Below, piece by piece: positions 1 to 64,000 of a stretch of DNA of 64,000 bases. A program made the translations under genes and the position numbers. The stretch covers positions 25,882,401 to 25,946,400 of the forward strand of contig CM049317.1 of NCBI GenBank assembly GCA_026874595.1, in the 5' to 3' direction. The notes under the pieces were generated by a model. The model was given only the letters and a program-made list of their open reading frames with translations. It searched no databases and was not told the origin of the DNA. Source of the DNA: Sipunculus nudus (Eukaryota; Annelida; Sipuncula; Golfingiida; Sipunculidae). Each line of letters opens with the position of its first letter. Position 1 is the stretch's first letter.

Positions 1-489
1 GCGCTAGGGCACAAAAGTAACATGGCAAAATACTCAAGGATTTCAAACCTGCTACAAATGACACGTTGGGATAGACCAGCTCTCTGCTATCACAGTGCTG
101 ATATCAGGACAAAGTAATCCTGTCACGGATAAGATCCAGCCGTATCTAGATCATCTCAGGACTTCAGGTTCCTTTAATATTGGACTTAGTATAAGACCAA
201 TTCGGTCAGAATAATGAGTTATAGGATTATAAAAAAGGAGATTTCATGGACTAAACAAGCATTATTCGCCCTCTTATATCAGCGTGGATATTTCAGCAAA
301 GAAACAAGTCAGAATGATACTTAATGCTAGTTTATTCATACTGTACACAAACTTAAATAGAATAATAAAGATCTCCTGCACGGCAAATGGCTCAAGGTAA
401 CCAGAACTAGAATGGTAATAATAGAACCCTCGACAGATATTCCAGCTTATGTATCAATTTTTTTCATTTTTCTAGGGGATACTACTGAG
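1..489. other. stretch with no recognisable feature
   Basis: AT-rich sequence with stops in all frames. I see no domain, terminal repeat or RNA signature. Confidence 0.5.
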
Positions 490-700
490 CCCCATAGCTC
501 GGAGAATATGAGAACGGTGACCTTATTTCAGGTTTCCTAGGAGATTTTTATGGACCTCCCTGGATGTCAAGTTAATGTATTCCAGGTCCTGCGGTAACGA
601 TTTGTGCCTGGTTAACGGATGGAGGGATAGACGGACGGACACCGGAAAAAAGAGTGATCGCTATTGCTCAGATGACATTCAGTCAGCTAAGCTGAACACT
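490..700 (+). repeat. dispersed copy of the 37.65-39.42 kb repeat
   Basis: This segment has the words GACCTTATTTCAGGTTTCC and ACCTCCCTGGATGT, then a run of GGAC units and the tail GTGATCGCTAT..CAGATGAC..CAGTCAGCTAAGCTGA. The same order closes the tandem array at 39.2-39.42 kb. One unit plus the tail is therefore dispersed about 38 kb from the array, which suggests a mobile or amplified unit with a fixed 3' end. The open frame across it is incidental. Confidence 0.75.
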
Positions 701-984
701 TTTGGAGGTATGGTTATTTTAATGTTCCCCTACCCCATAACACTCAGTTTCCTACGAAATGCTTATTATTGCACTGATATGATTTACATGACGTTCTTTC
801 ATTTTGGATAATCCTTGAACATGCATGAGCCAAAAATGTCTGAATATGTGTTATAAATCCATTTTGGATCGTAATTTCCTCATTTGATCCCTTTCAACCG
901 TACAGAGTGATGATGAGTCGCAGCTGTCTAGATTTTGACCGAGGCGAAAATTTACTGACCTAAGTTGCATATTTTATATATCAA
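701..984. other. stretch with no recognisable feature
   Basis: No coding similarity. If the older antisense element once extended this far, its downstream RT region and LTR cannot be recognised here. Confidence 0.4.
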
Positions 985-1920
985 CTACAGCCAACGAACT
1001 GATATGATTAGCACAGTTTTGCTTAAGCTAACAAACTGCCGTGACATTAACCGAAGGCGGTGATGTGTTGCATACAGTGAACAATGCGACACAGACAGAG
1101 CCTTATTTGGATTCACGAGCAGATTACTAGATAAAGTTAAATAAAAATATGCCATCACAAAAAGTACTGTCGGCTTATATAAAATTTTACCCTTGGTCAG
1201 ACTGGAAGGATTTTGGTAATCCAAACGTTGTAAAAATCTTGGTGATAGCTTTATCAACACTTTTGGCATTATTTTGCGCAATGGTATTGCCTCAGGAAAC
1301 CCGGTAGATGCGCACATAATTGTCAGCAAGTATTCATGTCCAGATTTTGTTTTTGGCAGTGGTCCAATATAGTCTATAATAATCCTACTGAATGGTTCCC
1401 TGAAAGCAGGAATAGGCCTACGTGGGGCTTTAGGAGGATTCTGGTTGGACTTGCCTACCATCAGGCATGTATGGCATGATTTACAATATTGTACAACACT
1501 TTTATTGGGGTGAGGCCAATAGAAGTGTGTAATAACTTCCTGATAAGTTTTATTCATACCTAAATGGCCAGACAAAGGAGCTTCATGTGCCATGCTTAGA
1601 ATTTCATTGCGATAGCTTTTGGGCATTACTATTTGATGTTTGATGGCCCACTCATCATCAGCACATACATCAGGTGGTCGCCATTTACGCAGGAGCACTC
1701 CATTTTTAACATAGGTTTTAACTGGGTTCTGTGACATTTCATCTTTAGAAACTGTCCTGGGAAACAAACATGAAATATCAGGGTCCTTATGCTGTTCTGA
1801 GATAAGTTCTGACCTTGAAAATGCTGTATCTTGTACGGGCGGGTCGTTAGACGAGTCACTAGTGACTCCCAGAGTGTTATTAACTGGACCATTTTCCTCA
1901 TGTGTGTTTTTCTTGGCCAT
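985..1920 (-). pseudogene. integrase fragment of the older element
   Basis: An open frame encodes the HHCC zinc-binding part of a retroviral-type integrase (H..P..GHLG, then C-K-S-C-H-T-C) followed by the start of the catalytic core. The first core aspartate is present in I-I-D-Y-I-G-P-L, and L-L-T-I-M-C follows. Near residue 225 the frame is lost: the second-aspartate motif S-D-Q-G can be read only in a neighbouring frame and is followed by a stop. The last 80 or so residues show no integrase similarity, so the catalytic glutamate is absent. Not functional. Confidence 0.85.
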
Positions 1921-1929
1921 AGATCTAGT

Positions 1930-2199
1930 TACAGCACATAAAAGATTTAAAAACCAGGAATTTCCTGACTTTCAGGATCAATGTCTTGATCAAGTGACGG
2001 CTTTTCTGTCACTCTTGGTTCAGGCTGTACTTTGTCACCTGCAACATCATTGCCAAGTAGCAACTGAATTCGCTTAAAGGGTAAAGTAGTTCTTATGCCC
2101 ACAATAATATTCCCAGAAATTAAATATGACTTTAAATGTGTACTGTGAAGCGGAACTGAAGTTTGCTTGTCTGAAAATTCACCATAAACAAGTGCATGC
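1930..2199 (-). pseudogene. protease C-terminus and linker of the older element
   Basis: On the minus strand the frame beginning at the edge of the 5' LTR gives P-L-H-S..L-K-S-Y-L..G-N-I-I-V-G and then L-L-L-G-N-D-V-A-G, the usual end of this protease family. The upstream half, with the D-T-G active site, lies at 8530-8740 across the inserted element, and the reading frame is in register across the junction. Confidence 0.75.
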
Positions 2200-2895
2200 T
2201 GTTGCCTGGGGACTCACCCGGACATCATAAGATGACTTTACTTGATGTTACCACCCCCGTTTCCAAGTTTATGGATCCAACCCGCTATCAGTGACTACTG
2301 ACGCGCTTTGAGAAGCATAAACACTATTCTTGGACCATTCAACACTGGTTTTGCAGAACTGACGGTGCTATCGTTTCTCTCAAGCAAACCCATAAACTTC
2401 TGCGGTTTCCACCTATCGTTGGAAGCTTATAAAACGAACTCGCCTGCAGTACGAGGCGGGACTATCTTGCTATTTTGCTACGCCACGTTACTGTTTTCCC
2501 CGGGGACCGTGACCGTAGGATCTTGGTCCTGAACTTTATTATGTAGGAGGAAGAGAGACTTTATGTTTTATGGTGCCACATGGATTAATACAGTTTTGTG
2601 TGTGCCCGAAATATGTGTTGAAGATGAACTTTAGTTTCTCATATACCGGATTCAGTTAAGTATTTCCTTGCAGTTCGTTATTTAGAGACTCAGTTTTTCT
2701 TCAGAGACTTTGTTATAAATGCGGTTATGTATTGACTATTATATAATTTGTGTACGAATGTAAATATTGCAATATATTAATATAGCACTGTTTTTGCACC
2801 AATATTTTGGTTACGTGTTCATTTGAAGAGAACGTGTCTGAGCATGTATGTCACGGTTCGAGTTGTTTGTTTGGTGTGGAAAGGCGACCGCGACG
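2200..2895 (+). repeat. 5' LTR of the inserted element
   Basis: Begins TGTTGCCTGGGGACTCACCC and matches the 3' LTR along most of its length. It contains GCCTGCAGTACGAGGCGGGA and a TATAAAACG box (about 2428), a likely promoter. The end is degraded (GACCGCGACG where the 3' LTR has GACCGTAACA). It is about 180 bases longer than the 3' LTR because of a block near 2530-2690 that the other copy lacks. Confidence 0.85.
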
Positions 2896-3059
2896 AGACC
2901 CTGTATTTCGTAATAACGGCTATATTTTGATGTGAAATTTCACAGTGATCTCTCTAACTTCTTGTACTAAATTGTACTAGTATTTTACTACTATTGAACT
3001 CTTATATTTCTTTAATTCGTATATTTCTCAGACACGTTATTTTGATACTTTGCTAAAAT
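2896..3059 (+). other. leader between 5' LTR and gag
   Basis: AT-rich leader ending at the gag ATG. I could not match a tRNA primer-binding site with confidence immediately after the LTR. Confidence 0.4.
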
Positions 3060-4292
3060 ATGGGTACGGAATTTAAACCAAATGAAATTATACCACAATT
3101 AAAAGAGAACAGGATTTTATTGTACACGTTAAAGAAAAATGAACTTGAAATTATTTCTCTACATTTAAATATTGACATCATGGATGTATACACTGTAGAG
3201 GATTCAAGAAATGTACTTAAGAAATCATTATATTGTGATGTAGAAAGTAAAGAGGAATCTGGTTTGGAGGAAAAACCTATTAAGGAACCTCTTGGGGCAA
3301 CAGCTATTGACCCTATAAGACTAGAGTTGAGAAAGTATGAACTTAAATTAAAATATGAAAAGGAAAAAGAAATTGAAACAGAAAACTCGAAATTGAAATT
3401 GAAAGAGAAATTAGATTGAAAGAACAAGAAACTCAAATTAAATTGAAAGAGTTGGAGGTACAACATCCTCAAAATAGTAGAGCAAATGGGCAGTCTGAAT
3501 TCCTATTCAGAAATTCGACAAAAAGTACCTCCCTTCAATGAAAATGAGGTGGAGCGTTATTTCAATTACTTGGAACGTGTCGCCACTTTAATGGCCTGGC
3601 CTAAAAACCAGTATACACTGTTGTTACAAAGCGTTCTGGTTGGGCGCGCCCAGGACGTATACACAGCGCTAACAGATGAACAATGCATGGATTACGACAC
3701 TGTAAAACAGGCCATTCTGAGAGTCTATGAACTAGTCCCCGAGGCGTATCGCTTAAAATTTAGGAATGCCACTGAAAGAGAAAATCAAACTCATGTTGAA
3801 TATGCTAGAGACAAGGAAAATGCATTTACTAGATGGTGTCAGTCAATGAAATTTGGTCAGGATTAAAAAAAAACTCAAACAACTAATTTTGATAGAAGAG
3901 TTCAAAAAGCATATCCGTAGAGACATTAAAATATTTTTGGATGAACATAAAGTAAGAAATGTAAACGAGGCTGGTGTCCTGGCAGATGAATTTGCCTTGA
4001 CGCACCGCCCTAGTTATACCAGTCACAGGAGGAGGTATGGTGAGAAAAGAGAGGGTAGTAAAAGCCCAAAACTTGGTCAGTGAAATGGTAGTCTATCGGG
4101 GTCACTCCGGCTCAGGTAAACCACGGTCCGATAATTGAAATTCCCAAAATAAAAGTCAATCTGACTCTCCTGCTCAAATAAAAAGGGACAACCTAGTATT
4201 GGACCCAAATATTGTACATTCTGTGAGTTCAAGGGGCATACAGAATCTGAGTGTTATAGAAAAAGGTACGGTCAAAGTAAGTCTTAACCTAA
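3060..4292 (+). pseudogene. gag, broken into several frames
   Basis: The ATG at 3060 opens about 119 residues ending in a Lys/Glu-rich coiled-coil segment (stop at 3417-3419). The coiled coil continues briefly in a neighbouring frame, the first frame resumes at 3486 with a capsid-like region (Y-F-N-Y-L-E-R..W-P..L-L-Q-S-V-L-V-G-R-A, then R-V-Y-E-L-V-P-E-A-Y-R), and a third frame takes over from about 3853. A CX2CX4HX4C zinc knuckle (C-T-F-C..G-H..E-C) lies at 4213-4254. At least three frame changes show that the gene is dead. Confidence 0.82.
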
Positions 4293-4314
4293 TGCATTAA
4301 CTGTTACGCAGTGC

Positions 4315-4880
4315 ATGAAACTGGTAAGAGAGCCCAGTAACCTAGAGACTAAAGGTGAAACACAAAGCCCTGTCCACGAGAGCTTTCAGCCCTTTGTGTC
4401 AGATGGCTTTGTTCAGCTAGAGGGTAATTATGCAAGAAAGGCCCCTTTTAAAATCTTAAGGGATACCGGGGCAACTCAAAGCCTCGTTTTAAGATCTGTT
4501 CTTCTCTTCTCTAAAGAAAGTTACACGGGGTGTTCAGTTCTAGTCCAGGGCGTTAATTCGGAAAGTTTAGAAGTTCTATTACACAGAGTGAAACTAGAAT
4601 CTGATTTAGTCTCTGAATTTGTAACTGTAGGAGTTTGTTCAAAGTTGCCAGTAGAAGGCGTTTCGTTCCTCCTGGCAACGATTTAGCTGGTTACAGAGTG
4701 TGAAAATTGTTTCCAGAATGACAAAATCGCCGAGCACTGATTAGGACACAGACCTGCTCCAGCAAGAGTTTCCGGGCGTATTTCCAGGCTGTGTAGTGAC
4801 TCGAGCGATGAGTAAAAAGGCAAATCTGAAACGAGAGAGTTCTGTACTTGGCATTCAAATGATGACGTCAGTGGCTTAAA
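4315..4880 (+). pseudogene. aspartic protease and protease-integrase linker
   Basis: The active site reads L-R-D-T-G-A-T about 50 residues into the 4315-4686 frame, and V-E-G-V-S-F-L-L marks the protease end. The family motif G-N-D-L-A-G follows only after a one-base frame change near 4672. Further on (4766-4880) another frame gives F-P-G-C-V-V-T-R-A-M-S-K-K, a linker typical of the same group just upstream of integrase. The same layout is seen in the antisense element. Confidence 0.8.
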
Positions 4881-5008
4881 GCCCGATACGCGATGTAAAA
4901 TGTTTTAAATGTAAAATCGCCCACAAATATTGCATGTGACACAAGTGGCCCACCCAGTCCAAAGGACTCAACTAAAAATGTAGTAATGTAGTACAGGGCA
5001 AACAGACC

Positions 5009-6217
5009 ATGAATCTCCAAGGGAGTACGAACGGCGTGAAATCGCCAGATCAAAATGGGCATGAACAGTTAAAGAAGGATAGGAGTGTAAAGAATGTAGA
5101 AGTTAGCATGAGAACTGATGATATGATCGAAATGCAAAAGAAAGATCCTCACATTGCCTCCCTTAGAGAAAATGCATTGACTAAAGAGGAAGCAGATAAA
5201 GTTACTACTTGTTTCAACTTACAGAATAATGTACTAGTTAGAAAATATAGACCTCCTACCATACCAGCGGACGAAACGTGGAAAACTCTTTATCAAATTG
5301 TAGTTCCCCCCGAGTATCGCTAAGAAATCTTAAAACTTGCGCATGATCATCCTTTAGCAGGACATTTGGGTGTCATGAAAACCAAACACAAAATTCTCCA
5401 ACACTTCTATTGGCCCAAGTTAAAACGAGACGTGGCGAGATACTGTAAAACTTGTCATGTGTGTCAGATGATTGGAAAACCATCCCACCAAATTAGTCCT
5501 GCGCCACTCTCGCCCATATGATGCGTTTGAATCAGTACTACTTGTCTGTGTAGGACCGCTAAGAAAAACTAAACATGACAATGAATATATTCTAACAATC
5601 ATGTGTACTTAAAAATCTATTTCTAGAACCTAATCCTCTTAGAACCATATTTACAAAGAAAGTTATTGAAGCTCTGGTTAAATTGTTTATTACTTTTGGC
5701 TTACCAAGAACAATACAAACGGATCAAGGTTCAAATTTCATGTCAAATATATTTTCCCAGGTTATGGCAGAGCTCGGCATAAAACATTACAAATCCAGTG
5801 CCTACCATCCTTGAATCAGTGTATGGGCACTGTGTAAGAGGCCCCCTGGCGGTGTTAAAAGACACTTGGATGGAAAAGAGTAGTCAAAGTAGCTTGTTAA
5901 ATATGTTCAGGAATTCAAGGAGAAATTAAGTAGGGCAAAAGAAATCGCCCAAGAACATTTAAAGAATGCCCAAAACAAAATGAAAGTATGGTTTGACAAA
6001 AAGACTACAAAAAGAGAATTTAAACCTGGTGATAAAGTTCTGCTTTTATTCCCAATTCCAGGACAGCCCCTGCCAAGCAAAATACTCTGACCATACAAAG
6101 TTGTTGCGAAGAAATCAAATTTGAATTATGTGATTGATACTCCTGATCGTAGAAAGTCGCAACAACTTTGTCATATAAATATGTTGAAAGAATATCATGC
6201 CAGATCAGCGGAAACAT
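5009..6217 (+). pseudogene. integrase located upstream of RT
   Basis: The zinc-binding segment H..P-L-A-G-H-L-G ending C-K-T-C-H-V-C lies at about 5336-5470, after a stop at 5321-5323. The core follows with V-C-V-G-P-L, where the first catalytic Asp is replaced by Val. The second Asp is intact in I-Q-T-D-Q-G-S-N-F (about 5710-5740). The segment that should hold the catalytic Glu is scrambled after a stop near 5812. A C-terminal part (F-K-P-G-D-K-V-L-L-L, P-Y-K-V-V, ending H-I-N-M-L-K-E-Y) runs to about 6200. Confidence 0.87.
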
Positions 6218-6228
6218 CTCAATCTAGT

Positions 6229-6242
6229 CCCCCCCCCCCCCA
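6229..6242 (+). repeat. poly-C tract
   Basis: A run of C residues just after the integrase C-terminus. It could be slippage or a sequencing artefact and contributes to loss of frame. Confidence 0.7.
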
Positions 6243-6399
6243 ACCGATTTGGTACTCATTAAAGAAACTGAAAAGAATGCCGAGGATGTTCTCATGAAGA
6301 AAACTGAACATCCTGTAAAACTGAACAACTCTGATATTTATAATAATTTAGTTCAGAAATTGTCACATTTGGATTTCGATCAGTTATCAGAATTGAAGG

Positions 6400-7310
6400 A
6401 ATCCTGTTAAATCATGACTCTTTATTTCCTGATGTCCCCAGTAGAACTAATGTAATACAGCATGATGTAGACGTAGGAGATGCTTCCCCTATTATACAGG
6501 CACCATATACAGCTGGTCCCCAAAAGTTACAAGCCAAAAAGAATGAAATCAAGTATATGATAGAAAATGATATTATTGAAAACAGCAGTAGTGCCTAAGT
6601 TTCCCATGTTTGTTGGTAAAGAAGCCTGATATGACCTATAAATTTTGTAGAGATTATCGAAAGGTTAACACTGTAACAAAAACAGATACTTAGCTTTTGC
6701 CTAGGGTGGAAGATTGTATTGATAGGTTTGGATCTGCTACGTATCTTAGCAAGTTACATTTGCTTAAAGGTTATTGGCAGGTACCTCTTACCAAACGGGC
6801 TAAGCAAATATCTGTGTTTGTAACGCCAAACGGTTTAGTTCCAGAGTTATGCCCTTCGGAATGAAAAATGCGCCTGCCTGCTTCATGAGACTTATGAATA
6901 GTGTATTATCTCGCTTAGATAACTGTACTTGCTATAGTGATGATGTTGTTGTATACAATCACATATGGGAAGGTCATAAACAAAGTTTGGTAGAACTCTT
7001 TGAGAGACTGAAAAAAGCTGGATTTGGTAGAACTCTTTGAGAGACTGAAAAAAGCTGGATTGACAGCTCTTGCCAAGAGTGATTTTTGTCGTGCAACTGT
7101 AACATATTTAGGGCACGAAGTAGTTCAAGGTTGTGTAAAACCAGTAAAGTATCTGCTATTGTAGAATGTCCAGTTCCTACTAATCGTAAGGAACTAATGA
7201 GATTCCTAGGAATGAGTGGGTATTACAGGAATTTTTGTCAGAAATTTGTAAAAGTTGTAAATCCATTAACGGATCTGTTGAAAAAGAACAAAGAAATCCC
7301 ATTGGAATAA
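6400..7310 (+). pseudogene. reverse transcriptase, degenerate
   Basis: Frames switch repeatedly, but the RT motifs are in order: L-F-P-D-V-P-S near 6420; K-L-H-L-L-K-G-Y-W-Q-V-P-L near 6755, where the first catalytic Asp is His; P-F-G-M-K-N-A-P-A-C-F at about 6850; Y-S-D-D-V-V-V near 6935; and F-L-G-M-S-G-Y-Y-R-N-F near 7205. Several stops occur between them. A 37-bp duplication at 6986-7059 also shifts the frame. Confidence 0.87.
6986..7059 (+). repeat. exact 37-bp tandem duplication inside RT
   Basis: Bases 6986-7022 recur without change at 7023-7059. Since 37 is not a multiple of three, it breaks the RT frame just after the catalytic D-D motif. The identity of the two units suggests that it is recent compared with the other damage. 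Confidence 0.92.
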
Positions 7311-7766
7311 AACTGTCAAAATGCTTTTAAAAGAGCCACAGCTATATTACAAAGTGCATCAGTGTTACAATCTCCAAAGTTTGATAAACCGTTTTCACTC
7401 ATGACGGATGCCAGCGACTGAGGTGTAGGCGCTGTGCTCATTCAAGACGATGACTTTAACATAAGTCATCCGGTTTGCTACTATTCAAAGAAATTGTTTC
7501 CTCATCAAATGAATTATTCTACTATTGAAAATGAAACTCTGTAACTATTGATGACGTCACAGCACTTTGAAGTGTATTTGGGCTCTACGCCTTACAATAT
7601 AACTGTCTATACTGATCATAATCCAATGACATTTCTTCACAAGATGAAGAATAATAATTAGAGATTAATGAGATGGAGTCTAGCCCTGTCAGAGTTTAAC
7701 CTAGTTATCAAACACATCAAGGGCTCTGATAACAAAATCGCTGATACGTTATCCAGACGTCATTAA
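7311..7766 (+). pseudogene. RNase H domain and end of pol
   Basis: Continuous similarity in one frame interrupted by stops: T-D-A-S-D..G-V-G-A-V-L, Y-Y-S-K-K-L, Y-S-T-I-E-N-E-T-L, V-Y-T-D-H-N-P-M-T-F-L, ending D-N-K-I-A-D-T-L-S-R with the natural stop at 7764-7766. Pol thus ends with RNase H and nothing further is coded before the 3' LTR. Confidence 0.85.
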
Positions 7767-8000
7767 TTTTGATCTGATGATTGACTCTTGTTATAGCCTC
7801 GGAAATGTTATGTCCTTTTGAAGAGCTGTATAACATATATTTCATGTATTAAGATATTGATGATTATTATTTTATAATAAATATTGAATGATACTATTTG
7901 TAATGATGATTAAAAATAGTCTATAAGATGTCAAATTACTTATATGCTCGTGATACGTGATACAGTGCTAATGCTTTGCTCTCCTTACCTTCTGTCTTTT

Positions 8001-8011
8001 AAGGGCGGCGG
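8001..8011 (+). promoter_or_regulatory. polypurine tract (plus-strand primer)
   Basis: AAGGGCGGCGG directly abuts the TG at 8012 that starts the 3' LTR, the expected position for priming plus-strand synthesis. It is interrupted by two C residues. Confidence 0.65.
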
Positions 8012-8524
8012 TGTTGCCTGGGGTCTCACCCGGACATCATAAGATGACGCCACGAAATGATGTAACCACCCCTGTTTCCATGTTTATGGATCCACCCCGC
8101 TATCAGTGAATACACTATACTGGGACCATTCAGTCATGGTTTTGCAGAAGTGACGGCGCTATCGTTTCTCTCAAGCAAAACCACAAACTTCTGCGGTTTC
8201 CACCTTTTGTTGGAAGCCTATAAAACGAACTCGCCTGCAGTATGAAGCGGGACTATCGATTTTGCTACGCCACGTTTCTGTTTTCCCCGGGGACCGTGAC
8301 TGTTGGCTATTGGTCCCCAAGCCCACGGGAAGCCTTTGTTATAAATTGCGTTATGTATTGACTATTATATTATTTGTGTGCGAATGTAAATATTGTAATA
8401 AATTTATATAGCACTGATTTTCACCCATATTTTGGTTACGTGTTCATTTGAAGAGATCGTGTTTGAGCATGTATGTTACGGTTCGGCCTGAGTTTTTTGT
8501 TTGGTGTGAAAAGGGACCGTAACA
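8012..8524 (+). repeat. 3' LTR of the inserted element
   Basis: Begins TGTTGCCTGGGG and ends GACCGTAACA, so the ends form a short imperfect inverted repeat (TGTT..AACA). It aligns with 2200-2895 except for an internal gap. The TATAAAACG box is retained (about 8220). Confidence 0.88.
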
Positions 8525-8528
8525 ATGT
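8525..8528 (+). repeat. likely target-site duplication (with 2196-2199)
   Basis: ATGT follows the 3' LTR and ATGC precedes the 5' LTR. Removing one copy together with the element leaves the antisense protease frame in register, which supports these as the insertion edges even though one base differs. Confidence 0.6.
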
Positions 8529-8529
8529 G

Positions 8530-9049
8530 CATGAGTAAAAGACCTATTAGAAAATGGCAAAGTGTTTGTTAACATGAGAGTTTGGCCAGAACCAGTGTCC
8601 CACAAAATTCTAACAGGGGAAGAATCTGAAAAATCACTTGAAAGTGATACAAAACCAGCATGTATGAATGGCTCAAATAACTCCATTTCAGAGTCAGGAG
8701 AGGAATTTACTTCCTCAGCTTCATTGACAGTGTCAGTCATAAACTCTTTTTCAGAGTCATTAAAGAAATCTACATCCTTTTTACAATCAAAATCCTAATG
8801 GGAGTCAACAGAGGAATTTTCCTCAGCAGAAACAAACTTCTCTTTGTCATAAGAGAACCTGGTCTCCTTTGAAATACTCTCGCAAGAGTCATAAAAGGAC
8901 TTAGCCTTATTAAGGGAATACTCCTCGCAGTCTTGAAAGGACCTAGCCTCATTACATTCCTCGCAGGAATCAACTGAGGTTTTTACCCCACAAGCTACGG
9001 ATTCTTCCTTGGATTCAGACGGCACTTCGGCCTCCGTAGCATCAACCTA
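8530..9049 (-). pseudogene. gag-protease linker and protease N-half of the older element
   Basis: An acidic Ser/Glu/Asp-rich linker (C-E-E-C-N-E-A-R, then many E-S/D-S pairs) is interrupted by TAG at 8796-8798. It passes into F-I-H-A-G-F-V-S-L and the protease active site L-W-D-T-G-S-G. The open frame ends artificially in the LTR of the inserted element. The linker is longer and more acidic than that of the inserted copy. Confidence 0.78.
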
Positions 9050-9189
9050 TTAATAAGAGTCAATAAAGGAGTTGTACCTCTTATTTACATGAAAAGAGCC
9101 TGGCTCTTGTACTATGCTTTGCATAGATTTTGAAACAAAACCAGAAGGTTTGCTATTTGGTTTATTCGTAAGTTTCCAGCAGTCAGATA

Positions 9190-9297
9190 TTAGATGACCT
9201 TGTGTTGTCCCGAACGCAACAACTGTTCCTTTGTAAACTGTTCAAGTTGATCAGGGTCGGGATCGTCAACAAATGTCGCAGGTATAAAATCTGCCAT
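9190..9297 (-). pseudogene. gag N-terminus of the older element
   Basis: The ATG at 9297 opens M-A-D-F-I-P..D-D-P-D-P-D-Q-L-E-Q-F, in the style of this group's gag start, and stops at TAA 9192-9190. In the next frame a zinc-knuckle remnant (G-H-L-I-S-D-C-W) follows at once, so the whole capsid region between them has been deleted. Confidence 0.6.
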
Positions 9298-9466
9298 GTT
9301 AAGATATTACAACAATAACAGAAAACCACTGAGGTAAATCCTGTGAACAATGTATTGTAAACAATATGTAATCTTGTAAAGATTGTATGATAAAACAATG
9401 TGTCCAGGTCAAGGCCTAATAAATTTTCAAAACTATTAAGCATCACGGACGGACCCCTAATTTTTA

Positions 9467-9480
9467 TGTTACGGAACCTA
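9467..9480 (-). repeat. inner end of the older element's 5' LTR
   Basis: The minus strand reads GGTTCCGTAACA, matching the LTR end GGGACCGTAACA of the inserted element, about 170 bases ahead of the gag ATG. The outer end of this LTR, further right, could not be placed. Confidence 0.5.
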
Positions 9481-10024
9481 ATATCAATAGATCACGTAGG
9501 CGTGATGAACATAAATTTTGTAATAGAGAAAGAAAAAAAATAGATTCTGTATAATTTAAACTGGATTAAACATGAATATATGTGTATTTAGCGGAAATTG
9601 CATGTTTATCAATACATTAATATTTAAACAAAAAGAAATTTTAAAACCTGGAATAACTTGATCAATATTCATATGAAAGGTACATGTTCATATAACAAAA
9701 ACAAATATACATTTCCTTCTTGAATATCTTTCCAAATCAAAAAGGAATAACGTGTATAAATAATCGACAAGGACGTTCAACTTAAGGGATTCGGGATCGA
9801 GGGTTAAGTGTTATATATGTCATTTTCTATCATTATTGTGTCCCGTTCTGGAATATTTACTTTGTTTTTGTCATTTGGTTTGTTTGGCATTGAGTATATG
9901 TAGTCCTGCGCACTAGAGCGCTTGACTATATCAGAATTGAAGATTTGATTATGTTCCGTGGCTGCTGAATAAGAAGCTTCGGGATTGCTGGTTTCTGTTT
10001 CTTTGGAGACATCCTTAGTTTCGT
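9481..10024. other. likely LTR remainder, then gene A 3' flank
   Basis: AT-rich and non-coding. It probably contains the rest of the older element's LTR and the 3' untranslated region of gene A. No clear outer LTR end is seen. Confidence 0.4.
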
Positions 10025-10666
10025 CTAATCTATTAATTTATTTAGCTTTGTCTGGCCACCACCTTGTGGTTTCCTGTGTGGCACAGAATATACAACATCA
10101 GCAACTGTTTGTCCTTCCTGCATATCTAACGAGAACGGTTGGTTTTCACGTGACTTGCGCTTATTCGCGCTCAGTTCCTGACCTTTACCTGCAATCTCTG
10201 TTTCCATGGAATCATAAACAATGTTGTCTACCATATCGGTATTCACGTTTATTTCTTCATTTTCCTTCTCTGTTTTTCCGCCATCTTTCCGTTTCTTTTG
10301 AGGTACAGAGTACACACAGTTACCTCCAGCTTGGCCCTTTTCCTCCTTTATGCCATCACATAATTTGCCCTTCTTCTTCTCACACAGATTTTGACCATGA
10401 CCTTTAGGCCTTTTATCAACTGATTCGTAGACAATGTTCGCTATCATGGCCTTAGACAGGCTTTGTTTGGTAGCACGATTATTTTTTTCTCCATCGACCA
10501 GTTCATAGCTACTGTCAGTATCCGGACGTGACGTGTAGTTTTCAGTCCCCTCGGATGTGTAGATGATTACATCACTGGCTTCTGCGTACTCAAAGTTTTG
10601 GTCATCCCCATTAACTGTATGTAGAGTTTGCGTATTACTGTGAATGATGAACCGGTTCGTTTCATT
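10025..10666 (-). CDS. gene A cytoplasmic tail exon, tyrosine-motif rich
   Basis: The acceptor ACTTTCAG precedes AATGAAACG at 10666 (phase 0), and the frame runs about 213 residues to TAG at 10027-10025. It is charged, low in hydrophobics and has repeated tyrosine motifs: F-E-Y-A-E, S-S-Y-E-L-V, N-I-V-Y-E-S-V, C-V-Y-S-V-P, N-I-V-Y-D-S-M, V-V-Y-S-V-P. Two fit the ITIM pattern (I/S-x-Y-x-x-V), and the Y-S-V-P pair resembles Y-x-x-P SH2 docking sites. Genes B and C share N-I-V-Y-E at the same place, which supports the tail assignment. Function is inferred from motifs only. Confidence 0.75.
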   Translation of the reverse strand, partial: NETNRFIIHSNTQTLHTVNGDDQNFEYAEASDVIIYTSEGTENYTSRPDTDSSYELVDGEKNNRATKQSLSKAMIANIVYESVDKRPKGHGQNLCEKKKGKLCDGIKEEKGQAGGNCVYSVPQKKRKDGGKTEKENEEINVNTDMVDNIVYDSMETEIAGKGQELSANKRKSRENQPFSLDMQEGQTVADVVYSVPHRKPQGGGQTKLNKLID

Positions 10667-11695
10667 CTGAAAGTAAATATACGTTTTTTTTATATTCATA
10701 TACTGACAAATAAAAAGGGAGATAAATTATCCTTGAATTATAACCGTCCTTGTGCCAGCAATAGATCGAAACAGATATTTAAGATAAATATTGCACGAGT
10801 AGATTGTTAATTTCTTGAATTCTTAAGGAAATATAACTTCAACATACCAACATATAAAAACAACTAATTTACAACAGGAGTTGCCTACTCAGACATGATT
10901 CCAAGAAACTCAGACATGATTTCAAGAATATGACAGTGGTACTCGAAAGCATATCTCCGAAATGAGGTTTGTAGAACGGAGTCCAAACTTAGGACTTCCC
11001 TGTTAGTCTATTCCTCGGTGCAATAAGGGGCAAACAGCTCAGTGATTCTTATGTTCAACTATTGTGGTCGGGTATAAAGGACGTGGCACGATCTGTGATC
11101 TAGTCCTGTCGACGGATGATATTCAAGCAGCGCGCTGTGGCATAGTAGCTGCACGAACAAATGCTCTAGCTCTTTATCAGAGGAACAACATCTATATAAA
11201 CTGGAAATGCTCGCACACTTTGTTTTATTTGAATTATTTGCGAAAGATACTTTTAGATAGAACACACGCTGGTAACTTATTGGGTCGAGATTTGGACAGA
11301 TATGGTCACTCGTCAAAATTTGTGGTGATAATTGATAAATCACTGGTAAATAATAACCTCACTTTTTAAAAGTGAATGTACGATCTGTGTAATTTGTAAC
11401 GTACGCTATTAATTTTCAAATACTGTGTCATGGTTATAACTCATGTAAAATCGCCCATGTTTACCGTATCTTACCTAAGGTTCAGAGGTCTGGAATAAGG
11501 ACAATTTCTTACAGGTAGGCTGCGACATGATGTTGGAATGAAAATGTTTAGTACAATCGCTGTAATATTGATTGATTGAACAGTTTTCTTCTATTTGATG
11601 CGCAATCGAATTTTTATTTACAACAATACACATTTAAGATGTTTGGAGAGTGCTTCCGGAATAACGCCATGGGCAGGATTCCCGTGTTGTACAAA

Positions 11696-11811
11696 TTAGC
11701 TTCGGCCTTTCCAGCGGCGGCGACTCAGATCTACAACTCTCGTTAGCAACGTGCGACACGGTCTCATGCGAAGACGGTGTAGGTGGTTTAACCGATATAG
11801 CCTGATTACGC
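11696..11811 (-). CDS. possible basic juxtamembrane exon of gene A
   Basis: An acceptor (GTAATCAG) at 11811 would join the membrane exon in phase 2 and give a basic stretch (R-L-Y-R-L..R-L-R-M-R), comparable to the K-R-R-R-R and M-R-R-R-R starts of the tails of genes C and B. No strong phase-0 donor to the 10666 exon is visible, so the connection is unproven. Confidence 0.25.
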
Positions 11812-12035
11812 AGATAGAACAGGCAAAACCGAGAGGTAAAAAAAAGGTAAAAGTTGTTGCCTTATGCCATAATAAGACGAGTGACGCCGCTACAATCCGC
11901 CTGATTATATGAACATTGACGACAGGAAAATTTAACGGTTCCATGGTGTAATATGTGTGTGCTGAGTCGGACATGTATATCCAGCTTCACCAGTTTATAT
12001 AAACCGTGATAGTGAATCTGGTAATGAACCCTTAC

Positions 12036-12135
12036 CTGATTAAACATATCATGATAGACGCAAATACAAGAAGTATAGCTCCGCCTATTCCCAATCCAAC
12101 CTTGACTGAGAGGCCCATCGAGTGTTTCTGCTTGC
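12036..12135 (-). CDS. gene A transmembrane exon
   Basis: Acceptor CGCTTCAG before 12135, donor CAG/GTAAGG at 12036; phase 1 to 2, as in the membrane exons of B and C. It encodes a short stalk and a helix of about 22 residues, V-G-L-G-I-G-G-A-I-L-L-V-F then S-I-M-I-C-L-I, ending in a basic residue. The small-residue start and the basic flank fit a single-pass type I anchor. Confidence 0.85.
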
Positions 12136-12213
12136 CTGAAGCGATATACAGGAATAGGACACACGTGTGGCTTTCAGAACATGACTATGTACATACTATG
12201 TAACTGAAATAAA

Positions 12214-12219
<6 letters not shown>

Positions 12220-12257
<38 letters not shown>
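12220..12257. repeat. (TA)n microsatellite
   Basis: About 18 TA units just upstream (gene sense) of the gene A membrane exon. Confidence 0.9.
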
Positions 12258-12260
<3 letters not shown>

Positions 12261-13365
12261 ATAAACACCATATTGGATTTAATATCTACAGGGTGCTTTA
12301 CGTATTGTGTATGTTTCTCTATATAATTATATATACATGTGTGTTTTAATATTTTAATCACATATACAAATTACATGGAATTCGATAATGCATTGATTGG
12401 TAATACTTTCATTAGCAATACTTTTTTTCATTTATAAAAACTTGCTGAGAAAGATTTTATAGTAGAGATTGCTTTTAAGTGTTACGCAGTAACTGTATTT
12501 ACGCACAATCAAGGACATGACTGAAATATTCTACAGTATAGGCAGGTGGCATTGGTAAGATATATTTGATAAATTATCAGGGTTTTCCATGGGGCATCAT
12601 TTTGAAAAGTCCAAAACAATAAAAGGCCCTGTAACAAGAGCTCGCTTTTGTTAGTGGTCAGTGCAGATACACTTTTTTACGCTGAGGGCTCAATAGTCGA
12701 GCAACCAAAACAGGTTTCGCAAAATCCCGCTTTCCTGAAATTCCCACATTATTATCATAAAGTAAATGATATATAAAAGCAAGCTTATTTGGCCAAAATC
12801 AGTGGCCATTTCCCTCATCGGTCCATCTAAAACCACTATAACAACTTATTCTTATACTCTGTATTTAAATACTTCTAATCTTACATTTAATATTTCAGGC
12901 TAAAATATCCATGGAAAATAACCAACATTTCAGTCATTGGGGTTTATCTGCACCTTCTCAACATTCACGGACCCGTCTTTCAATATATATAGAACAAATC
13001 ATTCAGACACCCTTTTCACATTTTCTTTCATAATACCACTTAACTAAGCATAATTCCCTATTTTAATGGAGGGAATACAAAAGACCAAGGGAAAACACTG
13101 AGAGAGAGAAGCCCGTTTTATTAAACAGTTTACTTTCATCTACAGTAAAGTTATTATGGAGGAATATCATTATGCCCTTATATATTGGACTTGATCATAC
13201 ATGTTTATTATTTGCGTCACTCTACGATAGCTTGTCCAGTGTAGAATTGTAAATGACTATATATATCTCCCCATTAGTTAGAGAGGGGTTTCTCACGCAA
13301 TGTTTACGCTTATTCTAAGAATTGTGCTCATTTAAATTCATACATAATGCTAGTACGGAATTTGA
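12258..13365. other. intron sequence without recognised features
   Basis: AT-rich intron of gene A. No exon-like open frame with splice sites is visible. Confidence 0.5.
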
Positions 13366-13370
13366 ACCGT

Positions 13371-13523
13371 TACGAAGACAAAATGCTCAGGGGAAATTTC
13401 TGGGCCGATCCGGGATTCGAACCCATAACGGTGGCACACAGGTCCGGCGTACCAACCGCTTCACAAGAAAAGCATGCTTCACTAGCGAGACAGTTCGGTT
13501 CGTTTTTATGTCACCCCGTAACA
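13371..13523 (-). repeat. tRNA-derived SINE-like unit, copy 1
   Basis: On the minus strand it has a pol III B-box (GGGTTCGAATCCCGG type, near 13411-13424) after a GC-rich head. The unit recurs 276 bases on at 13646-13799 with the same order: AATTGCTCAGGGG, B-box, CCGGCGTACCAACCGCTTC, GCGAGACAGTTCGGT, TATGTCACCCCGTAACA. Open frames across both units are incidental. Confidence 0.7.
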
Positions 13524-13645
13524 CACGCCCTCTTAAGAGCGTTCTTCTACCAGAACAAGACTAATTATCCCAGGAGTCACACTTTGGTGAGCTTATTTCC
13601 TGGACCACACAGTGTACCGTATAGATGGACGAGCCCCCATTTTGT

Positions 13646-13799
13646 CACGAAGACAAATTGCTCAGGGGAAAATAATGGGCCGATCCGAGATTCGAACCCA
13701 AGTCGGTGGCGCACATGTCCGGCGTACCAACCGCTTCGCAAGAAAAGCAAGCTTCACTGGCGAGACAGTTCGGTCCGCTTTTATGTCACCCCGTAACAT
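13646..13799 (-). repeat. tRNA-derived SINE-like unit, copy 2
   Basis: Direct repeat of 13371-13523, with B-box complement ATTCGAACCCA at 13690-13700. The two units are about 90% alike by eye. A head-to-tail pair 276 bases apart suggests a tandem duplication including flank. Confidence 0.7.
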
Positions 13800-13810
13800 A
13801 ACTAACCCAC

Positions 13811-13867
13811 CTGCGGATACGTAACTTGATCCAGTATACGGAGATGTTTGCTGTTTCTGTACATCTG
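13811..13867 (-). CDS. gene A stalk exon r1 (57 bases, phase 1-1)
   Basis: Acceptor CTGACAG, donor CAG/GTGGGT. It encodes 19 residues ending S-P-Y-T-G-S-S-Y-V-S-A-G. It shares the ending Y-V-S-x-G with r2 and a similar Ser/Thr/Tyr pattern with r3. Symmetric phase lets it be included or skipped without frame change. Confidence 0.6.
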
Positions 13868-14167
13868 CTGTCAGATTAGTAACATATTTTATAAAACAAT
13901 TCAAATATACAAATAAATAAATTAAATATACGATCTTGGTTAAAATAATCACTGTATAATGACCTTACTGATATAACTTTATTTTCTACAGATATAGACT
14001 AATTTTGACAGGAAAAAAATTAAATATAAAAATAATATAAATTTAATATACGATTTTTGTTAATATAATCGAAAATATAATAATAAAGGCCTATCTTACT
14101 GATACATCGTATTCTTTCTACAGTTATAAGCTCATTTTGACTACAAAAAAATATTAAAATAACCTAC

Positions 14168-14221
14168 CCGTGGAGACATAACTGTTTCCAATGTCGGTCA
14201 TTGTTTTACGTCTGAAGGCAT
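14168..14221 (-). CDS. gene A stalk exon r2 (54 bases, phase 1-1)
   Basis: Acceptor GAAATAG, donor ACGG/GTAGGT. It encodes 18 residues ending D-I-G-N-S-Y-V-S-T-G. Flanking intron sequence near 13.92-14.0 and 14.04-14.14 kb is also duplicated, consistent with local exon duplication. Confidence 0.6.
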
Positions 14222-14451
14222 CTATTTCGTGGAAATACGATATATAATAATTGTTTAACATTACATTTCGTATAACTTGAAAAGTGTCAGATGAGTGAAT
14301 GTACGAGACACCAGCATGTTAATAAATCTATATTCATATCGATACTACATGAAGTAACCCATCGCGATGTTAATATTGAAATATGTTAATTGTGTAAAAC
14401 GTATAAAGTCATATGTACATAGAGCATGTGTGAAATATTAGAATAACGCAC

Positions 14452-14538
14452 CTGTGGAGCAATGACTATTTCCCGTATAGGTGGCTGATTCAGCTATGTC
14501 CGGATCTGTTTTCGGATTGACAACATATTCTCCGGATA
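14452..14538 (-). CDS. gene A stalk exon r3 (87 bases, phase 1-1)
   Basis: Acceptor GGGTTAG, donor ACAG/GTGCGT. It encodes 29 residues including G-E-Y-V-V-N-P and ending A-T-Y-T-G-N-S-H-C-S-T-G. It lies between the CTLD and the membrane exon, hence a likely extracellular stalk; the tyrosines make a cytoplasmic origin conceivable, but the position argues against it. Confidence 0.6.
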
Positions 14539-14811
14539 CTAACCCATTGTATCAGGTATGCATTTAAATATGGTGTATTTGGAAAAATAGTAAACAAAAT
14601 ATGAACTGGTTTTGTTCAGTAATGTATAATATTTGGCAATGGTGAAAGCAATTCTATTATACAAATATCTGAAATCATGGTATTCTTGTGTTTAATTTTA
14701 GTTCACATTTATTTACAGACACTAATCGCAACATTGATGAAGCCTGGTAGCAAAGTATTCTTGAAATTAAAAAGTAAAACAGATGTATTAAATATCAGCC
14801 ATAAAACCCGA

Positions 14812-14873
14812 TTTTCTGGTTACGACTTGTTTTTACCCATCCCATCTTTAAATTTATTGACAAATTTCATGGG
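14812..14873 (+). repeat. left arm of an inverted repeat (right arm 15337-15398)
   Basis: The segment CTGGTTACGACTTGTTTTTA..CCCATCCCATCTTTAAA..TTCATGGGG recurs in inverse orientation at 15337-15398. The arms are about 62 bases, the spacer about 460 bases, and the match about 85-90% by eye. It is a possible foldback or MITE-like element in the gene A intron. Confidence 0.75.
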
Positions 14874-15079
14874 GACAAGAGCTGTTTTGTTCAAAATTCG
14901 TAGATGTCATGACAAATGAGACAGGCCCCCTCTTGCCGGACAGACTGGAGTGATTGGATGTGTGGGTGCAGTTGTCGTAAAAGGTAGGAGTAATCTGCTT
15001 TTTTAGTGAAACAGATTTGTCGTACAAACTGATGAAGGCGAACTAACCGAACTTTAATTATGAACGCTTCACTATATTA

Positions 15080-15262
15080 AAGCACTATCACCGGGGATGT
15101 ATTGAATTAATGTTATGTGAACAACACAAATTATATATATATATGTATGTGTTTGTTCGATCTATGTTTGTGTGTGTGTTAAGGTAGAGCAGTATCACCG
15201 GGATGTTTTGTATTCATTTTATATGAGCAATACACATTATATATGTCTGTGTGTTTATATAT
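15080..15262 (+). repeat. imperfect direct duplication
   Basis: AGCACTATCACCGGGGATGT..ACACAAATTATATAT recurs about 105 bases later as AGCAGTATCACCGGGATGTT..ACACATTATATAT. A simple local tandem duplication between the arms of the inverted repeat. Confidence 0.7.
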
Positions 15263-15291
15263 TCGCAACTCATTTAAAATTATAAAAAAAA

Positions 15292-15336
15292 CAAGCCGTG
15301 GAGGTATAACCATTTCTTATATAGGTCGCGGCAATT
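15292..15336 (-). pseudogene. degenerate fourth stalk exon (r4)
   Basis: The minus strand gives A-T-Y-I-R-N-G-Y-T-S-T, resembling A-T-Y-T-G-N-S-H-C-S-T of r3, and the CTCCACGG edge of r2. The donor is lost (GGCTTGTTT) and no good acceptor is seen. It abuts the right arm of the inverted repeat, which may have damaged it. Confidence 0.35.
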
Positions 15337-15398
15337 CCCATGGAATTTGTCATTAAATTTTAAAGGTGGGATGGGTAAAAACAAATCGTAACCAGAAT
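15337..15398 (-). repeat. right arm of the inverted repeat (left arm 14812-14873)
   Basis: Reverse complement of the 14812-14873 arm with few differences. Confidence 0.75.
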
Positions 15399-15933
15399 AT
15401 TGTGTTTTCTGGGTCGAATATAATATAATTGTATATATCTGTTTTCTTTTCACATTGACATGATATAATTAACATATGTTTTCGCCGAAGGAGATGAAGA
15501 CATGGTTGGCATATCTGGTGGTATAAAACAGTTTACAACGCAGTCAGAAAAATTGCAATTTAGAGTAAAGTAAAAATATAAAAAATAATAAGAGACCGAT
15601 TTCTGTTTAAAATATTTTGATTTTCGAATCTGTCTCTTCGAGAAAAAAAGGTACCTTTGCGTTGTTTGTCAAAATGAACAGAGATAGAATAATCTATATT
15701 TTATGTCCCTACTTTTCTTCAAATCATGTATGGTGACATGATACACACCTTGTTATCTTTTTGTCTAACTTGTGACTATGGCATGATGTAGAATAATATG
15801 TTAAATGCTTGCTGCTTGTAAATGTTTTCTAAAAAAAACCTGTTAGCTCTTATCATGAAAGTGGAAAAGACAAAAAAGCAGACAACCAATATACTGCATG
15901 GTATTAAGTAAACACAGACTTAAAGTAACTTAC

Positions 15934-16110
15934 ATTCACATATGTAATGCTTCACAAGTATCTTCTTTTCTATATCTATGTTACAGTATCGAGCTGTCCA
16001 TTTTCCTTCCCTGGTGAGAGCCAGACACTGGTCATTGATGGGGACTCTGGAATTCCTATCTTTCCAGTGACTGGTCTTGATGTCTTCGGATAAGGTATAT
16101 GTGCCATGAC
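15934..16110 (-). CDS. gene A CTLD exon, C-terminal half
   Basis: Acceptor AACGACAG, donor GAAT/GTAAGT, phase 1-1, 177 bases. It has the cysteine pattern of the C-type-lectin C-terminal half: D-Q-C-L-A-L-T-R-E-G-K-W..R-Y-C and the closing Y-I-C-E-C. Its fellows in B (46557-46709) and C (59837-59983) share D-H-W/S-H-W, R-x-P and the final I-C. The WND motif is absent, so canonical calcium-dependent sugar binding is unlikely. Confidence 0.85.
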
Positions 16111-16704
16111 CTGTCGTTATGAATAATGTTGTTTTAACATTTTTCATTTTAGTCTTTGTATTGGTATTTGGAATGAAAAGATCTCTTTAACAGATACTGA
16201 TGGGCAATTACGAGGCACGAACAGCTAAAAAACCTGCTTGTAGGTATATACCTCTAGAAAGAAAGGAATGAAAAGAAAGCCGTCTATGAAGTAACATAAT
16301 CACGCTGTTTTCAAACGGCACTTGTGTGTTGCTTGAATAGCAAGTAGTTCTCAAAAAATTAATCAAGCATTTAACAGGATGTGTCTAAATTTTTAAGAAC
16401 ATTTTCAGAAAAAAAGGAAAGAACTATATATATCTGAATGATCAGTTTAATAATCACCTGATGGCAGTGCTAAATTCAAAATAAACATCTCTGCGTTTGT
16501 GCTCTTTGGAAATATATCTCAATTAAGACCAGAACGATGAGTGCGAGAAAGTAAAAGTTATGGTCATTTAAGTTTGTTTCTTACGCCATAATTTGTAAAA
16601 TATCATTCCCTTGAGATTTTTTGTCATAATTTGGTAATATTGTTGAACAATGTGTAGCACACACGGAGAATTTGAATTTATCACTGGTTGTATGTAACCC
16701 TCAC

Positions 16705-16977
16705 CCTTGATCCATCTCCAAACGTTGTTGGTTGTTGAAATCCAGTACTTTTCACGCAGATTTATGTTGTATCTGAAGTGCTCTGCCAGTGCCTTGAAAA
16801 CTGTTTTAGGAGTAAGCACAGCCAATGACTGGTTTCTTGTTCCTTGTATGGTGTTATGACATGGGCGAGATGCTTCTTCCCAATCCTTGTGGCTGGTCAC
16901 AAGTTTTAAACACTTTATAGGATTTTTACTGTTGGTAGGTATCTCCCCAGTCTTGCAGATATGTGCTCGTTCCCACC
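16705..16977 (-). CDS. gene A CTLD exon, N-terminal half
   Basis: Acceptor TTCTGATAG, donor AAGG/GTGAGG, phase 1-1, 273 bases. It encodes K-C-L-K-L-V-T-S..D-W-E-E-A..P-C then Q-S-L-A-V-L-T and E-K-Y-W-I-S-T-T-N-N-V-W-R-W. The W-E-E-A and L-A signature with the W-I-S core fits a CTLD; W-x-W precedes the intron as in gene C. No EPN or QPD motif is present. Confidence 0.85.
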
Positions 16978-17256
16978 CTATCAGAAAAGCTGTTATTTTA
17001 TAACAATTGAAGATCCAATGATAATTAATTTATATTTTTTATTGACCCATGTCGCTGTAATCAACCTTTTCTCTAATTTTTCCCTATTCAACTATTAGCT
17101 GTCTCATTAGAAAGTGTTCAAATCACAAGTATAAGACATGCCTACGAGAATTCTTTCATACCAGGTTACGTAACGTTCAACTAAATTTGTTTGTCATCAC
17201 AGTTTATAACACCTTGAAAAAAAAAACATAATGTACATATAAAAAAACAACATCAC

Positions 17257-17403
17257 CTCCGCTACAAAAAGATGGTTTCTTCTTAGCACATGAATCAACC
17301 TCTATGGCTAATTTTCCTTTTTGGGTTCGGTAGATTGCCCCACATAGCGAATCCTTGGGCTGCCTGGTATTTGGAGGCTTCCAAATAGGCCATTCTATCA
17401 ACT
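17257..17403 (-). CDS. gene A exon resembling a CTLD C-terminal half
   Basis: Acceptor TTTTACAG, donor GGAG/GTGATG, phase 1-1. It contains D-S-L-C-G-A-I-Y-R-T-Q-K-G-K..D-S-C..P-S-F-C, spaced like the CTLD-C exon at 15934. Its neighbour on the 5' side is a WSC exon rather than a CTLD-N exon, an odd arrangement that B and C share. Confidence 0.7.
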
Positions 17404-18177
17404 CTGTAAAATAAAGTGTGTATTCTTCTCCAATACAGTTAATCCTGTTATTTTAATAATAAAATACAATATGAAAAACCAAGAAACTGAATTGTGAAAG
17501 GTTCAAGTCACAAAAATAGATAATTATTAAGAGTTGGCAGCAAAATGACATTGTTAAACATAGTTCGCCAAACAAAATATTATTTAGGTTTTAGCATACA
17601 ATCTTGCATAACGGCTGACCTTAAAAATCAATTTGTTAAATTGCTTTGCCGCATTAAATATTCTCAATATTCTTAAGGGTTTTATTTAGTATTCCATCCC
17701 ACTGTTCACGGACGATAAAAATATCCAGTTAATGGTGACATTCAGAACAGGGTTGGGTATTATGCTATAACGCTAAATTACGAATCTAGTTTTTATTAAA
17801 ATAGCTCCGTCGATAATGAGAATGTGGTCATGGTTAGCATGGATTTCAATATTTAAAGAATTCTGCTATAAACCAAGAGATAATTGCAAACCGTGAACAT
17901 TCAATTACAGTCAATCAGTTAAACAAACTTTGGTGATATGATGCATCTCTGAGATTAACTAAACTTTAAATCTACCGTATACAAACGTATGTTTCTTTTG
18001 TATGTTGAAGTGCAATGCAGTTTCAAAAGCTGACGTGACTTCCACAAGTATAATTTTATGTAGAAGTGCAAGACAACCTCAAAACAACTGCGTCTAAAAC
18101 AAAGAGTTATACTTGACTAGATATATGAATAGATATTAACATGCAGACTGGTTGACAAAGATTGCTATTCCACCCAC

Positions 18178-18319
18178 TAGACTTTGTTTTTGCGGCATAC
18201 CAAGCTCGAGATTTCTCTTTTGTTCCACAAAAATATGTTTTGTTCAGACAACCATTCTTGCTGCATTCTGTAGAATAACTATTACCCACACTCCTTCCAC
18301 AACAGCACATGGGCAAGTC
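18178..18319 (-). CDS. gene A WSC-like domain, second exon
   Basis: Acceptor TTTTAAAG, donor CTA/GTGGGT, phase 0-1. It encodes L-P-M-C-C-C-G-R-S-V-G-N..E-C-S-K-N-G-C..Y-F-C-G-T..A-W-Y-A. The C-x-C-G, E-C...C and C-G...Y pattern matches the C-terminal half of WSC domains. Fellows in B and C keep W-C-C-E, two central cysteines and S-x-Y/F-A-I-N. Confidence 0.68.
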
Positions 18320-18514
18320 CTTTAAAAGACAATATTAAATATAAATGTCAGAAAAGACGAACAGGAGAGTCAAATATAACTGAATTGGCAGCCTACCTTC
18401 TTGCCGATAAGAAACATAAATAAACATAGGTACAGCATCAGGAACCTCGATACGAGTATTGAGAGTATGTGTTGTAATGATGATAAAGTAATGTTTCTTT
18501 TATTTATTACTCAC

Positions 18515-18678
18515 GGTTTTGCTGTTGATCACCTTATGCAATGAGTAGTAGCCATACACATCACATTTAGCCTCACATTCTCTTACACTTCTCACTGTTA
18601 CACAGGGTTCCTCCACATTGGTGTTATCGTTCTTCTCATAACAACCCTGGAAATACATCTTTTGAGCCGACCCATCAG
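18515..18678 (-). CDS. gene A WSC-like domain, first exon
   Basis: Acceptor ATTTTAG, donor ACC/GTGAGT, phase 1-0, 164 bases. It encodes Q-G-C-Y-E-K..V-R-E-C-E-A-K-C-D-V-Y-G-Y-Y-S-L. Start G-C-Y, paired cysteines and G-Y-x-x-L follow the WSC N-terminal half. Such domains are extracellular and cysteine-rich; their ligands are mostly unknown. Confidence 0.7.
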
Positions 18679-19680
18679 CTAAAATATAAGATTAAAATCG
18701 CCATTATAGCCGAGGAAGATCTCATAAAATATACATTTACAACATGACCCATTATGTATATACATATATCTTAGAGCATTATAGAACGTGTTTTTTTAAC
18801 TATTTTTACTTTAAGTCGTGCTGTACTATGACCTTTATTATCAAAGCTTGCATTTTGCTAATTTCACATTGATTATTAGATGGTGTTTATTGCATTTACT
18901 TTATCGGTTCATAAGATGTCTCTGTAATGCCCATCTTAGGATCGCCCTGGCTAGAGAGATATAGGTGTAAGTTGCCCTTTGGTATTGATAATATGATATG
19001 TTGAACAAATAGTATGTTTAACATAAAAATGGTAACAATGACACGTAGTTTTGCATAATAAAGAAATAGTATTAATTATAAAACACTCGGAAATACCCTA
19101 TCACGTTATTAATATTATGTTCAGAGCAGTGTTAATAATTAGTAATGAAGTGCATAAAGTAGCCCTCCTGGGCTTGATTGTTATGGTTTATTATCGTATG
19201 GTGTTTTATATAGACGTGTATACTAATTTTGAGGGTATCATGATTTTGCTACCATGAGAATTCTTGCAATTTATGCATTAAAAGGCCGGAAAAACGTTGC
19301 ATTAACGCGTTATTATTATTTAATATTATTCACACGTTAATTATTATTCAAACATATGCTACAAACATACAAACACAAATCATGACAAAATAAAGAAAGT
19401 GACAGTTTACAAGTTAATATATACATTGAGACATGAATAAAAAATAATGTTCATTACAGTGATAAAAAAACAAAAACTTCTTTTAATTGCTATATGAGTT
19501 AAAGTTGTTATTCCATTTATATAGCATTACTCGTTTTCTGTGTGTAGGATTTGAAAGTTTTCCCACCTTTGTTTATTTGTAACCATATTACCTTTGATCT
19601 TAACAAAGTGTTTTCCATTTTATAGGATGTTTAACAAAACACTTATATATGGAGAATGTTGGTAATCGCCCTCTTGAAAG

Positions 19681-19735
<55 letters not shown>

Positions 19736-21507
19736 TATAGCAGCAGAGTACCTAGTAAACTATAATAAAGGCGTTTCTGTTTGATTGCTTATGTTTACGA
19801 ATTGTAATAGATATATCTCATAGTCATAAGATACATGTAAATAAATTTCCTTTGCGTTTCCATCTTAGTTTCACTTTATTTTATTTTTAAAAAGCGGATA
19901 AGGTGGTAAAGTCCTATGTAATTTTTAGATGTCCCTTTTTTCACACCAGATTGTATTTTAATGCCTGCCATATATAATGGAGCGTCGACCCCGGAGTGAA
20001 TAGTTACCGGTGTATGCTCCCCAGGCAGCCTAGAAAAGCTAAAAGTCTGCTTATAAACAATTACTTAATCTTAAACTTTATTTGAGAATAACATAATGGT
20101 GTTCATATTTGCACTTCATCTAATTTAACTTAATCATATAACAATTATATTTGCCATAATGGCGTGAAACATCTTTCCCGAATTGATCGGATTAGTCTCT
20201 AACTAAAACTATGTACTTCATATCTTTTACATTACATAAAATATATGAACTAATGTGTCAAATTGTATATTATATATAATAATCTGTCTCCAGCCATCTT
20301 TTCAAGGGCCACTGGGTAACCGTTCAACCCATGACATTTATAAAAATGTACCTTTGATGACTCATATTCATTATTTTTTTGCTGCAATGATTGTGGATCT
20401 ATTTCGTTTTAACTGGTTGGTTGCTCCAAGTCAATTTAAATATTACTTATATACTTACAATATCTTTGAAACAATTATGTGGACTTGGTAATACTAGGAA
20501 TAAATAGGTAAAAGGTGAGAAAATGCATATTTTTACAAAAATTATCCATCCATACAGAGACAAATATTAATAATATCACCAAGGATTTTTTCATAGTTGA
20601 TCTCTATTATTTGCTGACATATTTACTCGATTGGACACTAATGTATACCTAAAGGCTGGCCTGGACAGTCGGAGGGTACAATGCTCGGCTCCCCCCGCTG
20701 GCGACCCGGGTTCGATCATCGGCGTGTCTATGAGGGTAGTTTGTAGTGGTCCTTACGGTATCAACCAGCTTTAAACACTAACAAACACTATCAACAGAGA
20801 CATGGAGTGTGCCGAGATCAGTCATTATCACTATTTTTACAGTCCATGTTAAATAAATATGTTTATAAACAAGGTTGCATGATTATAGTATAAGTTGTTT
20901 CTGTATTTACTTTGAGTCCTGAAATTGGTTCAAACTCTGAGACTATTATTAAGTTTTCTTTTACTGACAACCCCCCCCCCCCGGTTAGGGTCAAAACTCT
21001 ATCAGGGGGATATTGTATTATTTTACGTTCCCTCTAATATATTATCACTGGTTTATTTTACTGGTGTTCCTGATTTCAAATGTTAAAGTCTCCCCTGCCA
21101 GATTAAACAGATAAGGAAAAAGTGGCAGCCCGACCTAACACTTTTAATGACTGAGAAGAATTATATTGACTAACTTATACTTGGTACAAGATCTAAATGT
21201 CTCTGTATAATAAGTTGAACCATTTCCTAAATTTGGTCCTTAAATTGAATATTGAAGCATGCCACGGAATATGAAGGCAATTCTAACTGACGAGTAAACA
21301 TTTCATAATCGACTTATATCAAGTAACTGCTTTAATTAATATACCTATTTTTTATGAATTCAATTTCATCAGAGTGTATTAAAAATGCTAAAACTAATTT
21401 AAATTTATTAGCTAATGTTATGCTTCTATTTCGTTGTCTGTAATAAGGAGTATAAAAATAGGAAAGTTTCTTTTTGAAATAAAAAACGGTAATAAATGTA
21501 AGCTCAC
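18679..21507. other. gene A intron with repeats
   Basis: Contains a (TA)n tract at 19678-19733, a SINE-like copy at 20650-20868 and a poly-C run near 20970. I see no further exon. A CTLD C-half that would directly follow the 21.5 kb exon was looked for and not found. Confidence 0.5.
20650..20868 (+). repeat. tRNA-derived SINE-like copy (same family as 27000-27234)
   Basis: Shares GCTCGGC..CCGCTGGCGAC..GGTTCGATC (B-box) with the 27 kb copy, and an end reading ACAGTCCATGTTAAATAAAT against ACAATCCATGTAAAATAAAT. The A-box region is diverged and the middle part is shorter. Confidence 0.7.
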
Positions 21508-21717
21508 ACAGAATCCACGACCAGTACAGAGGAACAGTCCGTCCACCGATCCAGGCGTTGTCCAGGGAACTTTCGTTTTTCAGCAGGCTTTAAAGTATTT
21601 TATGTATTCTCGTATCTTTGTCGAGGGCCAATCTACCCCCATTCTTCTCGCAGAGCTCGCCTGCCTTTGTCCAGTTGACCCTTCCGTTATACACACAGAA
21701 TGTTCGATGTCCTTGGT
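21508..21717 (-). pseudogene. canonical CTLD N-half exon with an in-frame stop
   Basis: Acceptor TTGAATAG, donor CTGT/GTGAGC, phase 1-1, 210 bases. The frame gives F-C-V-Y-N..N-W-T-K-A..C-E-K-N-G-G-R-L-A-L-D and later N-A-W-I-G-G-R, a textbook CTLD N-half. A TAA at 21592-21590 interrupts it. It lies between the signal exon and WSC-1 and joins either in phase. It is a decayed exon or possibly a regulated poison exon. The gene B locus has an equivalent at 52492-52686 with a different stop. Confidence 0.78.
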
Positions 21718-21965
21718 CTATTCAATATTTGGAAATAGATAAAGACTTACCGATTGGTCAGGTGATTTAATCTAGTATTGCTGTTGCGTTCTATATTATT
21801 ATAGTACAAATAAATATAAATTTTTAGTAAAAATAATAATGATCATCTTCATTACCATTAATAGTATTAGTTGTAGTAGAGATGGTAATAATACAACTGC
21901 AAGAGTGGCCTATAATATTGATGCCCTATTTGTTAGAGATGTAAGACTCTTAATAAAATTCAGTT

Positions 21966-21968
21966 CTT

Positions 21969-22013
<45 letters not shown>
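21966..22013. repeat. (TA)n microsatellite
   Basis: TA tract immediately left of the 22018-22170 repeat module. The same pairing is seen near 39.85 and 40.0 kb. Confidence 0.88.
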
Positions 22014-22015
<2 letters not shown>

Positions 22016-22017
22016 TA

Positions 22018-22170
22018 TATAGAAGGTAGTGTTACCCTCCGTTGTAATTTGGTCTGTGGGCTACAGACTAGGCCAGGGCGGTATAACTCTGAAGAAAAAC
22101 AACACTGTAAATTCACAATAGTCTGTTTAACGGGATGCGACCCGTTCATCAGGTGAATGTGGTTAGAATG
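22018..22170 (+). repeat. two-part repeat module A-B beside a TA tract
   Basis: Part A (GTGTTACCCTCCG..CTACAGACTAGGCCAG..GGTATAACTCTGAAG) and part B (ACACTGTAAATTCAC..CAGTCTGTTTAACGGG..GACCCGTTCATCAGG) recur at 39855-40008, there with B direct and A inverted. See the matching entry. Confidence 0.8.
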
Positions 22171-22251
22171 AAGCTAACGGCGTGGTTTGAAAAGCCCAGA
22201 CTTTACGAGATTACGAGAAAGCATAATCTCGTAATTTCGTAAAGTTAGCTT
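22171..22251. repeat. nested hairpin
   Basis: An outer pair AAGCTAAC/GTTAGCTT (22171 and 22244) encloses a 19-base stem: ACTTTACGAGATTACGAGA at 22200-22218 pairs with 22227-22245 with one mismatch and an 8-base loop. It is next to the A-B module and may belong to the same foldback element. Confidence 0.75.
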
Positions 22252-23398
22252 TACCGGAGTTCTTTTAATATTGGCATTAGAATGAAATCAGACATTCTGG
22301 CTTCTTATTTATTATTTATATTAGCATTTTGCTTTCAGTAAGTCTATACTAAGTTCCTGTTTAACTTCTTTCGTTTGAATTTCGTCCCTTTTTAAAAAGA
22401 GTTTTTTTTTGGTACACATGTCACACATAGAGTCATGAAAACGCACTAGATACGCATGTATCGGGGAAGGTAATACGCATATGCGGGTATTGTAAAGTAA
22501 ATAAGGACTAATGTGTTAAGTGGTAGTTTGATCTCCATATACGTCGAAGATGTTGTACTAGACATCAACCTGCCGGTTAAAAGTTCGAGACAAGCAGATA
22601 CAATCTGGCTTATTAACCCATATATAAGCTGTGTACTAGCCATGCATGACATCCGTAGGTCTGGAAATATGTTCTGTCACACCCAGCACATCAGCTGTAT
22701 ATATACATCGAAATCAATATATATACATCTTGACATATTTTTATATGTTTTAGGCATTATGTAACCAGATACCCTAGTTACATTATTTTCAGAGAATCAG
22801 AAAAGATGAACTAATAAACTCCAAATTACGTCTAACTATAACATCCAAGAGCAAACACATGCCTTGATTGTTCCGTTGACTGCATTTATACGTGTTCATC
22901 TTTCTAGCTCAATGGTTAATACAGTACACATTATATTCTATCAAATTTAACTTCGATGAATGACTCCACTTAAGCAGAGGAAACCGGTCTTTTTTACTAC
23001 CCCATGCTTGTACATATTTAATATGTAAATTTGTGTCTCTGAAACTACAATATATTCAAATATCACAAAATACACTGCTGATTATGTACTCGGATTACGT
23101 TATACATATTTGCTATAATAATGCTGTCTGGAAAGGAGCATGTCTATAATGTATATGTGTATAAAAACAGGCCCAATCCTGGAACAACCTGCGCCTCATG
23201 CTATGTGAATATATAATGCTTAAATGTATGCTGAAAATATGTACAACATGTCAAATAATTATTTTCCACAGCTGAAATACAGTATTGATATTTGTAAATG
23301 GTATTGTTAGGGATGGATTTACATTAGGTTTACCTTAGCATTCCAGCTGGTCACTTTATATTGCCGTCACTTTGACCAGAAACAGAGCATGTCCTTAC

Positions 23399-23501
23399 CA
23401 GTAATTGTGCCCACGCAGGTAGATTTAGATGTCATAATAATAAACGATATCGAGAGTGCCAAAAGGAAAACGGAGGTCAGAAGGATGCGCGCGATGGCCA
23501 T
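23399..23501 (-). CDS. gene A signal-peptide exon
   Basis: The ATG at 23501 opens M-A-I-A-R-I-L-L-T-S-V-F-L-L-A-L-S then I-S-F-I-I-M, a hydrophobic secretory leader. The donor ACTG/GTAAGG at 23399 leaves phase 1, matching the downstream exons. A paralogous exon lies at 26467-26566. A core promoter could not be identified. Confidence 0.75.
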
Positions 23502-24939
23502 GTTTATCCCCTCTATTGTGATTTCAGCTGATCTGCGTGTAAGGGAGAAGCGTCACACGTTTCTCTAATTATTAACCTGTAGGACGCGGAGTGTGATTGT
23601 TTGGTTATTTATTTTCGAGCATTCGAGAATATCAGGATCATTTACGCTCTTTGTTGAAGAGGAAGTATAGTTCATATATTTAATTTTATATGATCCGATA
23701 TACAGGGAACTTTCGTGAACATAATCAAATATATTAACCAAATACTTACACATATGTAACACTCACTATCAGATAAACACAACAAATACATACATGTAAT
23801 ACTTATTATTAGGTGTAGGTCTAAGTATATATTAGGCGTCAACAGAAAACACGTATGAATAGGTATTGCCTTGACTATGTGTACTTGTTTACCTATGTAA
23901 CGCGTAAAAGGTAAGTTTGTACGTTGTCTTTAACTTTCTTTTTAGGAAACTCAAAGTTCAACTTGATCTAACAGTTCTTACTTGTGACTACTCTGTTCGA
24001 ATCCATATTAACAATAGTGATAACAAACAAATTATGTTCAGACCCCTTTCAAAAATTATATTACTTATTTAGATTCCACAGCTCTGGCCAGCAGGATCCT
24101 TGTGACACCTGATTTATACAAATTGAGTTTGTCTGTGTATATAAAACTTCATTAATTGAGAACAACCTCTGCAGTACATAACATTTAAAAATGCACTTTG
24201 AGGTAAGTAAAAATGCATGAATCCACTGTCATTATAAATATACTAAATTTATTAAGAATATAAATATACATGATGTACGGCACTAGGCGTACAGTTAAAA
24301 CAAATATAACTTGTTTTCAGCTGAAAAACATTAGTCTATATATCAATAGCGTAAGGCGACTTTGTGATTTTCCGTATCTCCTCTAATACCACTGTACGGA
24401 TTGCTGTGATTTTGGACATACATATGCTTCGAATTTGTCCGAAGGGATGCCACTGACTTTCATTTGCAATATTTGCGTATTACGCGCATAATAAATAAAA
24501 TGAATATTTGCCTTCCCGCGGGCGCATGTATTCTTTGTGTTTAGGCTTGGTAACAAAACAGCCATGGAGTGTGAAGGGCCAGGAGAACTTTTTTTTCTAC
24601 GGGGGCCCATCTGGGGTTTTCGTGCAATTCGCGGTCACTGGCCGGAAATGATCCCAATTGGTGCTCCCTTCTCAAAAGACAACCTCCGCTAGGGGCAGGG
24701 TCTAATGTACACAAGAGATCTTGCCTGATGAGAATGCTCAAAAGATGGGTGGGGGGGGGGGGGGAGGTAGGTTGAAAGAATCATAATTACCCAAATGGTA
24801 TTGCAGGGGCGGATCCAGGATAGAGGGAGGGGAGAGGACCGTATTCGATTTGCTGATCTAGAAAATCGGGGGTGGGGGTGGTGGGGGATGGTGTGCGCTA
24901 ATGTTAATATATAAATTATTGTTACATTATGTATTTCAG

Positions 24940-24943
24940 TGTA

Positions 24944-25003
<60 letters not shown>

Positions 25004-25012
25004 TCATTTCAT
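24940..25012. repeat. (TA)n microsatellite
   Basis: TA tract with one T interruption, followed by non-coding sequence. Confidence 0.9.
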
Positions 25013-25214
25013 TTATGAACCATATTGATTGCAGGTAGACAAGGGAGGGTATGAGAGGGGTATTCCCATCCTTATGATATAAAATGTCAGTTGTTTTCAA
25101 CATGCAATGTGAATGGCGATAAGGTGCGTCCACGTTTATTGTTTGTAGAATATTATCTTTTAAATGTAATGCTCGGGTTATGATATATGGAATTTTTATG
25201 TCTAATGCTAAACT

Positions 25215-25400
25215 TTGCATTTTACTCTGGCCCGTGGTGTCAACAGCACACAGGACTCAGCAGAGCACACATCGTGAGTTCGAGTACCGGCATCAGCAGG
25301 GAAGGCTAAAGATTGCTCAGGGTCGACCCTTAACAGGGCCTGGCACCCTGTTCTGCGTTGTTTATAAATATCCTCGACTAATGAATTTGAAAGTTATCAA
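25215..25400 (+). repeat. possible tRNA-like repeat fragment
   Basis: Contains GTGAGTTCGAGTACCGGC, similar to a B-box, in a GC-richer patch. No clear A-box or second copy; a weak call. Confidence 0.3.
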
Positions 25401-26116
25401 TTGTGGCTACCTTAAATAAAAACTTATTGCTAATTAATAAACAAAACCCTGAAAATGAAAATAAATCACGAAAATTGGGAAAATTAATAGATAAAATAAA
25501 AAATATTGCAGCTCAATGGGGAGGTGCTTGTCGCGTGCGTCCCCTCAGGATCCGCCACTGGTAATACATAACAAAGCAATTAGGTACATATACATGTATA
25601 TACATATATATATATTATGTGTGTATGTGGGTTTGTGGGCGTGTGTGTGTCCCTCAACCTTGACCACGCTCCTATAGTGAATCTATTGCTGTTTCACTGG
25701 AAACCATTGGCCCAGCTTACAAACAGGAACGGTCTTTAGGGATGCGTAATACTTGAGAAAAATATACAGCCATTAAATGTACTTCATACTATTAGGCCAC
25801 CACGATTTTCTGCGCATCGGGATAGCCGGACCATGTGATTTCTCTGTTTTTGTGAGTTATAATGGGAATGCAATTATTGAGAACACGTCTCAGAGCTACT
25901 GTATTAAACTATCCTTTACTGGAAGACTGATGGGCTCGGAGTTCAGGGCCTAAAAGATAATATATATTTTCATTATATAAAATTAATTTCATGTATCATA
26001 TAAACTTCACCAAAAAAATTCTCAGGGAATTAAACCTTTTATCTTTGATGTGATGTTTATGCAAAACACCATACAAATAATGGATCTATATATCAATATA
26101 TATATATATATATATA

Positions 26117-26180
26117 TAACACCGTACGGATTGCCGTAATTTTCTACAACAATATGTTCCGAGTTTGTCCAAAGACATTT
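26117..26180. repeat. short repeat shared with 24390-24455
   Basis: CGTACGGATTGCCGTAATTTT..ATATG..GTTTGTCC matches CGTACGGATTGCTGTGATTTT..ATATG..ATTTGTCC near 24.4 kb. Translations of the two are alike on the minus strand, but stops and missing splice sites argue against an exon. Confidence 0.55.
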
Positions 26181-26466
26181 CACCATTCGAACCGGAACGT
26201 AATCGCCCAGGTCATCCAGACTCAGACACAAGGTCAACTCAAAGACAGAACACTTACACCAAATGTCGGATTCAAAGAGATCGTTTTGATGGTTACCTTG
26301 TACAACCAAGACGTTCAACTATGAAAGATTATTTGACATTCAGAACTAACTGCTCGACCCAAGCCGTGCGTAGCATGGATAATTGCTAGTAATAACTGGA
26401 GGGGTTTGCTTAGATCTGAATTATTCCCATGGTGGCCAGGTAATAAAACCCAAAGAAAGTTCTTAC

Positions 26467-26566
26467 CATCCGTTGTATTCAGGCATTTTACCTCGGATGT
26501 TTTGGCAACCTGTATTGAGAATATCAACAGTAAAACGCAGATCAAAAGGAAACGTGCAGTGGCCAT
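26467..26566 (-). CDS. second signal-peptide exon (alternative or orphan first exon)
   Basis: The ATG at 26566 opens M-A-T-A-R-F-L-L-I-C-V-L-L-L-I-F-S then V-A-K-T-S. The donor GATG/GTAAGA leaves phase 1, like 23399-23501, and both begin M-A-x-A-R. No other exons lie between it and gene A, so it could serve as an alternative first exon for gene A or be the remnant of a lost paralogue. Confidence 0.65.
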
Positions 26567-26999
26567 GTTGATCCGCCGTAGTGTAATGTTAACTGATCTA
26601 TGTGTCCATGGATAACACAGTGAGAGCGTTGTGAGCATCTAAAACGATAAGTATGAAACATCCTGGTTGGTGAAGTGCATTTACATTTCATCTGTTTAAT
26701 TGAATATGCACCTACACAGAGGGATATCTTTAGTCGTTATTAAAAGTACCTCATGCCCGGAATATATACCGTGTGACATATTGACAAGTTCAAGATTTTG
26801 CATGTTTTTACATGCACAATTTGCTAAACTAGACGTGCTGAAATAAATCTCGTTTAATGAAAGTCGGTTCGAGACCGGAAGCTTAAACCCAAATCATTGA
26901 ATTAAATTTACTGAGCAACTCTTGATATAAGCTCTCCTGTAGTCTATCGGTGTCCTAGTTATTCATCAATCATGCGTTGTGTTATCTTTACAACATGGG

Positions 27000-27234
27000 A
27001 CCTGGGTAGCTGAGTGGTAAAAAGCTCGGCCCTATCCGCTGGCGACCTTGGTTCGATTCCCGACGTGGCCTTGAGAGTGGGTTGCGGTGGCCCGACCAAT
27101 GTCGGTGGTTTTCTCAGGGTCCTCCGGTTTTTGCCACCTTTATCGACTACCGAGCGCCGCATCCGAGCATTGGAGAATGCCTAATTTTAGTTATTATAAC
27201 AAGTTGTACAATCCATGTAAAATAAATAGTTTAT
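27000..27234 (+). repeat. tRNA-derived SINE
   Basis: A pol III A-box (TAGCTGAGTGG, 27007-27017) and B-box (GGTTCGATTCC, 27050-27060) are spaced as in tRNA. A body follows and the end is CAATCCATGTAAAATAAAT. It is not a tRNA gene: the acceptor stem is not closed and the homology runs on for 170 bases. The copy at 20650-20868 is a relative. Confidence 0.8.
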
Positions 27235-29425
27235 ACAGTGCAATTATGTAAAACGTTTTTAATCAGAAAGCAGGAAAACGGAGTTTACCTCCATCAAGGT
27301 TTGACACCAGCGGGAAGACCGACACAACGTCTCATAATTGGAAGCTATACCTGTGTTAAAATACGATTGAAATTTGCTTTAACATTTGATAACTTTAACC
27401 GGGTAACCTTACACAGTTCAATACAGTCAAATTATGTGATTAAGGAATATAAAAACGCATAACAAGTAAACTGTATAAGTTTTTACTTGTAAAATGTTAA
27501 GGCGTCAGTTATCAGGTGACTGTCTTTGATATATTTCAAACTTTGCATTAGGGAATGAACTGTCAAAAAACATTTACCAATAGGCAATCTTAGAAAAAAA
27601 GGTTTTGACATAAGGTGATTAAAAAATTGATATAAATTTGAACGTTTATTACAGAACACAGAGTAAAAGTAAATATTCAAACTAGGAGAATGGGGTATAC
27701 GGAGGTAGAGAGAGATTGTGTTTTGTGGTTATTATGCATTTAAGATATATATATATTTATATATATATATAGTGTGTGGGGGAATTTGCGGTGTGGATAT
27801 CAAGTTCGTTATTTGTAAAGTATTAATAAATACAATTAGCTAATAATTAGAACAAAGTTACTTTTGTTCAACAAGAGCTCTCCTGTTGACTGTATAGCTG
27901 CTCGCATAATTATTTAAATGCTCATATCTGAACTTTTTTCATGATCTGGAAATGAACTTTTACTGCAAAAGTTTTTAACTTCTCCTGCATAGATCATTCA
28001 GCTAAACTAACACAAGCACACACATATACACAGAGATACGCCTAACCCACTATCCTTGTAGACACGTTGTGACTCGTATGATTGCACCAGGGCGCTTATA
28101 ACATCATCAGTATTACAAACCACTTCATCACGAAAATCATGTTTATCTCATTCATATATAACAGATCCATTCTTTTAACATGGGAGATCATGTGGTTCGG
28201 CTGCGGGGGGGGGGGGGGGGGGGGGTAACTCGTAATATTCGGTTGTATTTTCCAGTGGTGTTTTACTCAAATTTCGTTGACAATCTTAAATTAAGTCATG
28301 GTGACCTATATTTTGAGACCAATTTGATAAGGAACATTCTTATGCAACCAGACTATCAGCTTGGTATATATTATACCCGTTAGGAGTAGAATCTTCTAAG
28401 GTAACATTCAGGAAATTCTTAGGCAAACCTCCATGGAAATTTAAAATTAGATCACTGCGAGCTACATAAAAAACATGATTTGAGTACCCTGAACGTTAGA
28501 TGGGCATGCATTGTAACCCTGAATAGAGTCACTGTGACTTTGTGAAAGTACATGTTGTGATTCCACTTTAATTAGATATGCATAACATATGTATATATGT
28601 ATATTTATATATATATAAATTGGAATACGCCTTACCCATATCTTGGTAAACACTATGACGTGGTGTGATGTACCAGGAAGCTGATAATACCATCAGTTTT
28701 ACTTTACACCACATCATCATCTGTGAAACCATAAAAACAACAGCATCACCAAAGTCTGATGTTTATATAATAGATCTATTGTTTCCACATAGGCGTATCT
28801 TTACAGTTACCAAAGATCACATAAGTCATATATTCTTCTACATAATGATAATAAATAAAATATTCAAATTCGAATATCGTTAATTGGTGACACTGCACAG
28901 TTCTAAAGCTTAAGGGTAGAGTTTATATTACATAACATTGTGACATATTACGTACTATAACGTGTTAATACTCATCAATAATCCTAATACTCATCAATGA
29001 AAACGGTCTGGCCCATTTCTAAATATTGTTAAGAAATTTCTAATTTCAGATTACCGATAAAATTTATTAGATGATTTCTTCAATGTTACCCTTACCCTCT
29101 GCACGAACATTTCGTGAAAAAGTTCAGGAACTTCGGTCTTTATATTTTAATTTTATATACGTTACTGTATGCTATAAATATGGCGAGGATATTGATCATC
29201 CTGAAAGATGGTATAATTGATAAAATATATAGATGTACCAGAAATAAAAAAAAATATATATAATAAAAATTATATACTATTTTTGTAGCATTTACCCAAC
29301 ACTATATATATATATATAAAGATGTATGAATAGCCATGCTGGTTCATTGTTTTTTTTTATTGATGGAAAGGGTATACACTGGTATAAATTGGTTCACTGG
29401 CAGGGAACCTTCTGTGTATACCCTT

Positions 29426-29494
<69 letters not shown>

Positions 29495-31080
29495 GTGTGT
29501 AGGGTTGTCCGTGTGTCTGTAAACTTTGACGTTTAAAATGTACATTTGAATTTTATTTTCGTTTGCATAAATGTATAACTAACAGTCCGTCCGTCCTTCC
29601 GGAATATGATATTAGCGCAAAAATTTGAAAGAAGTTTAGGGCGCCGTCACCAAGCTCACTACCTAGATGAATCTCATGATGGGTTATAAAAGGTTCAAAT
29701 ATGGATGACGATGAGTGGGATTTGCCACACATAACCTACCCCACGACGAGATTACTGTCAATATTTTTTTTAGCTTACTCATTATTCAATATCCTTGAGA
29801 ATTGCCCTAATCCTGTTCTGTATATCGTCAAAACCCTTTCATATTTGTTAAAATACATATCCTAACATACAAACTAACTAACCATGTAACCTAGGATTTT
29901 GTATGAGTTTATACTGACAGGGGTTTTAGCGTCTGATGTGCTCCAATACGCTTTTTCGGCATGAAATTTAAACTTATATATTCAATAAGTTTATGATTTT
30001 CGGGGATCTCTAAAATGAAACATTTCACTAACGTTGGTTTTTCGATAAACAGGCTACACTCTTGATGGTTCTTTTAAGAACTCACATGGTTTCTACTGGA
30101 ACGCGTTTTTCGGTGAATAGGTTCGGATATCCATGTTCGGATAACTTGAACACCAAAGGTCCAGCAGGAATAAGGTTTTGGTCGTCCGACATTTAAAGAC
30201 TGATAATATTCTCGAGGTAAGACATTTATGTATATGTTTATATTCATGTGAAGAATGATAAGGATGATCATCTAATATAATCAGTCTCTGTAACTGCCTG
30301 CACGAGAGTTTTTATTCACTTCAGCTAAATGTGGGACATGGCCGGTGACAAACTTTTGTGTGCGGTAAAATCGGAAAGATAGAGGAACAGTCTCATATGT
30401 GTAATAGATATTGACCACTTCTATTCAACAGCTACCAAACAAATTGGCTATCTGCCTTCAGTAACGAAAAACAAACAAGCCATACCATGATATAGCTTAC
30501 CATTAGCCTTGCATGGTTCACATTTATCATCGTACATTCTGTTGTGGTACTAGGTTTGCAATGTTACTAAAAATCCCTTTATCTGTTCTCAACATTATCC
30601 CACAGACCGTGCACGAACGCAAGTTCTTATTCAACACTATACATTTCGGGTTTAGTCGGTCAATATGACAGATTTTTGTGTAGCGCCTGTTTTGAAAACA
30701 TGGGAAAGAGGGGCGGAGTAGAGTCTTTTAAGGCCTAATGTCCTTAATTACACATCAACAAATGATGGCCTCCATTTAACTCGGGGGGTTTAAGTGACTA
30801 ATTAGCATCAGGTAAAAAGTAACCCATGTATTCCATCTCTTTACAGCACACAGATACAACGAGAGTACAAAGAATGACAAAAACAATGGATACTTCATGT
30901 GAAAACTGGTGATGATGCCTGATGGATATATGGTGAGGTATTGCGAAGTTGTTTCTAAATTATGACATGTACATAGAATTGTGCATCCAAGTGCAAAAAA
31001 TTGCACAATTTTAGTCTCTATTCGCCACAGGAGTGAAATAGCTATTTCCTTTATATCCACACACACATATATATATATAC

Positions 31081-31122
<42 letters not shown>

Positions 31123-31304
31123 TTTTTACGCCCTCATGCAACCACTTTTTCGTACACGTTTTAGTATTTTAGAGAGACAGAGAGAGAATGAGGGAGGAAA
31201 ATGAAGGCTGCTAACGAAGGGGTTCAAAGGGAAGCTTCTCATATTAGTCATGTGTTAATTATCTCCCAAATAGCATAATGAACACTGGGGCACTGCTGTT
31301 GCCG

Positions 31305-31340
<36 letters not shown>

Positions 31341-32959
31341 GCATTTTGAAACATTTTCAGGATCAGACAACGAACAACGCTTAGTTTGCTTTCATTATTG
31401 CAGGCCATACAGGTGTCCGCTTCCACTGTATTGTCGGATAATATAATTCACAGGTAAAGGAGCAATACATGTTCTATATCCCATCTACATAATTTTTCCT
31501 CATTGTTAAAAATGACACTCTGGATTTTCTAATATTAGCCTTCTTTAAAGGTTCTATAAAGAACCACATACCAAGGGTTCCATAGAGAAAAACCTTTGAA
31601 GGTTCCTCCCTCAGTCCACTGTCAAGAAATATGAAGGATTCATCCCGGAAACTTTAAACAGGTTCTGGATGAAACTTGTAAAATTCCAGAAAAGAACCCT
31701 CGGGAGGTTCCAAATAGATACATGTGTTTAAGGTTCCAGAAAAAACCCATTAAAGTGTCCCACTCGGCAAACTGCATAAGACCAATTTGGGTTCTACCGG
31801 AAAGAAGAAAATTCGGCTGAGAGTGTGTCAATCAATCAGTTACTATTAATCTTTATTTCATGTCCAATTAATTTGAAAGTTTTATAATAACACATTTATG
31901 ATTAAAATCTTGAGTATAGTGTGTTAGCAAATGGAAGCAACATGTTTGCTCCTTTCACCTTAACAATCGGAAGTACTATGATGATACTCGTGTCAGGTAA
32001 AATGTGGTTAAATACCCTTAAGCGTCTGCAAGAAAATATTTCAACCAAGGAAACATTCGGTAGTCAGCCATAATGGGTCGTTCCTTAGTGTTGCTCTAGT
32101 TTGTGCATATCGTACAACATCAAATATGATTATAATTTATTGAGTAATGTCTATTCGATCATTGGTATTTCAGATCAGAGTTTAAGAGAATGTAAAATGG
32201 TACTTTTCATCCGAATAACGTAAGACATAGACCTTATGCATGGTTCAGTTAAAATATATAGATTCTGGCCTCTTTTGGTCGCCAACCTTGGGACTGGGAG
32301 AATTATTGGCGGTAAACGAGTGTGGCGGTTGATCGAGGGGTCCAAATGGCTAAAACAAGGCCATGCATTTCTTAGGTTTGTCTTTAACTAGTCATATTAA
32401 AAAAACAAATTTTATTTATTTATTTAACTTTATTCACATGGAAAGAAAAATTAAAAAATAACTACAGAAAAATTTTTTTGTACAATTTATTAACAAAGAT
32501 AAATATTTATAATATATCCCGTCAAAATATAAAATGCTCGTTGTGCCGTTGGAATCAGGAAGTTGGCGTATGATCAAGGATAATGTGGCACATTTGGGTA
32601 AAACACACCTGGCGGATGAAGGATTGCGAGACTGGCAAATGAACGAGGTTAAAACGTAGTAAGGAAATCGGAACTTTTTCATTTGCTGACGATAGGCGAG
32701 GGTAGCGGATGAACAAGGGGCGAATGAAAGAGGCTAGACTGTATATTAATAGGTATTTCTTTAACACATCTTAAAATTGCTTATAACATCTATTGCTCTG
32801 AGGTGGGCATTCCAGGTGACTCATTACACACACACACAGAGGCACATATATGCCCTCATAGAACTCACAATTGACAACCATTTTCGGCTTCGAAGATCGA
32901 TTTTTACTCATGTGTTTTAGGTATGGCCCAAGAAAAGTGTTTTAGTATCTTTTTATTAG
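27235..32959. other. intergenic stretch, mostly simple repeats
   Basis: No gene recognised. It holds poly-G (28205-28226), (CT)n-(AT)n at 29430-29492, (TA)n at 31090-31122, (CT)n at 31309-31338 and, at 31540-31830, a block with many GGTTCC/GGAACC words and small inverted matches that may be a worn repeat. Confidence 0.5.
29430..29492. repeat. compound (CT)n-(AT)n microsatellite
   Basis: A CT run passes directly into a TA run. TATACCCTTTCCATC just before it is the inverse of GATGGAAAGGGTATA at 29362-29376. Confidence 0.9.
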
Positions 32960-33560
32960 GAAATAATCACGAGGCACGCTGTATAAGTTGTCATTTGCCA
33001 CATAAGACGTATGAGACCTAACCAAATATACCTTATGAGGTACGCTGTATAAGGTGTCATTTGCCAAATAATGCTCCGTGGACCTAAATAAGTACGCCTT
33101 ATCATGAGGTACGCTGTATAAGGTGTGTTATATGTCACAAAAATGCGCACTAGACCTAACCAAGCACGCCTTATCATGAGGAACGCAGTATAAGGTGTCA
33201 TTTGCCACATATGGTGCAGCATACCTATCCAAGAACACCTTATCATGAGGTACGCTGTATAATGTGTCATTTGACAGGTATGGTGCAGTATACTTATCCA
33301 AGTACATCTTATCATGGGGTACGCTGTACAATATGTCATTTGACACATAAAGCGCATTAAACCTAAGTACGACTTTTCATGAGGTACGCTGTATAAGGTG
33401 CCATTTACCACATATGCTGCAGCATACCTAACCAAGTACACTTTGTCATGAGGTATGCTGTATAAGGTGTGCTATATATCACAAAAATGCGCTTCAGACC
33501 TAACCAATACGCCTTATCATGAGGTAAGTTGTATAAAGTGTTTATGCCACAAGACGCATC
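32960..33560. repeat. 69-bp minisatellite, about 9 units
   Basis: The word GAGGTACGCTGTATAAGGTG recurs at about 33037, 33106, 33178, 33247, 33316, 33381, 33450 and 33521 (spacing 65-72, mostly 69), joined by ACCTAACCAAGTACGCCTTA. Because 69 is a multiple of three, long repetitive open frames appear on the minus strand. I treat them as incidental because the units vary in length and no gene features flank them. Confidence 0.88.
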
Positions 33561-35089
33561 AGGAATACAGCACATACATACACATATATACCTCACATTG
33601 ATCATGATCAACATTGTAACTGAGTGTAACTTACGAGGAAGTTTATAATATCTATTGCCATATTACTAACCACACGATCACACATTGCTTGTTCGGTCTG
33701 GTTGATAAAATCTGTCAAAATAACAACGCTACTAGTCCGGTGTGAATAAATGGGACATTGTTTCGCGTATCACGTTGAAGTGCATATTATTTATCGGAAA
33801 CGGAATGTTTGTGTTGGTGGTGAAGGTTGGGGGGGGGGGGGTACTGGGGGATGTGTTAGCTGGAGAAGCAGGTCTCTGTGTTGTCAGTATTTGAGTAATG
33901 TCAAAAGTATGTTTGAAATTCCATTTTAATCTAAAATTTGTGATTTGTTCATTCCCATTCGTGTGTATGTTTGTTCACAAAGTAACTCTCGCAGTCATGA
34001 ACGGAATCTGTTGAATTTTCGAGGTATTTCGAGAATCGGCCGGGGTAGCTATTGGTGTTTATCAAGCGTCTTCTCCGGATTCAGGAGCGTCATCAAACAA
34101 TATTCTACGATGTACAGTCACCAATGATGAATGAACCTGGGGATATATGCCAAATAAAAGTGAATGCATACAGCCCCGTGTGGTTCGCAGGCTTACCCAC
34201 CTGTTTAGGTCAAGGCCAAACGCCCAGAATTTCGGAGTCAAGTAGGTTAAGTGGTTCTCAGCAATACGGCTATGCACCCCCGCTTTTTCAGTGAAGGAAC
34301 TTCCCCACCGGTATTTCAATGTTCGCAGAGCCTTTTTGAAACTTGTGCCCTCAGTTCCGGGATAAGTGGTCGTCTGATCAGAGTATCAGACAGTTGGCCT
34401 CTCTCACGGAGCCCCCATTAAAAAAAAATCTGACCAATTTAAAAAAGATATATATCGTGGTCCCCATGCCGCTATTGAGGCAAAGCGTTCAATCCCGTTT
34501 GTATTTCTGTAAAATTCTTCACAGCATAACTCAGGAAGTCATTAACATGATCACCTGAGTCGACATTTGGTAAGAATCCCTCACATGATCCGCATGCAGG
34601 AATATCATCGAGGTATTCAAAAATGTACAATCACTTATGCACGAATGAATCTGAGAATATGAGTCCAATAAGAGAATGCAAACACGGGTTGGAGGGCATC
34701 CCACAATAGGGACACCCACAATGCGGAGGATTGCATTCCTTGGAATGCCAATGTCATGTCAGCAGTACATCATCTACATTTTTTTCAGAGAATGTTGCGT
34801 CAATTATCAATACACACTTTTAGTTAGGACGTTGACGTTGTCTTTCTGTTTTTTAAAGAAATACTTTCTTGATATAGATGATTTCATTTCCTAAAAGCTG
34901 CACTCTAATATCACTCCACACATTTCTGGAAGGAAAGGTACGCCCCCTCGTGGAGAACTAATTTATTAAATGAAACGGTGGTACTTACTGTTTTAAGTCC
35001 ACAGAAAGTTTTAACATACATTTTCATACAGGGGGTTCTATACAGACCATGGTTCATAAAAAAGTACACAAAAAAAGTCATTCTCATTT
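33561..35089. other. no gene seen; weak internal duplication
   Basis: Minus-strand sequence of 34060-34200 and 34560-34760 looks distantly alike (CATTCACTT/CATTCTCTT, AGGTTCATTC/AGATTCATTC, GTGACTGTACAT/GTGATTGTACAT). Frames through both are open for about 80 residues but resemble nothing I know. Confidence 0.35.
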
Positions 35090-35625
35090 TGACCTAGCAG
35101 ATCGCCCTTGGTCGCCATCAACAGCCGCAGCGCCCTGTGATCCCACTTGGCACAGTGAGGGCGCAGCTCTGACGTCATAAGCGCAGCGGGAGCACCGCGC
35201 ATTTAAAGAGTTCATTAGGGTCGCCGAGGTCTCGGTAGCAGCGTGGTAAGTGCACTGGGCCAGCGCCGTGGCACGGGAAGGTCGATGCTACCCCGTACAC
35301 TGGCGCTCGACCTGCGCTGTCAGGAAGCTGGTACTGCGCTGCTAGGACGCTGATGGCGATCGCATTTATATCTAACTGCGCAGTTCTATCAACAGCGACC
35401 CCGCGGCGTAAATTGTGTCCATGTTCAATATTGGTCGCCGCTCATGGCACTCATGGTGACCATATGACGACCAAAGGCGACACTATCTCGCTCCTATGAA
35501 CCTCATAAAGACCTTGGGGCACCCTAGCTAGCTGCGCCCCTCTGCGATATGGCCCATTTTTGGAAGCGCAGCGAGATCGCCTTACAGTGTGATGGGGGTT
35601 TAAACACGCAGTTTCCAGGCCTACG
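35090..35625. other. CpG-rich patch
   Basis: GC- and CpG-rich in contrast to its AT-rich surroundings, with repeated words GCGC, GTCGCC and GGTCGC in both orientations. No coding frame. It could be a promoter CpG cluster, a worn non-autonomous transposon or a transferred segment. Confidence 0.5.
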
Positions 35626-36535
35626 GGTGTGGAGAATTATGTACCGCAGCCGATTTATAAATATGAGCTCTACCACAAGCACATAGTCAAAATGTGCTTT
35701 GGTCAATCATTTTCTTCCTGAAACCTTAGGTTCCGTATATTCACTATAATTCAAGTGGTTAAAACGACGGATATGTTGCTGAATCGATAAGTCTTACGTA
35801 AATTCGGCCTGATATTTGTAGCTACGGGACAATGTAGTAAGCCTATTTTAGTGGCCTGACTTGGCTAGCAAATTGTCAGCTGGCTTAAACTGACCTGAAA
35901 GTCCATTCATTTGATGCTATAACAAAGTCCTCGTTTTATTTAACAAAGTTGACGCATGTGACCCCTAAAATGTGACTCACAGGCTTGACCATGTATTATG
36001 ATGCGGGGAACTGTCAGTCAGTATCAAAATCAACAAAACTGACTTTGTATTAGTCTGTATATGTTTCGGTGAATTTTTAATAGTAAAAGATATATCACAT
36101 TGTTAGATTTTATGCTCTGTTACGGGTCAGACTTCTTAGCTTCTGCTGATTTTCCCCGAGCCTGGAAAATAAAGGTCACAACACATTCCATTCAAGTTTC
36201 CAAAGAAATCTCTTCTGACGATAAGCTGGAAATTTGTGTTACTAACAGCTATGGTTTATGCCCTACCAGACGATGGACAATTATATATTATTAAATGTTT
36301 ATTAAAATATATTATAGGTGGCGCCACCGGTCGTTTTCACCAGTTAAAGTACTTCTAGTTCAATAATTACACGGACAGGCCTATTACTGGAAACCTATCA
36401 AGACTTCCCTGAAAAGTTGGTCTTTTTTATTGTAGTAAACATATTACTTACTTTGAAAGGGCTGAAACTTGGAGGTTTTCTCTCTTTAACTTAAAGAATA
36501 ATAGTGAATTTATTGCTAGAATTCAGAGGGACTGT

Positions 36536-36735
36536 CCGGCAGAGTTGGGTAAAAAAATACTTGTGCTCGAAGTACTCGTACTCATGAGTACTATTTAGAG
36601 TAATCAGTTATCATATTTGAGTACTTTCTCCTAATGAACTAAGTACTCATACTCGTACTCGAATACTATGTTTGTACTCATAAAAAAGAGTACTTTTATG
36701 AGTATTTTTGAGTACTTCAGTATATGCACATATAA
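36536..36735 (+). mobile_element. possible hAT-type transposon end
   Basis: CAGAGTTGGGTAAAAAAATA at 36540 resembles hAT terminal repeats (CAGNGTTGGG), and a dense run of GAGTACTC, AGTACTCGTACTC and similar subterminal words follows, as in hAT-family ends. No opposite end or transposase was found, so this is a fragment. Confidence 0.5.
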
Positions 36736-37303
36736 TAATAAACATATAATAATATTTATACACAAATGATACAAATATTCATTCATCAAAATTAAGGAAA
36801 CATGGGAATGTGATTGCTCTCTATGGTTAATATTTTTTTTTATCAAACACTCTAATTTCATGCACATAGCATTGACACAAGATTGGCAAACCGGAGCAGA
36901 TCACACAGTTGCTCATCCATTCAAAAGCTGAGAAATGAGAACCAAAAACTAAAATCGACTTGTGTGTTAGAGCCCCGTCCTGATGCATATAAGATGAAAA
37001 CCACATCAAAATTAGTGTTAGATAATTACAGGTGTTAGGTGTGCATGGTTGTTGGGTTGTTGGGGCAGAGAGATTACCAACATGAAGATGAAACCCCTAA
37101 TCACTGCTGGCTGGCCAGTTATAATAGACTTCATCAGGCTAATGTCCATTACAAGACCTTCAGTATTCCTCCTGGTGTTCTATACCCTCTGCCCTTCTCG
37201 GCCTTGTTACTTGTTACATAATGTGTGAGACTTACTCTCTGTACATTAAGTCACCCTCATAGCCAGTGGCCCCAGCTGTTATGTACTCTCTCGTCTATCA
37301 CGA

Positions 37304-37307
<4 letters not shown>

Positions 37308-37357
<50 letters not shown>
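37308..37357. repeat. (CT)n microsatellite
   Basis: About 25 CT units. Confidence 0.92.
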
Positions 37358-37360
<3 letters not shown>

Positions 37361-37649
37361 TACGGCTATAAGGGATGCATTAGGATAAAGGAACTCATAA
37401 GGGATCATTACCGCCATTCGCATTGAATATATCAGCTTATTACATGTGGGCTTGCGTTATAGAATAGTATTTTTTTTTAAATGAAGCCTTTTTAAATATC
37501 ACCTTTTAATAATTAGATAGTATTCCTACTGATTATAAATCTAATAAGACGATATCAAGTATGTTATTTGATTATATGTTATTGCAGAACTTAACACTGA
37601 CAAAAAAAAAAATAAATTATCAACTAATCATATATTTGATAAGTTATAG

Positions 37650-39420
37650 TGACATGGTCATCACCATGACCTGATTGCAGGTTCTCAAGGACACTTAACT
37701 AGGACCTCCGTGAATTTATGTCAAAAGATTTTACGCCCAATGGATAAATTTTGTGCCATGTCTAACTGTCTGGGTGCTTATATGACATCTTTTCTGATAT
37801 ATTGCAAAATATAGGTCATCGTGACCTAATTTCAGTTTTCCAAGGACACTGACCAAGGATGTCTCAGAAGGTTACCTTAGAAGATTCTGAGCTAACAGAT
37901 ACAATGTGTGCCATGTCTGACTGTCTGGGTGCTTATATGAGATCTTTTCTGATAGGTTGCAAAATATAGGTCATAGTGACATCATTTCAGTTTTCCAAGG
38001 ACACGGACCAAGGATGTCTCAGAAGGTTACATTAGCAGATTCTAGGCCTAACAGATGCAATGAGTGCCCTGTCTGAATGTCTGGGTGTTTATATGACATC
38101 TTTTCCTAAAGGTCACAAAATATAGGTCATGTGGACCTAGTTTCAGTTTTCCAAGGACACTGGCCAAGGACGTCTCAGAATGTTACATTAGAGATTCTAG
38201 GCCTAACCGATACAATGTGTGCGCCGACTGACTGTCTGGGTGCTCAAAATCATGTTTTCAGCTTGTCGGTCACAAAATATAGGTCAGCATGACCTAATTT
38301 CAGGTTTCCGAGGAGATTTGCCTAGGACCTCCCAGGATGTTGCATTAGAAGATTTTTGGCCTAACATATATGATTTGTGCCAATCTGACATTAAGGAGGG
38401 TCAAAATCAGGTTTTTGTCTCGTAGGTCACAAAATGTAGGTCACCATTACCTAATTTCAGGTTTCACAGGCGATTTGCCTAGAAACTCCAAGGATATGTG
38501 TAAGAAGATTCTAGGCCAAACAGATACGATTTGTCACCATCTGACATTCAGGGTGTTCATACGACGTCTTTTTTAAAGGTCGCAGAATATAGGTCACAGT
38601 GACCTAATTTCAGGTATCCAAGGACATTTGCCTAGGACCCCCTTTAATGTCATGTTGGAGGATTCTAGGCATAATGGATACTACTTGTGCCCCATCTGAC
38701 TGTCTGGGTGCTCAAAATCATGTTTTCGGCCTATATGTCTCAAAAATATAGGTCACCATAACCTAATTTCAGGTTTCCGAGGAGATTTGCCTGGAACCTC
38801 CCTAAATGTCACATTGGAGGTTTCTAGGCCTTATCGATTCAATTTGTGCCCCGTCTGACTGTATGGATGCTAAAAAAACTTGTATTCGACCTGTAGGTCA
38901 TAAAATATAGGTCAGCATGACCCAAGTTCAGGTTTCCAAGAAGATTTGCCTAGAAACTCCAAGGATATTATGTGAAAAGATTCTAGGTCTCACAGATACA
39001 ATTTGTCCCCATCTGACATTAAGGGTGCTCATATGACATCATTTCTCTATAGGTGGCAGAATATAGGTCACAGTGAACTAGTTTCAGGTTTCCAAGGACA
39101 TTTGCCCGTGATCTTCCTCAATATTAGGTTAATGGTTTCTTGGCTTAATCGATACAATATGTGCCCCGTCTGACTGTCTTGGAGCTCAAAATCATGTTTT
39201 CGGTCCGTAGGTCACAAAATATAGGTCACCATGACCTAATTTCCGGTTCCCAGAGAGATTTACCCAGGACCTCCCTGGATGTACAGTTAGAAGTTTCTAG
39301 GTCTAACGGTTACGATTTGTGCCCTGTTTACGGACGGACGGCCGGACGACCGGACGGATGGACAACCGGACGGACGCCGGACAAAGGGTGATCGCTATAT
39401 CACAGATGACTAACAGTCAG
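37650..39420 (+). repeat. tandem array of about 156-bp units with a GGAC-rich tail
   Basis: GGTCA..TGACCTAATTTCAGGTTTCC recurs about every 156 bases (near 37657, 37815, 37970, 38127, 38283, 38440, 38593, 38752, 38911, 39068, 39224), with shared words ATTCTAGGCCTAAC, TTTGTGCC..TCTGAC and GTCACAAAATATAG. The last unit runs into (CGGACGGA)n and GGGTGATCGCTATATCACAG. Open frames are incidental. Confidence 0.9.
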
Positions 39421-39794
39421 CTGAGCTAAAAAACTGTATGAGGGGCTTAGGTCTTCTGTCGCAGTTAAAGTCCCACAAGATCAACACCCCTATCCTAGGT
39501 GATTCTACTAAACTGTTCTAACCTGGTCAGCCAAATTCCTAGAAGTTTACAACTATCCCGATTGACGTCACGAATGAGAAATACATGTATACTGACCCTG
39601 ACTGAACCCAAAATGACCTGCTAATTGCCACTGGCTCCTTGAATGAGCTTGCAGATGTCTTTCCTATCAGCTGCTTGACTGATTTCACCGCTGCTACATC
39701 TCACAGGTTTTCCAGCATGATTCTTTAATAACCCATTCTATAAATGTAATATATATATATAGTCTATTTATTATATTTCTCTTTAACTGCTGAT

Positions 39795-39808
39795 AATATA
39801 TATATATA

Positions 39809-39855
<47 letters not shown>
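39795..39855. repeat. (TA)n microsatellite
   Basis: Long TA tract left of the B-A module. Confidence 0.9.
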
Positions 39856-39859
<4 letters not shown>

Positions 39860-40000
39860 AAACGACACTGTAAATTCACTACAGTCTGTTTCACGGGATA
39901 CGACCCGATCATTAGGTTAATGTTGGTAGAATCTTCATAGTTATACCGCTCTGGCCTAGTCTGTAGGCCATAGAGCACTTTACATCGGAGGGTAACACTA

Positions 40001-40008
<8 letters not shown>
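39855..40008 (+). repeat. two-part repeat module B-A, rearranged relative to 22018-22170
   Basis: B (ACACTGTAAATTCACTACAG..TTTCACGGGATACGACCCG) is direct. It is followed by inverted A (GTTATACCGCTCTGGCCTAG..CGGAGGGTAACACTA). TA tracts flank both sides. See the 22 kb module. Confidence 0.8.

Positions 40009-40062
<54 letters not shown>
40009..40062. repeat. (TA)n microsatellite
   Basis: Second TA tract bounding the B-A module. Confidence 0.9.
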
Positions 40063-40066
<4 letters not shown>

Positions 40067-40309
40067 ATCAGCACGACCCATTAACATTAACATTAATATA
40101 TTCTATGATTTATGAGGTATGATGACATATATTGTGTCACATTAGTTAACTTCCGCTTTAATACTCATAGCATATCCTACTCAGCGGCTGGCTTCATCAA
40201 GCTATTCCCTGGTTAAATGGTTCCTTTTACAATATTATCAAACCAAAATATCGCAAGCTATGTCAGCCTCCTCAAAGCCGAAAATAAATCCCTGCATTAT
40301 GGGCACATT

Positions 40310-40560
40310 GCACATTCATAAACAGTGTTCTTTGATCACGTGACCGACTGGGTCGACATCTTACGGTGGCTTGTGATATTCTGCTGTAGCGTTCTCTTGA
40401 TATCCAGAAGCCGATGAATAAGGGGTGTGTTTAGATATCTGAAAAGCATCTCGTGTGCTAATATCTTCGAACTCTGCATAATCTGAGTCCATAATTTGAT
40501 CCTGTACTTCAAACAATTACTTTTTTTGGTGTTATTATCATACTTTAATTCTGCGTCGTC
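40310..40560 (-). pseudogene. decayed receptor tail exon
   Basis: An acceptor GGGGTAG at 40560 precedes R-R-R-I-K, then several stops, then in the same frame D-Q-I-M-D-S-D-Y-A-E-F-E-D-I, followed by A-E-Y-H-K-P-P and, after another stop and a one-base loss, N-T-V-Y-E. This follows the gene B tail (M-E-P-D-Y-A-E-L-E-D, A-K-Y-H-P-P, N-I-V-Y-E). It lies just downstream of gene B and is a dead duplicate of its tail exon. Confidence 0.78.
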
Positions 40561-41639
40561 TACCCCATAACATCTTGTGTCATTGGGTTGGATATTCACG
40601 TGATGATATAATGCACATATATTCACATCATACTAAAACATTATGTATCAGGAAATAGAAAAAGAATTAGTATTAATTAGGGCATAGCCCTTGTTAATTA
40701 ACTTTGATACGTTAATGACATAATATTACAAATATTTTTTTTTATTAATGTTGCTGGTTAAATAGACGGAAGGAATATTTTAAATGGCGTGTACTCATAT
40801 GGCAGCAAAGATCTGATTAATCGAGCTATGTGGATGTATTTGACAGGAAAGGGTACAGAAACTACATATATCACATTATATATGTATGAAGGGGGTAAAG
40901 AAAGTACAGAATCGAATGAGTGTATGGAACTTCATCTATTTTATGCGGGGCTACTATTTCACAGGTGCATGTGGCTGGTTTTAAAATACACAATAAGTCC
41001 TGCAATAGCATATATGTCAATTTCTATATAATAGCCTACCTTGTTTGAAGGCATTGGCATAGTGTTATTTGCCAGCCTTGCCTCTAAATATCCTTGTGAA
41101 TTTCAGTCAAAGTATCAAGAGACGAGCCATAGGTAACATTAACAGGGCTATATGACTCTAGGTCTACAAATATATTACGTTAAACATTTAAGCCGCAAAA
41201 TCAGTGTATTACAGTATATTATTAACCAAACCTGTCCTTCAGAAAGTATTTAACTTTTTTAGAACTGAAAAGATATTATTGTTAAACGAGCAACAACGCT
41301 AAGCTATACTTTGAATAATTGTTTACACGTTTACATGCATCATTCCCTGCACTCACGTTGAAAACCATTACGTATCTTATTTTGGCATGGGGGCAGACCA
41401 CAAGACTCGAAGCCGTGAGGTTGTGAGTTCAAAGCTGACCCGAGGATCAGTGAGCTTTTTCACGGTCGACACTCAACCAGGTAGAACGTGCAAGGCTGAA
41501 TGGGAAGGCTGTGTCATACAGGCGTGTATTAAACGCATAAATCCGCATTTTGATAAGCAGTCTCGTCAGCCATAACATTATGACACCGAATAACTTCACG
41601 TGGTTATAGTTACTAAATGCAAACAATAAAACACAATAC

Positions 41640-41643
41640 AAAT

Positions 41644-41705
<62 letters not shown>
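41640..41705. repeat. (TA)n microsatellite
   Basis: About 30 TA units with one interruption. Confidence 0.9.
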
Positions 41706-41706
<1 letters not shown>

Positions 41707-42080
41707 AGTCAAGGTGCACATCAAAGCGGACCGAACGGTTTGAAGCTTACTTTTCTAGTTAAGCTAAAATAAGATGTAATGTGCGCACCGTACTGGACAG
41801 TTACAAATAGCTTGCTATATGTTAATGAAGAATTTAAAAAAAATTAAAAAGAATTATGTATTATATATAACATTTGTTATCATAGGCTTATCTTATCTCT
41901 CATATTCGTATAAAAACGCCCCCATTCTTCCAACTGAGGTGGGGGGGGGGGGCAATATTGAATATTCTGTAATTCTATGTCGCATTTCAAGTCGTTTCTC
42001 AAACAGCTGACTTCATCAGGCTGTCTTTTCGTACAGTAGCTTCATACATATAGATACCAGTCATTACTCCATATTTCCTG

Positions 42081-42378
42081 TCAACCTGAAACATGAAACG
42101 CCGCCCTGGCAATTTGGTCTCCTGATTCATAGACTATGTTTTCTTTAATGATGAAACCTGTGTCGACTTCTGGCGGCGGCGGGTGATACTTAGCTGAAGC
42201 ATCCTCTGAATTTCCAGAAGACCCAGCCTGAAGGAAGTGTTCTGGGATCTGCAAAGCATCTCCTAAGTATAGGTCTTCAAGCTCTGCATAATCTGGTTCC
42301 ATGATTTGAACATTTCTTTCCTTCATTTCGTGGATCTTCTCTGTTTCGCTGATGGTTTCCTTTCTTCGTCGCCTCATT
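42081..42378 (-). CDS. gene B cytoplasmic tail exon
   Basis: Acceptor GTGTCTTAG, phase 2, stop TGA at 42083-42081. It starts M-R-R-R-R-K (stop-transfer basics), then M-E-P-D-Y-A-E-L-E-D-L-Y-L, A-K-Y-H-P-P-P-P, and E-N-I-V-Y-E-S-G. The Y-A-E-L and I-V-Y-E motifs at matching positions in gene C imply selection for phosphotyrosine docking sites in this family. Shorter than the gene C tail, with one fewer N-I-V-Y-E repeat. Confidence 0.82.
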
Positions 42379-42765
42379 CTAAGACACAACATATTTTTAT
42401 AATATTGGATAGTTCTATAATGATATCAAAGATTTATGGTTATAGTTATGTTTCCTTCCTATAACGGCCCGGATAATTAGCCTGATTATCATCAGTAGTA
42501 ATTAAATGGATATTTGGAAAAGAAACATATAATATTCCTTTCTATGATAAATAACTTTCATTGTGATATTAAAACGCACATAATGCCCAAGATTAAGAAA
42601 TGCTGACAAGTTTCGTAACAGGTCATGTGTATTTTTGGGATTTTGAAGTTTGGGCTTTTTTATCAATAGTTTAATGTTTATAGCACACCTTAAATATTTA
42701 TTATAAGCACATTTATTAATTAAAGGTAATATAAGTTAAAGGAGTAATTAAAATTAATTACTCAC

Positions 42766-42856
42766 ATGACAAAGCAGGCGGCAATAATGATAACCATAAC
42801 AACCAGGACCGTTCCCGCAACAGCCCCGCCAACCTTTCTCCAGTCCACTACTGGGA
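42766..42856 (-). CDS. gene B transmembrane exon
   Basis: Acceptor TCATATAG, donor TCAT/GTGAGT, phase 1-2, 91 bases. It encodes V-G-G-A-V-A-G-T-V-L-V-V-M-V-I-I-I-A-A-C, an unbroken hydrophobic helix joined to the basic start of the tail. Confidence 0.87.
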
Positions 42857-43182
42857 CTATATGAAAACCTTTTTACAGGATTGTAGGTAATTGTGAAATT
42901 GAAAACACAATATCAGTAGGATGGGATTGCGCCATCTAAAGATTACATCGTCCTCCAAGCTATATAATTTTTGACCGCACCTATGTATCACATATGAGGT
43001 TGCAGTCATTATACTAAATATGCATTCATAAAATATCGTAAATATAAAATACCATTTATGGAGATCTTTGAATTTTTACTCATTCAATTTCCCTTGCTAA
43101 TATCAGATCATCGCAGAAAGTTGCAATACTCGTAGTTTATATAGAGAGTACTGAGTGAAAGGCAAATATTCTTTTGAAATTT

Positions 43183-43330
43183 GGTGCTGATACTTGACTG
43201 TTTTGAAATAATTTTAAATTTCATCAAATGCCTTAGAACATAAGGGTTGAAGAAACTGATACTTGTGACTGTTTTTAAATAATTCTAAATGTCATTAAAC
43301 GTGTCAGAAAATTAGGGTTGGAAAAAGAGG
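43183..43330. repeat. imperfect tandem duplication, about 75-bp unit
   Basis: CTGATACTTG..GACTGTTTT..AAATAATT..AAAT..CATTAAA and AGGGTTG appear twice in succession in a gene B intron. Confidence 0.65.
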
Positions 43331-43407
43331 AAATGTACATGTCAATATAGCTGGCTCGAAGGTAAGAAATGCGGAACCAAGGAACAGTAAAAAAGTATGA
43401 AATTTAC

Positions 43408-43476
43408 CTTTATTTGTGTCACCCAAGGTTATCGTCTCTGCTGCAAAAGTTAATGGAGGATTTGCATCCATCACAT
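43408..43476 (-). CDS. gene B stalk exon
   Basis: Acceptor AATATTGCAG, donor AAAG/GTAAAT, phase 1-1, 69 bases. It encodes 23 residues, polar and Thr/Ala-rich (L-T-F-A-A-E-T-I-T-L-G). It is in the same position as the stalk exons of gene A but not clearly similar. Confidence 0.6.
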
Positions 43477-43499
43477 CTGCAATATTTAAAAAAATTTTA

Positions 43500-44699
43500 A
43501 AACTATATCAACGAGAATACGTGGATAAAAGACTAGTCTACTTCTTGACTTTACGAGAACTAGTCACTCGTTTTCAAAGAAGTACAAAATAAATGTCATT
43601 AGGACGCCAGTCGATTTAATTACAAGGATAAAGCATTAACAATTACTGGACCCTTGAAAAACACAGATAAGTGTAAGATTAATTTTTCGGGATGATTGAT
43701 TTTTCTAGATATCTTCCGAAGGTAAGGAGTAAAAGGTTTCACAGTCAAATGGAAGTTATTGTTGGCTCTTTAGGTGTATCTTTTATTATTATATTATTTT
43801 ATTTAGAGTTAGAGAGAATATTTCAAGGGTGTAGGTAGTGTATATTTTTATCCGTTATATAGACTAAGGCAGATAAGGAAACAAGGTTATTAGAGCATTC
43901 TGTATAACATGGTTCGTGCATTTTTAAGACATATGGACATTGGTTTCAAATCTGTCAGAAATGGAACTACAGAAACACTCGCCCAACGACCCCCGCAGTA
44001 TATCGACCACCTCGAAATAACGACCACATTGAATGGTCCCGGTTATTTCAACTGTTTATATCAAATATCTAAACCGTCGCTGTAACGGACATCTAGTTTC
44101 CCGTTTATTTGGGTCAAAAGGGTGACCTGAACCTCAATTATGCATGGTTAAAACTGCATCTATAGTCATCTGATCTGCTTCCAGTGTGAATATCAAATGT
44201 GCATATGTACACATGTTCAATATACATATTGTAGTATTTAAAATAATCAATTTGAACTTGGCGCTCCGGATGAGTTTTGTTAAGAATTTCCAACTTATTT
44301 CCTTTTGACTGTAAATCGTTTGGCATTGCCTGTCAGGAAATGGATCGTGTCGTTTTGCTTAATTCTTTTATTTTCATTTCTCTGGTTAGCTATATCTCAG
44401 TATTTGTTAAGAATAGGCCAGGGTCGCCAGTTAGTGTTATTGTGTCGCAATACAATAGGGATATTCAAAGTGCGCTGCAGGTTAATTTATTCAATTGTTA
44501 TGGCAAGCGCTTTGGTGGATAGCATGTTATTGTTCCTCGCCTAGTTGATATTCAGATTTGTCAAGAATATCGACGGGCTATATTAATAATAGCAGGTCGA
44601 GGGTTTGCATTAGACTTAGGAATATAAATGAGTCTCCAGGGTAGAGATGCATTTACAGAGAGTTAATACTCAATAAGGACACACACCAGAGGTTTGCCC
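43500..44699. other. gene B intron without recognised features
   Basis: No exon-like open frame with splice sites and family similarity. Confidence 0.45.
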
Positions 44700-46095
44700 G
44701 CCGGTGCCTAGAGATGGTGTCAGCTGGTGTCCGGAAGTGTTGTAAGCGGATGTGCAGAGGTACTGCCAGTTGGTGTCCAAATGTGTTGACAACCAATTTC
44801 TAAAACTGTTGTCAGCCGATGTCTAGAGGTTCTGTCATCTGGTGCCTAAAGGTGATGCCAGCCGATGTCCAGAGGTGCTGCTAGCCGGTGTGCTGATATG
44901 ATGCCAACAGTTGTCTAGATGCTCTGCCTTCTGGTGTCCGTAGGTCCCGCAGGCAGGTGTCCAGCTGTGCTGTCAGTCTGTGTCAAGAGCTGTTGTGAAC
45001 TAGTCACCAGAGCTGTTGTCAGCATGTATCAAGATGTTCAGCCAGCCAGTGTCCAGAGGTGCTGCTAGCCGGTTTCAAGAGGTTGCGCCAGCCGGTGTCC
45101 AGATGTGCTGTCAGCCGATGTCAAGAGGTGCTGCCAGCCGGAGTCAAGAGGTGCTGATAGCCAGTGTCCAGAGGTATTGTCAGTCGGTGTCCAGAGCTGC
45201 TTCAGCCTATGCCCAGAGGTGATGCTAGCCGGTGTCCAGATGTGCTGCAATCCGGGTTCCAGAGGGAGTACCTTCTATTGTCAAGAGGTGCTGTCAGCCG
45301 GTGTCACGAGGTGGTAATAGCTTGTGCCCAGAGGTGTTGCGAGCTGGGACCCAGGGGTTCTGCCATCCTGTGTCCAGAGGTGTTGTCAACCAGTTTCCAG
45401 AGCTGTTGTCAGCCGGTGTCCAGAGATGTTGGCAGCCGGTGTCTAGATGCTATCAGCTAGTCCGGAGGTGCTGCCGGCTGGTGTCAAGATTTACTGCCAG
45501 CTGTTGTCCAAATGAATTGTCAACCAGTTTCCAGCCGGTGTCTAGAGGAGGTGCAAGCCGATAGCCAGGTGTGCTGCCAGACGGTATCCAGAGGTGTTGT
45601 CAGCGGGTGCCTAGAGGTGCTGTCAAACTGTGCTAGAGATGCTGCCAGCCTCAGTCAAGAGCTGTTGTCAACAGGTGTCTAAAGGTGCTGTCAGCCTGTG
45701 TCCAGAGGTGTTGTCAACCGGTTTTCAGAGCTTATGTCAGCCGGTGTCCAGAGACGATGCGAGCCCGTGTCCCAAGGTGTTGTCAGGTTGAGAGGTGATG
45801 ACAACGTTTCCGGAGGTGCTGCCAGGCGGTGTCCAAAGGTGCTGCCATCTGGTGTCCAGATGTGTTGCCAGTCTGTGTCCAGGTGTGCTGCCCGGCCTAT
45901 GTCTAGTGGTGCTACTAGCCTGTGTGCAGAGGTTGCGTCAGATGTGCTGCCATCCGGTGTCAAGATGTGTTGTCAGCCGGTGTCCGGAGGCACTGCCAGC
46001 TGGTCTTTAGAGGTGCAGCAAGCCGGTATCTAGAAGTGGTGTCAGCCAGTGTCTAGTGGTGGTGTCAGCTGGGGTGCATATGTGCTGCCAGCCGG
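44700..46095. repeat. 23-bp minisatellite, about 60 units
   Basis: The unit is close to GTGTCCAGAGGTGCTGCCAG plus CCG, repeating every 23 bases with substitutions over about 1.4 kb. Since 23 is not a multiple of three and stops are rare in the unit, all forward frames stay open and give false proteins rich in S-R-G, C-C-Q-P and similar. Confidence 0.9.
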
Positions 46096-46556
46096 GTGAC
46101 ATTAACTCATTTTTAAATATTGTTAAAAATAAAATTGATTGAGACCTGCTGATCAAACCTCTCGCTTAGACGCCCATCTAGAAATTGGGGTCGGAATTTC
46201 TCTGTTTTCCTGTGTCCCTATTTCTGCAATTGCAAAATGCAAATGCTCTTCTTTTGCCTGGGTTAAGATGATTCACTGTTGTGTTCGCTAATAGATTTTA
46301 GAAATTATAAATGTAAAAAAAAAAAAATATTTGATGAAATTTGAAATTTATGGATAATTGTAAAAGCCTTGTTCTGAAGTATTAGCGACATGATATGACT
46401 TTTGAATTCCTCTTCACCTGCATATAAACATTGAAATACAAACGGCGTAAAAATGACATATTTATTGTTGTTTTTAAACCTTTATCTTTGTTAAATAAAG
46501 AAACCAAAACAACCCATGGACTTATCCTTTAAAATGGTAAAATTCAGCCTACTCAC

Positions 46557-46709
46557 ATTGGCAAATAAACTCTCTCTTTTCCTCACAGGGGAGTCCTTTC
46601 CATCTATAAGTTTTGTTTATCATCATACATCTCTTAGCGCGGGGAATACGATGCTTTCTATTTAACCAATGATCTGCCCTGATATTGAGAGTCTTAGTGT
46701 CTTCTCCAA
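46557..46709 (-). CDS. gene B CTLD exon, C-terminal half
   Basis: Acceptor TATATTCCAG, donor CAAT/GTGAGT, phase 1-1. It encodes A-D-H-W-L-N-R-K-H-R-I-P-R-A-K-R-C..R-W-K-G-L-P-C..F-I-C-Q-C. The D-H-W..H-R-I-P-R block is nearly shared with gene C. No WND. Confidence 0.85.
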
Positions 46710-47609
46710 CTGGAATATACATGTTATAACATGTAAAATAGGACTGTAATACTGTGGATGATCGACTCTGACAATAAAGACTCAAAATAACGTTGTTTCA
46801 TACGCTCATGAAAATAATCTCGTGCATTTGTAGGTGTTCCTGCTGACTGAAGCCCTGATTTGGAAGAGAACTCTCATGTGCATACGTCACGCAGCCATCT
46901 AAATTAGAGCGTTTCCCTATGCGAAATTTGTATGTGGGTATAAATTAATAGTGTTTTTATATTTACCCACTGCATACGTAATAATTATTAGATGCGAATG
47001 AGAAACATTTTGCGTACAAACATAACGAAAGTTCACCAAGAAATCATTTGTGTGTCCTATCCCTGTTACCGTGTAACAATACGGAAGAAAAAAAAAACCT
47101 TGGTTTGTTGCTTGTCGGGATACCAGATTCCGCGTTTAGTCATAAAGTCTATTTTACAATTGTTCATCATTTACATGTATGTAAGTCATGTTCTCCTCCA
47201 TGGGATCAACGCCCTGATAATAACGGCTGTCGTAACTTAGATAACAGCAATTAAACATGATATTTCACATTTGGTATTAAAGGTAAATTAAAATTACCAA
47301 CGTTTCCAATGGCAATGGATTGGTTTAATGGAAAGTCACCACATATGGTACCACATAAATAAAACTTAAAATACAGCATCTTGTAGGCACCCTGTAGGAA
47401 TGGGCGTATATAAATTGCCAAGGAACTATATAGATTAATATATATATATATATATATATATATTTATTTATATTTATGTATATACATATATGTATGTATA
47501 TACACACATATATGTGTGTATAAAAAAGAGAACAGGGTACGTATGTGTGACTAGGCCAAGTGCACATTTGCACATGTGCTCTATTTTCTATGTGTTATTG
47601 GAAACTCAC

Positions 47610-47807
47610 CTTGGCCTACCTGCCATTGCCAAGTATTAGTTGTTGCCGATACCCAGTAATACTCATTAACCTTAAGGATGTCTGTCTCATTCAGGTTATT
47701 GTTATTCAGAGACGCCAATGTTAACAACACTCAGCCTGTTGGGCATTTTAGATGCGACATGGCCCAAGTGGTTGAATCCTGATGCACGGTGAATGACTTT
47801 CCCTCCT
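47610..47807 (-). pseudogene. gene B CTLD exon, N-terminal half, with in-frame TGA
   Basis: Acceptor CCTGTAG, donor CAAG/GTGAGT, phase 1-1, 198 bases. It encodes T-T-W-A-M-S-H-L-K-C-P-T-G, then TGA (47733-47731), then L-A-S-L-N-N and E-Y-Y-W-V-S-A-T-T-N-T-W-Q-W. The gene C equivalent reads [21 protein letters not shown] with no stop, so the TGA is a lesion of this copy (or a sequence error). Confidence 0.82.
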
Positions 47808-48031
47808 CTACAGGTCAATGAGATAACACATTTATCAAATAACATTTTGCGTATATGAAAATGATACCTATATTTATGTATAAGATGTGATCTGGACCAG
47901 ACAAGTTAGCGTCTGAGAAAGCGGCTATGCTCAACACAAGAATTGTCATCCCCAATGTGGTGCAGTATCCCATTACATAAAGTGTCTGAAGGAATATTTA
48001 TACTGAATTGTCAACGTACCATGAATATATA

Positions 48032-49410
48032 CAGTGGAACCTCTCCTAGAGGGAACCTCTATAAAGTGGGTACCTCTATAGAGTGGGCACTTTTGGGCAG
48101 TCCCGTTTTTTCTTCTCGTTATTATGTTTGGCTAATGTGGGCACTTCACAGATTTTCAAGGTTGAACTATCTCCTTACAGAAACTGTGTTAGCCTTCTTT
48201 ATAGCGCTTTTAAGTTACTAAGATAATATTAATTCTTAATTATTTATTAATAATAATAAATCATAAATATTAATAATAAAAATCAAAACTTATGAACCAA
48301 ATTTAGAGGTGTACAAGTTAACATTGCATTATAATGGTTATAATCTACATGACTCATGACTTAGCTTGGGATGCATGCATACTAATTAGATTAACATCCC
48401 TGCACCGGATCAAGTCAGATATCACCCCAGGTTAGATTGCCCTGTGCAAATAAATTAACATTTGTTTGTTTGGCTTCCAAGAGTGGAAGGAAGCCCTGCT
48501 TATTCACCCAATTAATACTCTGTGATGAGGTGACACAGCTAAATGGCCCTCTGGCTCATCACAGGTAGTCAGGTACATGCCCACTAGACCAGGGCAGTGT
48601 TTATTTAATAGTTGTTACATAACGATTCATACTGTTGAAATGGTATTCAACCTGAACTTCCTAAAAGCATATGCACAGCTACAACGTGCACTTTGCTCCA
48701 AACAATATACAATCACAGACTTTTTCACCAAAAAATTAGAATTGTGACTATTTAACACATTCATTCAAAGTGTATCACACACTTCAAATGTTTTATGGAC
48801 TTCCAGTGACTGGATTAATGTTTTTGTTTTATCTACTTGTCAACTTGATATAGAATGTTTTCTTAAGATGATAGTATTTAGATTAGTGACGTACTGTTTT
48901 AACTGTTTTACTTATTTTTTTTTATCAGAAAAAGACAAGATTTAAAAAAATATATGATTAAGAATTATTCCTTCCCATGGTAATGCTAAAAGCAGCATGC
49001 TGCTTTGCCATTTTGTGCTTATAAAATATAAAAAAATAAATTAATATATATATATATATAAATATATATAAATATATACGAGTTTAGCTATCTTACAGAC
49101 CATCTGCACACAGCTTCCTTTTATTGTGCTCATTTTATGTCCATACTTTTATGTAATAAAATACATATTTTATAACAGATGTCTTAAAAATTAAAAACAC
49201 TTGTCACTGACAAAGGTATCATTAAACAAAGAGAGATGATAGATGAAATAAGTTAATTTAGTAATCTCAGAACATGAGTAATTATAGCAATATATCATAC
49301 TAGGGGGCAGCACTCTATGTGCTGGCCATTACCTCCATATAGTGGGCAGCTCTATAAAGTGGACACTCTGGTCAAGTCCCAAGGGTGCCCACATTATAGA
49401 GGTTCGAATG
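48032..49410 (+). mobile_element. non-autonomous pogo/Tigger-like DNA transposon, TA-flanked
   Basis: The left end CAGTGGAACCTCTCCTAGAG and the reverse-complemented right end CATTCGAACCTCTATAATGT form terminal inverted repeats that extend inward (ACCTCTATAGAGTGGGCAC against ACCTCTATAATGTGGGCAC). TA lies on both flanks. The CAGT-x-x-AACCTCTATA end is typical of pogo/Tigger-type Tc1/mariner relatives. The interior (1.4 kb) has no transposase. It sits in a gene B intron. Confidence 0.75.
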
Positions 49411-49420
49411 TATATATATA

Positions 49421-49472
<52 letters not shown>
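49411..49472. repeat. (TA)n microsatellite
   Basis: Starts at the TA target of the DNA transposon and runs almost to the donor site of the next gene B exon (49490). Confidence 0.9.
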
Positions 49473-49473
<1 letters not shown>

Positions 49474-49489
49474 GATTGGTACATTTTAC

Positions 49490-49651
49490 CTCTGTTGTTT
49501 CTTGACTCACAAATGGCTCTAAGTCTCTTCGAGCAATCCATTGACTTGAACATTATGCAATTCATGCTTTTTCGTAGCGACAGAGGAATGCAAAGTGGGG
49601 AGCCAGGTCGGCCTGTTTCCATTTTGGCATCACGGCTCCATGCAAAAATGC
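49490..49651 (-). CDS. gene B exon resembling a CTLD C-terminal half
   Basis: Acceptor ATACTCAG, donor AGAG/GTAAAA, phase 1-1. It encodes G-I-F-A-W-S-R-D-A..P-L-C-I-P-L-S..F-K-S-M-D-C-S..L-R-A-I-C-E-S. The gene C equivalent keeps G-I-Y-S-W-D-R, P-I-C-L, F-K-S-I-E-C-S and I-C-E. Confidence 0.78.
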
Positions 49652-50104
49652 CTGAGTATGACAAAAGGTTACGTACGTACCTTAATGTAATTTTTTTTAA
49701 ATATGAAATGTTTATTGTTTGAGAAAATATGCTGATTTATGTGTGTAACATATTTTGTTATAAATCAAATAAAAAAAATCTTCGCAAACAGTACATGATG
49801 CAATATTCTACATATTTTCCTACAACTTAAGAAAAGTTATATATTCCTACAATTTAATGTAAATGGCCCATATACATTATATGAATATATAACCATTTAA
49901 CATTTGGTATGGAAGGAAATTACCAATAAAAGGCAAATACAATGAGCCAACGTCATATGGATATGACAGGCTGAACATTTTCCATGGCAAATATATTTCA
50001 TGTATATATTTTCCTACAACTTAAGAAAAGAACGACAGCGGCCTACATAGAAACGTTACAGTTAGCTTTTATGTTCATATGGCAAGATGAGAAAATAAAC
50101 TCAC

Positions 50105-50255
50105 TGCCTCTAATGTTAATTGCAAATGTAGAATTTCCTTCCTCACTGCAGCTTAAATTTGTCTTTAAAAAACATATTTTGTCACAGGGTTTTCTTATTT
50201 CATGGTATCCATATTCACAACACCAGTCGGTCCCCTTTCCCTCTCTACCATTCAT
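50105..50255 (-). CDS. gene B WSC-like domain, second exon
   Basis: Acceptor ACATTTCAG, donor GGCA/GTGAGT, phase 0-1. It encodes N-G-R-E-G..D-W-C-C-E..C-D-K-I-C-F-L-K..A-I-N-I-R-G. Close to the gene C exon (W-C-C-E..A-I-N-I-R-G) and more distant from gene A. Confidence 0.75.
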
Positions 50256-50937
50256 CTGAAATGTGAAGCAAAAATAAGATTTAGATAAATGTTTAAACTG
50301 TCTTAGGTATGAGGCTTTCTATATGAACTATATTTAACATAACGACATACTAATTTATGTAACATAATGTTGCCATTAGATATTTTACTACAAATGCGGC
50401 ATTTACAGTCTAAGTTACGATCAACACGCATTAAGAAAAATACATGTTTATGACAGGCTGAAATTATCCGTGGCAATTTAGAAAATTAAATGTAAATAAA
50501 AATGATAATAGTTCCATGCAATTAATCATCTGTCAAGTGCGATCATGCACAAGGGCCATATCCCACTCTGTGCTGAATGTTTCGATAGAGAGCAATATTA
50601 CTCTCACATTTCTCATTAATTTTACTACCTCTGACCACTACTTAAAAGTACCATGTAATTAAATATGTAAAGTATCAAGCGTTCAATATATTTATTTTGT
50701 AAGCGTAACCAACTCTGTTACGGAAATATAAAGGTTACACTTGTCTTATTAGTTCATGCGGTGGTCACAAAGAAAAAGTGATTTTCGCGTTGGCTCATAA
50801 TATTTGCCTTTTTTGGTAATTTTTCTCTCGTTACCAATATTGCAGGAAAACTTAACTCGATTCGAACAGTGTCACTATTAAAAGGCCATAACCATGCATG
50901 TTTTTAAAATTATCTAAAAGATATTTTGATACAGTAC

Positions 50938-51023
50938 CTCTTTCTTAAGATGATCTAGCTTTGATGATTCGGATTTTCTATTTTCTTGACAACCACTTTG
51001 TATCTGTTTAACCTTCCCGTTTG
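50938..51023 (-). CDS. gene B WSC-like first exon, shortened
   Basis: Acceptor CGAACAG, donor AGAG/GTACTG, phase 1-0, 86 bases. It encodes N-G-K-V-K-Q-I-Q-S-G-C-Q-E-N, matching A-D-G-S..Q-G-C-Y-E-K of gene A, but it is 26 codons shorter and lacks the paired cysteines and the G-Y segment. Confidence 0.55.
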
Positions 51024-51379
51024 CTGTTCGGAGTGCACAAAAGAACAAATTAACACTTGTGACACGTATAATCACAAACGTCTCAATTAATGTATCTATA
51101 CAGTGGCGTGCGCATATTCCTTCACACGAGTCTTTTACTAAGCTTCGCTCCGAGATACCTTGCTGTGACATCCATTTAATAAATTATGAAATGACAATTC
51201 AACCAGTCTATAGAATCCGGTAATCGGTAAGTATCGAAGAAAACAGATCTGTTGCTATTTGGATCACAGCCTAGGTATGCCATAATCTCATCGATAATCT
51301 GACAAGCTACATAAAGTAAAAGTAGAGTTTCAGGTTTTAAGTTCCCTTCTGATTAACTGGTCCAGAAGGCAAAAATATA

Positions 51380-51600
51380 CTTCCAGGTCGTACTTCTTGA
51401 TGACATACAGAACCGACGCACGGTATTTCGGTTGGCCGGGTCAGCCATACACAGATGTACCCATTTGTAATGCTGGGTAGACATCAACCAATTTAAGGCT
51501 GAGGCCTTGCTTAAGCGTCTCAGTGAAAACGTGAGAGGCCACAGGATTTGAACCCATTACCGCTGGATATCAAGTTCGACACCTTTGCCATTCCATCTCA
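51380..51600 (-). repeat. tRNA-derived SINE-like copy
   Basis: The minus strand has a B-box GGGTTCAAATCCTGTGG (51540-51556) after a tRNA-like head. No closed acceptor stem is seen, so a tRNA gene is unlikely. Confidence 0.5.
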
Positions 51601-52491
51601 TCTACTCCATATATCTGTTGTCAACCTATCCAGTATCAGGTGAATATACTCTTGTTACTACAATGTCACTATTTTTTTAATACTGTGCACTGTTTAGTTT
51701 CATTGCATTGGATTTAAATTGAAGTTACACTTTTAGCCGAATCAAGCGCTAGTATTTTCATAAATTATGATAAACTTACAGACGACTTCGAACAACGAGG
51801 TTTCCTCAAGAGCCGTTCGAGAGAAAAATGTTTTAGGTCAAATATCGGTATGATAAAGAAATATATGTACAAATACGGTTTATTTTCTTTTCTTTTTGTA
51901 ATTTGAATAACTGAAGCCTACCCCCCTTAGGTACGAGGATTGTATGTTTATTGATGTGTATATATTTATCCATGTATTCAATGTTGCAAATCATGACCAA
52001 AGCAAACTAACATCATATTATTAGTTTTTCAAATCATGGAATTAAACTCAATAAAACTCATTATTTGTTCCACCCATTTCGTAGTTCCTTAGCGGGTCAT
52101 CGGTGAACCTTTACCAAGGTTCTTGTTCAACCGCTAAGTTTTTAAAAATATTTGGCCGGCTCCGCATTAAACACTGCTCAAGAACCTTTAAATGCCATCC
52201 ACTCAAACCACTTTGAAAACCCTAAAGAGTATCTAGCAGGAACTCTTGTAGTTGCAGTTTGTTGAACCATCTCCTTCCGGCGAAATGTGATTATTTGACT
52301 GGTTTATATAATATAGGGAATTACATATGCGATAAATGAATTAACTTAAAAAGTACTAAAGGAACTAATGTTTCTTTTAGAAAATACCCTGAATAGAGAT
52401 TAAGCGTTATTACCATAGAGACATGAAACATATTCTTGTTAAATATAAATATAACGTGTTCCATTGTTGTTAAGAAAACAGAGAAGCATAC

Positions 52492-52686
52492 CCTGGACCG
52501 AGTTCCATCGTCGGGGGCTACTTCTTCCGCCTATCCAGGAGTTATTTAACTTCGCCTCGTTTACAAGAATTGTAAGCACCCTGTGGACATCATCATTGTC
52601 ATCAAACGCAAGGTGACCGGAGTTATTTTTGCAGGTAGCTTATGCCTCATCCCATGACACTTTGTATCTCATTAAACAAAACCTGT
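52492..52686 (-). pseudogene. orphan CTLD N-half exon with in-frame stop
   Basis: Acceptor CCTTTCAG, donor CAGG/GTATGC, phase 1-1, 195 bases. It encodes R-F-C-L-M..V-S-W-D-E-A, TAA (52642-52640), then A-T-C-K-N-N-S-G-H-L-A-F-D and N-S-W-I-G-G-R. Like the 21.5 kb exon of gene A, it is more canonical than the CTLD-N exons used in A-C, and it lies just upstream of a WSC-1 exon. No directly following C-half was found. Confidence 0.78.
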
Positions 52687-53360
52687 CTGAAAGGCAAAAT
52701 ATCCTTGCAAATCACCATTCTAATATACTTCTTTAGTTTTATAGTGCATTATTTGACCATTGTATTTTAAAGTCTTATATCAAACAGCAAAACAGGATAA
52801 ACTATATCAAATTTAGTTCTGCTGTATGGTCGGCAAAATGTTCATCATTAACATACAGGGAGTAAATAAAAAAGATATGTCATCCATTTCCTCATTTCAT
52901 GATGTATTTTAAAGTTACACATACAACCTAATAAAAAAATATTGATCACATGGTTTCCTCTGACTTCGCTGGTTATATTCTAAAAATAGTGTTAATCTAT
53001 GGAAAGGTCCAGAGCACCATTTACCACGGTGACATTAGACAGGTTTGGACTCTGGATAATTCGAGTAAAATCGTAATCAGATTATTGTTGCAACGCCTCG
53101 GACTGAAATCCACAATCACGTGACGTGACTTTGCCCAATGAAGCACGACAGATTGATGAAATCTACAAACAACCCTTTAGAAATGAAACTGATAAAATAC
53201 AACAACAATAAATTCGTGAATGTGTGCCATTGAGGTGCGAGACCCTTAATAAAATTAACTCTTTGAGACTGTCTTCCTATTTATTGGCCTTCGGACAGGC
53301 ATAACGTCCCTTGCCCTAAGAAGGCAATATCGAATAATTCGCTTAATAGCATGCACACTC

Positions 53361-53361
<1 letters not shown>

Positions 53362-53404
<43 letters not shown>

Positions 53405-53421
53405 ATATATATATATATACA

Positions 53422-53506
<85 letters not shown>
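53362..53506. repeat. long compound (TA)n tract with CA interruptions
   Basis: About 145 bases of TA units with three ACACA or ACATA breaks; the longest TA tract in the window. Confidence 0.92.
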
Positions 53507-53509
<3 letters not shown>

Positions 53510-56500
53510 TGTATAGTTACATAACGGTCCTTTCCGCTACCATAGGTGTGTGAGTATGTGTATGGGCATCGTGGTATGTCATACTTACCTGTGCCTACAT
53601 CCTTGCATACTTAATAGGCAGCTGCTATTTGTGAACCACCCAGCAATATTCTAATCGTCATGATGAAGGAGAGGCGATACATGTATGGCACATTCATGTT
53701 GGATTATACTTTATACAACGATGTTAAATGAAGTATCTCCTGGCTGAAAGCCTAGTTGAAAAGTGAAACATAAATGAGGATTTATATACTCATTATACAC
53801 AATTTATGTTTGCTTATGGCTCATTTTTGTACAGATTCCTATCAGATCATGTCATCAGGTCAGCTTTCATAATGGCGAGCATTCTAACGAGAAAAAAATA
53901 GTATAGCACGTTTTTTTTTGTACTCTGTGTAGCTTTATTCCGGTTACCATGCCTGTAGTCTTCTTGTATATTTCGATAATCCTATTCATTGAAAAGCGTA
54001 TTGCAAGGTATCAAGATGACTAAAATCACAAGTTTTTATACTTCCTAATGTAATATTGATTTGCCGCTCTACTTCATATAGTCAGTCATGACGTACATCA
54101 GAGGTGGTCATGGCGATGCACGGTTTCTAGCCAAAGCAACTTGGGCCACAGGATAGATCTCAGTGCAATGATTATTTGCCGATTTTGGTGTTAAGATCCA
54201 ATCAAACTGTTGATGATTCCTCTGCTCATATATATCGCAGATAAGATTTATTGCCATCTATTTTGGGTTCATGCCGACACGTAAATCTCTAACTGCGTGC
54301 ATTTCGAAAGTTATACTGTCGATTCAACCACACACATTTGGAGAAGGTATTGTTGTTCTGGTGAGAGTTGGAAGGGCGCTTCTTAATAGAACACACAACA
54401 TGTCCACATCCTTGTCCCACATTATGTACATTTGACATGAAAATACCAAATTGAGATCCATTTATAACTAATTTCGATATCATTAGTGTTGTGTACATGA
54501 ACACAATCGTCAAATAGTTATAAGGCCTATGGTTATTCTTATCGTGCGGAACCACGCAATTTGCCGTGACATCACGCTTTATAGAAAGCCATATATGTTG
54601 TCTAAAGGCCAAAATAAATTCTATACACTGCAAATGAAGTTTGGTTCCATGGCTAAGATTTTATTGGAAAATAAAAAACCATTGTTAAATAGAAAAGCAA
54701 TACAGGTTTTTCATCGTAATAGATGATTTCATAATTTAAGGTGACGAGGATGAATAAAGACATGAGGGCTTCAGTATACTGACACATATGCAAAACACAA
54801 CTCGGAATGGGATGCGTATTATGTGAAATAGACTAATTTTGTACATTTCTATACTATTCCTACTGGAACAACCCCAATCTATAACAAAAAATCATTTTGC
54901 TAAATCCTTAAATTCATATACTTATATATGAGTCTTCTTATGTCCGAGACCGGATTTAATGGGCTAGAATAATAGATATTTAATATGACTGTAATTAGTT
55001 TCAGTTTGTGAATATGTTTGTCATCCTAATGTAATGTTTCAAATGTAAGAGTAACATATTTTCAGAGAAACACAATATAAAAGAGGCCTTCAAAATATTG
55101 AATGCATCCATGTGCTAACATCATGGTGAGACATATCCCAGAGCAGCATATTCTGTATGTATTCCCGTCATTTTCAGTCAACCATACCACTATATCATGG
55201 TATTAATAATTGGTGTGGGACATATGTGGCACTGTTCACACTCTTAACACTAACAGTGTCAATGTCTGCAACCGTTCATTGTATTTTCCGTAGATTCTAA
55301 GCGACAATAATCTATAGTGCATGGACTGACTGACTGTGGTGACCTCCTTTAACACTCTTCTACTTTAAACGGACCCTATTTTAAGAACTCCTACATTTTG
55401 TTCTTATAGTTTGAGGATGTACATCTTAAATATGTAAATGTAGTCATAACTAAGAACAACTCGTTCTCTCGAAACCGCCAAACCGCTGTTGACAACTTGA
55501 TGTAAATCTGCTGTCTCTGGAGATTTCAACTTAAAGAACCTGTTACAACCTATAGAACTCGTGTATAAACGCATCAAATGAGAGAGATTCTAAATCCGAA
55601 AGAGTTTACTATTATCTGTGATGGATCCTGAAGTATATTTGTAGGACATTTGTCATCCCTACTTCCAGTCATTGCCTGACCTCATCTACAACCGGATCTG
55701 TGTAGCGGATCATACCTTGAGGATGCTCGTACATTGATAGATTTTTCATCCAGCTAATTTAGTTTCTTTCTAATTTAATTTTATATGTTATGTGTCGAGA
55801 TTTACTTCCTTTTGTGTTCCACACCATGTATATTGCTTACATTAATTTGTTGACTGGTCCATGGTAAATCCCTTTTCGGCGGCAGTGAGGAATACGAATC
55901 AGATTTTTTTCTTAGTTATATTTAAGATACTCTGCAGATAATCTAAATAGTAGTGTGTTAATATGTCCGGTCCGTCTGATATTATAGTTCAATTTCTTTA
56001 TGTCTATGTTCTATCATTTTACAAGTAACAGAGTACTAGTCGCGAGACGCGAACCCTGCTCAAACAAGCTCAGTGCACATGCTCGTAAAAAAGGTCCACA
56101 GTGCAGAAATCCAGAAACTGCTACCGTTGGTGATCTTATGCTGCCTTCACCTGTCTGACAAACATGATTCATCCTGCTTATATTTCTGAATTTCTGGTAA
56201 ACCCTGCTGAAACGTACGGGATATTTATATAAGTGCAACGATCACAAGTTTTGATAATAGGGAAACCTCCCGTTGGTTACTGGCGCATACTGAATATTTG
56301 TATTGGCACAGGAATCATACTACGGGAATCGGCTGTGTCATGAATATTCATTAACTCCTACACCGCTTGCGCCGTGTACACGTTTAATACCTTTGACTCT
56401 ACCCTCTGAATGAATTACGCAGTGGTTCAACACGGCTGCTCTCGCCTCACATTAAGCTTTCACTTAACTAGAACAGGCACAACAAACGCTACCGTCAGTA

Positions 56501-57712
56501 CACATGATACTGTGAATTGTTGTATTTTTACTTCGTGACACATATCTTCAAAGCCGCATATCCTTTGATATTTTATTTTCTTTTTTTATTTTTTAAACAA
56601 ATAAACTAGTATATGTGTGTGGCCTGCTACTGTGACGTCAGATACGTAAGGGTGTAATGTTTACACGCCCGGGTTAATTTGAGATATAATATGATATTCT
56701 GATGTTTATTAGTAAGATTGTCCTTCCTTCAATCAATACACACGTACATATATATGAATCATATTGATGCAACAACATATGTGAGTTAGGGGCACTGTTC
56801 GACGATATTATCTACATCATGCATCAAATCAGAAACCACATTTTAACTCCTAGCTAGCTTATCAGATTTGTAAAATCCGTCTCCACAATATCAACACTAG
56901 CCGTATAGTCCAGTGTTATGAAAGACTAGTATTGTTTCTGTATTGGCGTGTCACGTGAATGAACATGTGACACATCTAAGGGGCGGGGAGGGGGATCGAA
57001 AAGATTAACGCTCATTTTTGGAATAGATAAATTTGAGATCAGAATTTGAGTGATGAGATTATGCGTGCAGTGCCTCAACTTTTTTGCCCCGAGAGCGTTG
57101 TGGATCACATGGGGGAAGTGCCTCAGCATTATTCCGAGAGCGATGTGTAAATGATTTCGCAAATGAACCATTTTTTTAATTTTCAATAATTTTTGTTATT
57201 TATTGGTTGTATGGTTGGCTGTTTTTTTAAGGACAGGATATCTTAATTACATACGGAAGGATTTGCTTCATATGTGTTCATAGCTGTATGCTTCAGAGTG
57301 AATATTAACTCTTATGTGGAATGTGTTCTCCATTCCTTAAATGCAGGCATAAACTTTATCACAAATAATCTTTTGTAGCAAGTAAGGAATTAAAGATTAA
57401 TTGGTACACCAAATATCACATCAACAAAAAATCGTCAAGCTCATAGGAATCCTACTATTTTGCATATATTGATCGAATAGACTTGATTTTAGGTGTTCTG
57501 GAAACAATGGTCCCGGAAAAAAACTTAAAGAATAATAGGTCACCTAAACTCATTTCCGGATTCCTCACGTGTCCTGTAAAGATTTTCCCACATGTGAGGT
57601 TTTAAATTCCCAGAACATAAAGACAGGATTTTTTTGCCATGCTAAAGACACATAAATACATACAAAACAGATATACGTCTATCGTTTACTCAGTGGATAT
57701 CATAAAAGTTTC
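53507..57712. other. intergenic stretch with no recognised feature
   Basis: AT-rich. Several frames of 60-110 residues are open, but none shows a domain, and none has family splice sites. It separates gene C from the gene B locus, so the gene B promoter and signal exon might lie here unseen. Confidence 0.45.
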
Positions 57713-58103
57713 TCATACAGCTGATTTCACGGAGCTATTAGTTGGCACAGTAGCTTCATACACAATGTTATCCACAATAAAATCGCATTCTATGTCAGTA
57801 TCTATCTGTAAATCTGACCCACGAGGCACCGCTCTTGTTACATTGTCTGCAGATTCATAGACAATGTTTTCTGTTATAACATGACAGCCTATGTCGCCAT
57901 CTGGCGACGTCTCCTGATATTCTAATGTTGCGTTTCCTTGAATGACGGTAGAATGTTTCATTTGTTCACATGTCTTCACACCATCTCCCTTGCCAATGTC
58001 TTCAAGTTCTGCATAATCTGGGTCCTTGCTTGTTTCCATTCTAACTTCTTTTCCCGGGATTTCATCTGATATTTTGATAGCTTCAATTCTTCTTCGCCTC
58101 TTC
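57713..58103 (-). CDS. gene C cytoplasmic tail exon
   Basis: Acceptor ATTGTGTAG, phase 2, stop TGA at 57715-57713. It begins K-R-R-R-R-I-E, then K-D-P-D-Y-A-E-L-E-D-I, T-L-E-Y-Q-E-T, E-N-I-V-Y-E-S-A-D and D-N-I-V-Y-E-A-T-V near the end. The two N-I-V-Y-E repeats and the Y-A-E-L site are candidate SH2 docking motifs. No kinase or other enzymatic domain is present. Confidence 0.85.
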
Positions 58104-58497
58104 CTACACAATAATGTATACAGATGAATAGTCGTTACAACCTTTATAGATAGTGTGCACAGGGTATTAAAATTATAATGTGTGTAATAATGAACTGGCT
58201 TTAAGGAAAAACATATTTGATATTTCAATCTTATAGTGGATACTAAGTTAAAATACACATATTTTTCATTTTCAACATATTGTACTTTCTTTTAAAATCC
58301 TTGATACCCTTTTTCCTAAAGAAGGCAATTATGCACAATAATCTCGCCTATGTTTAAGACGATTTATTTGCCTGGAAGTAATATCGTCTTTAAGTGAGTG
58401 ATATTGCCGATCAAAAATTATTTTAAATTCATTTTAAACTGTAGCTCCAAAATAAAAATGAATTAACCATCTATATAAGTAAAGACTCGTTACTTAC

Positions 58498-58615
58498 ACA
58501 ACACAACAGACCAACGTGGTGGTAACCATAGCAACCAATATTGTTCCTACGACAGCGCTGCCGAAATTCCTGAAAGTCAACCTCTGGCCTTTTTCCACCT
58601 TAGTTTTTCTGTGTA
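58498..58615 (-). CDS. gene C transmembrane exon
   Basis: Acceptor ATTATTAG, donor TTGT/GTAAGT, phase 1-2, 118 bases. A basic 20-residue stalk precedes the helix G-S-A-V-V-G-T-I-L-V-A-M-V-T-T-T-L-V-C-C, similar to gene B. Confidence 0.85.
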
Positions 58616-59264
58616 CTAATAATTAAAACACGTTTTACAGTCAGAGGAAGAGCTAACACTATATGTTAATCCCGACCTACCAAACACTTGTTTTTAAATA
58701 TGTAAGTGTCCAGGACGCATCATATCGTTTATATTTACGATCAAACTGCCAACGTGTCATGTATTCCATGTTTAGGGCATGTATTCTATATATTAGATTT
58801 TATCATGCACACAAACTTTATTCTAAAAGAAACGTTAACACCAAATCGCTTATTTAAAATTAATTAGGTTCCTATATAGGCGGAATCTAGCAGTTTACTT
58901 GCGCCCCTTGCTGATGACATTGCAAAGCAAGCATTTCTTGTCAAATAATATTATGATCAGGCTATCAGGTTTGTTGCCACGAATCACGTTATCGCTTCAG
59001 CGCGGCATTTGAGAAAGGTAACTGTGACGAATATCAAATTATTATTCATTGCGAATATCAAATTATTATTCATTGCAGGAACTTTCGGAGAGTAACGTAA
59101 GTTACATTTAGAACAAACTACACATTTCTACTGCGGAATTTTTAAACACTAAATCAACATTAGAGTCTGAAGTGCAATAAACCAACTACCGATGGTCATG
59201 CAAACTGTCATTTGCAAAAGATGGAAAAATAGTACACACACATACATGCACATACACACACACA

Positions 59265-59268
<4 letters not shown>

Positions 59269-59302
<34 letters not shown>
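59269..59302. repeat. (TA)n microsatellite with a (CA)n lead
   Basis: ACACACAC passes into about 17 TA units in a gene C intron. Confidence 0.88.
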
Positions 59303-59308
<6 letters not shown>

Positions 59309-59836
59309 TTTCAAACAATAGCATTATCATTAACACAAATGGTGTTAACGTAGAACGATAATTAGCATATGTCCATAATATTGAGTCCTTACAACAGTAT
59401 TTTTTAATCTGGTATTTTAGAAGCCCTTTAAGAATCGATTTAATATTGTTGGAACAAAAGGCCTTGCATATGAAGAAAGGTTCCCTAGCCCAGAGATGTC
59501 AGAAGACGAGGAAAAATTTAGTTAAGTTGTAATTAATAAAATTCACTCTCAACCCAATGGACACTTACAGTTTTATCGTTAAAGATTAATATAATCGGTT
59601 AAGATTTATATTATATTCGGCTGGTCTGTGACGAATTTCATGGTTTCTAGTATAGTAATATTTTTTAAGGTTCACTACAGTGTTATAAACACGTAGATAT
59701 AAACAACAGCCTCTGTTCGGTGATCTCCTTATTTTCTGGCATAATGTTTATAAAAGCTCCTTTCGATTACCTTTCGAGTATAAAGGTCAGATAGGTTGTT
59801 GGGCCCCTTTAATAACCATGTACCTCCAAGTCTTAC

Positions 59837-59983
59837 TTTGACAGATGTAATTACTTTCCCGCTCACAGTCCGGTGCTTTCCACTTTCCTTTATTGTTGAT
59901 CAACAAACACCTGTCAGTTCTGGGTATACGGTGTATGGAACTGTCCCAGTGGTCTGTGATAACTTTTCGTGTGTTGAAGCGAC
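59837..59983 (-). CDS. gene C CTLD exon, C-terminal half
   Basis: Acceptor AAAATATAG, donor CAAA/GTAAGA, phase 1-1. It encodes G-R-F-N-T-R-K..D-H-W-D-S-S-I-H-R-I-P-R-T-D-R-C-L..G-K-W-K-A-P-D-C..Y-I-C-Q. W-K-A stands where calcium-binding CTLDs have W-N-D. Confidence 0.85.
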
Positions 59984-60302
59984 CTATATTTTCGTTTAAG
60001 TTGACCATCAGTTTATTTCATTTAATTTTTTCATATGAATTAAAACATTATTTAAATAAGTCTGCAGTCTTACGTTTTTACAACTAATCCTGATTGTTTC
60101 GAGTAAAATTGTTAGTGCACAATAGTGCACAATAGATCGAGAATAACTTGCAGATACAATTATCCGAAAGTGATATTTTATACATACATTCCGGTATATT
60201 ATGCCAAGTTATAACGGTGAAAGCCAATACAAAACAATAAATGTCATAGAAATATAGTTAATATGATTTGCAACAAAGCATGATATGCTAAGGTAAGTGA
60301 GG

Positions 60303-60393
60303 TATCTGAATCACCACTGTCGGTTTCGCCTCATCGGCTAATCAGGTGACCTGATGAACCGATAAGGCCAAACCGAAGGTAGTAATTCAGATT
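60303..60393. repeat. imperfect palindrome (hairpin) beside a TA tract
   Basis: Arms of about 45 bases centre on ATCAGGTGACCTGAT (60341-60355): CGGTTTCGCCTCATCGG on the left pairs with CCGATAAGGCCAAACCG on the right, and the outer ATCTGAAT pairs with ATTCAGAT. One arm recurs inverted at 63957-64000. Probably a small foldback element. Confidence 0.82.
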
Positions 60394-60407
60394 CATCACA
60401 TGCCTTA

Positions 60408-60411
<4 letters not shown>

Positions 60412-60490
<79 letters not shown>

Positions 60491-60500
60491 CATATATATA
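60412..60500. repeat. (TA)n microsatellite
   Basis: Long TA tract with two CA breaks, between the palindrome and the gene C CTLD-N donor. Confidence 0.9.
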
Positions 60501-60534
60501 TTGTTTCGTTATACTGGTGTAAAAAATACCTGAC

Positions 60535-60729
60535 CTTGAATATTGTTCCACTGCCATGCATTAGTTGTTGCTGAAACCCATGTATTCTCATTTGATCGTA
60601 CCTTATCTGTTAAATTACCGTTAGCTTGATTCAGATATGTCAGCTGCATCACAGTGCTATTTTTTGGACATTTCAGGTGTGACATGGTCCAGTTAGTCAA
60701 AATATGCTTCACGATTAGCGTCCCATCAT
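60535..60729 (-). CDS. gene C CTLD exon, N-terminal half
   Basis: Acceptor TTTCCTCAG, donor CAAG/GTCAGG (a weak but phase-consistent site), phase 1-1, 195 bases. It encodes [16 protein letters not shown] and [13 protein letters not shown]. Intact counterpart of the stop-bearing gene B exon. Confidence 0.83.
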
Positions 60730-61027
60730 CTGAGGAAACATTGAAAGAGTATTATTATTGCGAAAGCTTAAGATGTATGTTATAATTAAGTAATTGCAAT
60801 CGTTGAACATAATAAACAAAATAGGAGAGACTCATGCATGTGTAGTGTTCCTGATGAAACGCCTCCGACAAATGCCTCCTTTTCTTCAAATGATGTTATT
60901 TAAATGACAAAAATGTAACTTAAAATATTATAGGTTAATGCTTTGTCCATCAAATTATAATTTTTACCAACACCAAGCACTGAGCACTTACATATATATC
61001 CGGTGTGATGAAGTTTACTTTAAATAC

Positions 61028-61201
61028 CTGTGTCATCCTTGGGTTCACAAATAGTTTTTAAAGTCGAGGAGCATTCGATCGACTTAAAAACAATTCTCTG
61101 GTTCCTGGGTCGCGGAACGTCCGTACGTGAAACAGCAAGACAAATCGGCACGCGAAAGCGGTCGTTTGCTGTTTCAGCACCACGGTCCCATGAATAAATA
61201 C
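61028..61201 (-). CDS. gene C exon resembling a CTLD C-terminal half
   Basis: Acceptor TATGTGTAG, donor ACAG/GTATTT, phase 1-1. It encodes G-I-Y-S-W-D-R-G-A..V-P-I-C-L-A-V-S..I-V-F-K-S-I-E-C-S..T-I-C-E-P. Follows the WSC-2 exon as in A and B. Confidence 0.8.
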
Positions 61202-61419
61202 CTACACATACACATCTAAATGAAATATCACATGAACGTCTCATTCATACAAACCAATATTATTGTTAACCCTATTCAAATATCAGTTCATTCGTTCACA
61301 ACTTGACTTTTCTTAATAAGAATCTGTCACACCTCTGCAGAGGTCCTTATGAGTTCCGTATTAGAATTTTTCAATACGGAGCCATACGCTCAACATTTCT
61401 AAAGCTTTTTTTTATTACT

Positions 61420-62040
61420 TTTACTTAGGTGTGACGCTTATCGAGCGTATAAGTAACGAATTAAGCGCATCCATTGTATATGAGATGCTTATGAGTTGCA
61501 TATGCAGTGCGCAACCTGAATTTTTGAGCTTCAAATGCAGTGCTCATGCCGAGCGTGTATCCGACGCACCCAACGTTTGCCCACCGCATGTCTGACGCAC
61601 ATCCGACGTATTCCGTGCGTATTCCCGCGGCATTTCTGCCGCACGCCGCGGCGATGTAGTCATCGTACTTACTCCAAATCTGGAGTGAAGCTTGGATGAT
61701 CTGCGAGTACGCTTTCTGTATGCTACCTGTGCATTTCTCATAAGTTACAAAAAAGTAACTTGTTCGGTACTTGTTCGTGCAATACGTCGGCATTCGCTAT
61801 GCCTTCGTTCGGCGTGCGTTGTATCTTCGCTGCAAGTACGCTATGTACACGTGCAAAATACGTACGTAGTTCATAGTCTGACGTGATGCGTGCCGAGAGG
61901 TCAGCATATTACCGCGCATGATCCTCTTATTCCGCACAGATACATGGCGTACTCGTGCCGCTCGACCGATGAGGGACCGATGCGCTACGTCTTTATAACT
62001 TATGACCTGCGTAACAGCGTGCATGCACAATTTTTTCCGG
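61420..62040. other. CpG-rich patch in a gene C intron
   Basis: Dense CG dinucleotides and recurring CGTACG, GCGTGC and CGACGT words over about 600 bases in otherwise AT-rich DNA. It includes GTTACAAAAAAGTAAC, a small palindrome (61743-61758). Frames across it look incidental. Possibly a non-autonomous repeat. Confidence 0.5.
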
Positions 62041-63577
62041 CGTAAGGTAAAATAAATGTTTAATTCACTTCTAGATCATCAACAGTATATGTGTGCTTAT
62101 CAAGAAGAACTTCCTCCTGTCAGCTTCCCCTTCTCTGATCGACTTAACTACACGAAGCTGTGTCGCTCTTCTACAAATGGAGGATGGATGCTTGTCGACA
62201 TTTAATCATTTCTTAACTAAATATACTATTTGCCTTGGAAATCTGTACATAACAATGTATATAATGAATATAATATTTGCTTTGTAAATCTGTACATTAC
62301 GTAATGTTAACGCATGCAAACATATACCTTGCGTTCTCCATAAGATGTAACTCGGCTTCCGGTAGTAGAGGTATTTCATTTTTATTCAATATTATTTTTC
62401 CATAACCAGGGCATCATGTCGTTCAACAGAAACTTTCCGCGATATTACCGATGAATATATGTGTGATCGGTTTTTAACATTTCCTTTTCAGGAAAATCAC
62501 CTGATGTTATCACGTTAATTCAGAAACTAGAGTGGTCTCCTGTGAAACTTTTTTAAAGCAAATTTGAAACTGTTATTATTATATAATCGACGACAAAACG
62601 CTGGATGTATTCAATATTGGGCTGCGGTACATGCCAACCAAAACATTAGTTTAGGGTCAGAATTCCAGTTGGAATCTTTTTTGAACAATTAGCTTTTTTA
62701 ATGTTAACAGTTTTTCAAATTACGTGCTTATATTCCCCTAAATTAAGCTTGGGTGGACAAATCCAGATCTGCTAAGAATATGCAGCAGACGTTAGAAATA
62801 GCCGGCAATAAGTACTAAAGACTGCTTGACCCTATAATAATGAAATTTATGCTAATTTAACACTGACAAGGATTACAAAAGAAATAATCAATGGATGTTA
62901 ACACACATTACTATTTAACAAAACACACTAAATTACTTTTTGTATTTTTCTCGTTTATAATTATGAAAAATGACACCTAGAAACGGTTTGAATAAATATG
63001 TAAATTAGGCTAACCGAATATGTTTTAAGAAATCTGTATATTTCTATAAGATCCGTTTCTAGTGGTTATAGATTGGTCATCTTCAAAATATCTAAATATT
63101 AATCGAAATATCTTAAAGGATTGATTTACCTCATAACCTATCAGTAAAACAAATAAATATACACAAGCTATTTCATTAACAATGTAAAATACGAAAGAAC
63201 AATCACTGGACCTTTGATATTCCTATCGTTGAATACTTTCAGTATTTTCCATTATCTAAAACTTATAAGTTTTACATATAGATTTAATCTATATTCAAAT
63301 AAGTTAATTCAAAATGTTTTTAATACAAAATGATACAAAATAATTTGTAATATCAACCAGTTTTTTTTTATTATGCAAATATGCAAATTATCCTGTTTGG
63401 TTATACAAGGTACGGAAAGGTCTTAGGACTCATTTGATCCTACGGAAGGAAGCAGAGGACCGTTGACTTTCCATAAAACAGTTTTACTTTGCTCCCGTCT
63501 AGAAAAAAAAAACGTTTAAATTTCAATTGATTAAACGATACTCCTAAACGCTCAAATTAAAACTAAAATGGACTTAC
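62041..63577. other. gene C intron without recognised features
   Basis: AT-rich, no exon-like frame with splice sites. Confidence 0.5.
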
Positions 63578-63731
63578 TTCCTCTTATGTTTATTGCATAT
63601 GAAGAATTTATTTCTTGGCATTGTTGATCAATTTTGAAGTAGCATATTTCATTGCAAATGTGGCTTATCTGGTTTGATCCGAAAATACTTTCGCAGCACC
63701 ACTTCTTCCCTGTTTGAAACCTGCCATTTAT
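63578..63731 (-). CDS. gene C WSC-like domain, second exon
   Basis: Acceptor TGTTTCAG, donor GGAA/GTAAGT, phase 0-1, 154 bases. It encodes I-N-G-R-F-Q-T-G-K-K-W-C-C-E..C-N-E-I-C-Y-F-K..Q-C-Q..S-S-Y-A-I-N-I-R-G. Matches gene B strongly and gene A at the cysteines. Confidence 0.78.
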
Positions 63732-63956
63732 CTGAAACATACATGGCTAAATCACAAATAGATAAATGTCCGACAGTTGTTTATGCTTTATGTATTTCAT
63801 TACTGTCTATGTACATTATTATATATTGCAATGCATCGCGACTCAACAACACGTGCTGCAAAAACAGAACATAAAAGAGTGCATTTGTCACCCAACTGTG
63901 AGAAAAAGATATGATAAAAACCGATGTCGCAATAGTTAAACTTCACTCCCTTTATT

Positions 63957-64000
63957 AACCGATGAGGCGAAACCTGTGGTAATGGTTGAGATCCATTACA
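63957..64000 (-). repeat. partial copy of the 60303-60393 palindrome arm
   Basis: The minus strand reads TTTCGCCTCATCGGTTAAT after a diverged ATCTCAACCATTACC, matching the left arm near 60304-60342. Cut by the window edge. Confidence 0.7.

Follow-up and report, generated by a model that had tools for sequence, protein, structure and literature searches.

Do the WSC-like, lectin-like (CTLD), membrane and tyrosine-rich exons that recur along a 64,000-nucleotide stretch of the Sipunculus nudus genome (the window; G000:C12:25882401-25946400) belong to single receptor genes, and if they do, in what order are their domains joined? Three receptor-type loci, here termed A, B and C, are found in the window, all on the minus strand; at least three such loci had been claimed in a preliminary description, and that count was borne out, as was the presence of a membrane helix in the form of a hydrophobic exon judged by eye. 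The exon order is common to A, B and C, with AG/GT junctions, as had been described, but the phases are not, the junction between CTLD2 and the membrane exon lying in phase 2 in A and in phase 1 in B and C. The WSC-like and CTLD exons reported earlier are likewise present, but the single CTLD proved to be two, the first of which (CTLD1) is divided into half-exons on either side of the WSC-like exons, at phase-1 junctions. A gene of this kind would be predicted to run from a signal peptide through the first half of CTLD1, a two-exon WSC-like module, the second half of CTLD1, CTLD2 and a membrane helix to a tyrosine-rich tail (Table 1).

Table 1. Exons and exon-like segments of the three receptor-type loci; positions are counted from the first nucleotide of the window
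Feature	Positions	Strand	Remarks
Locus A, WSC-like exon 2	63578..63731	-	enters in phase 0, leaves in phase 1; 94.8% identity to duplicate A'
Locus A, CTLD1 second half	61028..61201	-	joined CTLD1 halves: Lectin_C 1.9e-7
Locus A, CTLD2 first half	60535..60729	-	exon model
Locus A, CTLD2 second half	59824..59983	-	CTLD2: Lectin_C 3.3e-6
Locus A, stalk and membrane helix	58498..58608	-	by eye
Locus A, cytoplasmic tail	57713..58103	-	YAEL, two NIVYE 33 residues apart, stop
Locus B, signal-peptide-like exon	53600..53697	-	by eye; in-frame stop
Locus B, CTLD1 first half	52490..52690	-	in-frame stop
Locus B, WSC-like exon 2	50105..50255	-	exon model
Locus B, CTLD1 second half	49490..49651	-	exon model
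Locus B, CTLD2 first half	47610..47807	-	in-frame stop
Locus B, CTLD2 second half	46557..46709	-	Lectin_C 20.7 bits, slightly below cut-off
Locus B, membrane helix exon	42766..42856	-	by eye
Locus B, tail	42081..42378	-	YAEL and NIVYE
Extra tail exon remnant	40241..40489	-	interrupted by stops
Signal-peptide-like exon	26450..26566	-	by eye; may begin locus C or a lost copy
Second signal-peptide-like exon	23370..23501	-	candidate locus C start
Locus C, CTLD1 first half	21515..21721	-	in-frame stop
Locus C, WSC-like exon 1	18533..18678	-	exon model, codon constraint
Locus C, WSC-like exon 2	18178..18319	-	exon model, codon constraint
Locus C, CTLD1 second half	17257..17403	-	exon model
Locus C, CTLD2 first half	16705..16977	-	exon model
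Locus C, CTLD2 second half	15934..16110	-	exon model
Locus C, membrane helix exon	12036..12135	-	by eye
Locus C, tail	10025..10637	-	NIVYE, NIVYD, NCVYS, VVYSVP motifs; acceptor picked by phase alone
Segment like the continuation of the G tail	9879..10007	-	in a different frame here; weak match, followed by inspection by eye

Locus A is open over 394 amino acids, from WSC-like exon 2 to the stop, and its gene extends beyond the window edge; a model in which all exons used are open gives 526 amino acids with the WSC-like exons and 444 without them. An AlphaFold prediction from the single sequence of this locus (partial ectodomain plus helix) was uninformative, with a mean pLDDT of 31.5. Locus C, the only one in the window with a complete two-exon WSC-like module, is open over 531 amino acids from WSC-like exon 1 to the stop, and its tail ends ahead of a segment that is still read in the tail of a relative, G.

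Much of the evidence that these exons form genes comes from related copies across the genome (labelled A', B' and D to H where they must be told apart). All 21 multi-exon groups on C12:25.3-26.9 Mb, and all nine on C13, are collinear in the order CTLD1-N, WSC-n, WSC-c, CTLD1-C, CTLD2-N, CTLD2-C; gene C is one of these 30. Groups on both were begun at each CTLD1-N match (and, on C12, also at a WSC exon 1 with no preceding CTLD1-N), so that the first place of CTLD1-N is built in and the order of the remaining exons is not; a separate C12 grouping made without CTLD1-N placed 20 of 20 groups in order. The grouping of 21 on C12 drew on the 26 of 93 matches in one search that fell on C12:25.3-26.9 Mb and, as a second input, on 85 matches minus three elsewhere (C6, C12:2.08 Mb and C12:73.2 Mb), and the C13 grouping on the C13 rows among 123 matches. 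All six exons are matched in eight of the nine C13 groups, and every matched stretch is open in five of them. On C12 the second half of CTLD1 was matched in only 5 of the 19 groups with CTLD1-N, the module and later exons (that of G was found by eye only), and two groups are open throughout, after F was dropped for a frame change, the stops marked in the group tables arising partly from matches that overrun exon ends. Exon models with AG/GT junctions and open frames could be built for the E1 ectodomain on C13 and for the ectodomain exons and tail of G on C12; at the C13 loci neither a tail nor a membrane exon could be confirmed, and for G the membrane exon was not located.

The possibility that the WSC-like and CTLD exons belong to separate genes was rejected, given 30 groups with one order on one strand, and so was an arrangement that puts a complete CTLD ahead of the WSC-like exons, since the second half of CTLD1 lies downstream of them wherever it was found. 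These collinear groups, together with codon constraint, place the exon arrangement beyond chance. The earlier proposal of a tandem family of predicted single-pass receptors is supported, and the family is strongly expanded in this genome. We regard the window as covering a portion of an array in which predicted type-I single-pass receptor genes stand in tandem, and hold the best explanation as a whole to be probable by a narrow balance; the parts of it that are directly seen are the exon order, the open frames in several copies, the phase-compatible junctions, the 30 collinear groups and the purifying selection on ectodomain exons. Searches of a set of 5.8 billion proteins (possibly with few animal proteins among them), using gene C, an alignment of A, B and C, and the G ectodomain, returned no relatives at E <= 0.01, and a PDB sequence search with part of gene C returned no match. 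A search of the genome for COX1 gave ten strong matches on nine contigs, of which the two read out (C60 and C123) seem bacterial on inspection and the rest have open frames of similar length, besides a weak fragment on C5.

The assignment of the lectin-like halves was examined with the Pfam Lectin_C profile (PF00059; cut-off 22.6 bits). When the CTLD1 halves were joined across the intervening WSC-like exons, all four copies scored exceeded the cut-off over nearly the full length of the profile: A with 32.2 bits (1.9e-7), E1 with 27.6 (5.2e-6), D with 43.7 (5.1e-11) and G with 39.7 (9.1e-10), that of C being left out because of its stop. CTLD2 matched in A (28.2 bits) and E1 (33.9 bits) and in neither C nor G, although that of C aligns with A. 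Sugar-binding motifs of the EPN/QPD or WND type were found in none of eight CTLDs checked, and the absence of these classical calcium and sugar motifs makes a protein or an unusual glycan the probable ligand.

The identity of the inserted module is less readily established. WSC domains display the cysteine pattern GC[YF]..C..C..CxCG..C..C..CG. The Pfam WSC profile (PF01822) gave no match above its cut-off in the modules of C, E1, E2 (part), F and G, and none of the 17 places listed in a genome search with it falls in C12:25.3-26.9 Mb or the C13 clusters. A profile built from five genomic WSC domains scored C at 10.3 bits and F at 11.7 bits, both exceeding all 1000 of their own shuffles, while the score of G was reached by 1 of 1000 shuffles and that of E1 by 3 of 1000. 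Comparison of the module with WSC by hhalign gave P 0.0015 and a probability of 17%, and in the reverse test a family profile scored five WSC domains at 11.5, 7.2, 2.2, 0.7 and 0.6 bits, the best of 2000 shuffles reaching 10.6. Taken at the level of sequence, membership of the module in the WSC domain family is weakly supported. Its exons are, as judged from their codons, under purifying selection: among C, F and G the dN/dS values are about 0.16, 0.11 and 0.32, calculated over 68 codons in three stretches positioned by conserved residues, with the exclusion of the variable middle lowering dN. Other exon pairs with computable dS gave values of 0.22-0.62.

Omission of the WSC-like exons keeps every frame of A open, and nesting in the protein is therefore something that we infer: the module would be translated inside CTLD1, near the start of the long-loop region, where it might form a variable head for ligand contact on top of the first lectin fold. 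We put forward only tentatively, as a possibility short of being probable, the fuller proposal that exon shuffling placed a WSC-like domain in the phase-1 intron that divides a CTLD, and that this domain came to be translated within the lectin fold, at the long loop, as a new composite recognition head, which was then amplified into dozens of tandem genes with repeated N-x-x-Y tails, yielding a polymorphic system of self/non-self or symbiont recognition that has no counterpart in known families.

It is rather unlikely, in our judgement, that the WSC-like exons instead represent an optional or alternative cassette, in which case the protein usually made would be a receptor with two CTLDs, its CTLD1 joined without interruption, and the WSC-like exons would enter minor isoforms or, in loci such as A and B, be dead. 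Phase-1 junctions flank the module, so that skipping preserves the frame; the joined CTLD1 halves make a good CTLD; and WSC-like exon 1 is degenerate in A (where it is short and lies just beyond the window) and in A', and gave no match in B, B' or D, a result that does not establish absence, as the same scan missed that of E1, whose sequence began in a stretch only partly scanned. Against this, C, F, G, E1 and E2 keep their WSC-like exons open and constrained (for E2 this covers exon 1 and only the beginning of exon 2). Of 20 C12 groups with at least two exons, 18 have matches to both WSC-like exons, as do eight of nine C13 groups; the ninth matches exon 1 alone. Similarly doubtful is a reading of the window cluster as mostly a graveyard of pseudogene copies, with the working genes elsewhere (on C13 or at other C12 loci). 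None of the three window loci could be shown to be intact end to end, which also counts against our preferred reading: in-frame stops break the signal exon of B as well as its CTLD1-N and CTLD2-N, C carries one in CTLD1-N, and A has its degenerate first WSC-like exon; stops also interrupt the extra tail remnant, A' has a frameshift, B' has lost its tail, and the frame change of F lies in CTLD1-N. Locus A, however, is open over all the exons used, G (read out) and H (as matches only) have no stop in any matched exon, and the in-frame exons of A and A' are 95-99% alike, more than most of the surrounding DNA.

A third alternative concerns the tails, which had been described as being of ITIM/ITAM type. 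Of the motifs reported, Y-A-E-L is present in A and B, and N-I-V-Y-E/D was confirmed, but the C tail has Y-A-E-A in place of the former. We think it improbable that these tails act as classical ITIM/ITAM switches, bringing in SHP or Syk kinases in the manner of vertebrate NK and CTLD receptors, even though A and B have YAEL, C has YELV and several tyrosines are clustered: the strict pattern ([ILVS]xYxx[LIV]) occurs only twice in the tails of A, B, C and D, a number reached by 1192 of 5000 shuffles, and at this chance level the label is unsupported. The conserved feature is an asparagine at -3 rather than a hydrophobic residue at +3. It precedes 11 of 23 tyrosines in the same four tails (shuffle mean 1.42, maximum 9, n=5000), a statistic that includes non-independent repeats, both inside one tail and across related ones; the motifs are spaced by exactly 33 residues in D as in A, and none of those in A, B, C and D has the proline of NPXY at -2. 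The G tail has asparagine at -3 of 4 of its 12 tyrosines, a count given with no shuffle comparison.

On this basis, the best reading of the tails, by analogy, is as PTB- and SH2-docking sequences (the PTB part resting on motif likeness) that would work as do those of CED-1 or the CTLD immunoreceptors. Ligand binding would cluster the receptors, whose tails would then be phosphorylated by Src-type kinases; the [DE]-N-[IV]-[IV]-Y-E motifs would dock PTB-domain (CED-6/Shc/Numb-type) or SH2 adaptors, Y-A-E-L and Y-S-V-P would dock SH2 proteins (SHP/Nck/Crk-type), and an uptake or activation signal would follow in a cell charged with recognition, for instance a hemocyte.

Several known systems share parts of this design. 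Vertebrate CTLD immunoreceptors (NK-cell, Dectin/CLEC) also combine CTLDs lacking classical sugar motifs with gene clusters and intracellular tyrosine motifs, but are type II proteins with usually one CTLD and no inserted domain, whereas the genes described here are predicted to encode type I proteins with two CTLDs, an inserted module and no enrichment of the ITIM pattern. CED-1, Draper and MEGF10 have EGF/EMI ectodomains, in place of the CTLDs found here, and the tail motif here is a repeated N-I-V-Y instead of NPXY. The likeness lies in the tail of CED-1, which pairs PTB-type and SH2-type motifs, its NPXY and YXXL being described as binding the CED-6 PTB domain and, after SRC-1, the NCK-1 SH2 domain (PMC9388098). 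The preliminary description knew of no standard family combining WSC, CTLD and repeated N-I-V-Y-E tails; its WSC and CTLD part does not stand, as polycystin-1 (PKD1) is described as carrying both in one membrane protein ectodomain (PMC9672506). Polycystin-1 differs in that its domains are separate and it is an 11-pass protein with LRR, PKD and GAIN regions; here the predicted protein is single-pass, with the WSC-like module between CTLD halves and a tyrosine-rich tail, and the Pfam matches of the scanned exons and models include no LRR, PKD, REJ/GAIN or PLAT. Among bivalve CTL-domain proteins of unusual architecture, too, WSC is listed as one of the added domains, in a text whose available portion gives no nested order and does not mention "tyrosine" or "ITIM" (PMC10140915). 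The nested WSC-in-CTLD order with tyrosine tails was not found described in the portions of the literature searched.

This animal's genome holds a large family of genes, duplicating fast, that are predicted to encode receptors at the cell surface. In the encoded proteins, a small cysteine-rich domain appears to split one lectin-like domain, a second lectin-like domain follows, and the inner tail has tyrosine docking motifs. Such a family would exemplify how exon shuffling guided by intron phase can set one extracellular domain within another, and its gene models make checkable predictions of the precise splice products, of the regions in contact with the ligand and of the adaptor motifs. An immune role for the receptors is suggested by analogy only. 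Duplication, loss and decay of copies would keep the repertoire changing. We know of no antibody-type immunity in invertebrates, and for the question of how these animals diversify recognition, the combination of a composite head, high copy turnover and multi-motif signalling tails would be a ready test case.

A preliminary description of the window had proposed a tandem family of at least three receptor loci, each combining a WSC-like domain with a C-type lectin-like domain (CTLD). Three such minus-strand loci (A, B and C) are indeed present, although two of them (B and C) carry stops and are visibly damaged. The CTLD that had been noted exists (here CTLD2), but a second domain (CTLD1) was found upstream of it, with its halves on separate exons (CTLD1-N and CTLD1-C), and it is between those halves that a module of two WSC-like exons resides.

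Receptor loci and accompanying features (window positions unless stated otherwise)
Feature	Position	Strand	Basis or remark
Locus A	63731-57713; start outside window at 69220	minus	by-eye exons and model
WSC-like exon 1 of locus A	64233-64142	minus	short, degenerate
Locus B	53697-42081	minus	exon order as in A
Locus C	candidate signal exons at 26566 and 23501; end of tail at 10025	minus	by-eye exons and model
Segmental duplication, ~35 kb	39.2-64.0 kb and ~10 kb beyond, versus 4-47 kb left of window		alignment
69-base tandem unit, 8.4 copies	32966-33541	minus	
156-base tandem repeat, ~10 copies	37667-39324		
23-base repeat array, ~36 copies in first block	44686-46095		within the locus B intron between CTLD2 and membrane exons
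Retrotransposon-like fragments (Ty3/gypsy-type integrase, gag/protease)	985-1971; 3057-5518; 8444-8794	minus; plus; minus	by eye

Exons of the minus strand were read by eye with their splice sites and then modelled, with flanks of 50 kb on each side included; signal peptides and membrane helices are by-eye calls, made without a predictor. Locus A displays, in order, a signal peptide exon, CTLD1-N, WSC-like exons 1 and 2, CTLD1-C, CTLD2 (on two exons), a membrane helix and a tail, and its frame is open either way, corresponding to 526 amino acids with the WSC-like exons and 444 without them. Locus B contains stops in its signal exon, in CTLD1-N and in the first half-exon of CTLD2 (CTLD2-N). The two-exon module is complete in locus C, where an open frame of 531 amino acids extends from the module to the tail stop; its CTLD1-N has a stop, and its tail stops ahead of a segment that is still read through in G, a relative elsewhere on C12. 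The minus strand of the 69-base array reads as repeated NDTLYSVPHDK-containing peptides, similar to the YSVP of the locus C tail, and to judge from its sequence the array may be a tail exon that has decayed or expanded.

A second copy of the segment harboring A and B lies left of the window (loci A' and B'), in aligned blocks that are 72-99% (mostly 82-97%) identical, and decay differs between the two sides: A' has a frameshift in CTLD1-N, while the matched ectodomain exons of B' are open and no matching intact tail was found for it.

In this exon arrangement, the end of CTLD1-N, the start of CTLD1-C, and the entry and exit of the module are all in phase 1, and the junction within the module is in phase 0 (A, C, G and E1, a relative on C13). 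When joined, the CTLD1 halves of A, E1, G and a further relative, D (C12:2.07-2.09 Mb), match the Lectin_C profile from position 2 or 3 to position 99 or 106 of 107. A search of the 1.43 Gb assembly, in which the window lies within an animal chromosome (C12:25882401-25946400), extended the exon order to 30 groups of exons on C12 and C13, including gene C and leaving out A and B, which were counted by their own models. At C12:25.3-26.9 Mb, all 21 groups with at least two exon kinds are collinear, and in 19 of them CTLD1-N precedes the module and a CTLD1-C or CTLD2 exon follows it, the first place of CTLD1-N being built in because groups start there by construction. The CTLD1-C exon was matched by the search in only five of those 19 groups; that of G was missed and was read by eye. 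On C13, all nine groups are collinear, with all six ectodomain exons present in eight and every matched stretch open in five. Additional CTLD1-N or CTLD2 matches were found on C1, C2, C6, C7, C9, C12 (other places), C15 and C17, among which the presence of the module was examined for D only.

The same assembly probably contains bacterial contigs, perhaps from symbionts or cobionts: COX1-type genes with long open frames were found on C60, C61, C62, C66, C72, C74, C75, C89 and C123, and by-eye reading of two of them, those on C60 and C123, suggests bacterial genes, with that of C123 resembling a cbb3-type oxidase.

The identity of the module was assessed in several ways. In the way its cysteines are spaced (GCY ... 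C ... CxxxC ... CCCG ... C ... C ... C), it resembles WSC. The Pfam WSC profile gave no match to the modules of C, E1, E2 (in part; a second C13 relative), F (another C12 relative) or G. Using a profile of five WSC domains from the same genome, the modules of C and F outscored every one of 1000 shuffles of their own sequence, and the scores of G and E1 were reached by one and three of 1000, respectively. Profile-profile comparison of module and WSC returned a P value of 0.0015, with a probability of only 17%, and in the reverse test, with the module profile, a single one of the five WSC domains (11.5 bits) exceeded the highest score among 2000 shuffles (10.6), the other four falling below it. 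The module is termed WSC-like here.

For C, F and G, comparison over 68 codons, taken from conserved-anchored stretches of both WSC-like exons, gave dN/dS values of approximately 0.16, 0.11 and 0.32. Individual exons gave 0.40 (WSC exon 2) and 0.22 (CTLD1-N) for C versus F, 0.48 (WSC exon 1) and 0.42 (CTLD1-N) for E1 versus E2, and 0.23 (CTLD1-N), 0.26 (CTLD2-N), 0.47 (CTLD1-C) and 0.62 (tail) for A versus B; exon pairs with saturated dS gave no ratio, and the divergence of A from A' was too small for a codon-substitution test.

The tails had been described as ITIM/ITAM-type, a reading that was not borne out, the strict ITIM pattern occurring at chance level. Instead, 11 of the 23 tyrosines in the tails of A, B, C and D have asparagine at -3 (shuffle mean 1.42, maximum 9, n=5000), a test that overstates independence because the tail repeats are related; in the G tail, outside that test, the count is four of 12. 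The most frequent motif is [DE]-N-I-[IV]-Y-E. Four such motifs in D and two in A are spaced by exactly 33 residues, which suggests that these tails have grown by duplication of a 99-base unit; the spacings in C are 53, 39 and 32. The tails of C and G also contain Y-S-V-P, and YxxP motifs of this kind fit Crk/Nck-type SH2 domains. Elsewhere, the start of the D tail has eight matches on C12:1.707-1.794 Mb, with identical scores and placed regularly every 12.3 kb or so, which points to a related gene or exon that was recently amplified in tandem.

Neither EPN/QPD-type nor WND motifs were present in the eight CTLDs checked (A1, A2, C2, D1, E1-1, E1-2, G1 and G2), which makes classical calcium-dependent sugar binding unlikely for these domains. 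The combination of WSC and C-type lectin domains has precedents, in that published accounts describe their union in polycystin-1 (PMC9672506) and name WSC among the extra domains of bivalve C-type lectin proteins (PMC10140915); no description of the nested order, or of N-x-x-Y tails, was found in the literature searched, mainly at the level of listings. In the tail of C. elegans CED-1, an NPXY motif is bound by a PTB domain and a YXXL motif by an SH2 domain (PMC9388098). The tails of A and B similarly unite N-x-x-Y with YAEL, but the ectodomain differs and the proline of NPXY is missing, and membership of the CED-1 family is therefore not claimed; by analogy of the motif pair, a receptor that works like CED-1 would be a reasonable model. 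The large and duplicating family of predicted receptor genes in S. nudus is real, and its architecture, judged by sequence, appears to be novel as far as searched.
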